From: Saccharibacillus sacchari DSM 19268
Lineage (GTDB): Bacteria; Bacillota; Bacilli; Paenibacillales; Paenibacillaceae
Direction of reading: 5' to 3'
DNA: 64,000 bases
Assembly (NCBI RefSeq): GCF_000585395.1
Contig: NZ_KK073875.1
Coordinates: forward strand, 1,268,407 to 1,332,406
Of the stretch, positions 1-64,000 are shown in pieces; the first letter of the stretch is position 1, and every line of letters starts with the position of its first letter. A program made the position numbers and the translations under genes. The notes under the pieces were generated by a model, which made no database searches, was not told where the DNA came from, and saw only the letters and a list, made by a program, of their open reading frames with translations.

Positions 1-222
1 GCGTCGATCGGCAAGAATCCCTCCGACCGGACCCATCACGAGAAAAGGCAGCGTTCTTGCCGCCAAGGTGATGCCGACCGCCATTCCCGAGCCGGTCAAT
101 TGAAGCATAAGGCTCAAAATCGCCACGCTGCTGAACCAATCGCCGATGCCGCTGACGAAGTTGGCTGCGGCAAGCTTGCGGTAAGCCGGTTCTTTTTTTA
201 ACACTCCAATCAGTTCGTTCAT
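1..222 (-). CDS. MFS transporter, N-terminal part (cut by window edge)
   Basis: The 74 codons present encode the start of a major facilitator superfamily permease of the MFS_3 (enterobactin/macrolide exporter-like) type. The N-terminus runs MNELIGVLKKEPAYRKLAAA, followed by a first membrane helix containing NFVSGIGDWF and a second helix ending in the loop motif GPVGGILADR, which is the family's conserved helix 2-3 loop. The ATG is preceded by a GGAGG-type site. The gene starts 20 bases after the stop of the DUF2087 gene on the same strand, so the two are very probably co-transcribed and the regulator may control export. The substrate cannot be told. The rest of the gene lies outside the window. 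Confidence 0.85.
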   Translation of the reverse strand, partial: MNELIGVLKKEPAYRKLAAANFVSGIGDWFSSVAILSLMLQLTGSGMAVGITLAARTLPFLVMGPVGGILADRR

Positions 223-242
223 TCTTCCCTCCTGCAAGCTTT

Positions 243-596
243 CTAAGAAAGCTCCTCCCAGCGGCGTGCGGCCGACCGGGCATTGCGCCTATATACGTCA
301 TTTTCTCGGGTCATGAAGCCTTGCACGATGAATTCCCGGCGAATCGTGGCAAAGTCTTCGTGATACAAGCGGACATACGCATTGATCTCGCTCTCCTCGT
401 ACTCTCGTTCCCTATCCAGACGGTCAACCAAGTGCTCCAGCACGATCAGCTTCTTTTTCAGTTGGGACGGGATGCTTTTCAGTCGGCCTTCTTTATCGAA
501 AAAGTTCCGGATAACGGAATCTCGTAACTTATGCTGCTGTTCGGACAGACTGATTAGGCTGGGAGAAATCGCTTGATTCGAATATTTTTCTACCAT
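243..596 (-). CDS. DUF2087 domain transcriptional regulator-like protein
   Basis: A 117-aa protein carrying a DUF2087 domain at about residues 33-105, with the family signature of a GRLKSIPSQLKKKLIVLEHL stretch, then YEESEINAYV and DFATIRREF. DUF2087 is often found as the C-terminal part of ArsR/MarR-like regulators or alone, and is thought to be regulatory. AGGAGGTAAG stands upstream of the ATG. It is the first gene of a two-gene operon with an MFS exporter. A strong palindrome lies about 50 bases upstream of its start and is the obvious candidate operator. The DNA-binding role is an inference from context and family, not visible as a classical helix-turn-helix. Confidence 0.8.
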   Translation of the reverse strand: MVEKYSNQAISPSLISLSEQQHKLRDSVIRNFFDKEGRLKSIPSQLKKKLIVLEHLVDRLDREREYEESEINAYVRLYHEDFATIRREFIVQGFMTRENDVYRRNARSAARRWEELS

Positions 597-644
597 CTTG
601 CTTACCTCCTGGGTAATGCGGATTGATCAAATCCGCCTATTTAA

Positions 645-676
645 TTTAACAATTATCTAATTAGTTATTTGTTAAA
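645..676. promoter_or_regulatory. 32-bp inverted repeat, candidate operator
   Basis: Left arm TTTAACAATTATCTAA (645-660) and right arm TTAGTTATTTGTTAAA (661-676) are complementary at 14 of 16 positions with no spacer. It lies 49 bases upstream of the DUF2087 gene start, in an AT-rich promoter zone. The size and symmetry fit a dimeric winged-helix repressor site, so autoregulation of the regulator/exporter operon is a reasonable inference. Confidence 0.6.
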
Positions 677-712
677 ATAGATCATAATAGCTGTCCCCAT
701 GTTTGTCAACGC

Positions 713-747
713 AAAAAAAGCGCCGGCTGCATCGCAGCCAACGCTTT
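713..747 (-). terminator. Rho-independent terminator after the APH-like gene
   Basis: On the minus strand a 13-bp stem with two central mismatches (arms AAGCGTTGGCTGC and GCAGCCGGCGCTT), with a 3-nt loop, is followed by a run of seven T. It sits 33 bases after the stop of the phosphotransferase-like gene. Confidence 0.75.
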
Positions 748-779
748 CTTCTCTTTTTCACCTGCATGCCGTGCAAGAT

Positions 780-1652
780 TTACGCTTCCGGCAGTAGCAT
801 CCGCCAGAACTGCCAAGCCGCTACGTATTCGTTCAGCTCGCTTCGATTCTCCGCAGCACACTGGCCCATCCGGCAGTAGACGCGCAGCAGCGCTTCCTGC
901 ACCAGTCGCTCTTGATCCACGGCTTTCTCGTCCAGCAGCGAATAAGCTTCGAACAGCACTTCCAGCGACAAATCATCCGGCGTCGAGCAGAAAGCCTGCA
1001 CCAGATCGTACAGAACCGGACCCGCCGTCGGCTTCGCTTCCAACACGCCTGCCAGTTCTTTGTCTTGGAAAACGAAGCTCGATGCGTCCATGTTGCCGTG
1101 CAATAAGAATTTGCTTCCCGTATTCGCCAGCGGCTCAAGCAGCAATGCTACGCGTTCGCAATCTTCTGCGGGCTGCAAGCCGTTCAAATTCTCGCGCGCC
1201 TTCGACAGCTCGCGCTCGTTGAATTCGCTCCAAGACGAGCAGGGCTCGGTCAATCGCCCCCATTTGCCTCCGGCTTCGTCCGCTTCGTAACGGTTCAGCA
1301 GCTCGGTCACGAGCAGCGGCAGCCAGACTTTTTTCGAACCGCGGCCTTCCGCGTCGTGTCCCGTCGTTCCGGCAACGTAAGGCTGAACCAGATACCCTTT
1401 GACCGGATCGGCGTACAGAATCTTCGGCAGCAAAGCGCTGTCCGGATAAGCTTTGTGCAGCTGCTCGGTCATCGCGACGTTCTCCGGCGTGTCCATGCGC
1501 AGCGCGTACTTCGGCTTCCCGTCCGCCGTGAGCAGATACGTGCGCTTGCCTTCTTCGTCTTGTTCCGGCTTTTCCCGAAGCTCGACGGTCTCGATGATGC
1601 CTTTCATAAACAAATGCTGAATCGTGGCGTAAATGCGTGGTGCGAGTGTCAT
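780..1652 (-). CDS. aminoglycoside phosphotransferase-like protein, probably inactive kinase fold
   Basis: 290 aa. The C-terminal half resembles the APH/choline-kinase fold: LLHGNMDASSFVF (about 181-194) aligns with the Brenner motif HGDxHxxN, and GVLEAKPTAGPVLYDL (about 200-216) with the metal-binding iD...GpxxyDL segment. In both, the key aspartate is missing: HGD reads HGN, and the Asp of the second motif is a Glu. The N-terminal 75 residues look like a winged-helix or lobe region containing a KYALRMDTPENV strand. It may be a pseudokinase or a diverged APH-like protein. Single gene with its own terminator. A GGGGGA site precedes the ATG. Confidence 0.6.
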   Translation of the reverse strand: MTLAPRIYATIQHLFMKGIIETVELREKPEQDEEGKRTYLLTADGKPKYALRMDTPENVAMTEQLHKAYPDSALLPKILYADPVKGYLVQPYVAGTTGHDAEGRGSKKVWLPLLVTELLNRYEADEAGGKWGRLTEPCSSWSEFNERELSKARENLNGLQPAEDCERVALLLEPLANTGSKFLLHGNMDASSFVFQDKELAGVLEAKPTAGPVLYDLVQAFCSTPDDLSLEVLFEAYSLLDEKAVDQERLVQEALLRVYCRMGQCAAENRSELNEYVAAWQFWRMLLPEA

Positions 1653-1761
1653 GCTTTCTTTTTCCCCCTAGTGCTTGGTTGCCTGTGTGTGTAGATAACT
1701 GACCCATTCTAACACGTAGAGGGAGGTTGGAAAAGGAATTTGTCTGCTGTTTGCGCTTGCA

Positions 1762-3132
1762 TCACTGCACGATGATATTCTGGCTGTTTAAGCTGATCGA
1801 GATAACATCTTCTATAGGCAGTGTTTCGGGCGCCGTCCATATGACTGGGCCACCATCGTGTTGCGTAAAACCAGCCGTCGCCGAAATTTCAGTGCCGTCT
1901 TTAAAATGGACCACCAAATCGAGCTTCTGCACACGATCCGAAGTTGTCCAGTCGATTTTGTCAAAGTGATTTCCGCTCAATGTGACCCCAAGCGGCGATA
2001 CTTCGACTTCGCGTACCTCCACGCCGTCCCAATCGAACTCTGTTCGCCCTTCAAGCTTCTGCGAAATTTGATCCAGATCAAAGGTCACTTCCCAATTCCC
2101 TTGAACCCAATCCTCATATTCGACGAAATAACCTTGAAGCTTCAGCTGTTCCAACTGTTTCATGCTCGAAATATCGAATACGTACTCTTCATAATCTCCA
2201 GCCCAACTCCCGTCAGCGTTATTATAGCGTCCTCTCGATATGGAATAGTCGTAATCCGTTTCTGAGCTTGTTTCTTTGTCAGAAAAATAGAAGTAGCCAT
2301 GATTATACGGTGCCATCTTCCCTTCTCGATTCACTTGAATATGCAACTTGCCATCTACAAAGCCTATATTCGAAATCTTAATCCAAACCATTCCCGGTAA
2401 AGGCACGGACACCTTATTCAGTGGAAGTACATGCAGTTCGTCCATATCCTTTGCTTCGGGCATTTTCGGTCCTCCCATTCCTACGACGCCGTCCAAGTTT
2501 TTCAATACCTCATAAGACTGCGAAGATTGCGATTTCAACAAATGGGTTAGATCCAGCCGGGGATCATAATTTTCGTCCTTATGGGCTCCCCGCAAAAAAG
2601 AGGTGATTCGCAAGGTCATCCGATTTTGCATCTTTCCCGTAACCAAAAAGCGTACGGTTGCCTGTCCCGTTCGGGAATCATAATGAATAGTTTGCGCATT
2701 GTGTGAGGAAGCTCCTTCGACAAAGAAATCATAGATATCCAATGTGGGATCTATACGATGGCCGGCTTTATCCTGCAAACTCACGTAAATTTCTGCCGAC
2801 TCTCCGTCTCGCACAGCTCCAAGCACATTCATTACGATTCCCTGATCCTCACTACTTTGATTGATCGATTTTAATAATCCCACTCGGTCTGCACCGATAT
2901 ACCCAAGAACGCGGCTAAGGTCGATCCAACCGGACGCATTGGCGGCTCCAGCTGCTACGACAAGTGCGAGCACGACTGACCCGGCAATTCCGGCTTTTCG
3001 ACCTAAATTTCGTCTTGTTCGTTTAGATCGTACCGGTAATTTTACAGTGACCAGACCCGCACGTTGATAAACATCTTGCTTAATACGTTTCAGGTTTTCT
3101 GCCGAAAATTCTGCTTCTTTCCTTGCGCTCAT
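1762..3132 (-). CDS. anti-sigma factor-like membrane protein with DUF4179 domain
   Basis: 456 aa from the ATG at 3132, chosen because AGGAGAGGAG lies just upstream; a longer reading would overlap the sigma gene. The layout is a short cytoplasmic segment (1-45), one membrane helix (about 49-68, AGIAGSVVLALVVAAGAANA) and a long extracytoplasmic part. The region following the helix (GIVMNVLGAVRDGESAEIYV) is typical of the DUF4179 domain, and the C-terminal beta-rich part resembles DUF5643. Such proteins are encoded next to ECF sigma genes and hold the sigma factor at the membrane. Five bases separate it from the sigma stop, which fits co-transcription and this role. The signal sensed is unknown. 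Confidence 0.75.
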   Translation of the reverse strand: MSARKEAEFSAENLKRIKQDVYQRAGLVTVKLPVRSKRTRRNLGRKAGIAGSVVLALVVAAGAANASGWIDLSRVLGYIGADRVGLLKSINQSSEDQGIVMNVLGAVRDGESAEIYVSLQDKAGHRIDPTLDIYDFFVEGASSHNAQTIHYDSRTGQATVRFLVTGKMQNRMTLRITSFLRGAHKDENYDPRLDLTHLLKSQSSQSYEVLKNLDGVVGMGGPKMPEAKDMDELHVLPLNKVSVPLPGMVWIKISNIGFVDGKLHIQVNREGKMAPYNHGYFYFSDKETSSETDYDYSISRGRYNNADGSWAGDYEEYVFDISSMKQLEQLKLQGYFVEYEDWVQGNWEVTFDLDQISQKLEGRTEFDWDGVEVREVEVSPLGVTLSGNHFDKIDWTTSDRVQKLDLVVHFKDGTEISATAGFTQHDGGPVIWTAPETLPIEDVISISLNSQNIIVQ

Positions 3133-3137
3133 AGATC

Positions 3138-3689
3138 CTACTCCTCTCCTCTTTGTTTCTTGACCCACCAATGCCTTAGTCTTTGCTTGGCTCTATACAA
3201 TCGATTTTGCACCTGCCTGACGTCCAATGACATCATGTCGGAAATTTCTCCGGCTTTTTGCCCCTGGTAAAAACGTCGATTCACGATTTCCCGTTCCGGT
3301 TCCGGCAGTTCCTGTACAGCTTGTTTCAACGCTTTCGCTTCTTCTTCACGTTCCAAAGCCTCTGCAATATTCTCATTGTAAATGTCATTTTCACGCAGCG
3401 AAAAAGTAGAGTCGCGGCTCAATTTACGGCAGCGGTCGATCGCTTTGTAACGGATTGCCGTCGCCAGATAGGTTTTCAGGCTTGCTTTGGCGGGATCGTA
3501 AGCCTCCGGCTTTTGCCACAATTCGAAAAAGACGTCCGCCGCGCATTCTTCAATCTCTTGCGCCGAATCGGTATGTAATACGGATTGCGCCACGGACCAC
3601 AGCAGTCCTGCATAAGCATCCATGACCTGTTCCAAAGCCTGCGGCTCCCGCGCAATTAGCGCCTGCCTGATTTTTTGATCATCGATCAC
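3138..3689 (-). CDS. ECF-type RNA polymerase sigma factor
   Basis: 183 aa, normal length for a sigma-70 family ECF factor. Region 2 spans about residues 10-95 (YAGLLWSVAQSVL, DVFFELWQKPEAYDP, LKTYLATAIRYKAIDRCRK). Region 4 spans about 125-178 (LPEPEREIVNRRFYQGQKAG, then VRQVQNRLYRAKQRLR as the recognition helix). It would direct polymerase to a small regulon, probably including its own promoter, and is kept inactive by the membrane protein encoded directly downstream. Confidence 0.9.
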   Translation of the reverse strand: MIDDQKIRQALIAREPQALEQVMDAYAGLLWSVAQSVLHTDSAQEIEECAADVFFELWQKPEAYDPAKASLKTYLATAIRYKAIDRCRKLSRDSTFSLRENDIYNENIAEALEREEEAKALKQAVQELPEPEREIVNRRFYQGQKAGEISDMMSLDVRQVQNRLYRAKQRLRHWWVKKQRGEE

Positions 3690-3789
3690 TGGCCGACCTC
3701 CTCTCCTGTTCCTGTATCATCGTGCTCGTTTATGTATTCGTTCGCGTTTTTCCTTTTTCTCAATGATTCCCGAAAAAAGTTCGAAAAGC

Positions 3790-3826
3790 AAAAAAGACAG
3801 ATTCTCGCTGATGCGAAAACCTGCCT
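3790..3826 (-). terminator. Rho-independent terminator of the transcarbamylase operon
   Basis: On the minus strand a 14-bp stem (AGGCAGGTTTTCGC with GCGAGAATCTGTCT, three G-U pairs and no mismatch) and a 4-nt loop are followed by six T. It lies 18 bases after the stop of the last operon gene. Confidence 0.85.
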
Positions 3827-3844
3827 TTCACGCGTTCTGCCGAT

Positions 3845-4408
3845 TTACGACTCGAACAGTTCGGGATAATGCTCGGGGCATACGCAATTCCGGCTTGCGT
3901 CGGGCGGCTGGATCAACAGCTCCCGCAGCGGATGCAGACGGTCTTCCAGCCCTTCCGCGGCCGCATCGACGGTAGGCGCGCTAACCTCGTACGGATCGTC
4001 CGGATCGGACACGCTGATCGTCAAATTGTCGCGATAAATCCAGACGAAAGCCGGCACGCCTCCGATCTCCGTATGTCCGGGTTGTCCCAGATCGGGGTAA
4101 CCTTTGACGGAGGGACGCCACACCGGATCTTCCTCGCCCGGCGCGAGCGGATGCAAAACGATTCCGAGCGCTTCGCAGACCGACTCCAACTGCTCGCGTC
4201 CTTCGAAGCGAATCGCCGCGGCAAGCCGGTCTCCGTCGCCCGCGTGTCCGCCGCTTGCCCGGCGATAGCGCAGATAACGCAGCTTTTTCCCCCATTGTAC
4301 CAGCTCTTCCGGCGAATGCCGCTCGTACAAATAACGCAGCCAACGCTCCTCCGGCGAGACTTGGAAGTCGCCGCGCGGGTCGTCGGACCTTTTCCATAAT
4401 CCGCTCAT
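3845..4408 (-). CDS. unknown protein, paralogue of the product at 5358-5939
   Basis: 187 aa, soluble, not recognised. It shares a clear pattern with the first gene of the operon: RYLYE....EL..W.K.LR..R.RRA, then GDRLAAAIR and LE.VCEALGI.L, then P.LGQPGH...GVPAFVW..R..L.ISVSD.DDPY.V, ending C.PEHYPELF. The PGH-x-x-x-x-G-x-PA-x-VW and ISxxDxP blocks are the strongest. It begins inside the stop of the transcarbamylase gene (ATGA overlap of 4 bases), so translation is probably coupled. A role tied to the transcarbamylase, such as partner or substrate-binding subunit, is only an inference from the operon. Confidence 0.75.
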   Translation of the reverse strand: MSGLWKRSDDPRGDFQVSPEERWLRYLYERHSPEELVQWGKKLRYLRYRRASGGHAGDGDRLAAAIRFEGREQLESVCEALGIVLHPLAPGEEDPVWRPSVKGYPDLGQPGHTEIGGVPAFVWIYRDNLTISVSDPDDPYEVSAPTVDAAAEGLEDRLHPLRELLIQPPDASRNCVCPEHYPELFES

Positions 4409-5310
4409 TCCGCGCCACTCTCCTTTTCTCCGGTTTGCTGCAAGGACAAAATAATCGCTTGCTGCACCGTCAGTAGGTAGCGCTTGAACGCATACCCAAC
4501 GAACCGCTCAGACTCGATCGCATCGCCAGATACTTCTTCTCCTCGGTAAAAAGGAGGGCAAGGATTGAGCAGCACGCCCGGATTCGCAAGCCGCAAGCGT
4601 TCTGCCGTGACCTGATATTTTCCCACATAACCCGGCGTACGCAGACCATCCGGCAGGGAATCGGTCAGAATCACGTCGCTACCGTTTAACGCCTGTTCGA
4701 TATCCGTGTAAAAAGCATAATTCCGAAGACTGGCGACTTCATTTCGGCACGCTTCGCCGGGTTCAAGCTCATAGCCTTCCGCGCAAACATGGCGAAACTC
4801 CAAATTCATCGCCTGTGCCGCTTCCGCCCAGCTTCGTCCAATATTGTTCATCGGCCCCACGTAAACGTAAATCAGGTTCCGATAATCCGGACGCCGCTGC
4901 TTTAACGCATACAGGTCGGCCAAAATTTCGCATGGATGGCTTAAAGAGGTCATGGCGTTGACAACCGGGATCGGCGAAGATTCGGCAAGCTCGCGCAGAC
5001 GCGGCTCATCCGCATGCCGCACGATCAAGCCGTCCGCCCAGTTGGCAGCATACCCGGCGACATCCCGCAATTCTTCGCGTTTATCCAAAGTGGACGGCGG
5101 GAACATTACGCAATCCCCGCCCAGTTCCCGAATGCCGCGCTCGAACGTCAATCGGGTGCGCAAACTGGACTCCGGGAAAAACAGCAAAAACGTTCGCCCT
5201 TCCAGCAGTCGCTCACGCTTCGGGTGCGAACGCAAACGATCCGCCGACTCGAACAACGCTTCGATCTCGTCGGCGGTCCAATCGGACAGGTTAATCAGAT
5301 GTTTCGTCAT
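4405..5310 (-). CDS. aspartate/ornithine carbamoyltransferase family protein, atypical
   Basis: 301 aa, full length for the family. Known members move a carbamoyl group from carbamoyl phosphate to an amino group. The carbamoyl-phosphate motif reads FFPESSLRTRLTFE (about 49-62), where the usual SxRTR site has Leu in place of Thr. The 80s-loop equivalent DKREELRD is present. HPCE (about 126) replaces HPxQ, and NPCPPFYRGEEV (about 252) stands where ornithine enzymes have HCLP and aspartate enzymes have HPGPxNRGxE. The substitutions make ordinary ArgF or PyrB activity doubtful and suggest another acceptor amine. Middle gene of three in an operon, with no arginine or pyrimidine genes nearby. Confidence 0.8.
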   Translation of the reverse strand: MTKHLINLSDWTADEIEALFESADRLRSHPKRERLLEGRTFLLFFPESSLRTRLTFERGIRELGGDCVMFPPSTLDKREELRDVAGYAANWADGLIVRHADEPRLRELAESSPIPVVNAMTSLSHPCEILADLYALKQRRPDYRNLIYVYVGPMNNIGRSWAEAAQAMNLEFRHVCAEGYELEPGEACRNEVASLRNYAFYTDIEQALNGSDVILTDSLPDGLRTPGYVGKYQVTAERLRLANPGVLLNPCPPFYRGEEVSGDAIESERFVGYAFKRYLLTVQQAIILSLQQTGEKESGAE

Positions 5311-5357
5311 CCGTTCCTCCTTTTCGCCTATCCCCCAGGAACGGGTTCAAAGCCGCA

Positions 5358-5939
5358 TCAAGAAAAATATTCGGGATAAAACTTCGGAGCCAGGCAGTGC
5401 TTGTCATTCAAAGGAGGATCGACGATCTGACTCGCCAGACCCAATTCCCCGAGTTTGACTTCGATCTTCTCCACGGCCTTGATCGTGCGCGGCGTGACGT
5501 CGAACGGCTTATCCGCATCCGAGATCGTAATCACCAGACGCTCGCGGCGAACCCAGACATGCGCGGGCAATCCGAACAGCTTCAGATGTCCGGGTTGACG
5601 CAGGTTGATATAACTCGGAATACGGAATCCGTCCGCCGCCGCACTCGCTTCGTCCGTCTCCGGTAGTTGTTCTAATGTAATGTCCAACTTCGCGCAAGTC
5701 TGCTCCAATTCCTCCAACGAGGTGATACGAAGCGCTGCCATCAGTCGATCGCGATCCCCCGTCTGGTCGGCATTGGCGCGGCAAAAACGAAAGATATGCA
5801 AACGGCGTGCCCATTCCTTCAGTTCGAGCCGGGGATGGGTTTCATAGAAATAGCGGAACCACAATTCTTCCGTCTCTTCCTTCGTTGGCACATGACGCTT
5901 GGGCTTCTTTTTCTCGGGTCTGATAAACAATCTCCACAT
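5358..5939 (-). CDS. unknown protein, paralogue of the product at 3845-4408
   Basis: 193 aa, soluble, basic N-terminus (RPEKKKPKRH). The body carries the same blocks as the third operon gene: RYFYETHP...LKEWARRL, FCRANAD, GDRDRLMAALR, LEELEQTCAKLDITL, LRQPGHLKLFGLPAHVWVRR, VITISDADKPFDVT, and a C-terminal CLAPKFYPEYFS. The gene is first in the operon and ends 47 bases before the transcarbamylase start. A conserved cysteine near the C-terminus followed by P-x-x-YPE-x-F is shared by both copies. I do not recognise a named domain. Confidence 0.75.
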   Translation of the reverse strand: MWRLFIRPEKKKPKRHVPTKEETEELWFRYFYETHPRLELKEWARRLHIFRFCRANADQTGDRDRLMAALRITSLEELEQTCAKLDITLEQLPETDEASAAADGFRIPSYINLRQPGHLKLFGLPAHVWVRRERLVITISDADKPFDVTPRTIKAVEKIEVKLGELGLASQIVDPPLNDKHCLAPKFYPEYFS

Positions 5940-6092
5940 GGACGATCCCTCCCGTTTCGGTTGATTCGGAAAAGGGGCCGGAGCGCCGACTCGCCTTCTT
6001 CCTCTTACCGTTATTGTACCCGCTACAGAGCGGATTACGAGGTTCTGCGCTCAATTTTACACAGAATATCGAATTTTCATGTTCTTCGATCA

Positions 6093-6121
6093 TTGACCGT
6101 TCCAAGCCGTAAGCGTATTCT
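6093..6121 (+). promoter_or_regulatory. candidate sigma-A promoter for the deacetylase gene
   Basis: TTGACC (6093-6098), a 17-base spacer and TATTCT (6116-6121) lie about 90 bases upstream of the polysaccharide deacetylase start. The presumed leader then contains an 8-bp inverted repeat, GCAAGCTT (6154-6161) with AAGCTTGC (6183-6190), which could be an operator or a leader hairpin. Confidence 0.5.
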
Positions 6122-6208
6122 ATTCGTGGAATCGAGACCCATCCATACAAAAGGCAAGCTTGGATTATATGGATTCAACCTAAAGCTTGCTCAACCAAGG
6201 AGGCTTTT

Positions 6209-7018
6209 ATGACTATCAGTTTGAACCTTTTTCCCGGCGGACGGCACAAAGCTTTGACGTTCAGCTATGACGACGGGCGCGCGCAGGATCGGCGGCTCGT
6301 CGAGATTTTCAATCGCCATAAGCTAAAAGCAACCTTCCACCTGAACTCCGGTACATTCGATGAACCCGGCTATGTGACGTATGAAGAGATGGCTTCGCTG
6401 TACGCGGGTCATGAAGTGTCGGCTCATACGGTAACGCATCCGTTTCTGGAACGGATTCCGCGTGAGCGATTGATTATGGAAGTCATGGACGATCGCGGCG
6501 CGCTGGAGGAATTGGTCGGCTATCCGGTGCGCGGCATGTCGTATCCGTTCGGCACGTATACGGAAGAAGTCGCTCAGTTAGTCGGGTCGCTGGGAATTCG
6601 CTACTGCCGGACGGTCGAGTCGACCGGACAGTTCAATGTGCCGGTGCGTCCGCTGACGTGGCACCCGACCTGCCATCACAAGCAAATGCGCGAGCACGGA
6701 GAAAAATTCTTAGAGCTGTCGCCGCCTGCCCACTATGCGAATCTGACTTTGCTTTACGTATGGGGACATAGCTTCGAGTTCGACAACGACGACAACTGGC
6801 AGGAGATCGAACAATTCTGCGCCGATCTGTCTGGACGCGAAGACATCTGGTATGCGACGAATATCGAAATCGCGGATTATTTGGAAGCGCTGCGGCGATT
6901 GGAGTTTTCGGTAAGCGGGTCGATCGTACATAATCCGTCGGCGATTGCGGTATGGATTACGGCGGACGGGCAAGCGGTTGAGATTCAGGGCGGGGAAACG
7001 AAACAGTTGGACAACTAA
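6209..7018 (+). CDS. polysaccharide deacetylase (carbohydrate esterase 4 fold)
   Basis: 269 aa, no signal peptide seen. The NodB-homology domain covers roughly residues 14-150: ALTFSYDDGRAQDRRL gives the metal/catalytic aspartate pair (usually TFDDG, here SYDDG), HEVSAHTVTHPF supplies the two metal histidines (SxHTxxH), and MSYPFGTYTEE corresponds to the RxPYG-like motif. HSFEFDND near residue 190 may supply the last motif. Known relatives remove N- or O-acetyl groups from glycans. The lack of an export signal points to an intracellular substrate or to another export route. AAGGAGG precedes the ATG. Confidence 0.85.
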   Translation: MTISLNLFPGGRHKALTFSYDDGRAQDRRLVEIFNRHKLKATFHLNSGTFDEPGYVTYEEMASLYAGHEVSAHTVTHPFLERIPRERLIMEVMDDRGALEELVGYPVRGMSYPFGTYTEEVAQLVGSLGIRYCRTVESTGQFNVPVRPLTWHPTCHHKQMREHGEKFLELSPPAHYANLTLLYVWGHSFEFDNDDNWQEIEQFCADLSGREDIWYATNIEIADYLEALRRLEFSVSGSIVHNPSAIAVWITADGQAVEIQGGETKQLDN

Positions 7019-7126
7019 AAGCGGAGAGGCAAAAGGCGTGACCGACACGCAACTTTTTCGCTTGGGCAGCGTCTTTTATGGAAGAATGTTCCTGGTACGA
7101 ATTTGAACGTAAAGGAGTCTTCCTAC

Positions 7127-7963
7127 ATGATCGCTGCCAAAAGAAAAAAGATATCCAAAGCTCGCCTTGTGCTGATTGCCAGTCTTGTTTTGCCCGGTTC
7201 GTTTACCCAGGACTTTTCCGTAAAAGCTGCGACGCTCCCTTCTGCCATAACGGCTGCAGGAGCCGGAGCTTCTTCCGTGTTCGAGACCGAAGGCTTATCT
7301 TTGAACGGGCGCACTTTCGTTCCGCTTCGTACGGTGTCCGAGCATTTAGGCGCTAAAGTATTATGGAATGCGCCGGAACGAATGACGGAAGTTCGTTACG
7401 GAGGCACTCTTATTGCGTTTAGCGTCAATTCCAACCGGGTTCGCATGGGCAACCGCAGCGTATCGCTCGATACGGCTCCTCGAATCGTCGATAATCGTTT
7501 GTACGTGCCAATCAAGCCGTTTGTCCGTCAATTCGGCGGAACTTTGGCCTGGAACGCCAAAACTCAACAAACGATTTATACCTTGGGAGGGCGCACGGTA
7601 CGGGTCAATTTTGCTCCTCGGATTTACGCGCCTAAAATTACCGATTCCCGCATCCAAGCATTGACTCAAGCCGCCGATCGAATCGCCGATCCTTCCGAAT
7701 ACACTCAGGTGCGCCGAGAATTCAGGCCTTATTTTACGGATCGTTATCTCAACAAAGTGATTCGTTCGGGCGGAACGGGCGGCTCCAAAGAACCGTTTAC
7801 CGGCAAAGCCGAATTGATCGAATACGACGGACAGCCGGTGATCCGGCAAGGCGGGTTTCAAGATGATGCCGGAGGATTGTTCGTGGATCGGATGTTAAGG
7901 CTCGTTTACGAAAACGGGAAATGGGTGATCGAGGAAGTAAGCTTCCGGTCTTGGATGCCTTAA
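7127..7963 (+). CDS. exported protein with copper amine oxidase N-terminal (stalk) domain
   Basis: 278 aa from ATG 7127, chosen for AAAGGAG nine bases upstream. It has a basic N-terminus and hydrophobic stretch (about 12-35), so is exported or anchored. Two copper-amine-oxidase-like stalk repeats follow: LNGRTFVPLRTVSEHLGAKVLWN (about 57-79) and VDNRLYVPIKPFVRQFGGTLAWN (about 119-141). The remaining approximately 130 residues look like a small alpha+beta domain (LIEYDGQPVIRQGGF, LVYENGKWVIEEVSF) of the kind found after stalk domains in Paenibacillaceae. There is no enzyme motif. A cell-wall binding or scaffold role is inferred from the family. Confidence 0.8.
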   Translation: MIAAKRKKISKARLVLIASLVLPGSFTQDFSVKAATLPSAITAAGAGASSVFETEGLSLNGRTFVPLRTVSEHLGAKVLWNAPERMTEVRYGGTLIAFSVNSNRVRMGNRSVSLDTAPRIVDNRLYVPIKPFVRQFGGTLAWNAKTQQTIYTLGGRTVRVNFAPRIYAPKITDSRIQALTQAADRIADPSEYTQVRREFRPYFTDRYLNKVIRSGGTGGSKEPFTGKAELIEYDGQPVIRQGGFQDDAGGLFVDRMLRLVYENGKWVIEEVSFRSWMP

Positions 7964-7970
7964 GGGATGA

Positions 7971-8144
7971 GGGGAAGCGTGGCGGGCTGCGGGAGAAATT
8001 GCCAGCATAGGCTTCCGAAGTGCATTTCTTCGAAATGCTTCACCAAACGCTGTCTCACTCGGAAAACTGGAATGAAATTTAAATGGAAGTTTTCCGAGTT
8101 CAAAGGCGTTTTGACCTGAATTTCTCCCTCCGCCTTGCGCTTCG
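7971..8144. repeat. palindromic intergenic element, copy R1
   Basis: First of five copies of the same long imperfect palindrome. The outer stem is GGGAGAAATT with AATTTCTCCC; the middle is AAACGC with GCGTTT; the inner stem is CTCGGAAAA with TTTTCCGAG, around an AT-rich loop. The left arm has an extra insert of about 44 bases (7999-8044) that itself contains a hairpin around TTTCTTCGAAA. It lies between two convergent genes and begins eight bases after the stop of the stalk-domain gene. Confidence 0.85.
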
Positions 8145-8194
8145 TGGTGGGAGTTAGGAAAAAGAAAAGGCAAAAGAAATATAAAATCAAAAAT

Positions 8195-8818
8195 TCAAGG
8201 GCGGCGTTCTAACGCTAGTTTCACGCCGAAGCCGAGAAGGACGAAGCCGGTGATGCCTTGCATGACGTTTTGTACGGTTGGGCGTTTGAGCCAGGCGCCG
8301 ATGCGGTCGAGCAGGCACACGTAGAAGACCATCCAGATTACGGTCATGATCGTGTAGGTCAGGCCCATCAGCAGGAAAGGCAGCAGAGGCTTGGCTCCGG
8401 CGACAAGGAATTGGGGCAGGAACGTCAGGAAAAAGACGGCGACTTTCGGGTTCAGCACATTGGTCAGCATGCCCTGGAGCAGCGGCGAACGGCCTTGATG
8501 GCGGTTATGGCTTGCTGTTTGCGGGGTTTGTTTGGCTTTCCGCAGCGCGAGCAGCGACATGATGCCGAGATAGATCAGGTATAAGGCGCCTGCGTATTTG
8601 AAAATGGAGAACAGCAGCGCGGACTTGACGATTAAGGCGGATAGGCCAAGCACCGCAGCGACGGTATGCACAAGCGTACCACCCGCGCTACCCAGTACCG
8701 TCTGAAGCCCCCCTTTTCGACCGTATAAAATCGTATTCTGCGTAGCCAGCCCGGTATCGGGTCCCGGCAGCAGGATCAGCAGAAACGACATCAACATAAA
8801 TAAGAAAAAGTGTTCCAT
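8195..8818 (-). CDS. LysE/RhtB family amino acid exporter
   Basis: 207 aa from ATG 8818, preceded by AGGAGGTACGGAG; longer in-frame readings lack a ribosome site. Six hydrophobic segments are visible. The family signature PGPDTGLATQNTILYGRKGG (about 17-36) follows the first helix, and LNPKVAVFFLTFLPQF (about 124-139) marks the fourth. Relatives export amino acids such as homoserine or threonine from the cytoplasm using the proton gradient; the substrate here is not determinable. Monocistronic as far as can be seen. Confidence 0.9.
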   Translation of the reverse strand: MEHFFLFMLMSFLLILLPGPDTGLATQNTILYGRKGGLQTVLGSAGGTLVHTVAAVLGLSALIVKSALLFSIFKYAGALYLIYLGIMSLLALRKAKQTPQTASHNRHQGRSPLLQGMLTNVLNPKVAVFFLTFLPQFLVAGAKPLLPFLLMGLTYTIMTVIWMVFYVCLLDRIGAWLKRPTVQNVMQGITGFVLLGFGVKLALERRP

Positions 8819-9071
8819 CTCCGTACCTCCTATTAGCTTGTCTTGAATAAATCGAAGGTTTACGTTCGACGGGCGAAACCATTCATTAATCCGAAACAAG
8901 GTCAAAGTAGTGGTGAATTTTATCTGGTAGCATTTTATCACAGGAAAGCGAGAAAAATACGATCCGCGACGTGGTGAAGAATCGAAGATTGAGCAGTCCG
9001 CAAGACATACTTACAGAGAGATTGACCCCTTTGACGTCGGAAAACTGCTACAGCCCGCTCGTTTGTCCGGT

Positions 9072-9977
9072 TCAGGATTCGTCGCCGAGTACGCGCAAAC
9101 TCTCCGGAAAAGCAGCCAACAGCTCCTTATTCGCCTGTACCAACTTGTTCTGATACTCCCGATAATCCGGGCTAAGCACGATCAGATTGGGAATGAAAAC
9201 CTCTGCATATCCGCTCCGACGCTGGAACTCCCGCATCGCGCGCATCGCCTGCCCCGCCGGACTTGCTTGATATTCCGGGCTTTGTCGATAAACCAAATAG
9301 GCTTCGATGCTTTCACGTTGCTCTTCCAACTGTTGACGGGGATTGTCCAGCGTCCGCTTCATCGCTGCGTCCTGCTCACGCCATCCCTCTTCACTCCAGC
9401 CTTCCGACACGATCTGAACATGTTCCTCCGCTTCGTCAAACCATCCGTTCTCCTCCACCTGCTCCAGAAATTCGATGATGCGCAAATAAGCAGACGTCTG
9501 CTCGACGGTCGTCATTTTTATATCCAAAAAAGGACCGAAATGTACATCCAAATAGGCTCCGAACGCACCGGGAAAAGCTTGACGCAGCCGCTCCCGAACA
9601 GGGAATGCGTGATCCAACCGCTGTCTTATTCGCTCCTGCTCCTCCGCCGAAACAGACTCGTATCCATGCGTCAGCATTTCATCGAACACGTCTCGCTGGA
9701 CCTGAAGACTACGCAGCGCAAGTTCTACACGATCTCGACATTGCTCCAGTACCATCCGTCGCTCCTCGCCTTCGGCTGCCAACACTTTTCGAATCTCCGC
9801 ACTCCCGAGTCCCAACCGCCGAAACAGCGCAATCTCCCGCAACCGCGCTACATCCGATTCCGTAAAATTCCGATACCCGTTCTCCGCGTATTGCGGCTGA
9901 ATCAGACCTTGCCGTTCATAATAATCCACCGCTTTTCGAGTCAACCCGCAAGCCTCGCAAACTTCGCGTAACTGCAC
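9072..9977 (-). CDS. MerR family transcriptional regulator
   Basis: 301 aa, GTG start (9977) with GGGGGTG upstream. The N-terminal winged helix-turn-helix is typical: LREVCEACGLTRKAVDYYER, then GLIQPQYAENGYRNFTESDV and LREIALFRRLGLGSAEIRKV (about 3-68), followed by a dimerisation helix (about 75-120). The long C-terminal region (about 120-301) is helical, rich in Trp/Glu/Arg, and could be an effector-binding domain; it shows no cysteine cluster of the metal-sensing kind. The adjacent LysE exporter on the same strand is a possible target. Confidence 0.9.
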   Translation of the reverse strand: MQLREVCEACGLTRKAVDYYERQGLIQPQYAENGYRNFTESDVARLREIALFRRLGLGSAEIRKVLAAEGEERRMVLEQCRDRVELALRSLQVQRDVFDEMLTHGYESVSAEEQERIRQRLDHAFPVRERLRQAFPGAFGAYLDVHFGPFLDIKMTTVEQTSAYLRIIEFLEQVEENGWFDEAEEHVQIVSEGWSEEGWREQDAAMKRTLDNPRQQLEEQRESIEAYLVYRQSPEYQASPAGQAMRAMREFQRRSGYAEVFIPNLIVLSPDYREYQNKLVQANKELLAAFPESLRVLGDES

Positions 9978-10060
9978 ATCGTCACCCCCATATCGAGTCT
10001 ACTTTCATCCTAAACCCACTCCCCGGGGACAGGTCAATATCCAAAAAACCAACCAAAAAA

Positions 10061-10290
10061 GGAGCCGGATAACCGGCTCCTAGAGTGTCGAGAAAGTCCA
10101 CGTAGCTGGAAGACAGAAGGCGTAGAGAGAAATTCAGTGAAAGACGCCTTTGAACTCGGAAAATTCCTTATTAACATTCAATCCATTTTCCGAGTGAGAC
10201 AGCGTCTTGAACGAATTTCTCTCGGAGCCTTCTGTCTTCCCCCGCACACGTAACTTTCGAGAGCAACCTCAGAGCCGGTTGTCCGGCTCC
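10061..10290. repeat. palindromic intergenic element, copy R2, with terminator hairpin in each arm
   Basis: Same family as R1, inverted relative to it. Core stems: GAGAGAAATTC with GAATTTCTCTC, AAGACGC with GCGTCTT, and the inner CTCGGAAAA stem. The distal arms carry GGAAGACAGAAGGC (10108-10121) and its exact reverse complement (10227-10240), found in no other copy. Both ends carry a GGAGCCGG...CCGGCTC hairpin (10061-10080 and 10271-10290). The left hairpin is followed by six T on the minus strand and acts as a plausible terminator for the BNR lipoprotein gene, whose stop codon touches the right hairpin. Confidence 0.9.
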
Positions 10291-11102
10291 TATCCCCCTT
10301 CAACGGTCGCGCTCCGCTCAAACGTCCACGTGCGCCCTTCAACCGTGATCGACCAACTGCGACCTACTCCGTCGGAGAGGCGCTTGGTTTTCCAGATCAG
10401 TCCGTTCAGTTCGCCCTGCTCGCTTTGCAGCGGATCGGACCAAGTCGCTCCGCCGTCGGCGGTTACATAGAATAATAACGGATTAACGTCATGTCCATCA
10501 GCGGCATAGCCGGTCTGTGCAATAAACACGCCGAGCTTCGTACCTTCAAACAGGATCGGAGTCTTCGGTTCGAACCAAGCTCCACGAAAATCGGCAGGAA
10601 TTTTCAGTTCAGTCTTGTTCCAGTTGGCTCCGCCATCGTTCGTCTCGTAAAGATTCGGGTCACCCGACTCAAGCGCGTCGACCGCCACCCAGCCTCGGTT
10701 CGTATCTGCGAATCTGACGGCTCTGACTGCACCGGACGGGAATGAACCTGTTTGCGAATCGCCAATCTTTGCCCATGTTGCTCCTGCGTCTTCGGTTCGG
10801 TAAATCGTATTGTCTACATCCAATGCGTCATCCGCTTGCGATTCTATTTTCCAACCGGTAAGGCCGTTATCTAAATATATTTCTTGCGAAGGCTCCGGCT
10901 TGGCTGCCTCGGTCTTGCTTGATGTGGACGGTGCTTCTTTTCCTGCGGGTTCGTAGACCACCGAAGAAGGGGGGACGGGTAACGGCGAGGTGCTTTTTTG
11001 CGAAAGTCCGTCTCCAACCGTACAGCCTGCGAGCAGACCTCCTGCAAGAACCAAAGCGGCCAGCCAGCTGGCATTTATCGAAAAGCGATGTGGTGTATTC
11101 AT
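10290..11102 (-). CDS. lipoprotein with BNR/Asp-box repeats
   Basis: 270 aa from ATG 11102 (AGGAGG nine bases upstream). A signal peptide ends in the lipobox LLAGC (Cys at about 27), followed by a Ser/Pro/Lys-rich linker to about residue 75. Then come Asp-box type repeats of a sialidase/YCF48-like beta propeller: YRTEDAGATWAKIG, YETNDGGANWNKTEL and FYVTADGGATWSDP. Too few blades are present for a full sialidase, and no catalytic residues can be assigned. Probably attached to the outer face of the membrane; function unknown. The stop codon abuts repeat R2. Confidence 0.85.
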   Translation of the reverse strand: MNTPHRFSINASWLAALVLAGGLLAGCTVGDGLSQKSTSPLPVPPSSVVYEPAGKEAPSTSSKTEAAKPEPSQEIYLDNGLTGWKIESQADDALDVDNTIYRTEDAGATWAKIGDSQTGSFPSGAVRAVRFADTNRGWVAVDALESGDPNLYETNDGGANWNKTELKIPADFRGAWFEPKTPILFEGTKLGVFIAQTGYAADGHDVNPLLFYVTADGGATWSDPLQSEQGELNGLIWKTKRLSDGVGRSWSITVEGRTWTFERSATVEGG

Positions 11103-11177
11103 GATGTTTAACCTCCTCGTTCGCCGCCAGTATAGCAAACTATGGAAGCCGGAAAGTGACAGCACGCACCTACATTG

Positions 11178-12545
11178 TCATTTTGAGGTTAAAATTCGGT
11201 AACAAGTGCCCAATACCTCATAACTTTTGAACCCGAAAGAGACGTTGATCGCAAAGGTCAAACGGATTCCCTCCCCTGCCATCTGCACGGTATAAGTCAC
11301 CACATAAGGCGTTTCGATATAGCGCAGGGTTAGTTGTAGAACAGCCGTGCCGCCAACGATTCGTTCGACCGAAGTCACGACGCGTTGGCGGTGCAGCATC
11401 AAGTCTTTTACGAACACGCCTTCCGTCTCCACCGATCGGTCATATGCAAAGGGAAGGGTTTCGCTGCGTGCCTCTGTTCCTCCATACTCCATCCTCAGAT
11501 CAAAGCCATCGGGCAGGGGGCGGAACGTAACAGCGTGCAGATTCGCAGGATTATCGTCCAACTCATACGTTTGGTCCATATGAAAAGGCAGTTCCGTGAT
11601 CTCCCCCGACAACTCGAAAATCCGATCCAACAGCGTTTGCAGCTTGGTCATACTCGGAAAAGCACAATTAGCCGCGACAACGAGATCATACTTGGGCGAA
11701 ACCAGACACAATTGACCGAACGATCCGTCTCCCCGGTATGCGCCAAAGCGGCAAAGATGGAACTGAAAGCCGTATCCCTGCCGGGAATCGATCCGCTGCG
11801 GCGAAACGCCGAGACGGTTGTCGCTTTGCTCCGCGGAAGCCAATGTGACGTATTCAGCCGACACGACCCGCTGTTCGTTGTAGGTTCCGCCGTTAAGCAG
11901 CATCTGCCCGAACTTCGCCACGTCCTCCGTAGACAAGCTTAAGCCCATCCCTCCGGCGGTCACGCCGAGCGGACAAGTTTCCCAGACGGGACGGGCGATA
12001 CCCAGCGGTTCGAACAGCGTCGGCATCAGAAAATCGACCAGATTCATGCCCGAGACGCGTTCGACGATCGCCGACAGCATATACGCGGACATCGTGCTGT
12101 AGCGGTAATGCGTACCCGGCTCCTTTTCCACGGACTGCGCCAAAAAAGCCGATGCCCAGTCCTGCTGCGACACTACGATCGGATAAATATCCTCTTCGTG
12201 TCCCGCGGTCATCGACAACAAATGGCGGACGCGCATATCGGACAAGTAAGGCGTCATATCGTCGGGAAGCTTATCCGGGAAAAAGGAGATAACGGTATCG
12301 TCCAACTTCAACAGTCCTTGGTCGCACGCAATACCGACGGCGATTGAAGTGAAGCTTTTGCTGAGCGAGTAGAGCAATTGCGGCACGCCGCGTCGATAAG
12401 GCTCCCGATACCACTCCAGTAAAGTCTGACCTTTTTGCAGCAGAACGAGACCGTTGACTTCAAGCTTGGAACGTTCGATAAAATCGGGGAGTTCGGTGTA
12501 CGGGTTGGTAGAGGTAGGCAATGAGTTCTCTCCTTCGCGCTTCAT
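11178..12545 (-). CDS. serine hydrolase of the beta-lactamase/class C family
   Basis: 455 aa, no signal peptide, so probably cytoplasmic. The nucleophile motif SxxK is seen in LYSLSKSFTSIAVGIA (about 60-75). YRYSTMSAYMLSAI (about 140-153) corresponds to the Tyr-containing second motif (YxN, here YST). The third motif is weak (DGSFGQLCLV). The C-terminal approximately 120 residues form a beta-rich extension. Relatives are esterases, peptidases or penicillin-binding proteins. It starts one base after the stop of the DUF45 peptidase gene upstream, so the two form an operon. Confidence 0.85.
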   Translation of the reverse strand: MKREGENSLPTSTNPYTELPDFIERSKLEVNGLVLLQKGQTLLEWYREPYRRGVPQLLYSLSKSFTSIAVGIACDQGLLKLDDTVISFFPDKLPDDMTPYLSDMRVRHLLSMTAGHEEDIYPIVVSQQDWASAFLAQSVEKEPGTHYRYSTMSAYMLSAIVERVSGMNLVDFLMPTLFEPLGIARPVWETCPLGVTAGGMGLSLSTEDVAKFGQMLLNGGTYNEQRVVSAEYVTLASAEQSDNRLGVSPQRIDSRQGYGFQFHLCRFGAYRGDGSFGQLCLVSPKYDLVVAANCAFPSMTKLQTLLDRIFELSGEITELPFHMDQTYELDDNPANLHAVTFRPLPDGFDLRMEYGGTEARSETLPFAYDRSVETEGVFVKDLMLHRQRVVTSVERIVGGTAVLQLTLRYIETPYVVTYTVQMAGEGIRLTFAINVSFGFKSYEVLGTCYRILTSK

Positions 12546-12546
12546 C

Positions 12547-13206
12547 TTACATCACCATGAAATTTCCGTACCGGTTCAGATACGCTTCGCGCTCCTTGTA
12601 ATCCGGCAGCACGCTGCCCAGCTTGCGCCAAAACGAACGGTCGTGGTTCATATGGTGAAGATGGCAGAGCTCATGCACGATGACGTAATCGATCGCCTGC
12701 ACGGGCGCCATCGCCAGCAGATAATTGAAGTTGAGCCTTTTTTTCGAGTCGCAGCTCCCCCATTTGGTCGTCGATTCGATGATTTCGATCGATTTCGGTT
12801 CGACCTTGAGTTGCTTGGCATAAGCGCCGATCCGCTCATTCACGACTTTTTTACAACTGGCAAAATAGAACTTCTTGAGGTCGGCGCGCAGCTGCTCTTC
12901 CGTCCGTCCTTCGGTCGGAATCAGCTCGTCCAGACGGCAGCGGCGGCCCAGATGCAGAAAATCCCCTTCGCTGCCTTCGCGGTATTCTTTCGGCTTGGGA
13001 GCTTCGCGCGCCTTGTCTTGCTTCGCTTTGTTTTGCAAAATCCAATCGGCTTGCAGCGCGACCGCCTGTTGAATCGCTTCTTCCGGCATGCCGTTCGGCG
13101 CTTTGACCGTGACGAGACCGCTCGGATCGATCTGGACGTAGATCTTTTTGCGTTTGGCGTATTCGACGTGGAATTCGATGGTTTGGTCGTTGTGTCGGAT
13201 GTTCAT
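12547..13206 (-). CDS. M48-like metallopeptidase, YgjP/DUF45 (WLM) family
   Basis: 219 aa from ATG 13206, preceded by AAAGGAGCCTCCC; a longer reading from 13254 lacks a good site. The zinc motif is VIVHELCHLHHMNHDRSFW (about 170-188), that is HExxH plus a third ligand in the following H-x6-H segment. KWGSCDSKKRLNFNYLLA (about 142-160) is the second diagnostic block. The N-terminal half is a beta domain (IEFHVEYAKRKKIYVQIDPSG). Members are predicted cytosolic zinc proteases, sometimes linked to restriction systems, but none is nearby. First gene of an operon with the serine hydrolase. Confidence 0.9.
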   Translation of the reverse strand: MNIRHNDQTIEFHVEYAKRKKIYVQIDPSGLVTVKAPNGMPEEAIQQAVALQADWILQNKAKQDKAREAPKPKEYREGSEGDFLHLGRRCRLDELIPTEGRTEEQLRADLKKFYFASCKKVVNERIGAYAKQLKVEPKSIEIIESTTKWGSCDSKKRLNFNYLLAMAPVQAIDYVIVHELCHLHHMNHDRSFWRKLGSVLPDYKEREAYLNRYGNFMVM

Positions 13207-13358
13207 GGGAGGCTCCTTTGCCGCTTTTTTTCGATAGACGGGACGTTCGTTCACTCGTTACTCTTAGCATAAAATGTTAAATACTTTACGGCAAATGTTC
13301 ATCGATAAAAATATAAAGAAAACCGCTCGGGGCGTAAACCGATAAAACTCGATTTTTC

Positions 13359-13387
13359 TTGACGCCATGCGGGTTCAACCGAATATT
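13359..13387 (+). promoter_or_regulatory. candidate promoter of the SLH repeat protein
   Basis: TTGACG (13359-13364), a 17-base spacer and AATATT (13382-13387) stand about 75 bases before the start of the surface protein gene. Confidence 0.5.
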
Positions 13388-13463
13388 TTAAATTGATTTA
13401 TACGCAAAATATAGTATGCTCGACATAACTTCACACATGCCTATACGAAAAGAGGGGAATATG

Positions 13464-16400
13464 ATGACTGCAAACTGGACTAGGCAAAAAAGGTTCCGGC
13501 AGTTCGGATTGATCGTGCTTTGCTTGCTGATCGGCTTGGGGACGGTCCATCCGGTTTACGCGGCGCCTCCCGGCGTGCCTACCGTGACAACCGGACAAGA
13601 AACGATCACCATCAGCAATTATACGTCTGGCGCCACGCTCAAAGTCTATCGAGCAGACGGCGGCTCTCCCGTATGGCAGGAAGCCAACGTTATCACCGCA
13701 ACCAAAACGATTGCGTTGCTTCCGTATCCCAATTCTTATTACGTGACGCAAACGGTAGCCGGCGAAGAAAGCACGAATACGCCTTTTTTCAATACAACGC
13801 TGCGCACGCCTGTCGCGACCGCCGGCATCCGCTCGATCGACGTCACGAACGTTTCGGGCAATACGACATTGGAACTGCATCGCGTCTCGAACGGTTCGCT
13901 CGTCTCGACGACGGTATCCAATCAGGGCGGCGGCGTTTACCGCTTCGAAAATGTGATCCCCGACAGTTCTTTGTACTATATCGTTCAGAGTTATGGCGGA
14001 CAGACCAGTACCAATACTCCGTTTTTGACTTCCAAACTCAATACCCCCGTAGCAACGGGCGGCACGGAATACGTGGACGTGACCAACGTGGATACCGATA
14101 TCGGTTCTGTGCTCACATTGTATGATTCCGACGGCGTTCTGTCTTCGAATTCGTTGACCAACCTCGGTAACGGAACTTACCGTTTCGCCAACGTGCCCCC
14201 TGCGTCGGGTTATTACGTCACGCAGACGCTGAACGGAATGCAAGCCAGCTCCAATGTGGTAACCGTGTCTCCCGATCTGCCAGCCGCGCCCGTTATCGCG
14301 GCAGCGGACGAGTCCTTAAACGTCAGCGGTATCGTCCCGGGCGCCAAACTGAAACTCTATACCACGACAGGAGCTCCGGTTCGAGAGGTTCCCGGCGTAA
14401 CCTCAGCCACCTACACGCTCGAAAACGTGCTGCCGAACACGATCGGTTACTATGTCACGCAAACCGTGAATAACAAAGAAAGCGTCAATTCCAACTTCGC
14501 TAATCCTACCCTGCACATCCCCGCCGCTGCGGCGGGAGTCGGCCACATCGACGTGAGCAACGCAACGGAAGGCGCGACGCTGCACTTGTATGACGCTTCG
14601 AACAGTCAATTGGTGTCTTCCGCGCCGGTCGATCAAGGAGGAGGCGTGTATCGGTTCGAAAACGTGGTACCGCGCAGCGGCTATTATTACGTGACCCAAT
14701 CGCTAGGCGGACGCGAAAGCCTCAATACGCCGTTCGTGAACGCTCTGCTGCCGACGCCCGTCCTGACGGGCGGAATCCGATACGCCGACGTCAGCGACGT
14801 TTATCCGGGCGCGGCGATCACTTTGTATAGCGAAACGACCCCGATCTCGTCCAATCCCCAATCTCTGGGTGACGGAACATACCGCTTCAGCGATCTGGAA
14901 GCCGGCGTTCCTTACTACGCGGTGCAATCGATCAACGGCGTGCTGAGCCCCGCTTCCAATATCGTATCGGTACAGGAGCTTCTGCCGCCCGCCCCCCAAG
15001 CGTCCGGAGCGGAAGAATCGATCACTGTGAGCGGCTATTCGCCCGGCGCCACGTTGAAACTGTATCGGGCCGACGGAACGGAAATTCAAACTTCGGTCAA
15101 CGTGATGGGCTCGGTGTACGCGATGGAAAACGTACTGCCCGATCCGCAGTATTATTACGTGACCCAGACCGTGGGCGGCAAAGAAAGCCTGAACTCGGAA
15201 TTCGCGAATCCGACCTTGCGCACGCCGAGCGTGCAAGCGGGCGTCGAGTACATCGATGTGGGCAACGTATCTTCAAAAACGGCTTTGACGCTCTACGACG
15301 CCGAGAAAGGTACGGTCGTCTCGCAAACGTACACGATGCTCGATAACGGAACCTATCGTTTCAAGGACCTTGCGCCCCGGTCCGGCTTCTATTACGTCAC
15401 CCAATCCGCGAACGGCATCGAAAGCGTCAACTCGATATTCGTGAATCCGGTTTTGCGCACGCCTTCCGCGACCGGCGGTCTGGAGTCGTTGGATGTCGGC
15501 AACGTCTATCCGGGCGCCGAGCTTAAGCTGTTCCGAAGCGGGCAGCTTCAACCGTTGACGCTGCAAGCGGTCGCCGTCGGCGACGGCACGTACCGCTTCG
15601 GCAATATTTCGGCGAAAGGAAATTATTATGTCGTGCAGTACGTCGACGGCGTAGCCAGTCCCCGTTCGAACGCCGTCGAAGTTACCGTCAGAAGCACGCA
15701 ACCTCCTTCCGGAAACGACGGAGAAGCGTCTTCGGCACAGCCGCCGTTCATCCTGCCTTCCGCACCTTCGGCTGCGCCGAACGGCGTGGACATCCTCGTG
15801 AACGGCAAACTGCAAAAAGCCGGCACCTTGAGCGAAAGCATGCAAGGCGACCGCAAAGTGCAAACGATCCTGGTCGATCCCGAACGGGTACGCGCCGTGC
15901 TGGACGCCGAAGGAACGGGCGCGACCGTTACGATTCCGTTCGCGGGCACGAGCGATGCGGACGTGATGATCGGACGTTTGAGTGGCGAGCTGATCCGGGA
16001 AATGGCCCGGCGCAAAGCCGTTCTCGTCATCGACACGCCTCTCGGCCTTTATCGGCTGCCCGCCGAAGAGATTCCGGTCGCACCGTCCGAAACAACCGCT
16101 TCGGCAAACGAATCCGCGAATGTCCGGATCGAAATTTCGATCGCCAAAGCAACCGATGCGGATGCTGCGCGGATCCGAACTCTGGCGGCGCAGGAAGGCC
16201 TGACCGTGCTGCAAAATCCGGTCAGCTTCGAAATTTCGACGATCGCGAACGAGAAGCGCACGACCGTCGACCGGTTCGATCGGTACGTGGAGCGCCTTAT
16301 TCCGTTAAGTTCGGGAACGGATGCGGGCGAAAATATCACCGCAACGGTTCTGGGCGATAACGAACTCACTCCGATTCCGACCCGCGTGATCGCGCAAAAC

Positions 16401-17027
16401 AATCGAACGTACGCGGTCTTGTCGAGCTTGACCAACAGTACTTACGCTCTAGCGAAACTTGATCCTCAGTTGGCCGATATCCGCGGAAACTGGGCGGAAA
16501 ACGCCATTCGGAACATGGCGACCCGATTCGTCGTCGAAGGGACCGGCAACGGCCGATTCGAACCGTCGCGCGCCGTTACGCGCGCGGAGTTCGCTTCGAT
16601 CCTGACCAAAGGCTTGGGGTTGAAGCCCGGCATTGCCGTTTCTTCGTTCAGCGACGTGCCTTCTTCTTCCTGGTATGAAGGTTCGGTCGCGACCGCGGCG
16701 CAATACGGCCTGATCACCGGATTTGCCGACGGCACGTTCCGTCCGCAGCAAGCGATCACGCGCGCCGAAGCGATGGTCATGCTTTCCCGGGCCATGCAGT
16801 TGACCGGATTGGCAACCGGGAACGCCAGCGGCTCGGAAACGACGCTTGCGCCGTTCTCCGACGGGGATTCAGTGCCTGAATGGGCTCGCGACGCTGCCGC
16901 GGCCACGATTCGCGCGGACTTGTTCAATGGGCAAAACGGCAACCGTCTGGCGCCTCAAAAGCAAGTCATGCGTGCCGAAGTCGCTACCCTGGTCGAACGC
17001 CTGCTGCGTCAATCCGGCTTGATCTGA
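13464..17027 (+). CDS. large surface protein with about a dozen short beta repeats and three SLH domains
   Basis: 1187 aa from ATG 13464; an ATG one codon earlier is also possible (GAGGGG at 13452). A signal peptide ends near VYAAPPG. From about residue 25 to 745 there are roughly a dozen imperfect repeats of 60-70 residues, of the form TxGxExIxVSNxxxGATLxLYxADG...VYRFENVxPxxxYYVTQTVxGxESxN. After a Ser/Pro linker comes a region of about 200 residues (VDILVNGKLQKAGTLSES) like those preceding SLH modules in Paenibacillus surface proteins. Three SLH modules end the protein: DIRGNWAENAIRNMATR, FSDVPSSSWYEGSVATAA and a degenerate FSDGDSVPEWARDAAAA. SLH modules bind pyruvylated wall polymer, so the protein is displayed on the cell surface; adhesion or matrix function is inferred. 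Confidence 0.9.
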   Translation: MTANWTRQKRFRQFGLIVLCLLIGLGTVHPVYAAPPGVPTVTTGQETITISNYTSGATLKVYRADGGSPVWQEANVITATKTIALLPYPNSYYVTQTVAGEESTNTPFFNTTLRTPVATAGIRSIDVTNVSGNTTLELHRVSNGSLVSTTVSNQGGGVYRFENVIPDSSLYYIVQSYGGQTSTNTPFLTSKLNTPVATGGTEYVDVTNVDTDIGSVLTLYDSDGVLSSNSLTNLGNGTYRFANVPPASGYYVTQTLNGMQASSNVVTVSPDLPAAPVIAAADESLNVSGIVPGAKLKLYTTTGAPVREVPGVTSATYTLENVLPNTIGYYVTQTVNNKESVNSNFANPTLHIPAAAAGVGHIDVSNATEGATLHLYDASNSQLVSSAPVDQGGGVYRFENVVPRSGYYYVTQSLGGRESLNTPFVNALLPTPVLTGGIRYADVSDVYPGAAITLYSETTPISSNPQSLGDGTYRFSDLEAGVPYYAVQSINGVLSPASNIVSVQELLPPAPQASGAEESITVSGYSPGATLKLYRADGTEIQTSVNVMGSVYAMENVLPDPQYYYVTQTVGGKESLNSEFANPTLRTPSVQAGVEYIDVGNVSSKTALTLYDAEKGTVVSQTYTMLDNGTYRFKDLAPRSGFYYVTQSANGIESVNSIFVNPVLRTPSATGGLESLDVGNVYPGAELKLFRSGQLQPLTLQAVAVGDGTYRFGNISAKGNYYVVQYVDGVASPRSNAVEVTVRSTQPPSGNDGEASSAQPPFILPSAPSAAPNGVDILVNGKLQKAGTLSESMQGDRKVQTILVDPERVRAVLDAEGTGATVTIPFAGTSDADVMIGRLSGELIREMARRKAVLVIDTPLGLYRLPAEEIPVAPSETTASANESANVRIEISIAKATDADAARIRTLAAQEGLTVLQNPVSFEISTIANEKRTTVDRFDRYVERLIPLSSGTDAGENITATVLGDNELTPIPTRVIAQNNRTYAVLSSLTNSTYALAKLDPQLADIRGNWAENAIRNMATRFVVEGTGNGRFEPSRAVTRAEFASILTKGLGLKPGIAVSSFSDVPSSSWYEGSVATAAQYGLITGFADGTFRPQQAITRAEAMVMLSRAMQLTGLATGNASGSETTLAPFSDGDSVPEWARDAAAATIRADLFNGQNGNRLAPQKQVMRAEVATLVERLLRQSGLI

Positions 17028-17060
17028 ATATGAATATCCGTTTTGACGGACGGAACCAAA

Positions 17061-17093
17061 AAGAGCCTGATATTTAGCGCATCAGGCTCTTTT
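17061..17093 (+). terminator. Rho-independent terminator after the SLH protein
   Basis: AAGAGCCTGAT and ATCAGGCTCTT form a perfect 11-bp stem with a 9-base loop and a TTTT tail, 33 bases after the stop. Confidence 0.85.
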
Positions 17094-17162
17094 GATTTCT
17101 TCGGCTAAGCTTCGGGTAATAACGAACAGAGCAAACAAACGAGCCGAAAGGAGATTTTAAAC

Positions 17163-17516
17163 ATGGAAAAATCATTTGTTACCACCGCCGCAATCGGTGC
17201 CGCCGCAGGTGCCCTGATCGGGGCCGGAGCCGCCGTCATCGTCGCTACCGAGCGAGGCGAACGGATTCGCTATCAAGCAATGGACGCGATTGAAGCGCTG
17301 CGCGACAACGGGCCTGCCATCAACGAACGCGGTCATGCACTCGTGGAAAAAAGCCAAGAAGTGACGGGCGTCGTCAAGGAAACGCTCGGCGCGGTGAAAG
17401 AACTGAAAGAAGAATCCGTATCGGCTGCCCGCGATGTCAAATCCGACGTACAAGATTCTTTGCGTACCTCGGGCGTGGGCGGCAAGCCGACGGACGGAAG
17501 CGCGGGAAGCATTTAA
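17163..17516 (+). CDS. YtxH-like small membrane protein
   Basis: 117 aa. A glycine/alanine-rich membrane helix (about 8-28, AAIGAAAGALIGAGAAVIVA) is followed by an ERGERIR charge cluster and a long amphipathic helical tail (VKETLGAVKELKEESVSAAR), the pattern of YtxH-domain general-stress proteins. AAAGGAG stands before the ATG. Single gene between two terminators. Function of the family is not established. Confidence 0.75.
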   Translation: MEKSFVTTAAIGAAAGALIGAGAAVIVATERGERIRYQAMDAIEALRDNGPAINERGHALVEKSQEVTGVVKETLGAVKELKEESVSAARDVKSDVQDSLRTSGVGGKPTDGSAGSI

Positions 17517-17582
17517 AGACGGAAGCGCGATAATTCGTATCCGAATAAGCAGGAGCGCGTCTTGTCACAATAATGTCGCAAA

Positions 17583-17626
17583 AAAGTCCGCTAAAGGCGT
17601 TATTTGCCGATAAGCGGCTTTTTTTC
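17583..17626 (+). terminator. Rho-independent terminator after the YtxH-like gene
   Basis: AAGTCCGCT pairs with AGCGGCTT (one bulged T), extended by an inner GGC/GCC pair, followed by seven T. Confidence 0.75.
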
Positions 17627-17742
17627 GCCTAAAATCACAAAATCCCTGGCCTTTCAAGCTTCAGACCTTTACAATAAAAGCGAGGGGCTTTTCATCTCGG
17701 ACCGACCGCTCATTTTGCCCCAATCAGCAAAGGAGGGATCAC

Positions 17743-18291
17743 ATGAGAGTACGCCGGAGCGTTGAGCTCACCCTTGTTGTCGCGATTGCCGCCCTGCTCT
17801 TTTCCTACTTCTTTATTTTCAACCTCTCCTCGAATCTGCGTACGTACGGCTTCCATGCCGACGATACGATCGTGGACGAAGGTTATTCGACGGATGCCGA
17901 ACATCCGACCAAATTGATGTTGCTCGCCAATGAGCAGCAAATGGGTATTGTCGTGCTTGACGGTAAAGGCCTGGGCGTGTGGGAACACGACCCGATCGTC
18001 TCTATTCTTGAAAACCCGCAGGACGGCGAATTTGCGTCCGTCTATCTGCCGATTCTGAAGGATTGGGGCGAGCGAAGCTATACGGAAAAACACGTCTTCG
18101 CCAGCGCCTATGTTACGATCGACGAACGGCCTTTTGTTCCGAACGGACCTGATTTTTACGTGCATGCCGACTACTTCGACGTAAACGGCCGCACGCTGGT
18201 CTATGCGCATGCGATGTCGGATGAAGAAGTATTCGATCAAGAGATGGTCATTGCGCATCTGAAAGAGCAGTTAGGGATCGAAGAAGGTTGA
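17743..18291 (+). CDS. membrane-anchored protein of unknown function
   Basis: 182 aa. Short basic N-terminus, one membrane helix (about 7-27, VELTLVVAIAALLFSYFFIF), then an approximately 150-residue soluble domain expected outside the cell. That domain is acidic and contains LMLLANEQQMGIVVLDGKGLGVW, VYLPILKDWGERSYTEKHVFASAYV and FYVHADYFDVNGRTLVYAHAM; I do not recognise it. The regular beta-strand spacing suggests a compact fold. AAGGAGG precedes the ATG, and a strong terminator follows. No operon partner. Confidence 0.75.
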   Translation: MRVRRSVELTLVVAIAALLFSYFFIFNLSSNLRTYGFHADDTIVDEGYSTDAEHPTKLMLLANEQQMGIVVLDGKGLGVWEHDPIVSILENPQDGEFASVYLPILKDWGERSYTEKHVFASAYVTIDERPFVPNGPDFYVHADYFDVNGRTLVYAHAMSDEEVFDQEMVIAHLKEQLGIEEG

Positions 18292-18312
18292 TCTGAATGA
18301 CACAAAAACGGC

Positions 18313-18359
18313 AAAGAGCACGGAATCCGATCATCGTCGGATTCCGTGCTCTTTTTCAT
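18313..18359 (+). terminator. strong Rho-independent terminator
   Basis: AAAGAGCACGGAATCCGA pairs perfectly with TCGGATTCCGTGCTCTTT across a 6-base loop and ends in a T run, 21 bases after the stop of the preceding gene. Confidence 0.9.
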
Positions 18360-18436
18360 TCTTTTGCAAACCGGATCGGCTATAAGCCGCTCAAGCCCGC
18401 CGTTCCCGATTTACGTCAAACCGTCCGGCTTCAGCC

Positions 18437-19186
18437 TCAGTCTTGCGATGTCAGAATACGCGGGCCGTCTTTGGTAATCGCCAGCGTATGCTCGTACTGG
18501 GCGGAGTTCAGCCCGTCTTCCGTGCGGGCCGTCCAGCCGTTGTCGTCGCGCGAAGTCTGCCAGACTCCGACGTTGACCATCGGCTCGATGGTGATGACCA
18601 TGCCTTCCTTCAGGCGCTGGCCTTTGCCCGGCTCGCCATAATGCAGCACCTGCGGCTTTTCGTGGATCGTCGGTCCGATGCCGTGTCCGGTAAACTCGCG
18701 CACCACCGAGAAGCCTTCGGCTTCGACGTAGCTTTGGATCGCATGGCCGATATCGCCGAGACGATTGCCTGCAACCGCCTGCTCGATGCCCAGCTCCAAC
18801 GCGCGGTGCGTCACTTCCATCAGGCGGCGGTCCTGCTCGGAAATCTCGCCGACCGCGTACGTCCAAGCCGAATCGGCCAAGCCGCCGTTCAGGTTGACGA
18901 CCATGTCGATCGTCACGATGTCGCCGCTTTTGAGCGGCTGGCGTCGCGGGAAGCCGTGGCAGACTTCGTCGTTGATCGAAGCGCATGTCGCGTACTCGTA
19001 ACCGTTATAGCCTTTTTGCTCCGGCGTCGCGCCGTGCTGCTTGAGGAACTTCTCGACGAACCGGTCGATCTCCATCGTGGTCACGCCCGGTTTGATCATT
19101 TTGGCGATTTCTTTATGGCAGGCCGCCAGTACGTCGCCGGCCGCGTCCATTTTCTGAATTTCGCGTTCGCTTTTGAGTGTAATCAT
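18437..19186 (-). CDS. map: type I methionine aminopeptidase
   Basis: 249 aa, usual length for bacterial type Ia enzymes, which remove the N-terminal methionine from nascent proteins. The M24 pita-bread fold ligands are visible: TIDMVVNLNGGLADSAWT (two Asp), GHGIGPTIHEKP (His 2 and the catalytic His), TIEPMVNVG (Glu) and SAQYEHTLAITKDG (Glu). It is not next to the ribosomal-protein/secY/adk cluster where the principal map usually sits, so this is likely a second copy. Its AAGGA ribosome site is distant from the ATG (about 16 bases) and lies within an upstream hairpin. Confidence 0.93.
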   Translation of the reverse strand: MITLKSEREIQKMDAAGDVLAACHKEIAKMIKPGVTTMEIDRFVEKFLKQHGATPEQKGYNGYEYATCASINDEVCHGFPRRQPLKSGDIVTIDMVVNLNGGLADSAWTYAVGEISEQDRRLMEVTHRALELGIEQAVAGNRLGDIGHAIQSYVEAEGFSVVREFTGHGIGPTIHEKPQVLHYGEPGKGQRLKEGMVITIEPMVNVGVWQTSRDDNGWTARTEDGLNSAQYEHTLAITKDGPRILTSQD

Positions 19187-19202
19187 GGATTTATCGCTCG
19201 AT

Positions 19203-19252
19203 TCCTTGTAGATTTGAGAGTTTGAAGCTGTCGCTTCTTGCTTCTACAAGGA
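19203..19252 (-). promoter_or_regulatory. leader hairpin upstream of the methionine aminopeptidase gene
   Basis: Arms TCCTTGTAG (19203-19211) and CTACAAGGA (19244-19252) are perfectly complementary, and a nested GAAGC/GCTTC pair lies between them. On the minus strand the second arm contains the AAGGA stretch closest to the gene start, so the hairpin could mask it. Whether it is a control element is an inference. Confidence 0.4.
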
Positions 19253-19306
19253 TAACGCGCATCGCGTACGCTTGCAATATTCAACCGTTCGCGGATACCC
19301 GCCTGT

Positions 19307-20257
19307 TCAATAACTCGGCCAACCGCCGGAATCCCAGATCAAGTCGCTGATCAGCAGCTTCGGTCTGCCTTCGTCTTCCGCGTCATAGGCATGGCGAACG
19401 ATCAAATTGGCGTCGTACACGTCTTGACCGCCCGGACCTTTCCAGCGAGCATTGCCGGAATCGAGGATCGTGCCCCCGTTGTTCATCAGGCTTACGCCGT
19501 TTTTATCGACGTAGGGTCCGGTGATGTTTTTGGAACGCCCGTAAATGATTTTGTACGTGCTGTCCACGCCCGAGCAGCAGCTGTCAATCGAAGCGAACAA
19601 ATAATAGTAACCGCCGCGATACGTGATGGACGGCGCTTCGATCGCTCCGTCGTTCACGGTGCGCCGCGCGATCGAATACAGGCTGCCTGTCGGCTTCATC
19701 GTGTTTTTGTCGAGCTTGGTCAGCTTCAGCCCTCCCCAAAACGAACCGAACGCCAGCCACGGGTCTCCTTTTGCGTCGATCACGAGTTCCGGATCGATCG
19801 CGTTATAGTTCTGCGTGCCGTTGGTCGAAACGACGACGCCTTCGTCTTTCCAATTGCCCGCTCCGACGCTGCTCGCCGAAACGAGACCGATCGCGGACGT
19901 GTTTTTGGTAAACGTCGATATCGAATAGTACAACCATACTTTGCCGTTGTAAGCTTTGACGTCGGGCGCCCATACGTCCATCGGCTCCTGCTTCGGTACG
20001 TACGTTTTCCACCAAGACGGCGCGCTCAGGAAAATCTGCGGCACGCGGTAAAAGTCCGTGCCGTTGTCCGAGCGCAATACTTGCAGACCTTCGCCCGTCG
20101 AAAAGACATACCAGCTGTTGCCCTCCTTGATGATCGACGGATCGTGCACGCCGACGTCCCCGCTCAAGCCCCAATGCGCCGCATAACTTCGGGCGTCGCT
20201 GAACGTGGTTGCCATGACGACCAGAGCCAATAACAAAATAACCAGTTTGCGTTTCAT
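19307..20257 (-). CDS. abnA: secreted endo-1,5-alpha-L-arabinanase, GH43
   Basis: 316 aa with a Sec signal peptide (cleavage near RSYA-AHWG). The mature protein is a five-bladed GH43 propeller. The general base Asp is in GVHDPSIIK (about 37), the pKa-tuning Asp in NAIDPEL (about 153), and the acid Glu in GAIEAPSITYRGGYYYLFAS (about 206). MDVWAPDVKAYNGKVWLYYS is also diagnostic. It cuts alpha-1,5 bonds inside arabinan of plant pectin outside the cell. No arabinose transport or catabolic genes lie beside it. The symbol follows the secreted Bacillus enzyme of similar length. Confidence 0.88.
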   Translation of the reverse strand: MKRKLVILLLALVVMATTFSDARSYAAHWGLSGDVGVHDPSIIKEGNSWYVFSTGEGLQVLRSDNGTDFYRVPQIFLSAPSWWKTYVPKQEPMDVWAPDVKAYNGKVWLYYSISTFTKNTSAIGLVSASSVGAGNWKDEGVVVSTNGTQNYNAIDPELVIDAKGDPWLAFGSFWGGLKLTKLDKNTMKPTGSLYSIARRTVNDGAIEAPSITYRGGYYYLFASIDSCCSGVDSTYKIIYGRSKNITGPYVDKNGVSLMNNGGTILDSGNARWKGPGGQDVYDANLIVRHAYDAEDEGRPKLLISDLIWDSGGWPSY

Positions 20258-20360
20258 CTTCGCTCATTCCCTTCCGCAGTGAAATATACGCCGAATAGAT
20301 AACGCTCTCATTTTTCCGGTAACTTCAAAGTTTCGCTTGATCTCCTCTCTGCAAAGACAG

Positions 20361-20398
20361 TTTACTTAAGTTAACTTTTATGTAAATTATTAAGTAAA
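20361..20398. promoter_or_regulatory. AT-rich inverted repeats upstream of the arabinanase gene
   Basis: TTTACTTAA (20361-20369) and TTAAGTAAA (20390-20398) are exact complements. An internal palindrome, AAGTTAACTT (20368-20377), overlaps the left arm. The site lies about 100 bases upstream of the arabinanase start and is a candidate operator; it does not match the AraR consensus as I know it. Confidence 0.4.
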
Positions 20399-20476
20399 TT
20401 CTTTGCATAGACGATTTTAGGAGGACGTCGACGAAAAGTCAATATGATATTCTATAATTTGGAAAAAAGTTCGCAT

Positions 20477-20535
20477 GCAAAAAAATGGATCGGCAGCAAA
20501 GCGTTATTCTTTGCGAATCCGCTTCGCTGCCGATC
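20477..20535 (-). terminator. Rho-independent terminator of the TetM-like gene
   Basis: On the minus strand GATCGGCAGCGAAGCG pairs with CGCTTTGCTGCCGATC (one mismatch in 16), followed closely by a T run, 20 bases after the stop. Confidence 0.85.
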
Positions 20536-20554
20536 AGATCTTCCAAATTCCCGA

Positions 20555-22564
20555 CTATAATAAATGCATCGCCGCCTCCGCTTCGTCCCACGGCACCGAA
20601 TACCCTGCGCCTTTGGCGCAAAACATCGACGAAGACGTGTACAGCGGGTCGGCGTTTTTGTCGTACCCGCGGCGCGCGATCACTTCTTCCGCGTTATGGC
20701 AAGGTCGGTAGCCGCCGTAAGCCAAGCTCAGCATGCCTTTTCCCCGCGTGAACGAAGCCAGCTCCGTTCCGTAATTCATGAAAGTCGCCGCAGGCGCAAT
20801 CCCCGTCAGCAACAGATGCGTCTCGCTCGTCTCCGGCGGGTCGAAAATGCCGTGCGCCTGCTGCACGTCGGCCATGATGCGCCCCATATGCTCAAGCTCG
20901 GCGCGGATCCGGAAACGGTAGCACGGTTCGAGCAGCACGTTCTCCGCCTTTTCCAACCCCTGTCGCAGCGCCCGGAACGTCGCTTCGCGGAAATCCCCGC
21001 CGTGGGTATGCTTGTTGTGCGCGCGTCCGGTCAGCAGCGTCACCTTGACGTCGGTCAACGGCGAACCGGTCAGCAGGCCGTGATGTTCGCGCTCCCGCAC
21101 GTGCTGCCCGACCAGATTGCGGTAACCGACCGACAAATCGTCCGCATGGCAGGCATCCGCGAATATGACGCCGCTGCCTCGCTCGCCGGGCCGTATCTCC
21201 AGATGGACTTCGGCATAATGCTTCAGCGGTTCGAAATGTCCGTATCCCCGAACCGCGGCAGCTACCGTTTCCCGGTAGAGGATCTCCGGCGTGCCGAAAG
21301 TTACCTCCAAGCCGAAACGTTCCCGCAGCACGCTGACGAGGACTTCAAGCTGGATCGCGCCCATCACCCGGATCTGAAGCTCCTGCAATTCTTCTTCCCA
21401 GACCACGCCGAGCGCGGGATCTTCGTCCTCGAGCATGCGGAAAATCCGCAGGACGTCCTTGACCGGTATTTCTTTCGGAAACGATACGCTGGCGGTCAGC
21501 GTCGGCCTCATCTCGAACGGAAGCGGCTCGTCGGCGCAGTCTCCGACCGCCGCTCCGGCCCGCGTCTCCGTCAAACCGACGACCGCGAACAGATCTCCGG
21601 CATAGACGCGATCCGCCTGCGCATAGCGTTCCCCGTTATAAATCCGTATGCCGGTGACTTTTTCCTCCAGCAGGCTCTTCTCGCCGTCCTTTGCGCTTCC
21701 TTTGCTTGCGTACTGCACGAATTCCCGTACGCCGAGCGAACCTCGCAGCGCTTTGATGTACGTCAGCCGGGTACCGCTCGCGTCATGCCCGATCTTATAA
21801 ACGTTTCCCGCAAACGATTCGCCTACCGCCTGCTCTTGCGTCGCATAATTCGTTACCGTGAGCCGATCGAACTTCTCCAAAAAATCGGAAATGCCGATAT
21901 CCAGCAGCGCCGAACCGTGCAGGCACGGATAGATTCGCCTTTGCCGGATCATGTCGATCAGGGCTTGGTTCCACTCTTCGGACGTTAACCGTTCTTCCAG
22001 ATAAGCTTCCAATAACGTCTCGTCCCGCTCCGCCAAAAACATTCTGAGCGAGTCGTCCATCAGCAGCGGTTCGCCGGCTCCGCCGATCCGGAGCGCATCC
22101 GTCAGGTCCGTCGCGTCCTCCGTCAGCAGGCTGCGAATCTCGCCCAATACCCGCTCCGCGTCCGCGCCTTCCCGATCGGTTTTGTTGATGAAAAAGAACG
22201 CCGGAATCCGGTAACTCTTGAGCAATTGCCAGACCGTCTCCGTATGCCCTTCGACGCCTTCCACCGCGCTCAGCAGCACCACGGCGTAATCCATCGTGCG
22301 CAGCGCGCGCTCCATCTCGGCCGAGAAATCGGCGTGTCCCGGCGTATCGAGCAGATAGTAGGTCGATTCGTCGTACCGCATCACGGCCTGCCCCGCGAAT
22401 ACGGTGATGCCCCGCGCTTTTTCGATCTCGTGACTGTCCATAAACGCATCCCGGTGATCCACTCGTCCCCGGCTCCGAATACTGTTCGTATGATAAAGCA
22501 GCTGCTCGGCGAACGTCGTTTTCCCCGCGTCGACGTGAGCCAGCATGCCGATCGTTTTGTTCAT
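20555..22564 (-). CDS. TetM/TetO-like ribosomal protection GTPase
   Basis: 669 aa from ATG 22564 (AAAGGAG at proper distance; an in-frame TTG two codons earlier is less likely). Elongation factor G-like layout: G1 AHVDAGKTT (about 9-17), switch I ARGITV, G3 DTPGHADF, G4 NKTD, then domain II, the domain IV segment of ribosome-protection proteins (YRNLVGQHVREREHHGLLTG) and a C-terminal domain V/tail. Tet(M)-type proteins release tetracycline from ribosomes, and close paralogues are widespread in Bacillota as translation-factor GTPases of unclear role. The sequence alone does not show tetracycline resistance. Own terminator, no leader peptide identified. Confidence 0.88.
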   Translation of the reverse strand: MNKTIGMLAHVDAGKTTFAEQLLYHTNSIRSRGRVDHRDAFMDSHEIEKARGITVFAGQAVMRYDESTYYLLDTPGHADFSAEMERALRTMDYAVVLLSAVEGVEGHTETVWQLLKSYRIPAFFFINKTDREGADAERVLGEIRSLLTEDATDLTDALRIGGAGEPLLMDDSLRMFLAERDETLLEAYLEERLTSEEWNQALIDMIRQRRIYPCLHGSALLDIGISDFLEKFDRLTVTNYATQEQAVGESFAGNVYKIGHDASGTRLTYIKALRGSLGVREFVQYASKGSAKDGEKSLLEEKVTGIRIYNGERYAQADRVYAGDLFAVVGLTETRAGAAVGDCADEPLPFEMRPTLTASVSFPKEIPVKDVLRIFRMLEDEDPALGVVWEEELQELQIRVMGAIQLEVLVSVLRERFGLEVTFGTPEILYRETVAAAVRGYGHFEPLKHYAEVHLEIRPGERGSGVIFADACHADDLSVGYRNLVGQHVREREHHGLLTGSPLTDVKVTLLTGRAHNKHTHGGDFREATFRALRQGLEKAENVLLEPCYRFRIRAELEHMGRIMADVQQAHGIFDPPETSETHLLLTGIAPAATFMNYGTELASFTRGKGMLSLAYGGYRPCHNAEEVIARRGYDKNADPLYTSSSMFCAKGAGYSVPWDEAEAAMHLL

Positions 22565-22665
22565 GACCAAGCTCCTTTTGGCAAAATCGTACTTGCTTAT
22601 AACCGTACTAAGGAAACATTCCTGCGGTCAAGCGCGTTTATAAGGCAAAAGGAGGCGTTACTTCC

Positions 22666-23382
22666 ATGAAAAAGGTTCTTAAAAAACGATCGGCTGCCTT
22701 CCCGGCCGCGCTTGTCCTCCTGCTTGTCTTCATATTGAATGCCTGTTCCAGCCCCTCATACCGCGTCGTCGCCGAGATGGATTGGCCCGATATCGTCGTA
22801 ACTCCGGATGCGCTGTATACCGCTTTGGATAACGGCGTGCTGCGCGATCCAGATACGGTCACCGAAGAAATCGCGTTCACCGTCGAGCAAAAATTGTACG
22901 ATCATATCGAAGATCCCGGTTACCGGGCCAAGCCGGGAGACGCCGCTTTTTTGGATAAAGGCACGAACCTCTACCGCGTGAACGGATTCGATCCGCAAGA
23001 CCTTATAGCCGCACCGTCCGATCAGCACATCGGCGGATACCGGCTGTACGCGAGGGAAGGCTTCGACGCGCTGCCGAGTCAAGACTTGGATCGCATCCTG
23101 CAAGATCGCCCGGCTTCCATCGACGTCTATTCGGCGGGTGCGCCCGATCCGCTGCGCGAAACGTCCGGCGCGGAAGCGGCCGAATTCGCCGGACTGTTAA
23201 GCAGTCCGATTCGCGAAACCAAGCCCGGGGCCGTTGCCGGCAAAACGCCGATCGATTATCAGATCGTGCCGGATAACGGAGAGCCGATCCTGTATGCTTT
23301 TTGGCTGGCCGACGACGGAGCGGTTCGCCTGAAGGAAGGCTGGGTGCTGGACGGCGGGATTCGGAAGTTTTTGAGTCCGTGA
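22666..23382 (+). CDS. lipoprotein of unknown function, first of a tandem pair
   Basis: 238 aa. Signal peptide with lipobox LNAC (Cys about 27). The mature part is about 45% alike by eye to the next gene product, sharing NGVLRDPDTV, KPGDAAFLDKGTxLYRVxGF, IGGYRLYA and YQIVxDxGEPxLYxF. No known domain recognised. The LYRV...IGGYRLYA block suggests a small beta domain. Start supported by AGGAGG. The second copy begins 44 bases after the stop with no terminator between, so the two are a duplicated operon. Confidence 0.8.
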   Translation: MKKVLKKRSAAFPAALVLLLVFILNACSSPSYRVVAEMDWPDIVVTPDALYTALDNGVLRDPDTVTEEIAFTVEQKLYDHIEDPGYRAKPGDAAFLDKGTNLYRVNGFDPQDLIAAPSDQHIGGYRLYAREGFDALPSQDLDRILQDRPASIDVYSAGAPDPLRETSGAEAAEFAGLLSSPIRETKPGAVAGKTPIDYQIVPDNGEPILYAFWLADDGAVRLKEGWVLDGGIRKFLSP

Positions 23383-23426
23383 TCGAATAGGCGCGCGAAG
23401 CCTGCCGTAACCGAGGAGGATGAACG

Positions 23427-24146
23427 ATGAAAAAAAAGATAAATTCGAAAAACAGCATCGCAATCGCTCTGGTGCTGCTGGCCTGCATGACCCTGATCGT
23501 CGGCTGCGCGGATTGGCAGCACCGAGCTACGGTGATCGATTGGGTCGACTTCGTCAAAACCGATGACGGCACATACACGAACGTATGGAACGGCGTGCTG
23601 CGCGATCCCGATACCGTGATGCAAGACGTCGTAGGCAAAGTCCGTAAAAAATTGGACGGCAGCGTTCATAATCCGGCTTACCGCAGCAAACCCGGAGACG
23701 CCGCTTTTTTGGATAAAGGCACGGAGCTGTATCGGGTGAAAGGCTTTGCGCCGGAGGACCTGGTCGCCGTGCAATCGGATGACGACATCGGCGGATACCG
23801 ACTGTACGCGAACGACGAGTATGACGGACTGCCGAAGGCGGATTTCAAATCGATTGTGCGTGCCAAACCTTCTTCCGTCTCCGTCTACGCATTCGACGAA
23901 GTTCAGCCGAGCCGCGTCGTGTCGGGCGAGCAGGGCAAACTGCTGACCGAGATGCTTCGGCAGGCTGTCTACACGCCCGACTACTTATCCGATACCGAAC
24001 AGGAACCCGCCTCGTATCAAATCGTTTTCGATACGGGCGAACCTGTCCTATACCGCTTCTATCTGACAGATGACGGCGACACGGTAAGGTTTCGCTCCGA
24101 CTATCAAGTGAAGGATGATATCCGAGACTTTTTAAAACTCCCGTGA
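23427..24146 (+). CDS. lipoprotein of unknown function, second of a tandem pair
   Basis: 239 aa, paralogue of the preceding lipoprotein. Lipobox IVGC (Cys about 28). Shared blocks are NGVLRDPDTV (about 50-59), KPGDAAFLDKGTELYRVKGF (about 85-104), DDIGGYRLYANDEYDGLP and the C-terminal YQIVFDTGEPVLYRFYLTDDGD. GAGGAGG precedes the ATG. A strong terminator follows. The pair probably arose by local duplication; different signal peptides and middle regions show the copies have diverged for some time. Confidence 0.8.
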   Translation: MKKKINSKNSIAIALVLLACMTLIVGCADWQHRATVIDWVDFVKTDDGTYTNVWNGVLRDPDTVMQDVVGKVRKKLDGSVHNPAYRSKPGDAAFLDKGTELYRVKGFAPEDLVAVQSDDDIGGYRLYANDEYDGLPKADFKSIVRAKPSSVSVYAFDEVQPSRVVSGEQGKLLTEMLRQAVYTPDYLSDTEQEPASYQIVFDTGEPVLYRFYLTDDGDTVRFRSDYQVKDDIRDFLKLP

Positions 24147-24176
24147 AGGAAAAACTTCAACCGCGATTTCCGCGCC

Positions 24177-24218
24177 AAAAAGCGAAAGTCCCTCGGAAAC
24201 GGGGATTTTCGCTTTTTT
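24177..24218 (+). terminator. Rho-independent terminator after the lipoprotein pair
   Basis: AAAAAGCGAAA-G-TCCC pairs with GGGGA-TTTTCGCTTTTT around an 8-base loop and ends in six T. Confidence 0.85.
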
Positions 24219-24268
24219 CGTTTAATAGCGTTTGCTTGCGGATTTTCTCGGCGTTCGTCCCGACCTAC

Positions 24269-25783
24269 TTAATCCTGCGTCACTTTCTCCCGGTCTTTGC
24301 CTTTATCCGACTCGCCCGCGTTTTTGTTCGCCGCGTCGCGGTCCTGCTGCATTTCCTCGACCGACTTCACTTTGAGGCGCGCCGCGCCTTGATTGCCTTC
24401 GCGGGTCGGGATGAGGTTGCCGGAAGCCAGCCGTCCCTTCGCTTCCGCGATGGCGTCGCCGTACTGAGGCAGCCATTTTTCCCCGGCTACCAGCATTTCG
24501 TCGACCATCTGCCAGATCTCTTTCGGATTGCAAACGGCGCCGACGAGCGGGTCCATCATGAAGGCCTGGCGCAGCAGCTTGTCGTCGCCGCGTACCGCCG
24601 CTTCCACTGCCAAACGCTGCACGGAGATGCTCACATTGCACACGGCAGCCGCTCCGAGCGGCAGGTCGCCCACGACCGGCATCGAGATGCCGTTGCGATC
24701 GACGTAGCCGGGCGCTTCGATAATCGCATCGGCCGGCAGATTGGTGATCACGCCGCCGTTGATCGTGTTGAAATGCCCCCGGTACACGCGTCCCGTTTCC
24801 AAGCCTTCCACGATATAGGAACCATGTTCCTCGCCGCGATGTCCCGCACCGTACTGTAGCGCCGGGTCTTTAAGCCAGTTGGGGAAATCGGTCTCGAACC
24901 AGTTGCGCCCTTCGGTACATACGCGCAGATAACCGCCCGTCTCGCCGTTGATCCAGCTGCCCAGATCGATCCATTCCTGAATCTCGTCGCTGCGTTTGCG
25001 GTACCACGGCACGTATTCGCTCAGGTGGCCGTTCGATTCCGTGCTGTAGTAGCCGAAGCGGCGCAGCATATCGATCCGGACTTTTTCTGTGCGGCTGTAT
25101 TCCGGGTGTTTCTCGAACGCTTCCAGCAGCCCTTCCGTCAAATCGCGGCCTTCGTGCGCAGCGGAGATGTACCATGTCTGGTGATTGATGCCCGCGCAGA
25201 TAATATCCACATCTTTTTTATCCAGTCCATATACGTCCGCGATCTGATGATGGCCGTGCTGCACGCCGTGACACAAGCCGATCGTTTTCACGCCGCCGTA
25301 GACGTTGCACGCCCAGGTAAGCATCGCCATCGGATTGGAGTAGTTAAGCAGCAACACGTCCGGCGCCGCCTTTTCCCGAATATCCCGACAGATCTCCAGC
25401 ATCTCGGCGATGCCGCGCTGTCCGTACATGATGCCGCCCGCCGACAGCGTATCGCCGACGCACTGATCGACGCCGTACTTGAGCGGAATGTCCACGTCGG
25501 TCGCGAACGCTTCCAGCCCGCCGACGCGGATTGTACAAAATACGTACTTGGCTCCTTGCAGAGCTTCGCGCCGATCCGTCGTCGGACGTATCTTGATCGA
25601 AAGCCCGTTCTCGTCGATATCCCGTTGGCACAGTTCCGTCACCATGTCGAGATTGCGGCGATCGATATCCATGAACGACACGTCGATGTTCGCAAATTCA
25701 GGTACGCTGAGCAAGTCGCGCAGCAGTCCCCGCGTGAATCCGATACTTCCCGCGCCGATAAAAGCTACTTTGAATCTTGTCAT
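24269..25783 (-). CDS. GH4 family alpha-galactosidase/alpha-glucosidase
   Basis: 504 aa. NAD- and Mn-dependent glycosidase family 4: Rossmann motif FIGAGSIGFTRGLLRDLL (about 8-25), the family block DQCVGDTLSAGGIMYGQRG, the metal-binding GLCHGVQHGHHQIA (about 170, with the catalytic-site Cys and His) and GINHQTWYIS (about 198). The C-terminal 40 residues are charged and dispensable-looking. GH4 enzymes hydrolyse glycosides inside the cell by a redox mechanism. The GLCHxVQ motif is typical of the MelA/alpha-galactosidase branch, but the exact sugar is not certain. An AraC-type regulator is encoded directly upstream on the same strand, 163 bases away. Confidence 0.88.
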   Translation of the reverse strand: MTRFKVAFIGAGSIGFTRGLLRDLLSVPEFANIDVSFMDIDRRNLDMVTELCQRDIDENGLSIKIRPTTDRREALQGAKYVFCTIRVGGLEAFATDVDIPLKYGVDQCVGDTLSAGGIMYGQRGIAEMLEICRDIREKAAPDVLLLNYSNPMAMLTWACNVYGGVKTIGLCHGVQHGHHQIADVYGLDKKDVDIICAGINHQTWYISAAHEGRDLTEGLLEAFEKHPEYSRTEKVRIDMLRRFGYYSTESNGHLSEYVPWYRKRSDEIQEWIDLGSWINGETGGYLRVCTEGRNWFETDFPNWLKDPALQYGAGHRGEEHGSYIVEGLETGRVYRGHFNTINGGVITNLPADAIIEAPGYVDRNGISMPVVGDLPLGAAAVCNVSISVQRLAVEAAVRGDDKLLRQAFMMDPLVGAVCNPKEIWQMVDEMLVAGEKWLPQYGDAIAEAKGRLASGNLIPTREGNQGAARLKVKSVEEMQQDRDAANKNAGESDKGKDREKVTQD

Positions 25784-25946
25784 GAAGATCCCCTCCGATT
25801 GTAAAAGTTACACCCTGCCGTCAAGGTTAACTTGCACGTTCATCTTAGCAGGAGGCGCCATGATAGCGTTATCAATATCGTGACTACTTTGGCGAAGAAG
25901 TGTCAAATATCCTCACCTTTTCATCAGGCATCACGAATTGGCGCGT

Positions 25947-26879
25947 TCAGGAAAAGGTCGATCCAAAGCAGCCGTTTTTCCACGAATCCGGTTCGGTACG
26001 TTCGCGGTATTCCGTAGGCGTGCACCCGCTGTATTTTCGGAAAAGCAGATGGAAATATTGCCGGCTGCCGATCCCTACATAATCCGCGATATCGGCAATC
26101 GGAATCACGCTGCCCGCGAGCAGCATTTTGGCTTTGTCCATGCGCAGACCGTTCAAGTAATCGGTCAACGTGCGCCCGGTGTGCTGCTTGAACAGCCGAT
26201 GCAGATAGCCCGGATGCAGATTGACCGCCGCCGCGACTTCTTCGACCCGAATGCCGCGATCGTAGTTTTGGTGCAAATATTCCGTGACTTTGCGAATATA
26301 GTGGTGGGCGTGCTGGCGGCTCGGATTCAACTGCTCCCGGTGCAGCCGGGCCAGACGCAGCAGCAGCTCGGCGAACAGCAGGCGTACCATGACGTTCTGC
26401 TTGCCGTGCTGCCGGTCCAGTTCCAGCACCAACGACTTGAGCGTGTGCAGCACTTCTTCGGGATCGGGCAGCACCAGGCTGGCAAAAGGAGTTTGCAGCA
26501 ATTCCGCCAGCGCCGCTTCTTCCTTGGCGAGCGCGCTGACGCTGATCGCCGCTTCGCTTCCAGCCTCCAGCGATATAAAAGAAAACTCCACGTTCAGCAT
26601 CCGGCAGGTGACTTCGTTTTCGACGATCAGGCGGTGCGGCACGTTGGCGTCCAGCAGGATCAGCTCGCCTTTTTTCAACCGGTACCGTTCTTCGCGTTCG
26701 CCAGACATGACATCTACGATGCAGCTTCCGCTCATCAGATACATGATCTCGGTGGAGTTATGGCGATGGTAATCCATCTCGTAGGCGGACCATTGTTTAT
26801 AATAGTAAGCGTGGAAACGGGGGCCGTATCCGTCTTCCAGCAATTGTTGTTGGAACAGGCTTCCGCCGAGTTCGGACAT
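25947..26879 (-). CDS. AraC family transcriptional regulator
   Basis: 310 aa. N-terminal cupin sugar-sensing domain (about 20-110: YEMDYHRHNSTEIMYLMSGS, LKKGELILLDANVPHRL). C-terminal double helix-turn-helix (about 205-300: IRVEEVAAAVNLHPGYLHRL, then IADIADYVGIGSRQYFHLLF and the family tail GCTPTEYR). Start supported by AAGGAGG. It probably activates the downstream GH4 gene in response to an oligosaccharide. Its 5' region is unusual: repeat R3 begins 12 bases upstream of the ATG. Confidence 0.92.
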   Translation of the reverse strand: MSELGGSLFQQQLLEDGYGPRFHAYYYKQWSAYEMDYHRHNSTEIMYLMSGSCIVDVMSGEREERYRLKKGELILLDANVPHRLIVENEVTCRMLNVEFSFISLEAGSEAAISVSALAKEEAALAELLQTPFASLVLPDPEEVLHTLKSLVLELDRQHGKQNVMVRLLFAELLLRLARLHREQLNPSRQHAHHYIRKVTEYLHQNYDRGIRVEEVAAAVNLHPGYLHRLFKQHTGRTLTDYLNGLRMDKAKMLLAGSVIPIADIADYVGIGSRQYFHLLFRKYSGCTPTEYRERTEPDSWKNGCFGSTFS

Positions 26880-26891
26880 AAAGGGGCCTCC

Positions 26892-27166
26892 TTAAAAGAT
26901 ACAGAGCGTCTCAACGTGTCGAGAAAGTTACTTCGGCGGGGGAAGCGAGAAGACTGCGAGAAAAATTCGTTCAATTCGCTGTCTCACTTGGAAAATGGAT
27001 AGGATTTGAATAAGGAATTTTCCGAGTTCAAAGGCGTCAACATGGTGCTGAATGTTACCGCAGGTTTTCTTCGAAAACCTGTATTTCACTGAATTTCTCT
27101 CTCCGTCTTCTCGCTTCCAGCTACGTTAGGCTTTATCGACATGTTGAGATGCAAGACATCTTTTAA
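26892..27166. repeat. palindromic intergenic element, copy R3
   Basis: It nearly fills the gap between two divergent regulator genes. Outer ends TTAAAAGAT (26892-26900) and ATCTTTTAA (27158-27166) match as inverted repeats. Distal arms carry GGAAGCGAGAAGAC (26941-26954) and its exact reverse complement (27105-27118). The core has the family TGTCTCA and TTCAAAGG internal loops and the CTYGGAAAA/TTTTCCGAG stem. The right arm has an extra insert of about 45 bases (27039-27082) with a hairpin around TTTTCTTCGAAAA, at the mirror position of the insert in R1. Confidence 0.88.
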
Positions 27167-27172
27167 TAATAT
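27144..27172 (+). promoter_or_regulatory. candidate promoter overlapping the right end of R3
   Basis: TTGAGA (27144-27149), a 17-base spacer and TAATAT (27167-27172) lie 27 bases before the start of the RpiR-type gene. The -35 box is inside the terminal arm of R3. Confidence 0.45.
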
Positions 27173-27198
27173 TGGGTTGGGAAGGAAAGGATTGAAAT

Positions 27199-27993
27199 AT
27201 GGAGTTCAATTTATTGCAAAAATTAAAATACACCTCTAATTTGACGACGCAAGAGAAGCATATTGTAGATTATATTTTAAAAGATCCCGAAGTTGTCTTT
27301 CATTCTACCGCGCATGAACTGGGTCAGCAAACGTTTACGAGTGCTTCGACGATCGTGCGGTTATGCAAAAAGCTGGGCACCCGGGGGTACCCGGACTTTC
27401 AGCTTAAGCTTGCGCTGGATTATAGGCAGAAGACTTCGGCGTTGCAGTCGGATCATACGGTTGAGGCCGAACGGGGAGACGTGTTGGCCGCGATCGAGTC
27501 GGTTCCGTATTTGTATCAGCAAGCTTTGAATGATACACGAAGTACGCTGAACGCTTCGAAGTTGGTGCGGATTGCGGAGTGGGTGAAAAATTCTACGCGT
27601 ATCGATATCTATGGCAGCGATATGAACTATTATTTGGCGCAGCAGGCGTGTACCAAATGGAATGAGCTCGGGATTTCTGCCATTGCGCACAATGATGCTA
27701 ATCGACATTATTTGCTGACCATGAAACCGGGCAGTGCGACGCTTTCTTTTGTCATTTCCCATACGGGCGAGAATCGCTCGATGGTCGAAGTCGTACGCAT
27801 GCTGAACGATAAGAATATGAATGTGGTTGCGGTGACAGGTTCCAATGATTCGACGTTGTCGCGTTCTTGTACGGAAACCTTGCTTACGCACGGCTATAAC
27901 GAACAATTGCGGCTAAGCAAAATGTCGTCGATGGTTTCCGTGCTGTATCTGTTCGATATTTTATATATGAGTAGTATTACGGATGCTTACTAA
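27199..27993 (+). CDS. RpiR/MurR family transcriptional regulator with SIS domain
   Basis: 264 aa. N-terminal HTH_6 domain (about 1-75: LTTQEKHIVDYILKDPEVV, then TSASTIVRLCKKLGTRGYPD). C-terminal SIS sugar-phosphate binding domain (about 120-240: IDIYGSDMNYYLAQQACTKW, TLSFVISHTGENRSMVEVVR, VVAVTGSNDSTLSR). Regulators of this type sense phosphosugars and repress or activate sugar-catabolic operons. It faces two convergent Gfo/Idh/MocA genes that are possible targets. Confidence 0.92.
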   Translation: MEFNLLQKLKYTSNLTTQEKHIVDYILKDPEVVFHSTAHELGQQTFTSASTIVRLCKKLGTRGYPDFQLKLALDYRQKTSALQSDHTVEAERGDVLAAIESVPYLYQQALNDTRSTLNASKLVRIAEWVKNSTRIDIYGSDMNYYLAQQACTKWNELGISAIAHNDANRHYLLTMKPGSATLSFVISHTGENRSMVEVVRMLNDKNMNVVAVTGSNDSTLSRSCTETLLTHGYNEQLRLSKMSSMVSVLYLFDILYMSSITDAY

Positions 27994-28053
27994 AGCTGAT
28001 TTCAGCGTATTTTTCAACCCGGCGCTTGCGATCGGTAGCCGAGATCGTAACAA

Positions 28054-29043
28054 TCAGGAGCGCTGATCCGCCGCAAACACGATGCCGGCGTTTTGGCGCG
28101 CTTGTACAAGCACATTCATGACGGATTGGCTATGGTCCAGCAGTTCGTAGCATCGATTGTGGTCTGCCTTAGCAATCATATCTCTAAAAGCTTCCCATTC
28201 GTAAAATAACCAATTAGCCTCTGTCTGTGCATTTAAGGTTTCGGCAGGCTCTTGTCCGAGTTGAAGCACGACCTCTTTGCAGCCGTTCGCGCCGCCTACG
28301 ATCTGAAGATAGCCTTTTTCCCCTTGGATCAGAACGAAGTTCATGCCGGTCGTGTCTTTGGCGCCTACGCACTCGGTAATGAATTCCGGATATTTGAGCA
28401 CGAGTACGCCGGATGTGTCGATGCCGTTCGTATGCTGGTTGGCGGTATACGCTACCGAATCCGGGCTGCCGAACAGGTTCATGACCAAATGCAGATTATA
28501 GATATTGATGTCCATCAGCGCGCCGCCGGAGAAGTTCGGGTTGAACACGTTCGGCGTCTCGCCGACCAACAGGTCGTTGTATTTGCGCGAGTATTGGCTG
28601 TAGTTGCATTGGATCATTTTGATCGGGCCCAGCTTATGCAGCTGTTCCTGTACGATCTTCATGTTCGGCAGATGGATATTGGAGATGGCCTCGAATAAGA
28701 ACAGGTTATTTTCTTTTGCTAGCGCGATCAACTTCTCCGCTTCTTGCTTCGTTGACGTAAACGGCTTTTCACAGACGACATGTTTGCCGTGCTGCAAAGC
28801 TTGGTACGATTGTTCGTAATGCAGGCTATTGGGTGAAGCGATGTAGACCAAGTCGATGCTCGGGTCCGCAAACAACGAATCTAAATCCGTGTAAATAGTG
28901 CCGACTCCGTATTTGCTCGCGAGCAGCTGGGCCGTTTCTTTTTTCCGGGAGTACATGGCGGTGCACGTTACGTCTTCCAACTCGCCGATCGCCGCCAAAA
29001 TGGCATCTACGATCGAGCCTGTGCCTATTGTCGCGATATTCAT
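28054..29043 (-). CDS. Gfo/Idh/MocA family NAD(P)-dependent oxidoreductase
   Basis: 329 aa. N-terminal Rossmann domain (IATIGTGSIVDAILAAI about 3-19; DLVYIASPNSLHYEQSYQAL about 69-88; HGKHVVCEKPFTSTKQEAE about 89-107, with the family EKP motif whose Lys is catalytic). C-terminal GFO_IDH_MocA_C-like alpha/beta domain (GALMDINIYNLHLVMNLFG has the D-x3-H-like catalytic pattern, here DINIYNLH). Substrates in the family are sugars, sugar acids or inositols. Second gene of a two-gene operon (ATGA overlap) with another member, suggesting two steps of one pathway. Confidence 0.9.
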   Translation of the reverse strand: MNIATIGTGSIVDAILAAIGELEDVTCTAMYSRKKETAQLLASKYGVGTIYTDLDSLFADPSIDLVYIASPNSLHYEQSYQALQHGKHVVCEKPFTSTKQEAEKLIALAKENNLFLFEAISNIHLPNMKIVQEQLHKLGPIKMIQCNYSQYSRKYNDLLVGETPNVFNPNFSGGALMDINIYNLHLVMNLFGSPDSVAYTANQHTNGIDTSGVLVLKYPEFITECVGAKDTTGMNFVLIQGEKGYLQIVGGANGCKEVVLQLGQEPAETLNAQTEANWLFYEWEAFRDMIAKADHNRCYELLDHSQSVMNVLVQARQNAGIVFAADQRS

Positions 29044-30068
29044 GATTGGTTCGCTCCTTCGTGGGCTTGTTTAGCCGCTTCGATTCCGTTGCTTAACACG
29101 TCCAATACATACAGTACTTCTTCGTCTTGAACTGGTTTGTCGCCTTCGCCCCGGATCGCCCGCAGCAACTCTTCGTATAAAAGCCCGTAATCCGTCGCTT
29201 CGGAAGGGACTTTCTCCGTTTGCGTGTTGCCTGCGTCGTCGATATAACTTAACGTTCCCCAGTTGCTGTCCGGTTCGGGCTTGATATCTACTGTGGTGCG
29301 CCCTTCTCCGTTTTTAGATTGATGGCCGCTGCTCATTTTCACAAAACTTCCCCGGTCGCCGTGCACCACGAATTTCGGATGCTCGATCTTGACCATCATG
29401 CTGCACTTGATCGTGGCTTTCATTCGGCCGTAGCGGAAGTCGATATCGATATAGTCGTCGGATTTCCCGGGCGAGACTAGACTGCGAACGTCGTAGTGAA
29501 CCGAGTCTGCCGGACCGTACAAAGAGACCAATTGGTCGATCGTATGCACAGCCAGACCATGCAGCAGCCCGAAATCTTTTGCCGGATAGTGAGGATAAAA
29601 GTAATCGTAGTGCGATTGGATTTCCACGATATGGCCCAGCTTTCCGCTTTCGATCACCTTTTTCAACGTCAGGAAGTCGCCGTCGTATCTGCGATTCTGG
29701 TTCGCCATGGCGATCAGGTTTTTCTGCTTGGCAAGGTCGAAAATTTCTTGCGCTTCCTTCGAAGTGGCGGCAAAAGGCTTCTCCACCAACACATGCTTAC
29801 CGTGCTCCAGCGCCAGCTTCGCATAATGGAGATGGCTGTCCACATGCGTGGCGACGACGATCAATTCGACGGCTTCATCATGCAGCACGTCGTCGAAGTC
29901 TGTTGAAAACAGGATTTCCGGATAGTAGGCTTCGCGCTCCGTGTCACCCACCCGATCCTCTTCGCGGCGAAAGATCGTTTTCACTTTGATATTTTCCTTT
30001 TTCTCCAGGTAAGGCAGATGGTAATTCACTACCGCGTTTCCGAACCCGACGATTGCGATATTCAACAT
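29040..30068 (-). CDS. Gfo/Idh/MocA family NAD(P)-dependent oxidoreductase
   Basis: 342 aa. Rossmann domain starts IAIVGFGNAVVNYHLPYLEK (about 4-23). ELIVVATHVDSHLHYAKLAL is followed by HGKHVLVEKPFAATSKEAQ with the EKP motif. The substrate domain has GLLHGLAVHTIDQLVSLYG (about 165-183) with the H-x3-D catalytic arrangement typical of the YulF/IolX-like branch. AGGAGTG precedes the ATG. First gene of the operon; its stop overlaps the start of the next. Probably cytosolic sugar oxidoreductase; substrate unknown. Confidence 0.9.
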   Translation of the reverse strand: MLNIAIVGFGNAVVNYHLPYLEKKENIKVKTIFRREEDRVGDTEREAYYPEILFSTDFDDVLHDEAVELIVVATHVDSHLHYAKLALEHGKHVLVEKPFAATSKEAQEIFDLAKQKNLIAMANQNRRYDGDFLTLKKVIESGKLGHIVEIQSHYDYFYPHYPAKDFGLLHGLAVHTIDQLVSLYGPADSVHYDVRSLVSPGKSDDYIDIDFRYGRMKATIKCSMMVKIEHPKFVVHGDRGSFVKMSSGHQSKNGEGRTTVDIKPEPDSNWGTLSYIDDAGNTQTEKVPSEATDYGLLYEELLRAIRGEGDKPVQDEEVLYVLDVLSNGIEAAKQAHEGANQS

Positions 30069-30394
30069 TGCCGATCACTCCTTTGCCTGATTTGACCTTA
30101 TGGTACTACGGGAAAGGCCGTCGTAGAGCGATTTGAACAGCGATTGGCAGGCAAGTGCGCAATTTGATTTCAGAGACGCGGAAGAGTGAAATTGAATTTC
30201 ATAGGAGTTCAAAAAAAGGTGCATTTCAGACTATTGTGTTATATAATCTATCATTAACCTATAAGAAAATATCGATTTCAGTATAAAACCATCAATCATG
30301 TTAGGTTTTCGATTGTTTTTCGAAACGCTTCGAGTTACATTATGAATAGAGCAAGCACTTGGCTTTATTCATTTCTTCAAAGGAGTGTACGATT
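30069..30394. other. intergenic region between divergent oxidoreductase and GNAT genes
   Basis: 326 bases without a gene. The right half is AT-rich with a TATAAT box at 30242-30247, which could serve the downstream acetyltransferase through a long leader, though no good -35 is seen. No repeat element or RNA gene recognised. Confidence 0.4.
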
Positions 30395-30850
30395 ATGCAA
30401 ATTAGAATTGACGATCTGCAAGGGCCTGAAATTGCCGCGCTGCTGGAGGATCATCTCCATAGCATGACGCTGCACTCGCCGCCGGAGAGTATTCACGCGC
30501 TGGATCTGGATAAGCTGCGCAAGCCGGAGATTACGTTCTGGACATTGTGGGAGAACGGGGAATTGCTCGGCTGCGGCGCGATCAAGGAGCTGGACCCGAA
30601 GCATGCGGAGCTGAAGTCGATGAAGACGGACAGCAAGCATCTGCGCAAAGGCGTGGCGGAGAAGCTGTTGGTTCATATTATCGAAGAAGCACGCGGGCGC
30701 GGGTATGAGCGGATTAGTTTGGAGACGGGATCGATGGATGCTTTCGTGCCTGCGCGGAGATTGTATGAGAAGCATGGATTTGAGGAGTGCGGGCCGTTTG
30801 GGGATTATGGAGTGGATGCGAATAGTTTGTTTATGGTGAAGGTGTTGTAA
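30395..30850 (+). CDS. GNAT family N-acetyltransferase
   Basis: 151 aa from ATG 30395 (AAAGGAG nine bases upstream). The acetyl-CoA fold is complete: a beta4 strand and pyrophosphate loop KTDSKHLRKGVAEKLLVHII (about 87-106, the R/Q-x-x-G-x-G/A motif A, here LRKGVA), motif B ERISLETGSMDAFVPARRLY (about 114-133) and the closing KHGFEECGPFGDY (about 135-147). It resembles the YedL/PhnO-like small acetyltransferases of Bacillus. Acceptor substrate unknown. Single gene. Confidence 0.9.
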   Translation: MQIRIDDLQGPEIAALLEDHLHSMTLHSPPESIHALDLDKLRKPEITFWTLWENGELLGCGAIKELDPKHAELKSMKTDSKHLRKGVAEKLLVHIIEEARGRGYERISLETGSMDAFVPARRLYEKHGFEECGPFGDYGVDANSLFMVKVL

Positions 30851-30861
30851 GCAACGTCTGA

Positions 30862-30905
30862 AAAGCTCGTCTATCCGGCTCAAGTGCACGAATCAGACGA
30901 GCTTT
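30862..30905. terminator. probable bidirectional terminator between convergent genes
   Basis: AAAGCTCGTCT (30862-30872) and AGACGAGCTTT (30895-30905) form a perfect 11-bp stem with a 22-base loop. The T tracts on either side are short, so efficiency is uncertain. Confidence 0.55.
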
Positions 30906-31021
30906 ACAACATTTAAGTATTAAAAAGAAAGAATAGTTTTAAAACGACCAAGTTCAATGCTTTCATTGTGGCTGTTCGTAGTCTCTTCATTTATGTTTTC
31001 TTTACTATCATTCATCTGATT

Positions 31022-32764
31022 TTATTCCTGAATACATAATTTAAATGGGCTTTGCAAACTCCCTTCGCCGCTTAATGCACTCGTTCTTTTCAAATATAAA
31101 GCAGGCCTTACTCCGTTTGATTTTAAATAATTGTCTTGGCTGATTCTCCCGTCGTAGCGTACGCCTCGGATGTTCCCATCACCTAATAAAGTATTCCGTC
31201 CCCTAGCGGAAGAATCCCTTAGCCAATAGAAATCAATTTTTTCATTTTCAGTATGAAGATATTGAGGTTTTCTTGAGCAATACTTAACAATCTCAGGCAT
31301 AGAAAGAAGGAAAATTTCATCCTGAGTTGTATTTTTTCTCAAATCAGAATAATTCGAACAACATTTCATTATATCTTCTTCATACTTACAATCCACAGGA
31401 CTACTGAGCCATGCGTTACAAGCAGCACTTTCGAGAGTAACTTGAATAATGAGATCTCTCTCCTGAATCTTAAAATGCTTTAGAAATAGATGCGTAGTAT
31501 TCAAAAATTTTCTTATTGATGATTCTTGCCAGTCTCTCTGTTCAAAGCTACTTTGCTTTACAACCCCTTCATAAAACAAAAGAAGACTTTCTTCTTCCTC
31601 ATGAATGATTCGCCATTTCAGCCGATTGCCTTCATAACTTCCGAATTCCACGAAGTCCCCAGTTTTTAAAACAAACTTTTCCACACTTTGCGGAGCTTGG
31701 CTAGGCACAACAGGTTCAAAGTCGATGCTCCTCGTGCCAGAGACGATTTGAAGGTTCACCAGCAATTCCAACACAAAATCGTATACCTGAACCTCGCGAT
31801 CGGATAGCATATTTGCATGTTGCTTCAAATATTGTTTGATGATCGATAATTTTAGTTCATGCGGTACAATCTCTATATTCGCCAGTTCCATCTGTTCGGC
31901 GATCGTCTCATAGACGTATTTTTCTTCGTCATTCAATTTAGAAGCTTTTTCAAGCGCTTTGACAATCGAAGCTTCGATCACTTCTACCTGCGGCAGCACA
32001 GTCAGATCGATATGTTCAAAGAGTCGGTCAACCAATCTTGAATCTCGGATTAATTCCGCAAAGAAATCTTTATAAGCAATCTTTTGCTTTGAATTCAAAC
32101 CGATTTCCGCAAGCGTCGATTTGAGCAGCATCAAATCCGGCGTGCTCCATTTTTCAGCGGCAATGGTATAGAAATCATTGGTCACGCATATCAACTTTTC
32201 GATGTCGTTCAATTCGGAATATTCGCGTTCCCCAAACATCCGATACTCGATCGTAGCATTCCAATGCAGCAGATTCACGTTGCGTTCGAGCTTATCCAAT
32301 CTGGCTTCCGCCTGCAGCATATCAGAGCGCGTTTTTTTGAAAAAGAGATTTAAAGCAGCATAAAGCCGGTTGATTTCTTCATCTGTTTCTACAGCCAATA
32401 CATTAAGCTTGTTGTTAACGGCCGTAACCAGATCGAACGTAAACAGATTTTGCTCAGCAAGTTTCTGAATTGTCTGCTGTGCAGCATACTGGGAGTACGC
32501 GACGTTACGATCGATATCGGCACGAAGCTTGCTATTTTTACCTGACAAATTACCGATCAATCTTTTAAAGAATCCTTGTCCAGCTAATTCTCCTGCTCTT
32601 GATTCGCTAACTGCCAAGCAAGTTACGCTCTCCATCGTTAACTTATTGATCTCGGCACGATTGTCCCGATGGCTGCCGATCAATCGAGTTATCGATTGTT
32701 CAATATTGTCTTTCTCTTCCGCGGAGAGCCATTCCGACGACTTAGGCTGAAGAACCAACGTCAT
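31022..32764 (-). CDS. two-part protein: helical N-terminal region plus C-terminal DUF6273 domain, partner of a patatin
   Basis: 580 aa, no signal peptide or membrane helix. Residues 1-330 are largely helical, with coiled-coil-like stretches and a conserved-looking segment FFKRLIGNLSGKNSKLRADI (about 66-85) followed by YAAQQTIQKLAEQNLFTFDL. Residues about 360-578 form a DUF6273 beta domain (GDFVEFGSYEGNRLKWRII, FWLRDSS-like FYWLRDSSARGRN, and VRYDGRISQDNYLKSNGVRP). DUF6273 is found in many Bacillota and phage-like proteins and its function is unknown. The gene starts 12 bases after the patatin stop with AGGAGG between, so they are one operon. Composition is more AT-rich than the flanks. A sensor or scaffold role for the lipase is inference. 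Confidence 0.75.
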   Translation of the reverse strand: MTLVLQPKSSEWLSAEEKDNIEQSITRLIGSHRDNRAEINKLTMESVTCLAVSESRAGELAGQGFFKRLIGNLSGKNSKLRADIDRNVAYSQYAAQQTIQKLAEQNLFTFDLVTAVNNKLNVLAVETDEEINRLYAALNLFFKKTRSDMLQAEARLDKLERNVNLLHWNATIEYRMFGEREYSELNDIEKLICVTNDFYTIAAEKWSTPDLMLLKSTLAEIGLNSKQKIAYKDFFAELIRDSRLVDRLFEHIDLTVLPQVEVIEASIVKALEKASKLNDEEKYVYETIAEQMELANIEIVPHELKLSIIKQYLKQHANMLSDREVQVYDFVLELLVNLQIVSGTRSIDFEPVVPSQAPQSVEKFVLKTGDFVEFGSYEGNRLKWRIIHEEEESLLLFYEGVVKQSSFEQRDWQESSIRKFLNTTHLFLKHFKIQERDLIIQVTLESAACNAWLSSPVDCKYEEDIMKCCSNYSDLRKNTTQDEIFLLSMPEIVKYCSRKPQYLHTENEKIDFYWLRDSSARGRNTLLGDGNIRGVRYDGRISQDNYLKSNGVRPALYLKRTSALSGEGSLQSPFKLCIQE

Positions 32765-32776
32765 TACTAATTCCTC

Positions 32777-33727
32777 CTACAAATTCATTAAATCCTGCAT
32801 CTCCTGCTGCAACTGCTCACGTTCCCCACGTAAACTCATACGACGCTCCGCAAAGGCCTCCTCACTCTTCGCCATATGCCGTATTCCTGACTGGAACTGC
32901 TGCTGCACCTTCCCCATCTCATAAATCGGCTTGAAGATATGAACGGTGTCCGTGTACCCTTCATTTATTCTTCGTTCCGCTCCGCTTGGCGAAAAATCGA
33001 GAGTCCCGTCAAACAGCCCTCCTTGGTGGTTGCGCGGCATGATTTCGATGAGATTTGCATCAGGGAATTTAGAACGGTCGACAACAGTTTCTCTATTTAA
33101 ATGAACAAGAATTATCTGTCGATAACCTTCTTCATATAGCGGCCGGATAGGAAGATTATCCCTTAGACCACCGTCGATATATTTCTCTCCGTCGATTTCT
33201 TCAGCTCCATAAATGAGGGGCAGCGCGGAAGAAGCGAACAGTATCGACTCCAATCGCCGAGGATCACAATCATTTAGTTTGAAATATTCGGCTTTGAGCA
33301 GCGGTAAACGGCAGCAAGCAGCATATCCGCCCATGCGGGAGTAAGCGACACGATCTTTATCAAGAGAATCCGCCATAATTTTTTGTAGGCCTTCCCGTGA
33401 GAAAATACCATGCTGCGAAATGTTTAAGGCTACACGAACAAGATGGGCTTGAGGAAAAAAGCCTCTTAAACCTATCCCGGTCAGCATGGAAAGAACTTTC
33501 TTAGGACTCAGATTCAAAAGCTTGTCATGCGTAATGGATCGCCATACTTGCTCTGCGACTTCGTAATCGCCTTGCATGAATAGAGCCGCATTCAATGCAC
33601 CTACAGAGGTGCCGGCCGTTGCCGATATATTTCTGTCTATTCCGAATTCTCGCAACGCCTTCCAGACTCCGATATGATAAGCGCCCTTTCCTCCGCCTCC
33701 AGCAAGGATCAACGCGATATCTTTCAA
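32777..33727 (-). CDS. patatin-like phospholipase
   Basis: 316 aa, TTG start with GGGAG upstream. All catalytic elements of the patatin fold are visible: oxyanion loop LAGGGGKGAYHIGVW (about 8-22), nucleophile elbow GTSVGALNAAL (Ser about 42) and the dyad Asp in YIDGGLRDNLPIRPLYEEG (about 182). Enzymes of this family cleave fatty acids from phospholipids; bacterial members include toxins and defence effectors such as CapV of CBASS. No nucleotidyltransferase gene is present here, so it is not a standard CBASS. The C-terminal 50 residues are a charged helix (EQLQQEMQDLMNL). First gene of the pair with the DUF6273 protein. Confidence 0.9.
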   Translation of the reverse strand: MKDIALILAGGGGKGAYHIGVWKALREFGIDRNISATAGTSVGALNAALFMQGDYEVAEQVWRSITHDKLLNLSPKKVLSMLTGIGLRGFFPQAHLVRVALNISQHGIFSREGLQKIMADSLDKDRVAYSRMGGYAACCRLPLLKAEYFKLNDCDPRRLESILFASSALPLIYGAEEIDGEKYIDGGLRDNLPIRPLYEEGYRQIILVHLNRETVVDRSKFPDANLIEIMPRNHQGGLFDGTLDFSPSGAERRINEGYTDTVHIFKPIYEMGKVQQQFQSGIRHMAKSEEAFAERRMSLRGEREQLQQEMQDLMNL

Positions 33728-33896
33728 AGAACTCCCTTCTTTCTACTATAGTTAATTTATCAAATAATTTTAGGTAATTATGATCATTATTTCCAAAAAA
33801 AATTTATCCAACTAATGATTCCGTTTTCTAACTATATCATGCCGTGCTGCTAACTTGAATAATGAAGTTTTCAATATTTCACTTTCTCGCTTCTAC

Positions 33897-33955
33897 AAAA
33901 AAAGCCGCGTTTATCTACTGCCTTTATGCAAGGCGATCAAGATAAAACTCGACTT
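33897..33955 (-). terminator. Rho-independent terminator of the XRE operon
   Basis: On the minus strand AGTCGAGTTTTATCT pairs with AGATAAACGCGGCT (wobbles and one bulge), with an inner GCCTT/AAGGC stem, followed by seven T. It separates the stalk-domain gene from the patatin pair. Confidence 0.7.
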
Positions 33956-33979
33956 TTGATGTTTTATTTTACAATTTCA

Positions 33980-34825
33980 TCATCGTTCTACCGTCACCTG
34001 ATCCGCATCGATCCAACTACTTGCTTTATAACGTACTCCTGAAGCCAGTGCCCAAAACGACACATCTTCATCAGATATAAACAATTCATTTTTACTATCC
34101 CAGTAAACCAGAATCCTTCCGCCGCTTACCTGCTTCACCTCTCCGTAAAAGAATCCTACCGACACTCGATCTCCTGCCCGGACAGCCTTGCCGTTCTGAT
34201 CGATCGGTTTGTTATTTGAAGGTGATCCGTTGTCTGAAGGAGCGGAAGGCTTATCGTTTTCGTCACCAACCGGAATGAAATACTCACTGTAATCGCTTGG
34301 AATGCTGCTGAATTTCCCATGATACAAAGCAATGACCTGATTGTTTTTATCCCATACAAGCTTCAGGCCCAGATTCTCGCTGACAACTCGAAGAGGTACC
34401 ATTGTTCTTCCATCAATCGTTTTAGGAGCGGCATCGAAAGTCACTTTGCTGCCATTCACAAATCCGACCCGACGATTCAAGTACATCACGACTTTATTTT
34501 TATCGAGGTTTATCGTAATCTTCTTCTCTGATGCGGCCCATTGTACGGAACCCCCAAATTCCCGAATGATATTGGAGACAGGCAGGTAAACACGATTGTC
34601 GATCACGGTAGGCGCGGCGTAAGTCGACGGATCAATTAACGTCGAATATTCAGCATCATCCACGAACATTCCACTATGATCAATCTTCAAAATAATACTT
34701 TTAGGAGTTGCTGCGGCCCAACCCAATTCTGGCATTGCGCTTACGCTTAGCATTACAATAATACCGAGCGCTATAACCTTTTGACTCCATCCTGTAAATC
34801 GTCGTACATTCTGTTTCTTTTCCAA
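33980..34825 (-). CDS. exported protein with copper amine oxidase N-terminal (stalk) domains and SH3-like tail
   Basis: 281 aa, TTG start with GGAGGGAAG upstream. Signal peptide (about 15-37, cleavage near GWAAA). Two stalk repeats: VIDNRVYLPVSNIIREFGGS (about 74-93, then VQWAASEKKITI) and IDGRTMVPLRVVSENLGLKL (about 136-155, then VWDKNNQVIALY). A Ser/Asn/Pro linker leads to a C-terminal domain, GKAVRAGDRVSVGFFYGEVK...GRILVYWD, that resembles an SH3/Tudor-like fold. Wall association is likely. Last gene of a three-gene run with the OB-fold membrane protein and XRE regulator. Confidence 0.8.
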   Translation of the reverse strand: MEKKQNVRRFTGWSQKVIALGIIVMLSVSAMPELGWAAATPKSIILKIDHSGMFVDDAEYSTLIDPSTYAAPTVIDNRVYLPVSNIIREFGGSVQWAASEKKITINLDKNKVVMYLNRRVGFVNGSKVTFDAAPKTIDGRTMVPLRVVSENLGLKLVWDKNNQVIALYHGKFSSIPSDYSEYFIPVGDENDKPSAPSDNGSPSNNKPIDQNGKAVRAGDRVSVGFFYGEVKQVSGGRILVYWDSKNELFISDEDVSFWALASGVRYKASSWIDADQVTVER

Positions 34826-34867
34826 TCCTCTTCCCTCCGATTTATAAATATTATTTTGTTATCTTAT

Positions 34868-35656
34868 TCAGTTAGCTTTGTTCGTGACGACAATCAGATG
34901 CGTATAGCTTCCACCCAACGTATTTTCGACTTCCGTGCGTCCGATCGGGTATCCGGTCATCGTCACGGTCTGACCAACTTGAATTCCGCCACTGGGTACC
35001 ATAATAAAAAATTCGACTGTTGTCGTTCCGTCGTTCGCTGTTATGACTACATCGGATTGGCGTCCCGCTTGGTAATCTTCGCTGCCGGGCGGGAAATCCT
35101 GAACATCTTCAACCGTACCTGTAAAAATAAGCGCTCTCCCGTAATAATTCCAAGGTGTCTTGAGCACCTCTTGCGCCGGAACAGTTTCTCCGTCAGGTAT
35201 AGTACCAAGCGCATTTACTAAATCGACCGCCAAGTAAAGGTTTCCGTTCTCCAGTGCATCGGGTTCTTCCATGTTCCACTCCGGCGTCAGCCGTTCATCT
35301 GTTGGAGCCTCAGCTGGTTCAGCATCTTCTATCGCAATTTCTTCCACCTCTTCTACTGGCTCAGCGGGTTCTGCAGGTTCCTCAAGTTTCTTTGCGTCAT
35401 TTCGCTGTGTAGTCACAGCTTTGCTGTCTGTTGTCTGATTTTCCGTTGTTGTGCCAATTACGATAATTAATACAATCAAAGCCGCTCCGTAAGTCAACAG
35501 AACTTTTCCACGTTTCCTTTTCTCAGGATTTCCCCAACGAATTACTGCCGAAGGCTTTATAAGTCCAATCAAAATCGCTACAGCGCAAAACATAATCAAT
35601 AACCCTAATACCGTAGTCACCTTTATCACATTCCTTTTCTTTGGTGTACTTCTCAC
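34868..35656 (-). CDS. membrane protein with extracytoplasmic OB-fold-like domain
   Basis: 262 aa, GTG start overlapping the stop of the XRE gene (GTGA). Two hydrophobic helices near the N-terminus (about 14-34 and 52-70) are followed by an acidic Glu/Pro/Ala-rich linker (about 88-125) and a folded domain (about 135-262) with WNYYGRALIFTGTVEDVQDF, VVITANDGTTTVEFF and GIQVGQTVTMTGYPIGRTEV. The latter has the beta pattern of tRNA_anti-like/YdeI OB folds. Function unknown. Coupled translation with the regulator suggests the two act together, for example in control of its own expression. Confidence 0.7.
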   Translation of the reverse strand: MRSTPKKRNVIKVTTVLGLLIMFCAVAILIGLIKPSAVIRWGNPEKRKRGKVLLTYGAALIVLIIVIGTTTENQTTDSKAVTTQRNDAKKLEEPAEPAEPVEEVEEIAIEDAEPAEAPTDERLTPEWNMEEPDALENGNLYLAVDLVNALGTIPDGETVPAQEVLKTPWNYYGRALIFTGTVEDVQDFPPGSEDYQAGRQSDVVITANDGTTTVEFFIMVPSGGIQVGQTVTMTGYPIGRTEVENTLGGSYTHLIVVTNKAN

Positions 35657-36024
35657 TTAGATCTTCCAAGCTCCGACAATTCCAGCAGCATTCGAAAAAT
35701 CTTATCGTACATCTGCTGTTCGCGAGGAGTCAGTTTTTTTAATTCTTCGGCGATTTTCTCGGGAATATCTCCCTCGTCGAAGTCAGAAGGATCTCCTTTA
35801 CGTTTTTCCAGCAGTTCCCCTTCGCCGATGCCAAGTGCTCCTGCAATTTTCGCGACGATAAAGACGCTTGGAGACTGCCTGACTCCTCGTTCGATCTGTC
35901 CCAAGTACGAAGTATCGATCTCCGCTTTTTCCGCTAGTTTTTCCTGCGTCATATGCTGCTGTTTTCTGAGCTTGCGTATTTTTTCTCCCAAATGTGCATC
36001 TTTCGAACCAGAAATCCCCCTCAC
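35653..36024 (-). CDS. XRE family helix-turn-helix regulator
   Basis: 123 aa, GTG start. HTH_3 domain at about residues 12-68: LGEKIRKLRKQQHMTQEKLAEKAEIDTSYLGQ is split as helix 1 (LGEKIRKLRKQ), turn-helix (MTQEKLAEKAEID) and recognition helix (TSYLGQIERGVRQSPS). The C-terminal approximately 45 residues are a charged helix (EEKKL-type, LTPREQQMYDKIFRMLLEL) likely for dimerisation. A perfect 14-bp palindrome lies 79 bases upstream and probably is its operator. First gene of the operon. Confidence 0.9.
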   Translation of the reverse strand: MRGISGSKDAHLGEKIRKLRKQQHMTQEKLAEKAEIDTSYLGQIERGVRQSPSVFIVAKIAGALGIGEGELLEKRKGDPSDFDEGDIPEKIAEELKKLTPREQQMYDKIFRMLLELSELGRSK

Positions 36025-36102
36025 CGCCTACTTTACTTTGTGTCTTTCCTCATCATAGAATAAGAAGGAAATTTTACCCACGGACGAAATCCTCTGCCAA
36101 CC

Positions 36103-36116
36103 GTGACGATCGTCAC
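36103..36116. promoter_or_regulatory. 14-bp perfect palindrome, candidate XRE operator
   Basis: GTGACGATCGTCAC is exactly symmetric and lies in the 341-base divergent gap between the XRE gene and the 520-aa gene, so it could serve both. Confidence 0.5.
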
Positions 36117-36266
36117 TATTCACTTTCCTTTCCGGCTTGAATCGAGTTTAGCATGGGTATTTTGGGGGTCTTGAAAAAGAGATTTGATTTTGCAAGAAGG
36201 TTTCCGGGATGCAAAAGCCGTTTCCGCGCGAAAAATTTCATTTCCCGTACACAGCGGACACAAAAC

Positions 36267-36319
36267 AGACACATATTCATCAAGGCTTAACATCGCTTGC
36301 CAAAAGAAAGACACATATT
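36267..36319 (+). promoter_or_regulatory. direct repeats upstream of the 520-aa gene
   Basis: AGACACATATT occurs at 36267-36277 and again at 36309-36319. The spacing of 42 bases is four helical turns, placing both copies on the same DNA face, 47 to 89 bases upstream of the next start codon. A related GGACACAAA stands just before the first copy. Possible activator sites. Confidence 0.4.
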
Positions 36320-36365
36320 GTTCACAATTAGACCTATATGACTTAAGCAAAGGAGCTTTACAGCG

Positions 36366-37928
36366 ATGGGGAGAAGTCGAGCTTTACATAAGTTCATGAT
36401 CGATACTTGCGATTTTCAATTTGAATTCATGGAAATTTATAAGGAGTGGAGCCTTGAAGCTATTCTGAGGGCGACAGATGTAGGACAGCCGCTGCGGGAC
36501 GCCTGTTTGTACCTTGGGTTGGATACGGAGCTGGTCGAGCACGAGGTTAAAATCCATGCATTGCGTCAGTTGTACGAGGAATTTTCGCACTTGACCGTAC
36601 GAGAGCAAGATTTGATGATCCAGTATGCCGATCATACGCTGCTCGGTCATGAACTCGGCGAACTGTTGGAAAAGAATCAGTTCATGGACCCGCGGGCCTG
36701 GCTGGAGGCTTTCGAGAACTCCATTTTATATTTGAACGATCAAGGGATCGGAGCCGGCGCGTTTCCGTCTTCTTCCGAATTGAGCGAACAGCAAAAAGAA
36801 GACGCCGTTAAGCGCCTCTGTGCGGAACCGATGCCGCTGGAGTTCGATATCGGACCGACAACGCCCGATCGAGATGCCAGATTGCAGTGGAAATGGAGCG
36901 AAATCGGCCGCCGTCACGGCTCCGGTTATCGCTTTTTCACCCGGTTCGTCCGACAGGATTGGCTGCTTCGTCCGCATCATCAAGATGTAGCCAAAGATAA
37001 TCGGCGGGAGCGCCTGCGCGAACAACATGCTTATTTTCGAAGCGTCTTGAACGACATGGCAAGCGATCTGAATATTGAACGGGATCTGGAATTGTACGAA
37101 ACCGAATGGAATACGCATTATCTGGAATACGCCACGGCATGCATCTCGCATGTAACAGCCTCCGTGAACGACGATCGCGAGGAGGACGAAGAGTTCGATC
37201 CGGCTCTGGAGAAGCGCAAATGGGCTGCCGTTGTAAAGATCGCTTCGCTGTTTACGCTGGTCAAAAGTCATAACCTTCGTCTATTACTACTGGATAATCT
37301 GGTACAGGACGTACCGTTTAATTTTGAAGACGCGGCCGAGCTGACCGGTGTAGAGTATAGCGACTATAAGATGCACTTTCTGGAACCGGAGACAGTCAAA
37401 GAAGATCGGCCCGCGCTTTATATGATCATTTTGTTTATCGCGGAGTTTGCTCTTCGGCCTTATCTTAGGGACCGGTTGCGTGAATCCTGCTTGTATTTCG
37501 GAGAAAAAGCGATGGATGCGACTCAAGATATCGAAGACGGCGACGAGGAAGAGTTGGTTGCGCTGAAGCGACGCCTGATTCCACTGGTACTGCTGAGTGA
37601 CTTGTACGATGATGAAGAGGTTCAAAAAATATGGAATCCGGATACCGCTGCGGAAACGTTTGGCGAGGATCCTTTGCCGGACTCTGAAGAAATTTTTCTG
37701 AACCTTTATAAATGGACCTATAAGCTTAATAAGACCCATGAACGCGGCAAATTATTCGGCGCGGCTACCCGGGAATTTCTGTCTTACGGGCTGCATCGAA
37801 ACATCAATACGGCAACCGGGTTAATTCATGCAGTCGAACCGTTCGAACAGGCGTTCAAGACATTCGTCGGCATCAAAGCGCGGGATTTGGACGTGGATGA
37901 CATTGATAAGTTGATCGAACTCTTATAG
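36366..37928 (+). CDS. unrecognised 520-aa soluble protein
   Basis: 520 aa, acidic, no signal peptide or membrane helix, mostly helical. ATG chosen because AAAGGAG lies ten bases upstream. I see no known domain. Noteworthy segments: WSLEAILRATDVGQPLRDAC (about 28-47), HLTVREQDLMIQYADHTLLG (about 75-94), an Asp/Glu-rich loop NDDREEDEEFDP (about 270-281), RPALYMIILFIAEFALRPYL (about 352-371) and a C-terminal LDVDDIDKLIELL. GC content is like the flanking chromosome rather than the AT-rich genes before it. Single gene, divergent from the XRE operon and sharing its control region. Function unknown. Confidence 0.75.
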   Translation: MGRSRALHKFMIDTCDFQFEFMEIYKEWSLEAILRATDVGQPLRDACLYLGLDTELVEHEVKIHALRQLYEEFSHLTVREQDLMIQYADHTLLGHELGELLEKNQFMDPRAWLEAFENSILYLNDQGIGAGAFPSSSELSEQQKEDAVKRLCAEPMPLEFDIGPTTPDRDARLQWKWSEIGRRHGSGYRFFTRFVRQDWLLRPHHQDVAKDNRRERLREQHAYFRSVLNDMASDLNIERDLELYETEWNTHYLEYATACISHVTASVNDDREEDEEFDPALEKRKWAAVVKIASLFTLVKSHNLRLLLLDNLVQDVPFNFEDAAELTGVEYSDYKMHFLEPETVKEDRPALYMIILFIAEFALRPYLRDRLRESCLYFGEKAMDATQDIEDGDEEELVALKRRLIPLVLLSDLYDDEEVQKIWNPDTAAETFGEDPLPDSEEIFLNLYKWTYKLNKTHERGKLFGAATREFLSYGLHRNINTATGLIHAVEPFEQAFKTFVGIKARDLDVDDIDKLIELL

Positions 37929-37966
37929 AAAAAAGGATCGCACCCTGTTTGCCGGGAAGCGATCCT
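37928..37966 (-). terminator. Rho-independent terminator of the lipoprotein gene at 37982
   Basis: On the minus strand AGGATCGC pairs with GCGATCCT across a 17-base loop region and is followed by six T. Confidence 0.75.
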
Positions 37967-37981
37967 GATCAGCTTTCCCCT

Positions 37982-38554
37982 TCAATCCATGTACATCGCC
38001 CATCTCCGATCCATAATCATCATATACTCGGCATGTTCGTCTGCATCGAGTTTGGTAGAGACAAGGTGAATCTTCTCGGCGTCTTCTTGGCTTCCCGGCG
38101 GCAAATCCTTCATCGGATCGGTCAGCAGCTTTTTATTTTCCGAATCGTAGAAGTAATCCAGAAATCCTGAACCGGGCGAATCCATATGCTGATCTCCGTA
38201 CAACTGGATCATTTCCTCCCGGGGCATGCCGACTTTGGCGCCGCGCGCCGTCCGGTACTGCTCTGCCGATCCTTCCAGCAATTCGATAGCGGCGACTTGA
38301 TCGTTTCTGTAGAACACTCGGATCCCTTTCTCGTAAGAAACGTGATTCGGAGTAACTTCTTCGCCCGCATTCCCTGCGACAGCTTCTGCTTCTTCCCGGC
38401 TGTCTCCGTAACAAATCCGCGATTTCGAATTCTCCGCTTTTACGACGCACATATCCTTTTCCGAAAAAACATTGGGTTCGAATGAAGCTTCTTCCGATCC
38501 GCATCCGGTTACTGACAGCAAAAATGCACCAGCCAGCAGTCCTATTCGTTTCAT
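37982..38554 (-). CDS. lipoprotein of unknown function
   Basis: 190 aa. Signal peptide with lipobox SVTGC (Cys about 18). The mature part has ARGAKVGMPREEMIQLYGDQ (about 102-121), the kind of motif seen in SmpA/OmlA- or YjgB-like lipoprotein domains where a G-x-s-x-x-e/D-V-x-x-x-f/yG pattern recurs. Two cysteines (MCVVK and RICYGD) could form a disulphide. GAGGAAGCG precedes the ATG. Single gene with its own terminator. No function can be assigned. Confidence 0.7.
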   Translation of the reverse strand: MKRIGLLAGAFLLSVTGCGSEEASFEPNVFSEKDMCVVKAENSKSRICYGDSREEAEAVAGNAGEEVTPNHVSYEKGIRVFYRNDQVAAIELLEGSAEQYRTARGAKVGMPREEMIQLYGDQHMDSPGSGFLDYFYDSENKKLLTDPMKDLPPGSQEDAEKIHLVSTKLDADEHAEYMMIMDRRWAMYMD

Positions 38555-38590
38555 CGCTTCCTCATCTCCTTATGTACGAACTTTAACCAA

Positions 38591-38650
38591 ACGCCCTCAA
38601 GCCTACACCGATTTCCCGCAGGAATTGTCCGGTGTTCGTCTTGAGGGCGT
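38591..38650 (-). terminator. probable terminator of the SDR gene
   Basis: ACGCCCTCAAG and CTTGAGGGCGT form a perfect 11-bp stem, with ACACCG/CGGTGT paired inside. The T tract on the minus strand is short (TTGGTT), so strength is uncertain. Confidence 0.55.
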
Positions 38651-38687
38651 ATAGAGTCATATGCTAATCAGTTTTGTCGTAACCTGC

Positions 38688-39584
38688 TTACGGAGACACC
38701 ATACCGCCGTTCGCATTCAGCGTCTCGCCCGTCACGTAACTGGACTCCTGGCTCGCCAGGAACACGTACGCCGGCGCCATTTCGACCGGTTGTCCCGGAC
38801 GGCCGAGCGGCGTTTGTGAACCGAACTCAGGCAGCGCGTCCGGCGGTTGACCGCCCGCGACTTGCAGCGGCGTCCAGACCGGACCCGGCGCGACCACGTT
38901 CACGCGGATGCCTTTCGGACCGACCTGCTGCGCCAGCGCTTTGCTGAACGTGTTGATCGCGGCTTTGGTCGTCGCGTAATCAAGCAGGATTTCCGACGGG
39001 CTGTAAGCTTGGATCGACGACGTGTTAATGATCGAGCTGCCCGGCTTCATATGCTTGATCGCCGCTTTGCACAGCCAGAACATCGCGTACACGTTCGTTT
39101 TGAACGTCTCGTCAAACTGCTCCGTCGAAATCTCGTCGATGCTTTCGCGGAACTGCTGCTTGCCCGCCACGATCGCCAGAATGTCGATGCCGCCGAGTTC
39201 CTTCACCGCCGTCTCGATCAGGTTCACGCAGTAGCTTTCGTCCTTCACGTCCCCCGGCAACGCTACCGCTTTGCGGCCTTCGGCTTCGATCAGCTTCACG
39301 ACTTCCTGCGCGTCCGCTTCTTCTTCCGGAAGGTACGACAGCACGACGTCGGCGCCTTCTCTCGCATAGGCGATCGCCGCGGCGCGGCCGATGCCGCTAT
39401 CCGCTCCGGTTACGACCGCTTTGCGGCCGACGAGACGTTCCTTGCCGACGTAACTGGTTTCGCCCGAATCGGGGATCGGCGTCATATCTTTCTGAAGGCC
39501 CGGGCCTTCTTGTTGTTGTTCGAATTCGGGTCCGGCTTTCGTAAACTGGGTCGTCGGGTCCTGCATCTTGTAAATGTCGCTCAT
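38688..39584 (-). CDS. short-chain dehydrogenase/reductase, general-stress type
   Basis: 298 aa. Preceded by a approximately 45-residue N-terminal extension typical of the YhdF/YghA (general stress protein 39) branch. Cofactor motif [20 protein letters not shown] (about 58-77). The NNAG-equivalent is altered ([11 protein letters not shown]). Catalytic Ser in [12 protein letters not shown] (about 187), with Tyr-x3-Lys in YATTKAAIN (about 202-210). Known relatives are NAD(P)-linked aldehyde/ketone reductases induced by stress. AGGAGGACTTTCAAC precedes the ATG. Lies divergent from a stress-type PPOX-fold gene. Confidence 0.9.
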
Positions 39585-39824
39585 GTTGAAAGTCCTCCTC
39601 AGGTATACGAATTGGGTGTTCCGTCTTGTTCTCGTCTTTTATGTAACCTCGGCGCTCCCGATTTAAACGAGCATGTTTCGGGTATTTTACGCCGCCTTTA
39701 TTTTTTCGAAAAAGCGTCACTTTATCCGGGTTTATCCGAACTTTCGCCTGAAACCAAGTTTATTCGCGGACCAAGACGTTTAAGGAAAAAGCAAACCCCG
39801 ATTTCGGGAAAGGAGCGATTCATC

Positions 39825-40352
39825 ATGTCCAACTTGCGCGAACATGCCACGACCTCCGATCCAAAAGCGGTCGAAACCGTACGCGATCTGATCGAAGATA
39901 TCGAAACGGCGATGCTGACTACCGTGACCGACGCGGGTCTCGTATCGCGGCCGATGAAAACCCAACATATCGAATTCGACGGCGATCTGTGGTTTTTGAC
40001 GAAAAAGGACACGGCGAAATACGATGAAATTCTCAAAGACCCTCGCGTCAATCTGGCCTATGCGGGCAAGTCGTACGTCTCGATCAGCGGACGCGCCGAA
40101 TTCGTCGAAGACGACGCGCGCAAAAAGGTGCTATGGAACAAAATGTACGAGAAGATTCTCGATACGCCTTACGATGATCCGAATCTCGTGCTGATCCGAG
40201 TAACCGCGGAAACGGCCGAATATTGGGAAAGCGGCAGCGCCGTGAAAATGATCTCCCATCTGCTGAAAAAGGCAGTCGGCAAAGGCTCCGATCCGAAGTC
40301 CGAACCGGGTCTCAACGAGACGGTCGATCTGACTTCCGTGCCGAAGTCTTAA
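39825..40352 (+). CDS. pyridoxamine 5'-phosphate oxidase-fold protein, general stress protein 26 type
   Basis: 175 aa from ATG 39825 (GGAAAGGAG upstream). A much longer in-frame reading exists to the left but is the antisense of the SDR gene and has no ribosome site. Split-barrel flavin-binding fold: IETAMLTTVTDAGLVSRPMK (about 26-45), FDGDLWFLTKKDTAKYDEIL and NLAYAGKSYVSISGRAEFVE (about 75-94), then the GSP26 tail TAETAEYWESGSAV. Members bind FMN/F420-like cofactors; physiological reaction unknown. Divergent from the stress SDR. Confidence 0.9.
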   Translation: MSNLREHATTSDPKAVETVRDLIEDIETAMLTTVTDAGLVSRPMKTQHIEFDGDLWFLTKKDTAKYDEILKDPRVNLAYAGKSYVSISGRAEFVEDDARKKVLWNKMYEKILDTPYDDPNLVLIRVTAETAEYWESGSAVKMISHLLKKAVGKGSDPKSEPGLNETVDLTSVPKS

Positions 40353-40394
40353 AGCAACGGATATTTCCGCACTTCGATAAAAGGCCGCAACATA

Positions 40395-40430
40395 AAAACG
40401 GGACCTTCGCGTATGCGAAGATCCCGTTTT
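40395..40430. terminator. bidirectional Rho-independent terminator
   Basis: AAAACGGGA-C-CTTCGC and GCGAAG-A-TCCCGTTTT pair around a 4-base loop, with A/T tracts on both sides. It serves the convergent PPOX-fold and GGDEF-EAL genes. Confidence 0.85.
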
Positions 40431-40437
40431 GTCGTGC

Positions 40438-42141
40438 TTATCTGGCACATACCGCTCGTTTCATTCGCATCGACTCCGAACGAAGCTGGCTCAGCGGCTT
40501 GGGCCGCGAAAAATAATAGCCCTGCATGTGAATGCAACCGAGCGTCAGCAATAAGTGATGCTGTTCGTCCGTCTCGACGCCTTCGGCGATAACGGACAAA
40601 TCCAATTCCTTCGCCATGGCGACCACGCCGCGAATCATGGCTCGGCTTATCCGATTGCTTTGCGCATTTTGCGATAGAATCCGGTCGATCTTCAACGTCG
40701 TGATCGGAAGTTCTTGCAGCAGGCCGATTCCCGAAGAGGATTGGCTGCCGAGGTCGTCGAGCGAGAAGGTTACGCCCAATTCACGAAGCTGAAGCAATTG
40801 GGGCAAAATATGCGAAGCGTCCAGACGCTGCGTCGTTTCGTTCAGCTCGATCTCGATTTTGCCGGGCGAACAGCCGGTCTCCGCGAACACGTTCATCGCT
40901 TGTTCGACGAAATACGGATCGCGCAGCGACTTGACCGTAATATTGACATGAATGCGTTCAGCGGGACGCAGCACATGCTGCGCCATGCAGGCTTCACGCA
41001 GCACCCATAGATCTACCTGTTCGATCAGACCGGCTTCTTCAGCCGCTTCGATCGCTTCAACGGGAGATACGCTCCCGCGCGTCGGATGATTCCAACGAAG
41101 CAGCGCTTCGTAAGCCAGCGCGCGCCCGAACTCCCCTTCGACGATCGGTTGAAAATGCAACTCCAACTCGCCGCCTTGCAGCGCTTGGCGCATATCCAAT
41201 TCGGCCTGCTGGTCTTCGATCCGGAAAATGCTTACGCCGGCTTTGCCGCCTTTTTTGATCCGGTACATCGCGGTATCCGCCCGTTCGATGTATTCGCGCA
41301 GCGAATCGGCTTCCAGGCAGACGCCGATCGACAGCGTCGGCGGTTCCTCTTCGTCGGCCAAAGGCAGTTCTTGTTCCCGAAATTCCCGAACCAGGCGGTC
41401 AACCGCCTGCTGCACGCGCTGGGAGTCGTCGGTCGGTAACACGATCACGAACTCGTCGCCTCCGTAACGGCATAACAGCCAGTCGTCCCCGGCCGCTTTG
41501 CGGATCGATTTCGCAAGAGACTGAAGCACCCGGTCGCCGGTCGTGTGACCGTAACCGTCGTTAACTTCCTTGAAATTGTCCAGATCCATAAAGATCACTG
41601 CCGTCGGCAGATCGGCCAGTTCGCGTTCATATAACGATTCGAGCGCGCTATAACGTAAAAACCCGGTCAGATCGTCGAAATAAGTCGTCTCCTCCAATTG
41701 GATCAGACCCGATACGACGGACGCGACATGCAGCAACCTCTCAGCATCTTCACCGGTAAAAGCATGATCCCGATCAAGCGCGCAGATCGTTCCGTACAAG
41801 TCGCCGTTTTTCAGATGGATCGGTACGCCGAGAAAACTCGCTTTGCCAAGGTCCGAAGTGATCGGCATTTCCCGCGTCAGCGGCGAGCAGGTCGTGTCTT
41901 CGATCATAACGGGACCGTCTTCCTCGCCGACCAAACTACAATAAGATATCGAATAAGGCAGCACGCTTCCTTCTTGAACCAGCTCTTCGTCGCGGTTCGA
42001 GACACTCAGAATCGTATTTTGCCTGCCGTTGTTATAAGCCATAAAAAAGGTGTTCGCATCGATGACGGAGTGCAGCAGCGAGAACAGCGTCTTGGACGTA
42101 ACCCGAATCAAGTCTTCACGCTGTTCCTTCATCGGTTTCAT
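40438..42141 (-). CDS. cyclic-di-GMP signalling protein: GAF-GGDEF-EAL
   Basis: 567 aa, soluble. GAF sensor domain about 12-150. GGDEF domain about 160-310 with an intact CRYGGDEFVIVLP active site; I see no canonical RxxD inhibitory site in front of it. EAL domain about 320-560 with EALLRW (346), the Asn of HVNITVKSL, the Glu of IEIELNET, SLDDLGSQSSS (usually DDFGTG), LKIDR and VIAEGVET, so the phosphodiesterase residues appear present. The protein could both make and break c-di-GMP, controlled by a ligand of the GAF domain. GGAGG six bases before ATG. A rather long gap lies upstream. Confidence 0.93.
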   Translation of the reverse strand: MKPMKEQREDLIRVTSKTLFSLLHSVIDANTFFMAYNNGRQNTILSVSNRDEELVQEGSVLPYSISYCSLVGEEDGPVMIEDTTCSPLTREMPITSDLGKASFLGVPIHLKNGDLYGTICALDRDHAFTGEDAERLLHVASVVSGLIQLEETTYFDDLTGFLRYSALESLYERELADLPTAVIFMDLDNFKEVNDGYGHTTGDRVLQSLAKSIRKAAGDDWLLCRYGGDEFVIVLPTDDSQRVQQAVDRLVREFREQELPLADEEEPPTLSIGVCLEADSLREYIERADTAMYRIKKGGKAGVSIFRIEDQQAELDMRQALQGGELELHFQPIVEGEFGRALAYEALLRWNHPTRGSVSPVEAIEAAEEAGLIEQVDLWVLREACMAQHVLRPAERIHVNITVKSLRDPYFVEQAMNVFAETGCSPGKIEIELNETTQRLDASHILPQLLQLRELGVTFSLDDLGSQSSSGIGLLQELPITTLKIDRILSQNAQSNRISRAMIRGVVAMAKELDLSVIAEGVETDEQHHLLLTLGCIHMQGYYFSRPKPLSQLRSESMRMKRAVCAR

Positions 42142-42603
42142 ATTAAGCCTCCATGAGTCTAAGGATATAGTGATTTTAGGTACATAAGCCCATTATAAAC
42201 CAAAAGCAGGAAAGCGTCATCTTTCATTTAGCCAAAATTTTCTACTTTTTTCGCGATTTTTCCTGTATTTTCGACTTCGGATGTTTAAATTCTTTTAAAT
42301 TCAATTTTTTACGAGTAAATTGTGCGGTTTTCAGCGATTTCGCTTTAATCCTCCACTCATGACAAAGACCGTATTTCTTCCGTCAAAAACGGAAAAAACA
42401 CGGCCGCTTTAACCTATTACCCTTTCAACTCTTAATCACAGGTTTACGTTTTCCTGAAACGCACACGCTTTAGGTACGATTCCGTCGGAGAATTCGTACA
42501 TGGGTCAAGTACGAATTCTCAGGAGAGCGTATTCCTACCTTTAGTGTTGACAAGGGACTATTTGCTTGATTCCGATCCGAGCTTCGTCGACTTGCATAAA
42601 GGA
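42142..42603. other. 462-base intergenic region with a 12-bp inverted repeat
   Basis: AT-rich, no credible ORF. The clearest feature is GAGAATTCGTAC (42488-42499) with its exact complement GTACGAATTCTC (42509-42520) around a 9-base loop; there is no T tract, so it looks more like a regulatory hairpin or operator than a terminator. The left part probably holds the GGDEF-EAL promoter. Confidence 0.4.
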
Positions 42604-43005
42604 TTATGCCTTCGGCTTTCCCTTCTTATTCTTTTTCAATTCGGCTGCGGCAAGGCTTTCTTCTACGCGCAGTCGAACCATTCGTCTGATGAGTTCTTCG
42701 GGCAGCGGCTGATCGAACGGAAATTGGACAGATCCCTTCGCATTCTTATAGACAGCAAGCTCCTTCGCGAAGGCATCAATCCCGCTTGGCGTCGGATAAA
42801 AACCGATATGCCCTTTGAAGCCGCCAAAATGGACCAGATTACCATGCAAGGTGAACGTAGGCATGCCGTAACTGATCTTCTCTCCCGCCTCCGGAACTTC
42901 TTCCCGAATGATACGGCGCAGCTCCGAAAGTCTGCGCTGTACCTCTTCTGAAAAATCCGCAATATAAGCATTGACGGCAGCGACTCCAGGGTCGATCTCC
43001 TTCAT
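42604..43005 (-). CDS. DUF1801 (YdhG-like) protein
   Basis: 133 aa from ATG 43005, chosen for GGAGGGAG upstream. DUF1801 domain covers about residues 12-110: VQRRLSELRRIIREEVPEAGE, then KISYGMPTFTLHGNLVHFGGFKGHIGFYP split as KISYGMPTF and LVHFGGFKGHIGFYP, and KGSVQFPFDQPLPEELIRRM. The family has a lipocalin-unlike alpha/beta fold related to the iron-chaperone frataxin-like proteins, with no established enzyme activity. The lysine-rich C-terminus (KKNKKGKPKA) is usual. Single gene. Confidence 0.85.
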   Translation of the reverse strand: MKEIDPGVAAVNAYIADFSEEVQRRLSELRRIIREEVPEAGEKISYGMPTFTLHGNLVHFGGFKGHIGFYPTPSGIDAFAKELAVYKNAKGSVQFPFDQPLPEELIRRMVRLRVEESLAAAELKKNKKGKPKA

Positions 43006-43118
43006 ATGATCTCCCTCCGTTTCTTTTCCCGATACTTGCTCGCTCTCTTGCTTCATTCCATCATAATCGAATACGATCAGGCGCTCAATCCATTCCTGTT
43101 ATTCTTTTTCAAGATAGC

Positions 43119-43163
43119 AAAAAAGCCGTATTTGCCTTCATGCTAACATGGAAGCAAATACGG
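43119..43163 (-). terminator. Rho-independent terminator of the aldolase gene
   Basis: On the minus strand CCGTATTTGC...CATG and CATG...GCAAATACGG pair with small bulges, followed by six T. Confidence 0.85.
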
Positions 43164-43199
43164 TTTGATTCTTCTTCGATGACTTAGCGCCTTTATCGC

Positions 43200-44087
43200 T
43201 TAGGTGATTGAAGCCTTATAAATGGACTCTACGGAACGTGCCAATGTTTCATTAAAGTCGGCTTCGGTTTGACCGAAACTCAGACCTTCCGCCAACGCCC
43301 GAGAGAAACTGGCAATAAGTCCGGGATTGCGCGCAAGATGCTCATTGGCTTCCTTCTGCGGAAATCCGCCTGAAAGAGCCACGACGCGCACGACATGCGG
43401 GTCCTGCATCAGCTCGCTGTAAAAGCCGTCCTCAACCGGAATCGATAGTTTCAGCATCACCCGGACATCAGGGTCAAGAGCAGCAAGCTGCCGGTTAAGC
43501 TCCGCTTTCAACAACCGTTCCGATTCTTCCCGATCTTCGCTCAAAATGTTGACCTCCGGCTCGATGATCGGGATCAGTCCCGCTGCAAAGATTCGCTTGC
43601 CGACTTCGAATTGTTGATCCGCGACCTGCTTGATTCCTTCCGCGTTCGCTTCATGAATAACGGAGCGCATTTTCGTGCCGAAAATCCGCTTGTCCGCGGC
43701 CCGCGCCAAAAGCGCATCCAGATCCGGCATCGGTTTCATGAGCTGCACGCCATTTTCCTGTACGTCGAGTCCTTTGTCCACTTTGAGAAACGGAACGACG
43801 CCTTTGTTTTCCCACAGATAATCCGCGGTCGATTTCCCGTCGATTTCGCGGTCCATCGTGTTTTCGAACAGGATCGCGCCCAAAATATGCTTGGAATCGA
43901 ACGCCGGGCTTTGAATGATCCGCGTCCGCATCGTATGCACCGCGGTAAACATGCCTTCCTCGTCCGTATAGGCGTCTTCGGCGACTCCGTATTGCAGCAG
44001 CGCTTTCGGCGTACTGCCTCCGCTCTGATCGAGCGCTGCCACGAATCCTTTCCCCGTCCGCATCCGCTCCAACTGTTGCTCGTTCAT
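43200..44087 (-). CDS. fda: fructose-bisphosphate aldolase, class I
   Basis: 295 aa from ATG 44087 (GGGGAG upstream); the length matches the Staphylococcus-type class I enzyme. It cleaves fructose 1,6-bisphosphate into two triose phosphates through a Schiff base. Visible active-site parts: [16 protein letters not shown] (about 15-30), [22 protein letters not shown] (Lys), [12 protein letters not shown] (Glu) and [12 protein letters not shown] (about 209, Schiff-base Lys), with [10 protein letters not shown] for phosphate binding. Metal-independent. Single gene. Most relatives also carry a class II enzyme, not seen here. Confidence 0.93.
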
Positions 44088-44269
44088 TTCCAATCTCCCC
44101 TTTCGAATGTTCCGTACTCCGAATGCAATGCCCGCCGGTCGGGCTCCTCTATCCATTACCCGCCCAAGCCGCTTGCGCTACTGTTCGAATCCGTCTTTTT
44201 CCAACTGAGGATATGGTACACTTGAAGAAGGAGTTTTCTCCGACGAATTTTGAAGACAGGGGTGCAGTG

Positions 44270-45262
44270 ATGAATCCGACAGACTTGAATCTACTTCAAT
44301 TATTAGCAACCAACACGCAATCCGTCAAAAAGGAGTTCGCCTGGCACAACATAAGCATTTCAAGGCTTGCTGCCATGCTGTACGCCGCCGAAGACCGGAC
44401 CGCCGATCCTTCGGCACTCCGAAACATCCACGATATGATCAAAGAAAATACAGGCGCCTTCTCGATATTCCGCGGCACGTTATCTGTCGCGATCGCAGCC
44501 ATGCTGTCGTTGGCGGATGATCCGCAGCATCGCCTGGATGATACATTGAACACCTACGAACAAATGAAAGCACATAAATTCAAGCCTTCGGATCATCTCG
44601 CCATGGCTGCCTACGAAATCACGCAGCATACGAAGCCGGAACAACGCGAAGCGGTCATTCGGCGAACCCGAATCTTTTACGACGGCATGAAAGAAAATCA
44701 CCGCTTCCTGACTTCCCACGACGACTATGTATTTGCCGCAATGCTCGGTCTATCCAATCTTGACCCGGAGCCGGCGTTGAAGCATATGGAGCAGCTTTAT
44801 GCCGAATTGAAGCCCGAACTGCGCGTCAGCAACGGTTTGCAGTCCCTGACTCAACTGCTGGTGCTCGGCGATGCGGATTGGCATGCGACGGCTCGTCTGC
44901 ACGAATTGCGCGAAGCGTTCAAGCAGCGAAAAATCCGGATGGATCGGGACTTTACGCTGCCGTCGCTCGGCTTGCTCGCTTTACTGCCGATCGACGTGCG
45001 GGTAATTGCGGACGAGATCGAAGAAAACATCGCCTATATCCGAACGCAAAAAGGCTACGGCGCTTGGTCGGTCACGGATCGGGAGTTGCTGCTGCTCATC
45101 TCGTCCTTGTATATCTCGCGCAGTGTAGGAGAAGCCCGCCAAGGCCTTTCCACTTCGACCGCGTCTACGGCGCTGACCAACCTGGTGATTGCGCAGCAAG
45201 CCGCGACGATCGCCACCGTAACCGCGATCGCGGCGGCAAATTCGGCTGCTTCGTCGAGTTGA
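44270..45262 (+). CDS. DUF4003 family protein
   Basis: 330 aa from ATG 44270 (AGGGGTG upstream); a longer in-frame reading overlaps the aldolase gene. Matches the DUF4003 pattern: FAWHNISISRLAAMLYAAEDR (about 23-43), FRGTLSVAIAAMLSLADDPQ (about 66-85), MKENHRFLTSHDDYVFAAML (about 141-160), MEQLYAELKP, then LQSLTQLLVLGD and the hydrophobic C-terminus TALTNLVIAQQAATIATVTA. Related proteins in Bacillota are of unknown function. The Ala/Ser-rich end could be a membrane segment. Confidence 0.85.
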   Translation: MNPTDLNLLQLLATNTQSVKKEFAWHNISISRLAAMLYAAEDRTADPSALRNIHDMIKENTGAFSIFRGTLSVAIAAMLSLADDPQHRLDDTLNTYEQMKAHKFKPSDHLAMAAYEITQHTKPEQREAVIRRTRIFYDGMKENHRFLTSHDDYVFAAMLGLSNLDPEPALKHMEQLYAELKPELRVSNGLQSLTQLLVLGDADWHATARLHELREAFKQRKIRMDRDFTLPSLGLLALLPIDVRVIADEIEENIAYIRTQKGYGAWSVTDRELLLLISSLYISRSVGEARQGLSTSTASTALTNLVIAQQAATIATVTAIAAANSAASSS

Positions 45263-45269
45263 TCGGGTA

Positions 45270-45872
45270 CTATTCCAGCACGCGAATGCGTTCTACGGTT
45301 TTCGTGCCTTCCGCATACCAGACCATAACAATCTGACCTGCTGTCAGTTCAGAAGCGCCGTCAGTCGCAGTATCCGAGGCTTCGCCTGGCGTTCTTGTCG
45401 ATTCCCGTGAAGTTCCGGCGCGCGATCCGCTGTCTCTATCACCTTGGCGGCCGCCGGATCGATTCGACATGCCGGAGGAGATATCAACGTCTCTGCTCAA
45501 CACAAGTTGCTGTTCTTCCCCTGTCGCCAGCCATTCGCTTTGCCCGTCAGCAGCTCCGCCCGGCGACCGCGCCCCGTCTCCGGTAGCTGTCGACCCCCGT
45601 TCCAGCAGTTCCAATGTCACGGTATCTCCGTTTACGGCCGTTATTCTGCCGATTAGATCCGAGTCAATCGCTTCGCGCATTCCTCCCGTATTTCCGCCGA
45701 AGCCGCCGCCCGGCATCCCCATTTGAACATTGGCGCCTCCAAGACCCGAACCGTTTCTAAAAGCTGTTGACGTCGTGCTCGGAATGTTTTGAGCGGTAAT
45801 CGCGTCGCAGGCGGCAAGCAGCATGGAGAGCGCGAGTACGGAAGCCGACGCTCCGATTCTTTTTTTACCCAT
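45270..45872 (-). CDS. lipoprotein, small exported Gly/Ser-rich protein
   Basis: 200 aa from ATG 45872, with AAGGAGG upstream; it overlaps the preceding membrane-protein gene by 8 bases. Signal peptide with lipobox LLAAC (Cys about 22). Low-complexity linkers (GGANVQMGMPGGGFGGNTGG; many Arg/Ser/Gly/Thr at about 125-165) flank short beta segments DLIGRITAVNGDTVTLELLE and AGQIVMVWYAEGTKTVERIRV. The latter two together resemble a DUF5666-like small beta domain. Probably the partner of the upstream glycosyltransferase-like membrane protein, since they share an operon. Confidence 0.75.
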   Translation of the reverse strand: MGKKRIGASASVLALSMLLAACDAITAQNIPSTTSTAFRNGSGLGGANVQMGMPGGGFGGNTGGMREAIDSDLIGRITAVNGDTVTLELLERGSTATGDGARSPGGAADGQSEWLATGEEQQLVLSRDVDISSGMSNRSGGRQGDRDSGSRAGTSRESTRTPGEASDTATDGASELTAGQIVMVWYAEGTKTVERIRVLE

Positions 45873-47457
45873 GGATCTCTTCCTCCTTATCCAGCGATAA
45901 ACGTTTGCCGAATGCGGTGTTCGCCAGCAGCGCAAGCGTGTCCTTAAAGCCCAGGTACGACAAAATAAGCAGCAGCGGGTAGACCGGATACAGATAACGG
46001 GACTTGATCTCCCATAGCAGATAAAACGCGATAAAGCCCAGCAGCACGAGCACGAGCAGCACCTCCGCATAGCGCCGGGCGCGAATGCCTGTCAGCAATC
46101 GCGCTGCCGCCAACGCGTACATCGAGATCGTGGACGCGTACAGCACCCATAACAGACCGGAACGCGCGGCCGAATCGCCTTCGAACAGCTTGGTCAGCCA
46201 GGTATCGTAGCTGTAGCTGCCGGAGATCGGCGAAGCGCCGAAGCTTCTGCCGGATGACGAAGCATTCCCGATTCCGTAGCGGTCGATCTGGTAGGTGCCT
46301 TCCGTCCAGACCCAGACCAGCTTTTTGTAGTACATGCCGATCAGCTCACCCGGAGTCGCCTCCGATAGCTTTTCCCGAATCGAGGCTTTGTACAGTTCGG
46401 CGCTCTCGGCTTTATCGTAATCCGCTTCATTCTGGTAAATCCGATAACTCTCCATATTGTCCCAGAATCCGAAGCGTTCCAGATTAATGCCCATGTTGAG
46501 CCACATATAGACGGGCGCGGAATTGGCGGATGCCGATTCTTCGGTGGCTCCCGTCGCTTGAAGCGACAGATTTTGCGTCCATGCCGGCACGTTGAATAAT
46601 GCACCCAGCACCAACAGCGACAGCAGGCTTCGGCGAATGCCGATCTTTCGAACCGCGAGCAAAATATAGATGGCCGAGGCAATCAGGATAAGCGTGCCGA
46701 TCCCCCGGAAATAGTTGCCGAGCGCCAGCAGCACGGCAGCGAAAACGATATAGCGGAACCGTTTCGTTTTTACGAACCGAATGACGAAATAAATAGCCGA
46801 GGTCAGCAGCGCCGTGCCGATGACGTCGTTGTAGATGAGGTTGGGCATAAGCAGCGACGGCACGTAAAACGCGGCCAACGCCAGCACGACATAATCGTTC
46901 CCTTTTTCCCGGCCGACCAACTCCCGATGGATCAGGTAGATCATGAAAGTCGTCAGCAGCGAGAACAGAATATTGAAAACCTTGATCGTCACATAATTAT
47001 CCGGAAAGATCGCCAGCAGCGTCTTCAAGTAAATCACGGTGGAAAAGTTGAACGGAAACATATGCAAATATCCGCCCGCGTCGAACGTCGAATAATCATT
47101 TCGGTACAGCATGTCGAGCGCTAATGACAATACTGTCTGCGAATCGTCGGTCGGCAGTCTGGGCAGCAGGAAGATCAACGCAAGCTGCAGCAGCAGCGAT
47201 GCGCCCAGCACAATCGGCACGACGAGTGTCGCGCGATAGCGATTCAGCTTGCGGCAAAACCGATACCCGACCAGCGCCAGCGCAAATAAGACGATCATCA
47301 GCAAAATGAGCACGATCGGCTGTTGGGTATTCAGTATCGGATTATCGCCGTAAGCAGCATAATTATATTCGGCTCGGACGAAGAAAGACGAGACGACGAA
47401 CAAGCCGAAGAATACGGTCAGAATCAGGTAAAAGGATTTTTTCAACACTTGCGGCAT
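45865..47457 (-). CDS. multi-pass membrane protein of the ArnT/GT-C (glycosyltransferase 39-like) type
   Basis: 530 aa, about 11-13 membrane helices. After the first two helices there is an extracytoplasmic loop with LPTDDSQTVLSLALDMLYRN (about 100-119), which holds the Asp pair expected of GT-C transferases, followed by GGYLHMFPFNFSTVIYLKTL. A long extracytoplasmic loop (about 300-430: YMWLNMGINLERFGFWDNME, WTEGTYQIDRYGIG) precedes the last helices. Known relatives transfer mannose or sugars from polyprenyl carriers to wall or protein. AGGAGCTGGACC before ATG. Operon with the Gly/Ser-rich lipoprotein. Confidence 0.8.
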   Translation of the reverse strand: MPQVLKKSFYLILTVFFGLFVVSSFFVRAEYNYAAYGDNPILNTQQPIVLILLMIVLFALALVGYRFCRKLNRYRATLVVPIVLGASLLLQLALIFLLPRLPTDDSQTVLSLALDMLYRNDYSTFDAGGYLHMFPFNFSTVIYLKTLLAIFPDNYVTIKVFNILFSLLTTFMIYLIHRELVGREKGNDYVVLALAAFYVPSLLMPNLIYNDVIGTALLTSAIYFVIRFVKTKRFRYIVFAAVLLALGNYFRGIGTLILIASAIYILLAVRKIGIRRSLLSLLVLGALFNVPAWTQNLSLQATGATEESASANSAPVYMWLNMGINLERFGFWDNMESYRIYQNEADYDKAESAELYKASIREKLSEATPGELIGMYYKKLVWVWTEGTYQIDRYGIGNASSSGRSFGASPISGSYSYDTWLTKLFEGDSAARSGLLWVLYASTISMYALAAARLLTGIRARRYAEVLLVLVLLGFIAFYLLWEIKSRYLYPVYPLLLILSYLGFKDTLALLANTAFGKRLSLDKEEEIHG

Positions 47458-47546
47458 GGTCCAGCTCCTTCGCGGAAATTCGTTCGGTCAACGTTCAGTA
47501 TAGGCAACGAGTCTGAAAATAAGCTGAAATTCAATGCGTTAAAATG

Positions 47547-47583
47547 AAAAAAGCGGCCCGCCGATGTAATCGGACGATGCCGC
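47547..47583 (-). terminator. Rho-independent terminator of the lipoprotein gene at 47618
   Basis: On the minus strand GCGGC...CCGAT pairs with ATCGG...GCCGC around a 3-base loop, followed by six T. Confidence 0.8.
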
Positions 47584-47617
47584 GAGTCCCTTGTCAACGC
47601 TAAAAGCAAGATTACGT

Positions 47618-48082
47618 TCAACCTTCCGCAGGCTCCAAACGGATCGTTTCCGAGCGTTTGCCGTTGTTCCAAATCAGCAAAAGTTCCACGCTGCCGGCAT
47701 CGTCGGGTCTGTACTCCGTCGTGACCAGATCGCGAAGCAAATACACGCCGTTTTCCGGCGCTTTTTTCACGACCATGCCTCCGCTGCCCGATTCGATATC
47801 GACGCCGTAATACGAATATTTCACCTCGCCGACCGGCGCCGGGCCGGTACCTTCGTACGAAGCGGTCAAGCGTGCCCGCAAACGCCCTCCGTCTTCGGGT
47901 ACGTACATCGAATATTCCGCCGACCAGGCTTCGCCTTCTCCTTCGTAATCCCGCATGTCCGACGTTTGCGCCGTATCGGATTTCGCCGTTTGAGCCTGCG
48001 GTTCGGATGCGTTTTCCGTCGCATTCCCGCAGCCGCCGAGCAGAGCCATGATTCCCAAAGCTGCCATCAGTCTTTTATACAT
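47618..48082 (-). CDS. small lipoprotein of unknown function
   Basis: 154 aa. Signal peptide with lipobox LLGGC (Cys about 18). A Thr/Ala/Ser linker (about 20-45) leads to a compact domain of about 105 residues with beta strands: AWSAEYSMYVPEDGGRLRARL, GEVKYSYYGVDIESGSGGMV and GSVELLLIWNNGKRSETIRL. The domain looks like a C2/immunoglobulin-like sandwich of the kind in B. subtilis YtrH-neighbour lipoproteins, but I cannot name it. Single gene. Confidence 0.7.
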   Translation of the reverse strand: MYKRLMAALGIMALLGGCGNATENASEPQAQTAKSDTAQTSDMRDYEGEGEAWSAEYSMYVPEDGGRLRARLTASYEGTGPAPVGEVKYSYYGVDIESGSGGMVVKKAPENGVYLLRDLVTTEYRPDDAGSVELLLIWNNGKRSETIRLEPAEG

Positions 48083-48163
48083 ATCGGTCTCCCCTCCGCG
48101 ACGGCTCTTTCCGTTCCCCGATCATCGCGCCTCTTACGTTATTTGTAACCGTTTTGGCGCACG

Positions 48164-48207
48164 AAAAAACGAACCGAAAGTCCCATTTACGGTTCGTTTT
48201 GATTTTT
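48164..48207. terminator. bidirectional-looking terminator hairpin
   Basis: AAAACGAACCG and CGGTTCGTTTT form a perfect 11-bp stem with a 13-base loop. T tracts occur on both strands (TTTTTT on minus, a longer interrupted run on plus). It follows the DUF2262 gene on the minus strand. Confidence 0.8.
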
Positions 48208-48231
48208 TTCATACCTTAAGACCTATCCCGT

Positions 48232-49182
48232 CTACCCCATCATTTCTGCTGACATCCATTCCCCGTCAGCGCTTCGACGAACGCAGATCGAATGTCCCCA
48301 GAACAAATCGCCGTCTTCGTACCATAACGTCATTTCTTCGTCTTCATCCAACGTCAGCGATTCGAGCGTCATCCGTCCGGCAAAATCGTCTTCCGTCAAT
48401 TCTTCTTCGTTCTCGTCCAGCCAAGAGTCGTTTTTAACTTCCAGCAGCTGCTCGGCCGCATAACGACGGGCTGCCAGATCCAACGAGGCTAGTTCTTCCG
48501 TTAGTTTCTGCAAGGCGGGAACAAGTTCGAGCGCCCGCTCCCTTTCGGCCGACTCCAGGTTGAGCGTAACCGCGCGATCTTCGAGATGCGTTTCTCCGCC
48601 GAACCATTGATACTCGGATTCGAAGACCAACGTACCGCCGTTCCACGGAATCGGCGGATTGTCGGCAGCGGTTCGCTTGACGGGAGGCGGCGGCACGACC
48701 GTTTGCTCCATGGCGTAAAAAGCTTGCTCGATCTCCTCTTCCGTCGCTCCCGTCATCAGGATGTCCAACTCGCGGAAAGCCATGCCCATCTGGCGCTGCG
48801 TCGCTTTGACAATGCGCCCTTCTTCCGATTCGAACACGAAACGTCCGTCTTCGCCTTCTTCGTCTTCCTCATACCCGATTCGCTTCGGGACAAAGGAAGG
48901 CGGGATCGGGATATGCGTCCAGGAAGATCCGCCCGAAGGAAAGCAGCGGTAAAGATCGGCGCATAGCAAAGATTCGGCTCCGGACTCCGTTTCTTTGTTC
49001 AGCACGCGGATTCGGCCGTCCGGTTGACGGAAAGCATGTTTGGGCTGAATCAGGACCACTTCGGCGTCGTCGGACGAGGAAGCATGCAGCGCTTGGATTT
49101 CGGAAAGTTTTTGGATGGCTTCAGGTTTGCATATGTAGGCGTTTTGGACGAGTTGCAGCGTTGCGGTTGTGTCGTGGTACAT
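48232..49182 (-). CDS. DUF2262 domain protein
   Basis: 316 aa from ATG 49182 (AAAGGAG upstream), soluble and acidic. The C-terminal approximately 130 residues fit DUF2262: GGTLVFESEYQWFGGETHLE (about 186-205), LDLAARRYAAEQLLEVKNDSWL split as LDLAARRYAA and EQLLEVKNDSW, then FAGRMTLESLTLDEDEEMTL and YEDGDLFWGHSICVRRSADG. The N-terminal 150 residues form another unknown alpha/beta region (TTATLQLVQNAYICKPEAIQ). DUF2262 proteins are small, uncharacterised and common in Bacillota; some lie in immunity-type loci. Repeat R4 lies just upstream. Confidence 0.75.
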   Translation of the reverse strand: MYHDTTATLQLVQNAYICKPEAIQKLSEIQALHASSSDDAEVVLIQPKHAFRQPDGRIRVLNKETESGAESLLCADLYRCFPSGGSSWTHIPIPPSFVPKRIGYEEDEEGEDGRFVFESEEGRIVKATQRQMGMAFRELDILMTGATEEEIEQAFYAMEQTVVPPPPVKRTAADNPPIPWNGGTLVFESEYQWFGGETHLEDRAVTLNLESAERERALELVPALQKLTEELASLDLAARRYAAEQLLEVKNDSWLDENEEELTEDDFAGRMTLESLTLDEDEEMTLWYEDGDLFWGHSICVRRSADGEWMSAEMMG

Positions 49183-49226
49183 GGGGGAACACTCCTTTCT
49201 GGTTGTTATTATGATAGCACTTTTGC

Positions 49227-49355
49227 TCGGGGTGGCGCTGCGGGAGAAATTCGTTCGAGGCGCTGTCTCACCCGGAAAAGTCAATTGAATTTTTAGTGGA
49301 GTTTTCCGGGTTCAAAGGCGTCTCTCACTGAATTTCTCCCTTCGCTGGGCTATCG
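49227..49355. repeat. palindromic intergenic element, copy R4 (core form)
   Basis: Shortest copy. Outer stem GGGAGAAATTC with GAATTTCTCCC, then GAGGCGC with GCGTCTC, then CCCGGAAAA with TTTTCCGGG. The last stem has C-G where the other copies have T-A, a compensatory change. No matched distal arms are apparent. It lies in the divergent gap between the DUF2262 and FAD-reductase genes. Confidence 0.85.
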
Positions 49356-49612
49356 TTTTTTGTGGGGGAAGTAGGCAGGTCCTATGCGTGGTCAACCTGT
49401 TTTTTCTGATATAAAAATCACTTAACTCTCTACTTTCTTTTGCTTTCAAAAGTTTAAAAAGTCTTTAAATACTTAAACAACCTGCTTTGAGGCTTGTTTA
49501 TGAGATTTTAGTGAAAAAATTCACTAACTATGTCGAATTTCGATGCTATACTCGGACCGACGAGAAGGAAGATGATTGGCCTTTTCGAAAAAGAGAGGTT
49601 CAGGGGGTAAGA

Positions 49613-51220
49613 ATGATGGGACGAAAGAATAAGACTTTAACGATTCTGCTGATGTTGGCGTTGTCGGTGATGCTGGTGATCGCGGGGTGTGGCAGTTCGG
49701 CGGGGACGACTCAAGAAGCGGCCGGAGCGGATAGCGCCAAGGTAGCGGAAGGAACGGCAGCGGATAACTCGACGGCGGGAACGGAATCTGCCGATAAGGA
49801 AAAAGAAGAAGCGACGGAAGCCACTTCGGGGGCGTCCGAAATGGTCGGATATACGCCGCTGGATCAGCTTCAGGAGCGTTATGATATCGTTATTATCGGC
49901 GGCGGCGGCGCGGGGATGACGGCGGCGCTCGAAGCGAAAGCGGCGGGCATGAACCCGGTCATTTTCGAAAAGATGGAAGCCGCAGGCGGCAACACGCTCA
50001 AATCGTCTTCCGGCATGAATGCTTCGGAAACGAAATTCCAGAAGGAACAAGGGATTGAGGACAGCAATGATCTGTTCTTCGAGGAAACGCTGAAAGGCGG
50101 CCATGATACGAACAATCAGGAGATGCTTCGTTACTTCGTCGACAACTCGGCAAGCGCGATCGACTGGTTGGATTCGCAGGGCATCACGCTCGACAATATC
50201 ACGATCACGGGCGGCATGAAGGAAAAACGGACGCATCGTCCGACGGACGGCTCCGCAGTCGGTCAATATCTCGTCAGCGGTCTGGTTGCCGATGTGCAGG
50301 AGCAAGGGATTCCGTTGTTCGTGAACGCTAACGTCAAAGAAATCACTCAGGAAAACGGACAAGCTAATGGCGTGAAAGTCGTATTCGACGGCAGCGAAGA
50401 GAAAACGATCTCTGCGAGTGCCGTTATCGTGGCGACAGGCGGCTTCGGCGCCAATCAGGAACTGATCAAGCAGTACAGACCCGATCTTGAAGGTTATGTA
50501 ACGACGAACCAACCGGGCAGCACGGGCGACGGGATCACCATGATCGAAGCGCTCGGCGGCACGGCGGTCGATATGGACCAAATTCAGGTTCACCCGACCG
50601 TCAATCAGGAAAAATCGTATTTGATCGGCGAAGTCGTTCGCGGCGAGGGCGGCATTCTCGTCGACAAAGCGGGCAATCGTTTCGTGAACGAAATGGATAC
50701 CCGCGATAACGTAACGGCGGCGATCACGAAGCTGGACAACCGCGAATCGTACCTCATCTTCGATTCCGGCGTCAAATCCCGTGCCAAAGCAATCGAGCAA
50801 TATGCCAAAATGGGTCTGGTGCAAAGCGGCGATACGATCGAAGCATTGGCCGAAGAAATCGGTCTGCCCGCGGACGGCTTGAAAGGAACCCTCGACGCCT
50901 GGAACGAATCCGTAGCCGATAAAAAAGATGCTGCGTTCAACCGCGAAACCGGCATGGACCACGATCTGTCCGGCGCTCCTTACTACGCGGTGAAGATCGG
51001 TCCCGGCATCCACTATACGATGGGCGGCGTGAAGATCAACAACAATACCGAGGTGCTGAATACGACAGGCGAAGCCATTCCTGGACTCTATGCGGCCGGC
51101 GAAGTCACGGGCGGCCTGCACGGCCAGAACCGGATCGGCGGCAACTCGGTCGCGGAGATCGTGATCTTCGGCCGCGAAGCGGGCGTAAAAGCGGCGGAAT
51201 TCGTGAAGGCGAATCCGTAA
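49613..51220 (+). CDS. lipoprotein FAD-dependent reductase, fumarate reductase/flavocytochrome c type
   Basis: 535 aa from ATG 49613 (AGGGGG upstream; ATG 49616 also possible). Signal peptide with lipobox VIAGC (Cys about 23), then an Ala/Thr/Glu linker to about residue 75, so the enzyme sits outside the membrane. FAD motif YDIVIIGGGGAGMTAALEAK (about 87-106), EKMEAAGGNTLKSSSGMNAS with the second FAD contact, and TGGFGAN, HYTMGGV, GEVTGGLHGQNRIGGNS in the C-terminal part, as in flavocytochrome c reductases of fumarate or urocanate. No heme CxxCH motif or FMN-binding domain is present, so an external electron donor is needed. Confidence 0.88.
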   Translation: MMGRKNKTLTILLMLALSVMLVIAGCGSSAGTTQEAAGADSAKVAEGTAADNSTAGTESADKEKEEATEATSGASEMVGYTPLDQLQERYDIVIIGGGGAGMTAALEAKAAGMNPVIFEKMEAAGGNTLKSSSGMNASETKFQKEQGIEDSNDLFFEETLKGGHDTNNQEMLRYFVDNSASAIDWLDSQGITLDNITITGGMKEKRTHRPTDGSAVGQYLVSGLVADVQEQGIPLFVNANVKEITQENGQANGVKVVFDGSEEKTISASAVIVATGGFGANQELIKQYRPDLEGYVTTNQPGSTGDGITMIEALGGTAVDMDQIQVHPTVNQEKSYLIGEVVRGEGGILVDKAGNRFVNEMDTRDNVTAAITKLDNRESYLIFDSGVKSRAKAIEQYAKMGLVQSGDTIEALAEEIGLPADGLKGTLDAWNESVADKKDAAFNRETGMDHDLSGAPYYAVKIGPGIHYTMGGVKINNNTEVLNTTGEAIPGLYAAGEVTGGLHGQNRIGGNSVAEIVIFGREAGVKAAEFVKANP

Positions 51221-51269
51221 TCGACACGAGAATTAATCGTTATACTCCAACAAGCTCGACACTTTCAAA

Positions 51270-51316
51270 AAAGTTCGGTTCAGTCTGTTCGCAGACGGAA
51301 ACCGGGCTTTTCTTTT
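51270..51316 (+). terminator. Rho-independent terminator after the FAD lipoprotein
   Basis: AAAGTTCGGTT pairs with AACCGGGCTTT (with wobbles), then GTCTG/CAGAC close a TTCG loop. A T-rich tail follows. Confidence 0.85.
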
Positions 51317-51402
51317 CGCCTTTTTTTACATAAGGCCATCCCTTAATCTCCCCCACGCCCATTGTGCCGCCCGAATCGCCTTTCCTCCGTTTACGCTTAC
51401 GC

Positions 51403-52179
51403 TCAAGCTCCTTCTTCGACTGTATGCGAAAGTTCGACCGAGGCGGCTGGGCTTGGATGTCCGGCGAAAACAACGTGCGTAACAGAAGTTGCTGCTCCCG
51501 GTCCTTCCGCATTTGCCTCTTTTTCGACGTCCAAAGACCGCAGCGCATAAGAAGCCCTCAGCGCCATGCCCAGACCGATCAGCAAAGAGACGCCGCCGAG
51601 CAGAACGCCGATCAATCCGTTATACGTAGACATATCGCGTTCTTGCGCCACCGACAACAATGCCGTCTGCGTCAAAGCCAACGTAAACAGCGAGAACGCC
51701 AGATTCGTCAGCTTGATCGCCGTTACCAAAGGTTTTTTCGCTTTGCCCGCGACGAACATTCCGAACACTGCCACCCCGATCTCGGTAAAAGACACGGCCG
51801 CGATCAGCAATGCCGCATTCAGCGAATAGGCAGGCGCATGATCGAAGTGCCATACCGCTATGCTATACAGCAGAAAAATCAAACTGGAACCGCCCGTAAT
51901 CAAGCCCATGTTCAAATAACACAACCATTCCTCTTCGTCTGTTGACTGTTCATCCGTTGACTCCGCTTCCCCAGACTGCCGGGCCTTGTTGTACATGCGA
52001 TGACTCCGAACCGCCGCAAGCTTGGCCGTCGCCATCCCCGCATTGCAAAACGCATATAAACATAGCAGCAGCGAAGCTCCGAACAATCCGAGTGCCAGCT
52101 TCGCTACCGCAATCAGAATGTTAAATCCCGCCGAGCAAGCCGCAAAGCGGATCTGCCGCTCCAGTCTCCCCGCCGTCAC
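51403..52179 (-). CDS. polytopic membrane protein of unknown function
   Basis: 258 aa, GTG start overlapping the stop of the upstream gene (GTGA). Seven hydrophobic segments or so (about 10-30, 35-55, 85-110, 120-145, 155-170, 185-205), with an acidic loop EAESTDEQSTDEEEW (about 72-86). The pattern of paired helices separated by charged loops is like small Gram-positive membrane proteins of the DUF2127/TMEM kind, but no named family is recognised. Operon partner of the 207-aa membrane protein and close to a two-component system on the other strand. Confidence 0.7.
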   Translation of the reverse strand: MTAGRLERQIRFAACSAGFNILIAVAKLALGLFGASLLLCLYAFCNAGMATAKLAAVRSHRMYNKARQSGEAESTDEQSTDEEEWLCYLNMGLITGGSSLIFLLYSIAVWHFDHAPAYSLNAALLIAAVSFTEIGVAVFGMFVAGKAKKPLVTAIKLTNLAFSLFTLALTQTALLSVAQERDMSTYNGLIGVLLGGVSLLIGLGMALRASYALRSLDVEKEANAEGPGAATSVTHVVFAGHPSPAASVELSHTVEEGA

Positions 52180-52799
52180 CGCTGATCACCCGGGCCATAA
52201 CGAAACGACGTTCCATCCCCATGCCAAAAAGGAAAGTCGGGCAAAACAAGCTGATCCAACCCGCCGGCCAATAGTCCTATGCCGCCCGCCAGCACTCCGG
52301 CCGCAAGCAAAATGGAGGCCAGTTTGAGACGCGTCCAAGCGAAGCGGCGTGGTTTTTGGGCAGGAGTCCCCAATGTTTCGTCCATGCCGGAGAGCCGAGG
52401 AACAGTTTTGCGAGGACGCCCGGAAGCCATCCGCATAAAGCCGCTTGCCGCGGCTCCCGCCCCGATCAGAAACAACATCATGATCCCCAACGCGAAAAAA
52501 CCTCCGCCGAACGCCAGCATCGTCGCGCCCATCCCCTGTTCGCGGTTCGTCAGTCCCGTCCACAAGCCGCTTCCGCCCGCGATCGCCGATCCGGCCACCG
52601 CGCAATATCCGGTGACCACCATCCCCCATCCCCCCGCAAAAAAGAGCAGCCGCATCAACAGAAACATCATTTTGAACGGAAGCAGAAACGGCGCGAAGAT
52701 CGACTTGATCACGATTTCCGGCTCTTCCTTTTCCGAGCCCTGCCAACCGCGCCCCTCTCGCTCGTTCTCCTCCATTCTCCAGTTATCCGCATGTCGCAT
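52176..52799 (-). CDS. membrane protein resembling the product at 54684
   Basis: 207 aa with four hydrophobic segments (about 35-56, 60-78, 90-118, 160-182). Cytoplasmic N-terminus with charged EEKEEPE-like tract. The segment pattern SGLWTGLTNREQGMGATMLAF...GGGFFALGIMM...VLAGGIGLLAGGLDQLVLPDFPFW has the same order as the 159-aa protein encoded past the kinase gene (FHAGIQNMAGGPGAMLLGLG...GIGLALDGLRMIWFPGTP). The start has AGGGAGAG upstream. It is divergent from the response regulator with only 133 bases between, sharing the putative operator. Confidence 0.7.
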   Translation of the reverse strand: MRHADNWRMEENEREGRGWQGSEKEEPEIVIKSIFAPFLLPFKMMFLLMRLLFFAGGWGMVVTGYCAVAGSAIAGGSGLWTGLTNREQGMGATMLAFGGGFFALGIMMLFLIGAGAAASGFMRMASGRPRKTVPRLSGMDETLGTPAQKPRRFAWTRLKLASILLAAGVLAGGIGLLAGGLDQLVLPDFPFWHGDGTSFRYGPGDQR

Positions 52800-52870
52800 A
52801 AGCCACTCTCCCTCTGTTTTTTTCCAGAATAACGCCGCATTATAAATCGAAAATAAACGCCTGCCCGGGA

Positions 52871-52908
52871 TCCGTTTATCTTCCGTTTAGCTTGGCGGGC
52901 TATATAAT
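52871..52908 (+). promoter_or_regulatory. promoter with tandem 11-bp direct repeats (response regulator site)
   Basis: TCCGTTTATCT (52871-52881) is followed directly by TCCGTTTAGCT (52882-52892), a 10/11 match, one helical turn apart, the classic layout of an OmpR/PhoB-type dimer site. A TATAAT -10 box stands at 52903-52908. The repeats take the place of the -35 region, so activation and autoregulation are likely. Confidence 0.65.
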
Positions 52909-52932
52909 GAAAAAAGAAAGGGGTGGGCGGAT

Positions 52933-53607
52933 TTGTTCCATATTTTGATTGCCGAAGATGATCGCAACGCCAATAAATTGATGAGCGCCGTTCTGCGAAA
53001 CGAAGGGTATACGGTGACCTGCGCTTTCGACGGACGCGAAGCGCTGGAGAAGCTGGAAAGCCACCAATTCGACCTGATCGTCGCCGACGTGATGATGCCG
53101 CATATCGACGGATACGAGCTGACGCGCATGCTGCGCGAGGCTCAGTACCGACTGCCGATCCTGATGGTCACCGCAAAGGAATTGCCGGAGGACAAGCACA
53201 AAGGCTTCCTGGTCGGAACCGACGATTACATGACCAAGCCCGTGGATAAAAAGGAGATGCTGCTGCGGATTCAAGCGCTGCTGCGACGTTCGCAAATCGT
53301 CAATGAGCGCCGCATCGCCATAGGCGGCGTGACGCTGAATTACGATGCGCTGAACGTATCGCGGGGAGACGAGGTCCAAGCGCTCCCGCCGAAAGAATTT
53401 TACCTGTTGTACAAGCTGCTCGCGTATCCGGGACAGGTGTTCACGCGCATTCAACTGCTCGACGAAATCTGGGGACTGGAAACGGAAAGCGCGGAGAACA
53501 CGATTACGGTGCATATCAATCGTCTGCGCAAGCGCTTTGAAGCGTACTCCGAATTCGAAATTCAGGCAGTCCGAGGTCTAGGGTACCGTGCGGTGAAGAA
53601 CGCGTGA
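52933..53607 (+). CDS. OmpR/PhoB family response regulator
   Basis: 224 aa. Starts with TTG (52933); AAAGGGGTGGG lies upstream and the protein begins FHILIAEDDRNANKLM as expected. Receiver domain 1-115: acidic pocket EDD (about 8-10), phospho-acceptor Asp in DLIVADVMMPHIDGYEL (about 51), Thr in MVTAKE (about 79) and Lys in DYMTKPVDKKEM (about 102). Winged-helix effector domain about 125-222: LPPKEFYLLYKLLAYPGQVF and ENTITVHINRLRKRF, with the closing VRGLGYRAV. Translationally coupled to the kinase by GTGA overlap. Confidence 0.95.
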   Translation: MFHILIAEDDRNANKLMSAVLRNEGYTVTCAFDGREALEKLESHQFDLIVADVMMPHIDGYELTRMLREAQYRLPILMVTAKELPEDKHKGFLVGTDDYMTKPVDKKEMLLRIQALLRRSQIVNERRIAIGGVTLNYDALNVSRGDEVQALPPKEFYLLYKLLAYPGQVFTRIQLLDEIWGLETESAENTITVHINRLRKRFEAYSEFEIQAVRGLGYRAVKNA

Positions 53608-54665
53608 AAAAAATCAGATCGTCCGCGTCCACGCTGAGCATGTTTTTGCTGCTGTCGATCAACTTGTTCGTCATCATCTTATTCCTGCTGACGGCTGCGG
53701 CTTTTACAAGTATGCTGTTGATCCGTTTGGGCTGGATTCCCGACAACTTCTACGAACAGCCTAGCGTGCCTCTTCTGGTCTTCGCCTATCTGATCAGCGT
53801 GTTCATCGGCGTCGCCATTCTGATCATGGTCAACAGCGTGCTGATCAAGCCGCTTCGGCGCATGATCGCGGCCATGAACGAATTGGCGAAAGGCAACTTC
53901 AGCACGCGAATCCGTCTGGGCAAAGGCTCGCATTCGCTGGAAATCAACGAATTCGCCAACAGCTACAACAAGGCGGCGGAAGAGTTGGGCGGCGTCGAGC
54001 TGCTGCGCAAAGACTTCATCAACAACTTTTCGCATGAGTTCAAGACGCCGATCATCTCGATCAAAGGCTTTGCCGAGCTGCTTCGCGAAGGCGCGGTAAC
54101 CGAAGAAGAGCGCGACGAGTATCTGGATATCATGATCGCGGAATCCGATCGCTTGGCCCAACTTGCGAGCAGCATTCTGGAATTGTCCAGACTGGAATCA
54201 AGCCGCATCGAATCGGAAAAAGAAACCTTCTCCGTAAGCGAACAGGTCCGCCGAGTCATTCTGATGGCCGAAAGCAAATGGTCCGCGCGGGATCTGGACT
54301 TTGACTTGGAGATTGAAGAGGCGGACTATATCGGCAGTTCACGGCTCATGAACCATGTATGGGTGAACGTGCTGGACAATGCCATTAAGTTCTCGCCGGA
54401 CGGCGCGAAGCTGACGATCCGGGTGATCAACGAAGCCAAAGCGGTACGGGTATCGATTCGCGATGAAGGTCCGGGAATGGACGAAGCCACATTGACGCGT
54501 ATTTTCGATCAATTTTATCAAGGCGACACGTCGCACGCGTCCGAAGGCAACGGCCTCGGGATGACTCTCGTCTATAAGGTACTGCGGCTGCACGAAGCGG
54601 ACATTCATATCGACAGCGCGCCTGGCACGGGAACGACGGTTACCGTAACGCTTCCCGCACCGTGA
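53604..54665 (+). CDS. sensor histidine kinase
   Basis: 353 aa, GTG start in the regulator's stop. Two membrane helices (about 12-32 and 55-76) with a short extracytoplasmic loop of about 20 residues, so sensing is probably within the membrane or of a partner protein. HAMP domain about 75-130. HisKA box NNFSHEFKTPIISIKGFAEL (His about 147). HATPase domain: N box DNAIKFSPDG (about 262), G1 DEGPGMD, F box FDQFYQG and G2 GNGLGMTLV. The short loop is as in intramembrane-sensing kinases, and the flanking membrane proteins are plausible partners. Confidence 0.95.
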   Translation: MKKIRSSASTLSMFLLLSINLFVIILFLLTAAAFTSMLLIRLGWIPDNFYEQPSVPLLVFAYLISVFIGVAILIMVNSVLIKPLRRMIAAMNELAKGNFSTRIRLGKGSHSLEINEFANSYNKAAEELGGVELLRKDFINNFSHEFKTPIISIKGFAELLREGAVTEEERDEYLDIMIAESDRLAQLASSILELSRLESSRIESEKETFSVSEQVRRVILMAESKWSARDLDFDLEIEEADYIGSSRLMNHVWVNVLDNAIKFSPDGAKLTIRVINEAKAVRVSIRDEGPGMDEATLTRIFDQFYQGDTSHASEGNGLGMTLVYKVLRLHEADIHIDSAPGTGTTVTVTLPAP

Positions 54666-54683
54666 CGAACGCTCAGCCCGGGT

Positions 54684-55163
54684 TCAAAGCATCAGCGGCG
54701 TTCCCGGGAACCAGATCATCCGCAAACCGTCCAGCGCCAATCCGATCCCTACTGCGGATAAGCCGCTGCCGAGCAGGATCAACACGCAGGTGTTCGCCAG
54801 ACTTTTTCCGCTGCAGTAAGCTTCTTCCAACGTTCGGTTTTCGATGAATCGATCATTCGGCGACGAGGACGAGCCCTGCATTTTCCGTAAAAAACGACTG
54901 CTGAAGCGCAGCGTCAAGCGGCTCAACGGGAGTACCGCCGACAGCAGGATCGCGCCCGCTCCCAGACCCAACAGCATCGCGCCCGGCCCTCCGGCCATAT
55001 TTTGGATGCCGGCATGGAAGCCGTAGGCGGACATCGAAGCCAAGACGGCCGTGACGAGACTGCCGGATATAATCAGCGCGACATTCAATAGAATATAAAA
55101 ACTTTTCAGCGCGGTCGCGATCATGTAAAAAGGCAGCATCGGCGGAAGTTCGTTCGTTTTCAT
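54684..55163 (-). CDS. small membrane protein resembling the product at 52176
   Basis: 159 aa, three or four hydrophobic segments (about 12-32, 36-50, 58-80, 125-150). AAGGAGG before ATG. Last segments read GSGLSAVGIGLALDGLRMIW, followed by FPGTP at the C-terminus, matching the end of the 207-aa membrane protein on the other side of the two-component genes (GLLAGGLDQLVLPDFPF). Convergent with the kinase gene, 18 bases from its stop. Function unknown; a role as target or accessory of the two-component system is inferred from synteny. Confidence 0.7.
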   Translation of the reverse strand: MKTNELPPMLPFYMIATALKSFYILLNVALIISGSLVTAVLASMSAYGFHAGIQNMAGGPGAMLLGLGAGAILLSAVLPLSRLTLRFSSRFLRKMQGSSSSPNDRFIENRTLEEAYCSGKSLANTCVLILLGSGLSAVGIGLALDGLRMIWFPGTPLML

Positions 55164-55314
55164 GGGTGATCCTCCTTCAGTTCTTCGGTTGATGCCCTTA
55201 TGTTAACAGCGGAAAATAAATTCAAGGTAAACGATAGATGGGGGGGTTCGAAGCGGGGGCGCTGCGTTGGAGTAGGGGTAAGAAGAGCGAAAATGCTGAG
55301 GTTTCTCATCGTTC

Positions 55315-55361
55315 AACGTCTGCCTCATAGCTTGACCAAGCTACTGGAGGCAGGCGTTTTT
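55315..55361 (+). terminator. strong terminator without an obvious gene before it
   Basis: AACGTCTGCCTC and GAGGCAGGCGTT (one G-U) form a 12-bp stem with an inner TAGCTT/AAGCTA pair and a T tail. On the plus strand nothing but a doubtful short ORF lies between it and the divergent gene at 55163, so it may end a small RNA or act as an attenuator in the leader of the lipoprotein gene at 55662. Confidence 0.7.
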
Positions 55362-55661
55362 GGTTTGTTTCACGGATCAAAACGGATTGAAAGCGCTCTT
55401 ATTTTTTAGGGGATCGAGGTTGTTTTTCACAGTTTGAAATCGGTCGAAATTTTCTTCTTGACCTGCGTGCGTTTAACTGCGAAAATGAACCGCTGAAACG
55501 TTTGTTTGTCGCATTTCCGGCGCCGAAGCCGATATATAAGAATAGTACCTTTTCAACGCTAAACGTAAGGTTGCGGCCGCCCGAAATGCATGCAAAGCGC
55601 GTGTATTTCAGGCGAACGCAATCTTCCGATTAAAGCTTATTCTGTTAAGGAGAACCCGCTC

Positions 55662-57155
55662 ATGAAAGCACTTAAAATCGCCGGCCTGTTGTCGCTGCTC
55701 ATCGTCGGCGGATGCGGACGGATCGCTTCTCCGGGCGATCTGCTGCACGCTCCCAATCTCGCGAACGAAGAACAAGCTTTGTACCGGGCGGTGCAGCCTT
55801 TCCTGCCCGCAGGCTACCAGCTCACCACGCCCGACCAATCAGACCAGGGAAGCGCGATTCGCCTGGCCGACCTGGACGGCGACGGTGACGAAGAACTGAT
55901 CGTTTCCTATAAAAAGCCCGATACCGATTACGAGGTCAACGTCATGATCTTGACCCAGCGCGGCGGCGCCTGGCAAAAGGCCGACCAAATTACGGGCAGC
56001 GGGATGAATCTCGATTATCTCGGAATCAAGCCGCTGACGGACCGTTCGTCGTCCGAACTGCTGCTCGGTTACGACAGCGGCGGCTCGGGATTGCCCCGAG
56101 AGCTGTTTGTCTACTCCTTCTCTGGCGGCCAAGCCGAAGAAATCTTCCATGAGTCGTACGACCAGATCGCGGTAGGCGACTTGATCGGCAGCGGCATGGA
56201 ACAGATTGCGGTCGTCCCCCCTGCCGTCGATGCCGAAGATACGCATTCGCAGATTCGTCTGATCGGCGAAAAAAACGGCAAACTGTCCCTGTTGGCCGAG
56301 AGTCGAACCGACGGCTCCGTGACCAACATGCAGATCGAACGGGCCGCGACGAATATCGACGGCTTGTTCGCCCAAATCATGAGCACGACCCGATCCGGTT
56401 ACGCCGTACTGCTGACCTGGGAAAACAATGATCTGGTGAATATCCTGTCCCTTTCGCAAAAGTCTTACGACGCACGCGTGTCCAGACAAGACTTGAAACT
56501 GGAAGCTCCCGACCGTAATCCCGATCTCTCCTCTACGGAAAACAAGTGGTGGATTGATTATCCGGCTAAAAATCGGGATGTCGACGGCGACGGCATTTTG
56601 GAAACGGCGCTGCCGACTCCGCTGCCGAGCGTCGAAAGCGCGTCCGGCACGCCCCAGCTTTGGAGCGATTCGTATTACCGTTGGAACGGGAATCAAACGA
56701 TGGAATTCGTCGAAGACCGATTCTGGCAGTGGGGCTACGACCTGCGCATTCCGAGCCGCTGGCTGGGCGAATACCGGATCGAGCTTCCGACCGGCAGCGA
56801 AAACGCCGCCGGCGAAGTACGCTTTACCTATTCCGCGAAAAACGATACCGGAAATACCGTTGCTCTGCCCCTGCTGACCTTGCGCCAAATGACGAGCGAG
56901 GCGTGGAACGCATTAAAACCCGTGTTGGAAAGCCGGCAAAGCGAATATGTCGTGCTCGGCAGCACTGGCTCGGTGATCCCGGGCAACTCCTCCCTCGTTA
57001 CGGTTGCTTTGCTTCCGGACGGCAACGGAGATTTGACCGGAAAGGCCGCGCGCGATTATGAAGCGCTCCGTCTCACGATTGCCGAAGTCCATCAGTTGGC
57101 GGGAATCAGCGCGGATGACGAAGAGGAGGCGAGCAGCGATGTTGAAAAGCATTAG
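55662..57155 (+). CDS. FG-GAP/VCBS-type lipoprotein
   Basis: 497 aa from ATG 55662 (TAAGGAG upstream). Signal peptide with lipobox IVGGC (Cys about 18). FG-GAP-like calcium loops: RLADLDGDGDEELIVSY (about 67-83) and NRDVDGDGILETALPTPL (about 304-321), giving a beta-propeller-like repeat protein. Near the C-terminus is LLPDGNGDLTGKAARDYEAL. Similar proteins in Paenibacillus lie directly before a regulator/kinase pair. Here the next gene is a kinase overlapping its last 17 bases, with no regulator between. Probably an extracytoplasmic sensor partner; this is inference. Confidence 0.8.
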   Translation: MKALKIAGLLSLLIVGGCGRIASPGDLLHAPNLANEEQALYRAVQPFLPAGYQLTTPDQSDQGSAIRLADLDGDGDEELIVSYKKPDTDYEVNVMILTQRGGAWQKADQITGSGMNLDYLGIKPLTDRSSSELLLGYDSGGSGLPRELFVYSFSGGQAEEIFHESYDQIAVGDLIGSGMEQIAVVPPAVDAEDTHSQIRLIGEKNGKLSLLAESRTDGSVTNMQIERAATNIDGLFAQIMSTTRSGYAVLLTWENNDLVNILSLSQKSYDARVSRQDLKLEAPDRNPDLSSTENKWWIDYPAKNRDVDGDGILETALPTPLPSVESASGTPQLWSDSYYRWNGNQTMEFVEDRFWQWGYDLRIPSRWLGEYRIELPTGSENAAGEVRFTYSAKNDTGNTVALPLLTLRQMTSEAWNALKPVLESRQSEYVVLGSTGSVIPGNSSLVTVALLPDGNGDLTGKAARDYEALRLTIAEVHQLAGISADDEEEASSDVEKH

Positions 57156-58584
57156 GGGACGACTTCTGCTTCAGATCGGCCTGCTGCTTCTGACGATCGT
57201 AGTGCTGCTCGAAATGATCTTTGCCGCAGCCGTGTCGACGTATTACTTCGACAGTGCCAGGCAGATCGTTCAGTCCCGCGCCGTCACGGCGGCAACCTTG
57301 TCCAACCAGTTCATGGAAGGCTACACGCTGCCCGAGCGAGCCCGTTACATTCTGGAAAACCTGGTTCCGAGCGAAAGCAGCCGCGTCGAGGTACTGGATC
57401 TGCAAGGACGCACCGTCGTCGATTCCTACGGCTTCTCCTCGTCCAAACGGATCCGGACCGCGGATGTGCGTATTGCCCAACAAGGCGGAGTCGGCAGTTA
57501 CTCGGGTTATTCCAATGCGTTCAAGCAGCGCATCATGGCCGTATCCAGCCCGCTCGTCAGCTACGGCGAAGTGATCGGCACATTGCGCTTCTCCGTGTCG
57601 ACGGAACCTTTATACGACGAAGTCGCCAAACTGGTTGTATGGGCGATCGGGATCGGCGCCGCCGTGCTGCTGCTCGGCTTCGGCCTCAGTCTGATCATCG
57701 CCCGCCAGATCGTCGGGCCGATCAAGGAGCTTACCGTCATTTCCCGAAAAATGGCGACCGGAGACTTTACAGCAAAAGCCGTGCGCCAGAACGACGACGA
57801 AGTCGGCACGCTGGCCGATTCGTTGAACCATATGAACGAAGAATTATCCAAAAGCGAGAAGATGAAAAACGACTTCATCTCGACCGTTTCCCATGAACTG
57901 CGCACGCCGCTCACCTCGATCAAAGGCTGGGGCGAAACGCTGGTCGTCGGCGGATTGGATGACGACGAGACGACCCTGAAAGGGCTAAGCGTCATTACGA
58001 ACGAGACGGATCGGCTGATCGGACTCGTCGAAGACCTGCTGGATTTTTCCAAATATCAAGCCGGGGAAATCAAGATGCGCTCCGTGCCGGTAGACTTGAA
58101 CCTGCTGCTTCAGCAGTTGGATTTGCAGTACAGTTGGGCAGGCAACAAGCGGGGCGTTACGCTGAGTACCTACCTTCCCGACGAACCGCTTCCGATGCAC
58201 GCCGATCTCAATCGGCTGAAGCAGGTTTTCGTCAATGTGCTGGATAACGCGATCAAGTTCTCCGATCTCAACGGCGAAATCCGCATGACCGCATCGTGCG
58301 AAGACTTGCAGGTCCACGTCTCCGTGCAGGATGACGGCGAAGGCATTCCGGCCGAAGACCTCGAACGCATCGGCCGCCGCTTTTACAAAGGCAGCTCCAA
58401 AATGTCCGGCAGCGGCCTGGGGCTTGCGATCAGCAAAGAGATCGTCCGCCTGCACGGAGGACGGATCAAGATCGAGAGCGAGTACGGCATCGGTACGACG
58501 GTGACCGTGACGCTTCCGCTCGCGGTCGAAGAATTCATGTCGGGATCGGAAGTTGCGACGCATCTGGCTTCGTCGGACAAATGA
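57139..58584 (+). CDS. sensor histidine kinase without adjacent response regulator
   Basis: 481 aa from ATG 57139 (GAGGAGG upstream). Helix 1 (about 8-30), extracytoplasmic sCache/PAS-like domain (about 31-165: SSRVEVLDLQGRTVVDSYGF, IMAVSSPLVSYGEVIGTLRF), helix 2 (about 170-192), HAMP (about 193-245), HisKA STVSHELRTPLTSIKGWGET (His about 258), HATPase with N box LDNAIKFSDLNGE, G1 DDGEGIP, F box RRFYKGS and G2 GSGLGLAISKEI. Complete and likely active. Its cognate regulator is not in the window downstream; it may be the one at 52933 or elsewhere. Confidence 0.93.
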   Translation: MLKSIRGRLLLQIGLLLLTIVVLLEMIFAAAVSTYYFDSARQIVQSRAVTAATLSNQFMEGYTLPERARYILENLVPSESSRVEVLDLQGRTVVDSYGFSSSKRIRTADVRIAQQGGVGSYSGYSNAFKQRIMAVSSPLVSYGEVIGTLRFSVSTEPLYDEVAKLVVWAIGIGAAVLLLGFGLSLIIARQIVGPIKELTVISRKMATGDFTAKAVRQNDDEVGTLADSLNHMNEELSKSEKMKNDFISTVSHELRTPLTSIKGWGETLVVGGLDDDETTLKGLSVITNETDRLIGLVEDLLDFSKYQAGEIKMRSVPVDLNLLLQQLDLQYSWAGNKRGVTLSTYLPDEPLPMHADLNRLKQVFVNVLDNAIKFSDLNGEIRMTASCEDLQVHVSVQDDGEGIPAEDLERIGRRFYKGSSKMSGSGLGLAISKEIVRLHGGRIKIESEYGIGTTVTVTLPLAVEEFMSGSEVATHLASSDK

Positions 58585-59074
58585 GGCGGAGAGGCTACTC
58601 GACTCGTATTGTGGAGAAGGTCTTGTTCCTGTCGCCGTCTCGAAGCTTTTCTTCGCGAGCCGTTTTGTCAGTAAGGCCGGCGGCTAGTACCTTGACTTGC
58701 CCCGGCACGACTGCGAAAAAGTTCTTTGCTGAGAACAAAAATTCGGCAAAATCTACTTCCATCGAGGTTTGAAGACATGCCCTAGCGGATTGCATGTCCG
58801 TTAGAACGCTGATTTTCAGGATTTTCAATGCGTAACGGATCGTACGGACGCTTAGACCGGAAAAATGGATGAATCGGGGCAAAAATCAGCTTTTTTCACC
58901 GTTAAGCGTCCTCTCAATCCGTTAAAAATCTCAACCTCCCGATTCGTGGCGTTAAGAGTCATATCGGTCCGTTACACGCCATCGTCTCCGGATCACCCTT
59001 GCTCGATCGGCCGAACGAACCGATGCGGAGTCGGGACTACGCTAACCTCTCGAAGCGGATATCATCAATCGATC
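58585..59074. other. 490-base region without a gene, with repeated CCGTTA words
   Basis: No credible ORF. CGTTA-like words recur at about 58798, 58833 (reverse), 58899, 58919, 58949 and 58969. GGACGCTTA (58846-58854) and TAAGCGTCC (58903-58911) are exact inverted repeats. A terminator hairpin follows at 59075. It could hold a transcribed non-coding RNA or a decayed element; nothing is certain. Confidence 0.35.
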
Positions 59075-59105
59075 AAAGGCGAACCCCAGCGTTCGCCTTT
59101 TTGTC
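59075..59105 (+). terminator. Rho-independent terminator between convergent genes
   Basis: AAGGCGAAC and GTTCGCCTT form a 9-bp stem with a 6-base loop and a T tail on the plus strand. The nearest plus-strand gene ends about 490 bases earlier. Confidence 0.7.
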
Positions 59106-59127
59106 GATTTTCCATATGACATCCACC

Positions 59128-60669
59128 CTATTCCAAACTGTTCCAAGCACGGACGGCCTTTTCGGCGCCGGTCGCAAAAAGACGGTCGCCTTGAAAGCAC
59201 AAAGCCTGGATGCCGCCTTTGAGCCCTTGAAAATAACGGGCTTCGCCGTCCAAAGACAGTTCGATGATCGTGCCGTTGGCCAGGCCCAAAAGCAGGTGAT
59301 TACCGTCCGGGTGCCAGGCGGCGGTGTAGACGGCGCTGCGGAATGTACCGTAGACCGGCAGGCGGTATACGAATTCGCCGGTATGCGCATGCAGCAGCGC
59401 GAACGATTCCGGACCGTGCAGGTCGTCGGCAAGTCCTCCGACGGCCAGGTAACGGCCGCACGAACTGAGCGCGAGCGCGTAGACGCGCATGCTCTCATGC
59501 AGGTTTCTTTTCCAAACGAACCTGTCTTCCGCGCGATCGAAGCAGGCTGCCGTCCAATAACCGTCCGATCCGTACAGCTTTCGACCGTCGGGCGAAACGG
59601 CCAATTCTTCGATCGCCGAACCTTCGTACGATCCGAACGCGTCGGCGAATACCTCTTGCGAGATGATCGTTCGCCAGCTTCGCGACCGATAATCGACTTC
59701 GATCAGGTGATGCGCCGCCGGATCGAGCGCTTCGCGCAGCCAGGGATATCCGTCGACGGCTTGGTCGGATATCCGCAATCGGCTGCCGTCGACGATCGCG
59801 CACGGCGAGTTTTCGTCGAAATCCCGGTCGCTCTGGTCTTTGCGCGGCACCGCGGCCAAAAACGATTCTTGCTCCGGTACCCATGCGAACGGCGGACTGA
59901 GCGGGAATGGCACGGCGGAAAGCAATTCCAGCGGAGACGGCCTGTACAGATTGACGTGCGCCCGGCGTCCTTGAGACAGCGGTCCGTCCGACAGCAGCGC
60001 TTCGCGGTCGGATCGCAGCGCAAGTATGCGGCCTCCTCCGGTCCGTTCGTCCGTACATTCCAGCGCATCGCCGCTTCGAAGCTGGATGCCGGGAACGCTG
60101 GAGATATAGGAGCCTCCTTTGTAACCGTGCAGCAGTTGTTCATCGTCCAACGCGATCAGCGCCGAGTAAGAAGCCCGAGGTTCGGACTTGGCGACCAGCC
60201 GTTCTTTTTTCCGGTAACGCATCGCCGAAGTTCCTTCGTTCCAAGCGATCAGATGAACCGGCACCGTCCCTTTGGCCGCCGTATCGGGCAGCGTATACAA
60301 CGGCGCAGCATGCTCGGGAGGAAGCGGGCTGTAAATATCGCCGCTTTGCAGATCCAGTGCGCGCCAACCGAACAGGGCGGCGAGGCGAAGCCGAAGCTGC
60401 GCATACGCCCACAGCGCCCCGCGTGCTCGCAGATCGTTCCATGCCGCATGCGTGTCCAGCGCATTGCAGCCGGCTTCGCCGTCCGCGTCTCCTTGCGCAT
60501 CGATATGCGACAGGTCGATACTCATCCAGCGGCCGTCCGACTCGTAGAGCCATTGACGTTCCGAGACTTTTTTCAAAACCGGAAACCCTTCAAGCAGCAG
60601 CCGGCATTCCTCTAACGTTTTCGTATCGGCATAATCCGGCAAAGCGCCGATTCTGACGTCCTGGCTCAT
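59128..60669 (-). CDS. WD40-like repeat protein
   Basis: 513 aa from ATG 60669 (AAAGGAG eleven bases upstream). N-terminal approximately 190 residues are alpha/beta and unrecognised (TLEECRLLLEGFPVLKKVSE). The rest has repeated strands of WD40/PQQ-like blades: SAIEELAVSPDGRKLYGSDG (about 373-392), RVYALALSSCGRYLAVGGLA (about 421-440), SAVYTAAWHPDGNHLLLGLA and GGIQALCFQGDRLFATGAEK, ending VRAWNSLE. Cytosolic; probably a protein-interaction propeller. Divergent from the toroid-protein gene. Confidence 0.8.
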   Translation of the reverse strand: MSQDVRIGALPDYADTKTLEECRLLLEGFPVLKKVSERQWLYESDGRWMSIDLSHIDAQGDADGEAGCNALDTHAAWNDLRARGALWAYAQLRLRLAALFGWRALDLQSGDIYSPLPPEHAAPLYTLPDTAAKGTVPVHLIAWNEGTSAMRYRKKERLVAKSEPRASYSALIALDDEQLLHGYKGGSYISSVPGIQLRSGDALECTDERTGGGRILALRSDREALLSDGPLSQGRRAHVNLYRPSPLELLSAVPFPLSPPFAWVPEQESFLAAVPRKDQSDRDFDENSPCAIVDGSRLRISDQAVDGYPWLREALDPAAHHLIEVDYRSRSWRTIISQEVFADAFGSYEGSAIEELAVSPDGRKLYGSDGYWTAACFDRAEDRFVWKRNLHESMRVYALALSSCGRYLAVGGLADDLHGPESFALLHAHTGEFVYRLPVYGTFRSAVYTAAWHPDGNHLLLGLANGTIIELSLDGEARYFQGLKGGIQALCFQGDRLFATGAEKAVRAWNSLE

Positions 60670-60795
60670 GATTACATTCACTCCTTTTCCGCGAAGAATT
60701 AGGATAAAACCATCATATAACGGACGTTTCGCCTTGGGCAAAAGTCGCGCGTCAGCTATACTGCAAGTAATGGATTTTCGCAAAGGAGAATGGTT

Positions 60796-61689
60796 ATGCC
60801 TACCCGACAAGCCGTTACGGCCGAGATCGAAGCTTCAATCGCATTCCTTGAAAACACCTCCCATTTCGAGCGCGAGCATGACGAAATCAGCCGCGGCAAA
60901 TGGAACGGAGCCTGGTGGCATATGGCCGCTTTGTATGAAATGGGCGAGGTCCGGCGCATCCCGGAGTCCGCGATTGTTCAGGCGAAGCATTTGCTTCGGA
61001 CGCGCATATGGCCCGTGTTCGTCATTCGAAGCAGCGATGCGCCCGCGCGCGAAGAAGACATGGACCGCTGGGACTGCTGCCACTGCGAACTTGCCGTTTT
61101 TTATCAGATTCTTGCCGCCTACGGCTGCGACGTCGATACGGAAATGCCTTGGATCCGCGAATGGCTGCTGAAGCATCAACTGCCGGACGGCGGATTGAAC
61201 TGCGACCCCGAGGCCTATGTGCATTCCCGCAAAAGCTCGATCGTCTCCACCCTGCCGCCGCTCGAAGCGATACTGCGGCACACGCATCGGCCGTTCACGG
61301 AGCAGGAAAAAGCGTTTTTGGACGAAGGCGCGCGCTACTTGATCGAGCATCGGCTGGTCTGTTCCAAAACTAGCGGCGAAGTGATTAGTGCAGAATGGCT
61401 GAAGCCGTGTTTCCCGAGATTTTTCGAATATGACCTGCTGCGAGGGCTGTCGTTCCTGACGGAGTGGTCAAGGAAACGAGGAAAGCCGCTGCCGGACGGG
61501 TTCGTCGAAGAAGCGATGGCGCGTGTCGCTGATTATTCGGACGGGGAAAACGTACGGATCGGACGGCAGGTCTGGGACCCGGAAGGCGAATGGGGCGGCG
61601 AGACGTTCGGGTTGCTGGAAGCCCTGCCGGGAATCGGAGAAACGTCGGAACAATTAAGCCGGGAGCTGAAAGCCTCGGTAAACAGGTAG
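60796..61689 (+). CDS. alpha/alpha-toroid (prenyltransferase/squalene-oxidase repeat-like) protein
   Basis: 297 aa from ATG 60796; ATG 60790 is too close to the AAAGGAG site. It is soluble. Helical repeats with the QW-like loops of terpene-cyclase/prenyltransferase toroids: RWDCCHCELAVFYQILAAYG (about 92-111), HQLPDGGLNCDPEA (about 129-142) and RQVWDPEGEWGGETFGLLEA (about 259-278). DRWDCCHC/NCD could bind zinc. A DxDD cyclase motif is absent, so it is more likely a glycan-lyase-like or binding toroid. Followed by repeat R5, whose right hairpin provides its terminator. Confidence 0.75.
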   Translation: MPTRQAVTAEIEASIAFLENTSHFEREHDEISRGKWNGAWWHMAALYEMGEVRRIPESAIVQAKHLLRTRIWPVFVIRSSDAPAREEDMDRWDCCHCELAVFYQILAAYGCDVDTEMPWIREWLLKHQLPDGGLNCDPEAYVHSRKSSIVSTLPPLEAILRHTHRPFTEQEKAFLDEGARYLIEHRLVCSKTSGEVISAEWLKPCFPRFFEYDLLRGLSFLTEWSRKRGKPLPDGFVEEAMARVADYSDGENVRIGRQVWDPEGEWGGETFGLLEALPGIGETSEQLSRELKASVNR

Positions 61690-61695
61690 AACGTC

Positions 61696-61959
61696 GCGAA
61701 GCAAAAAGACCGCTCTTTGTAGAAGCGGTCTTCAGGCTGTCGGGAAAGTTACGGCTGCGAGTGAATAAAGAAAGCTGCGAAAGAAATTCGTTCAAGACGC
61801 TGTCTCACTCGGAAAATGGATTGAACTTAAATAAGGAGTTTTCCGAGTTCAAAGGCGTCTTTCACTGAATTTCTTTCTCCGCCTTCTTTATTCCAGCTAT
61901 GTTGAGGTTTCTCGACACATTAAAGACCGCGCTCCATAGAGGCGGTCTTTTTGCTTCGC
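61696..61959. repeat. palindromic intergenic element, copy R5, with terminator hairpin in each arm
   Basis: Longest matched copy. CGAAGCAAAAAGACCGC at its left end (from 61698) is exactly repeated in inverse at the right end. Left hairpin AAGACCGC...GCGGTCTT (61705-61732) has a T run for the minus strand; right hairpin (61922-61950) has a T run for the plus strand. Distal arms GAATAAAGAAAGC (61763-61775) and GCCTTCTTTATTC (61881-61893) match each other and no other copy. Core: GAAAGAAATTC/GAATTTCTTTC, AAGACGC/GCGTCTT and the CTCGGAAAA stem. Lies between convergent genes and serves as terminator for both. Confidence 0.9.
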
Positions 61960-61977
61960 CTTATCCGGCTTGAACCG

Positions 61978-62685
61978 TTAACACCGCACATGCTTTCGCT
62001 TAAAGCCTACCCGATTTTTCTCGACGAATTTGCGGATGTTTTCCGAAGTATGCAGCTCTTTAATTTTGCCCGCTTCTTGTCCGACTTGCACCGGTTCCAT
62101 TGCCCGCGCCGTCTCGACGGCCCGTTCGTGCAGCGGCGCATACGAGACGGCGACCGTGTACACGAAGTTGGCCATCGCGTATTTGGCGCGTTCCGGCGCT
62201 TCGTGAATGGTCTGCTCGACTCTCTTCAACATCGCATCCAACTTCTCCGTCTCGAATTCGCTGTCTTTCCGGCTCCCGAGCAGCCAGCAGTAACAGCTCC
62301 AGCCCGCCGACATCCGAAGTTCTTCTTCGCTGTCGATCCACTTGTCCGCCACCGCTTGCGCGATATCCGTTTCCGACAGCGTCACGGCCACGACGTAATC
62401 GGAGATCATGTAAAAATAAGCCGCGTCGATCCAGCGGTCGAAGTCTTGTTCCGTCATCTTCGCCGGATCAGCGATCACGCCCGCGAAATACATGGCGTCG
62501 TAATTGCCGGTCGCGTACAGCTCCTCGGCAAGCGCCTGATCTTTCTTGATCGCTTTCGACATGGGCTTCATCGCTCCGGTCGCCACGCCGAATACCGGCT
62601 CGCGCGCGCCGCTCGACGCATACCGTTTTTTCGTGCGTTCCGTGCCGAGCGATTGCAGTTCATTCATGACGTCTTCCCGATTCAT
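61978..62685 (-). CDS. DNA alkylation repair protein homologue (HEAT-like)
   Basis: 235 aa from ATG 62685 (GAGGGAAG upstream). All-helical, with the AlkC/AlkD-like signature: MNELQSLGTERTKKRYASSG (about 7-26), FGVATGAMKPMSKAIKKDQA (about 32-51), LAEELYATGNYDAMYFAGVI (about 52-71), MTEQDFDRWIDAAYFYMISD and RMSAGWSCYCWLLGSRKDSE. AlkD excises N3- and N7-alkylpurines. The family catalytic Asp/Trp set is not all placed with confidence, so it may be a non-catalytic relative. The ALAEELYATGNYDAMYFAGV segment is the most conserved in the family. Confidence 0.88.
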   Translation of the reverse strand: MNREDVMNELQSLGTERTKKRYASSGAREPVFGVATGAMKPMSKAIKKDQALAEELYATGNYDAMYFAGVIADPAKMTEQDFDRWIDAAYFYMISDYVVAVTLSETDIAQAVADKWIDSEEELRMSAGWSCYCWLLGSRKDSEFETEKLDAMLKRVEQTIHEAPERAKYAMANFVYTVAVSYAPLHERAVETARAMEPVQVGQEAGKIKELHTSENIRKFVEKNRVGFKRKHVRC

Positions 62686-62770
62686 GGACTTCCCTCGCTT
62701 TCCTTTTTGCAAGCATCGCGGTATCCGCTTTGCCCGCGTTTACGAAGAGCATACTCGGATTCGCGCGAAA

Positions 62771-62803
62771 AAGAAACCGACCGCTCCGATTGCGGAAGCG
62801 GTC
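62771..62803 (-). terminator. Rho-independent terminator of the surface protein gene
   Basis: On the minus strand GACCGCTTCCG pairs with CGGAGCGGTC (one bulge), followed by a T-rich tail, about 18 bases after the stop. Confidence 0.75.
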
Positions 62804-62820
62804 CGTTTCTCCTGCCTTGC

Positions 62821-64000
62821 TTATTCGGTTGCGAGTGCTTCGTTCAGGTCCTGCGATGAATCCGCCGCGTAAAACTCCAGCTCGGCGATATTCCCGTTGC
62901 CTCCCGCGGGGCCGTAATAACGCAGGTACCGGTAAGATTCGCCGGCCGCGACGTCGACCGAGTTCCAGCCCGCCGCCGGTTGTTCGCCGATCGTATGCAG
63001 ATCGACGAATCCTTCCGTCGGCGATACGTTGGACCCTTGGATTTTGCCTCCCGTCATGCGGGACTCCATGCCTTTCCGCGGATGGAACCGGACTTGGCCG
63101 AGAACGGCTCCTTGCCCTTCGCCGACGTCGATTCCGACGTAGCCGCCTTCGGCTTCTTTGTAATCGAAGAAGGTGTTGACGTCGCCGTCGAAAGCTTTGC
63201 CGTATTCGCTGCCGGCCGACCATGACGGTTCGGCTCCGAACGCCGTGCCCGCGACGACTGTAAGCTGGTTGGAGATGTCCACGATCCGTTCGCCCGTTTT
63301 GCCGCTTCCGTCCGACGCTTCGGCAATGACTTTGACCTGGCCGTTAAGTCCTTTCGAATTGCCGGACAGCAGTCCGTCCGGCGTGATCGAAGCCAATTCC
63401 GTCGCCGCTCCGTCCAGGTCCGTCACCGACCACGAGACTGAAACGTTCGAGTTGGCCGGCTTGATCCGCGCAAGAAGCTGAAGCGTGCCGCGGTTGTAGT
63501 CGATCACGGACACGCCGCCTTCGCCGCTCACCGCAATCTCGCCCACCTCCGCGAACAAAGCGATCCGATGCACCGCGTCCGCGATCGCGAAGCTTTCTTT
63601 TTGCGTATTGGCGTAGAGGATGTCCCGGGCCGTTACTTCGCTTGCCGCCGCTTCCGTTTCTTTGGCCTTCATGCGTACCGTGAACAGTTCCGATCCGTTG
63701 AACAAACGATTAGACGTTCCGCTCGCCGTCACGGCGACGGTTCCCGGCTGCTGCGTTTCGGCGGAGAAACTCAGCGCCTTCACCGGCGACTGCGCCGATA
63801 CGAATTCCAACACCTCCGGATCGTAAGCCAGGTTCAAACTCAACTGACGCACGCCGTCCCCGGCACCGCCGAGCGCGTAAGTCAGCTCGAATTCGTCGCC
63901 CGCTTTGACGCGGTCCTCGCCTTGGACGGACAAACTTAACGCTTCCGTTTTGAGAATGACCGCATCCGTGCCGACGAATCGGTTGCCCGTGTCGGAGACG
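62821..64000 (-). CDS. C-terminal part of a surface protein with cohesin-like, Ig-like and F5/8 type C domains
   Basis: 393 codons are present and the reading frame stays open to the right edge, so the gene starts outside the window. In order: a cohesin/dockerin-type carbohydrate-domain (about 17-130 of the visible part: AGDEFELTYALGGAGDGVRQ, LNLAYDPEVLEFVSAQS), a short linker, a BIG2-like Ig domain (about 165-235: LLARIKPANSNVSVSWSVTD, GLNGQVKVIAEASDGSGKTG) and an F5/8 type C discoidin domain (about 250-380: DGDVNTFFDYKEAEGGYVGI, GWNSVDVAAGESYRYLRYYG). Such proteins are secreted glycoside hydrolases or binding proteins. Catalytic part not seen. Confidence 0.85.
   Translation of the reverse strand, partial: VSDTGNRFVGTDAVILKTEALSLSVQGEDRVKAGDEFELTYALGGAGDGVRQLSLNLAYDPEVLEFVSAQSPVKALSFSAETQQPGTVAVTASGTSNRLFNGSELFTVRMKAKETEAAASEVTARDILYANTQKESFAIADAVHRIALFAEVGEIAVSGEGGVSVIDYNRGTLQLLARIKPANSNVSVSWSVTDLDGAATELASITPDGLLSGNSKGLNGQVKVIAEASDGSGKTGERIVDISNQLTVVAGTAFGAEPSWSAGSEYGKAFDGDVNTFFDYKEAEGGYVGIDVGEGQGAVLGQVRFHPRKGMESRMTGGKIQGSNVSPTEGFVDLHTIGEQPAAGWNSVDVAAGESYRYLRYYGPAGGNGNIAELEFYAADSSQDLNEALATE

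What the first reader, a model, noticed from the sequence alone, without database searches (positions are those of the whole stretch)
7971..61959. Five-copy family of long palindromic intergenic elements (R1-R5) with arms that co-vary within each copy
Copies at 7971-8144, 10061-10290, 26892-27166, 49227-49355 and 61696-61959 share a core: GAAATTC, AAGACGC and CTCGGAAAA stems interrupted by constant unpaired words (TGTCTCA facing TTCAAAGG). Compensatory pairs are directly visible: the inner stem is C-G in R4 where others have T-A; the outer stem is GGGAG/CTCCC in R1 and R4, GAGAG/CTCTC in R2 and GAAAG/CTTTC in R5. The distal arms match within a copy (14 of 14 bases in R2 and R3, 12 of 13 in R5) but differ between copies. 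This points to selection on a hairpin, to arm-templated repair, or to both. Copies lie in convergent, divergent and same-strand gaps, so they are not tied to one gene context. I know no named family that matches.
Basis: partly seen in the sequence, partly recalled or inferred. Interest (0 to 1): 0.85.

Follow-up and report, generated by a model that had tools for sequence, protein, structure and literature searches.

The report
Hairpin mobile elements at transcription terminators
The five long palindromes are copies of a short mobile DNA element, abundant in this bacterial genus, that appears to insert at the hairpins where transcription of genes stops and to copy the whole hairpin to both of its sides.

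Summary
In detail: R1-R5 are real and their arms co-vary. They belong to a family with at least 150 copies (scoring cap) in this Saccharibacillus genome and in S. endophyticus, found in 14 of 16 genomes of the genus and 43 of 148 of the family (31 outside the genus). No Rfam family matches. Best explanation: a non-autonomous transposable element of IS1182 type that inserts at intrinsic terminators and duplicates the whole hairpin. (1) Type I ends read TGTCGAGAAAG; resident IS1182-family elements end in TGTCGAGAAAC. (2) Both are often flanked on each side by the same terminator hairpin. (3) For R2 and R5 some other species carry that hairpin once, without an element; another own copy is absent from S. 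endophyticus, which has one hairpin there. Copies exchange whole cores and modules at orthologous sites, so part of the covariation is exchange. Across genera, paired changes are nearly all Watson-Crick (73 double changes; 2 G-U, 5 A-C), hinting at DNA-level pairing; within the genus the sign is mixed. Neighbouring copies face each other (18 of 18 pairs, about 12 independent sites). IS1182 targeting of stem-loops is in print, with hairpin duplication only as a drawn pathway. The mobilising enzyme is unresolved: several copy-rich genomes show no IS1182 gene.

The parts
7966..8156 (+). R1: element with the left-arm module and eroded ends, directly after the stop codon of the gene ending at 7963
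   Evidence: in S. endophyticus (G015) the interior is deleted at the orthologous site. Outer limits by eye.
10060..10081 (.). left copy of the terminator hairpin at R2 (AGGAGCCGG..CCGGCTCCT)
   Evidence: a single hairpin of this kind of stem in 4 of 7 outgroup loci, no element seen in any of the 7
10082..10271 (-). R2: type I element, end TGTCGAGAAAG at 10086-10096
10272..10289 (.). right copy of the terminator hairpin at R2 (GAGCCGG..CCGGCTC)
26917..27141 (+). R3: type I element with the right-arm module
   Evidence: site without element in G014 (60 bp against about 290 bp; no hairpin seen there)
27039..27083 (+). right-arm module of R3 (two small hairpins), absent from the orthologous copy in G015
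49227..49355 (+). R4: short copy with eroded ends; the orthologous G015 copy has a different, mostly paired stem
61706..61732 (.). left copy of the terminator hairpin at R5 (AAGACCGC..GCGGTCTT)
   Evidence: single hairpin with the GACCGC..GCGGTC stem and no element in G012 and G014
61733..61922 (+). R5: type I element, left end CAGGCTGTCGGGAAAG, right end TTTCTCGACA (minus-strand TGTCGAGAAA, 61908-61917)
61923..61949 (.). right copy of the terminator hairpin at R5 (AAGACCGC..GCGGTCTT), followed by a T run

Best explanation
R1-R5 are copies of a non-autonomous, palindromic transposable element (about 190 bp, more with one or two optional arm modules), spread by a transposase of the IS1182 type. 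The target is the hairpin of an intrinsic terminator. On insertion the whole hairpin is duplicated, so a new copy lies as hairpin - 4 to 6 nt - end TGTCGAGAAAG - element - end - hairpin. Later the left hairpin and the ends decay (type II copies). Shown by sequence: ends, hairpins on both sides, sites that hold one hairpin and no element in other species, preferred polarity. Inferred: exchange of cores and modules between copies, that an IS1182-type enzyme did the work, that the element acts as a DNA hairpin or cruciform, and that joining happens at the 5' feet of the target stem-loop (the pathway b drawn for IS1272 by Wan et al. 2017, PMC5678879).
For: Ends: of 176 copies, 30 left and 53 right ends match at least 9 of 10 letters of TGTCGAGAAA against 0-2 in controls; of matches of at least 8, 37 of 55 left ones start 46 nt and 67 of 73 right ones 45 nt from AAATT. 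The genome has IS1182-family transposases (NF033551, 460 bits for L249); their IS end in TGTCGAGAAAC or TGTYGACAAA, with perfect direct repeats of a terminator hairpin on both sides in 4 of 8 IS loci examined: 21, 20, 26 and 31 bp. At L247 the order is hairpin-element-hairpin-IS-hairpin. A hairpin abuts type I ends in 50 of 101 (left, median gap 6 nt) and 53 of 101 (right, median 4 nt), against 16 and 7 in shuffles. Flank-to-flank direct repeats score at least 10 in 22% of 176 copies against 2% of mixed pairs. Sites: own copy L239:8748-8870 is absent from G015, which has one hairpin where own has two near-copies; R2, 4 of 7 outgroup loci with such a stem once; R5, G012 and G014 with such a stem once; G007 has a copy after the same gene between perfect 24-bp repeats of another hairpin. 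Polarity: 18 of 18 neighbouring pairs face each other.
Against: Copy number and IS1182 do not go together: copies in 14 of 16 Saccharibacillus genomes, IS1182 hits in 5 of 16 in each of two searches, 4 of them full-score, and none in G015, G014, G007 or G013, which have 37 to at least 150 copies. Element and IS ends differ at the 11th base (G against C). Only 43 of 176 copies match at least 8 of 10 letters on both sides, and 1 of 35 type II copies does. A hairpin aligns with itself directly and inverted; inverted flank repeats are as frequent (28% at score 10), so many flank pairs cannot tell duplication from an inverted copy. Four of 8 IS loci show no hairpin repeat. Three of 7 R2 outgroups and five of seven element-free R5 outgroups have other, displaced or no terminators. 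In 69 copies the only gene pointing at the element lies on its right, against 44 on its left, which a simple sense-strand rule does not explain. The cross-genus core occurs in genera whose outer arms do not show these ends by eye. No movement was observed.
Confidence: 0.78

Rival explanations
1. A structured RNA or 3'-UTR regulatory element selected as RNA; mobility is secondary.
For: Fold z -6.8; invariant words CGCTGTT and CAAAGGCG across genera; covariation, score not reached in 500 shuffles; sense position after stop codons (58 of 63 convergent cases have the nearer stop codon on the left). Within the genus G-U cells (17, without the constant U-G pair) outnumber A-C cells (9) on the plus strand, as a plus-strand RNA would give.
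Against: Across genera 73 cells change on both sides, but besides one constant U-G pair only 2 cells are G-U and 5 are A-C, 13 otherwise unpaired, of 485; RNA helices usually show more G-U (general knowledge). In own unique copies A-C outnumbers G-U (7 to 1 in the inner stem, 18 to 10 in the arms). No Rfam match.
Confidence: 0.15
2. REP-like palindromes moved by a RAYT (Y1/HUH) transposase through single-stranded hairpins.
For: High copy number, extragenic, hairpin with conserved mismatches, pairs in opposite orientation; alternating orientation in BIMEs is stated in the abstract of PMC2817692 (search listing).
Against: No Y1_Tnp gene in the genome; about 190 bp rather than the 20-40 bp of REPs; inverted ends and target hairpins on both sides.
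Confidence: 0.04
3. Long palindromes with terminators at both ends arise in place by template switching (arm-templated repair) and do not move.
For: Arms match within a copy; nearly pure Watson-Crick changes across genera.
Against: The same core and ends at many unrelated sites; sites without the element and with one hairpin in related species; in 5 of the 6 double stem changes between orthologs the apical loop differs as a block too.
Confidence: 0.06

Closest known systems
IS1182-family insertion sequences; IS1272 (Wan et al. 2017, PMC5678879: abstract, sections 22 and 24 and passages seen)
   Same: Stem-loop targets, in the three new insertions reported there downstream of or at the 3' end of genes; resident IS1182 elements here share the ends TGTCGAGAAA and terminator targets.
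   Different: IS1272 replaces the stem-loop and leaves no duplication; here the whole stem-loop is on both sides, which that paper drew only as a possible pathway. The elements here are not seen to carry a transposase.
Bacterial MITEs (review PMC10969869, passages seen)
   Same: Short, ends shared with an IS, many intergenic copies.
   Different: Terminator hairpins as target, whole-hairpin duplication, a core with constant internal loops, exchangeable arm modules; the words IS1182 and Paenibacill- do not occur in the main text of that review.
REP/BIME repeats with RAYT
   Same: High copy number, extragenic, hairpin with conserved mismatches, pairs in opposite orientation.
   Different: No Y1 transposase in the genome; length, ends and target duplication differ.

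Membership tests
IS1182-derived MITE | terminal inverted repeats shared with an IS1182 element of the same genome | tested here: met
   TGTCGAGAAA in both; at least 9 of 10 letters in 30 left and 53 right ends of 176 against 0-2 in controls. Met for type I; type II copies mostly fail (1 of 35 on both sides at 8 of 10).
IS1182-derived MITE | same target and target duplication as the IS | tested here: met
   terminator hairpin on both sides of 4 of 8 IS loci, and of part of the elements
IS1182-derived MITE | non-coding | tested here: inconclusive
   0 of 187 cores inside predicted genes (my own predictor); ORFs inside the elements were not examined one by one
IS1182-derived MITE | partner transposase present where copies are present | tested here: inconclusive
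   full-score match in G000, G002, G003, G010; fragments in G008 and G012; not found in G015, G014, G007, G013
IS1182-derived MITE | mobilised in trans by that transposase | not testable with these tools
   needs a transposition assay
IS1272-type stem-loop replacement | target stem-loop lost, no duplication | tested here: not met
   stem-loop on both sides
REP/RAYT | Y1_Tnp (PF01797) transposase in the genome | tested here: not met
   0 matches
REP/RAYT | GTAG or CGTC tag at one end | not tested
   feature taken from title and abstract of PMC3733652 in a search listing
Known Rfam RNA | match above the gathering score | tested here: not met
   0 in the window; at E up to 2 in 6 loci only two far-below-cut-off animal families

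The most novel reading that the evidence does not exclude
The element moves as a DNA hairpin or cruciform: an IS1182-type enzyme reads structure, not only sequence, on both partners, joining a palindromic element at the feet of a palindromic target and so duplicating the whole stem-loop, preferably with the same end towards the terminator. The constant mismatches in an otherwise strictly paired stem tell the enzyme which end is which, and this need keeps the arms matched across Paenibacillaceae.
Probability: 0.27. Interest if true: 0.82.

Novelty: new variant of a known kind. Interest (0 to 1): 0.62.

Why it matters
It gives sequence evidence, with empty sites and outgroups, for transposition that duplicates a whole terminator stem-loop, a pathway drawn but not shown for an IS1182-type element. 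Landing at a terminator and leaving one behind may be a safe haven (inference), which would explain how so many copies are tolerated. It also warns that strong 'compensatory' covariation among repeats can come in part from exchange between copies, not only from a structured RNA.

Tried and rejected
Known RNA family: Rfam at gathering score for the window and at E up to 2 for six loci gave nothing credible. RAYT: no Y1_Tnp. Plasmid and phage records: no match for R5. Type II as a separate family with its own IS: a pattern search for its end gave 35 places, which I did not pursue to a transposase; L101 suggests the same end in eroded form (by eye only). Enzyme by co-occurrence: IS1182 and copy number do not go together. 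Strand of a possible RNA from G-U against A-C cells: searches point in opposite directions, so I draw nothing from it. After my check I raised the RNA rival (0.12 to 0.15) and lowered the novel case (0.30 to 0.27) for that reason. Literature: ten searches (two of them returned no paper because of strict term counts) showed in their listings no description of this element; most subscription papers are not held, and an IS review that I looked up by DOI was not held. Papers seen: PMC5678879 (abstract, sections 22 and 24, passages), PMC10969869 and PMC9867790 (passages); all others in search listings only.

Dropped rows: 11 of 187 copies lack AAATT within 80 nt on one or both arms and were left out; one copy at a locus edge was left out of the context counts. 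The model alignment uses 32 of the 46 loci then held, chosen for lacking modules. Copies were found by a fixed core pattern in fetched loci, so diverged copies are under-represented. Counts over the 187 copies pool two species with many shared sites. Gene, terminator and hairpin predictions are my own simple scripts. Absence of the element in the outgroups was judged by eye in up to about 420 nt after the gene.
Full report
WHAT IS THERE. The window lies in a 6,075,237-bp genome. All five copies are present as described. The core pattern CTGTCTCAYYYGGAAAA-loop-TTTTCCRRRTTCAAAGG has 109 exact matches in the genome and 0 for the reversed control. Of 39 genomes searched (own included) 3 match: own 109, G015 82, G013 1.

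FAMILY SIZE. In the family it has hits at E up to 0.01 in 43 of 148 genomes and 9 of 19 genera, 31 of the 43 outside the genus (stricter filters, 24 candidates scored per genome). In contiguous stretches I count 19 copies in 280 kb of the own genome and 18 in 240 kb of G015, about 400 per genome by extrapolation. The stretches were chosen for synteny around known copies, so this is rough.

ANATOMY. Going outward from the apical loop: stem CTCGGAAAA; unequal internal loop TGTCTCA against TTCAAAGG; stem GACGC; internal loop GTTC against TCACT; stem GAGAGAAATTC; a 3 x 3 internal loop TGC against TCC (positions 6 and 8 outside AAATT match in 3% of 176 copies, positions 2-5, 9 and 10 in 95-97%); outer arm; end TGTCGAGAAAG starting 46 nt (left) or 45 nt (right) from AAATT. 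Optional modules are a double hairpin in the left arm (23 of 120 own, 15 of 67 G015) and in the right arm (11 of 120, 6 of 67). Arms of type I: 102 of 176; type II with CCTRTTCG and eroded ends: 35; one counts as both, 40 as neither.

TERMINATORS ON BOTH SIDES. R5 is bordered by AAGACCGC..GCGGTCTT on each side and R2 by GAGCCGG..CCGGCTC. Over the family a hairpin abuts type I ends at a near-fixed gap: left 50 of 101 (quartiles 5-7 nt), right 53 of 101 (3-5 nt), with 16 and 7 in shuffled sequence. Type II copies have a hairpin more often on the right (21 of 34) than on the left (8 of 34), and so have the rest (24 and 11 of 41). Flank-to-flank repeats score at least 10 directly in 22% and inverted in 28% of 176 copies, against 2% of mixed pairs each. 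Some are plain direct repeats with unpaired tails, for example the 25-bp perfect repeat at L143; others align as well or better inverted, as palindromes can.

INSERTION BY COMPARISON. Own copy L239:8748-8870 has no counterpart in G015, where one hairpin GGAGCCGTTAATGGCTCC stands; own has GGAGCCGTTAATGGCTCC before and GAAGCCATTAATGGCTCC after the element. For R2, 7 outgroup loci were read: none shows the element, and 4 (G002, G003, G007, G008) carry one terminator with a GAGCCGG-type stem after the same gene; 3 have other terminators. For R5, G012 and G014 carry one hairpin with the GACCGC..GCGGTC stem and no element; G010 lacks the element and has such a stem only about 300 nt further on; G002, G003, G008 and G013 lack the element with other or no terminators there; G007 has a copy after the same gene between perfect 24-bp repeats of a different hairpin, which I take for an independent insertion. 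R3 is absent from G014. R1-R5 themselves all have a full or remnant counterpart in G015, so they predate that split.

THE LIKELY ENZYME. The genome holds IS1182-family transposases (NF033551: 460 bits for L249, cut-off 270). Their IS have ends TCAG(GC/AA/AC)TGTCGAGAAAC or TGTYGACAAA, and perfect direct repeats of a terminator hairpin on both sides in 4 of 8 loci examined (L247 21 bp, L248 20 bp, L249 26 bp, L283 31 bp; none found in L250, L251, L282, L284). At L247 the order is hairpin - element - hairpin - IS - hairpin, the first hairpin slightly diverged. Against this, IS1182 hits occur in only 5 of 16 genomes in each of two searches (6 together, 4 with a full-score match) and not in G015, G014, G007 or G013, so the partner was lost there or is another enzyme with like ends.

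POLARITY. All 18 neighbouring pairs within 800 bp face each other (+ then -): 10 own and 8 G015, at least 6 of the latter orthologous to own pairs, so about 12 independent sites. In convergent gene pairs the nearer stop codon lies on the left of the element in 58 of 63 cases; outward-reading terminators are on the right only in 53 copies, on the left only in 19, on both in 26, on neither in 88 of 186. 0 of 187 copies lie in predicted genes; own contexts are 42 convergent, 70 co-directional and 8 divergent of 120, G015 21, 43 and 2 of 67 with one at an edge, where the window's gaps of 100 bp or more are 7, 22 and 11. One class does not fit a simple sense rule: 69 copies have only a right-hand gene pointing at them, against 44 with only a left-hand one.

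WHY THE ARMS CO-VARY. In 41 orthologous pairs between own and G015 (flanks 87-99% alike) 10 inner stems differ, 6 on both sides and 4 on one. In 5 of the 6 double changes the apical loop differs too, as a block (identity 0.59-0.69), while the outer flanks stay orthologous. Loop identity is split: 10 pairs at 0.77 or less, 5 between, 26 at 0.92 or more. The left module differs in 16 of 41 and the right in 5 of 41. I infer that copies exchange cores and modules, so part of the visible compensation is exchange. Deeper in time the stem has been rewritten: among 27 copies (4 from other Saccharibacillus genomes, 23 from other genera) 73 of 485 cells change on both sides, 0 of 500 shuffles reaching the score, with CGCTGTT and CAAAGGCG invariant; besides one constant U-G pair 2 cells are G-U, 5 A-C and 13 otherwise unpaired. 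This near-absence of wobble intermediates hints at DNA-level pairing or template copying. Within the genus the sign is mixed: 17 G-U and 9 A-C cells in the 32-copy alignment, but A-C above G-U in own unique copies (7 to 1, 18 to 10).

COMPARISON WITH WHAT IS KNOWN. Wan et al. 2017 (PMC5678879) report that IS1272 targets stem-loops and replaces them without duplication, cite an IS review for palindrome targets of some IS1182 members, and draw a pathway in which the whole stem-loop is duplicated. The Saccharibacillus IS and these elements fit that pathway. The element is therefore filed as IS1182-like and MITE-like, a new variant; membership by mobilisation was not testable.

Noticed in passing
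window 61691-61974 and G015 (L303): R5 with both terminators is identical between the two species over 284 bp while the surrounding 4 kb is about 94.5% alike; recent conversion, transfer or constraint.
   Followed up: no
L114, L119, L123 (G055:C43:254796-255419): A tandem array of the cross-genus core with its terminators, period about 240-260 bp, in another genus.
   Followed up: no
L247, L248, and hits in G002 and G003: One IS1182 lineage has its transposase split over two reading frames in the four copies seen in three genomes; shared frameshifting or shared decay. Described only.
   Followed up: no
L247:1110-1380: A palindromic element and an IS1182 copy share one terminator, giving three copies of the same hairpin, one slightly diverged.
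   Followed up: partly
L249:1361-1425: The IS end next to the target hairpin is itself a long palindrome with the end sequence on both sides, so a single IS end already looks like a miniature element.
   Followed up: no
window 7018-8150: In G015 the gene ending at 7963 is missing together with the interior of R1.
   Followed up: no
L181 (G000:C1:4325738 and 4326607): Two minus-oriented copies with identical core lie 869 bp apart, a possible recent tandem duplication and the nearest same-orientation neighbours noticed.
   Followed up: no
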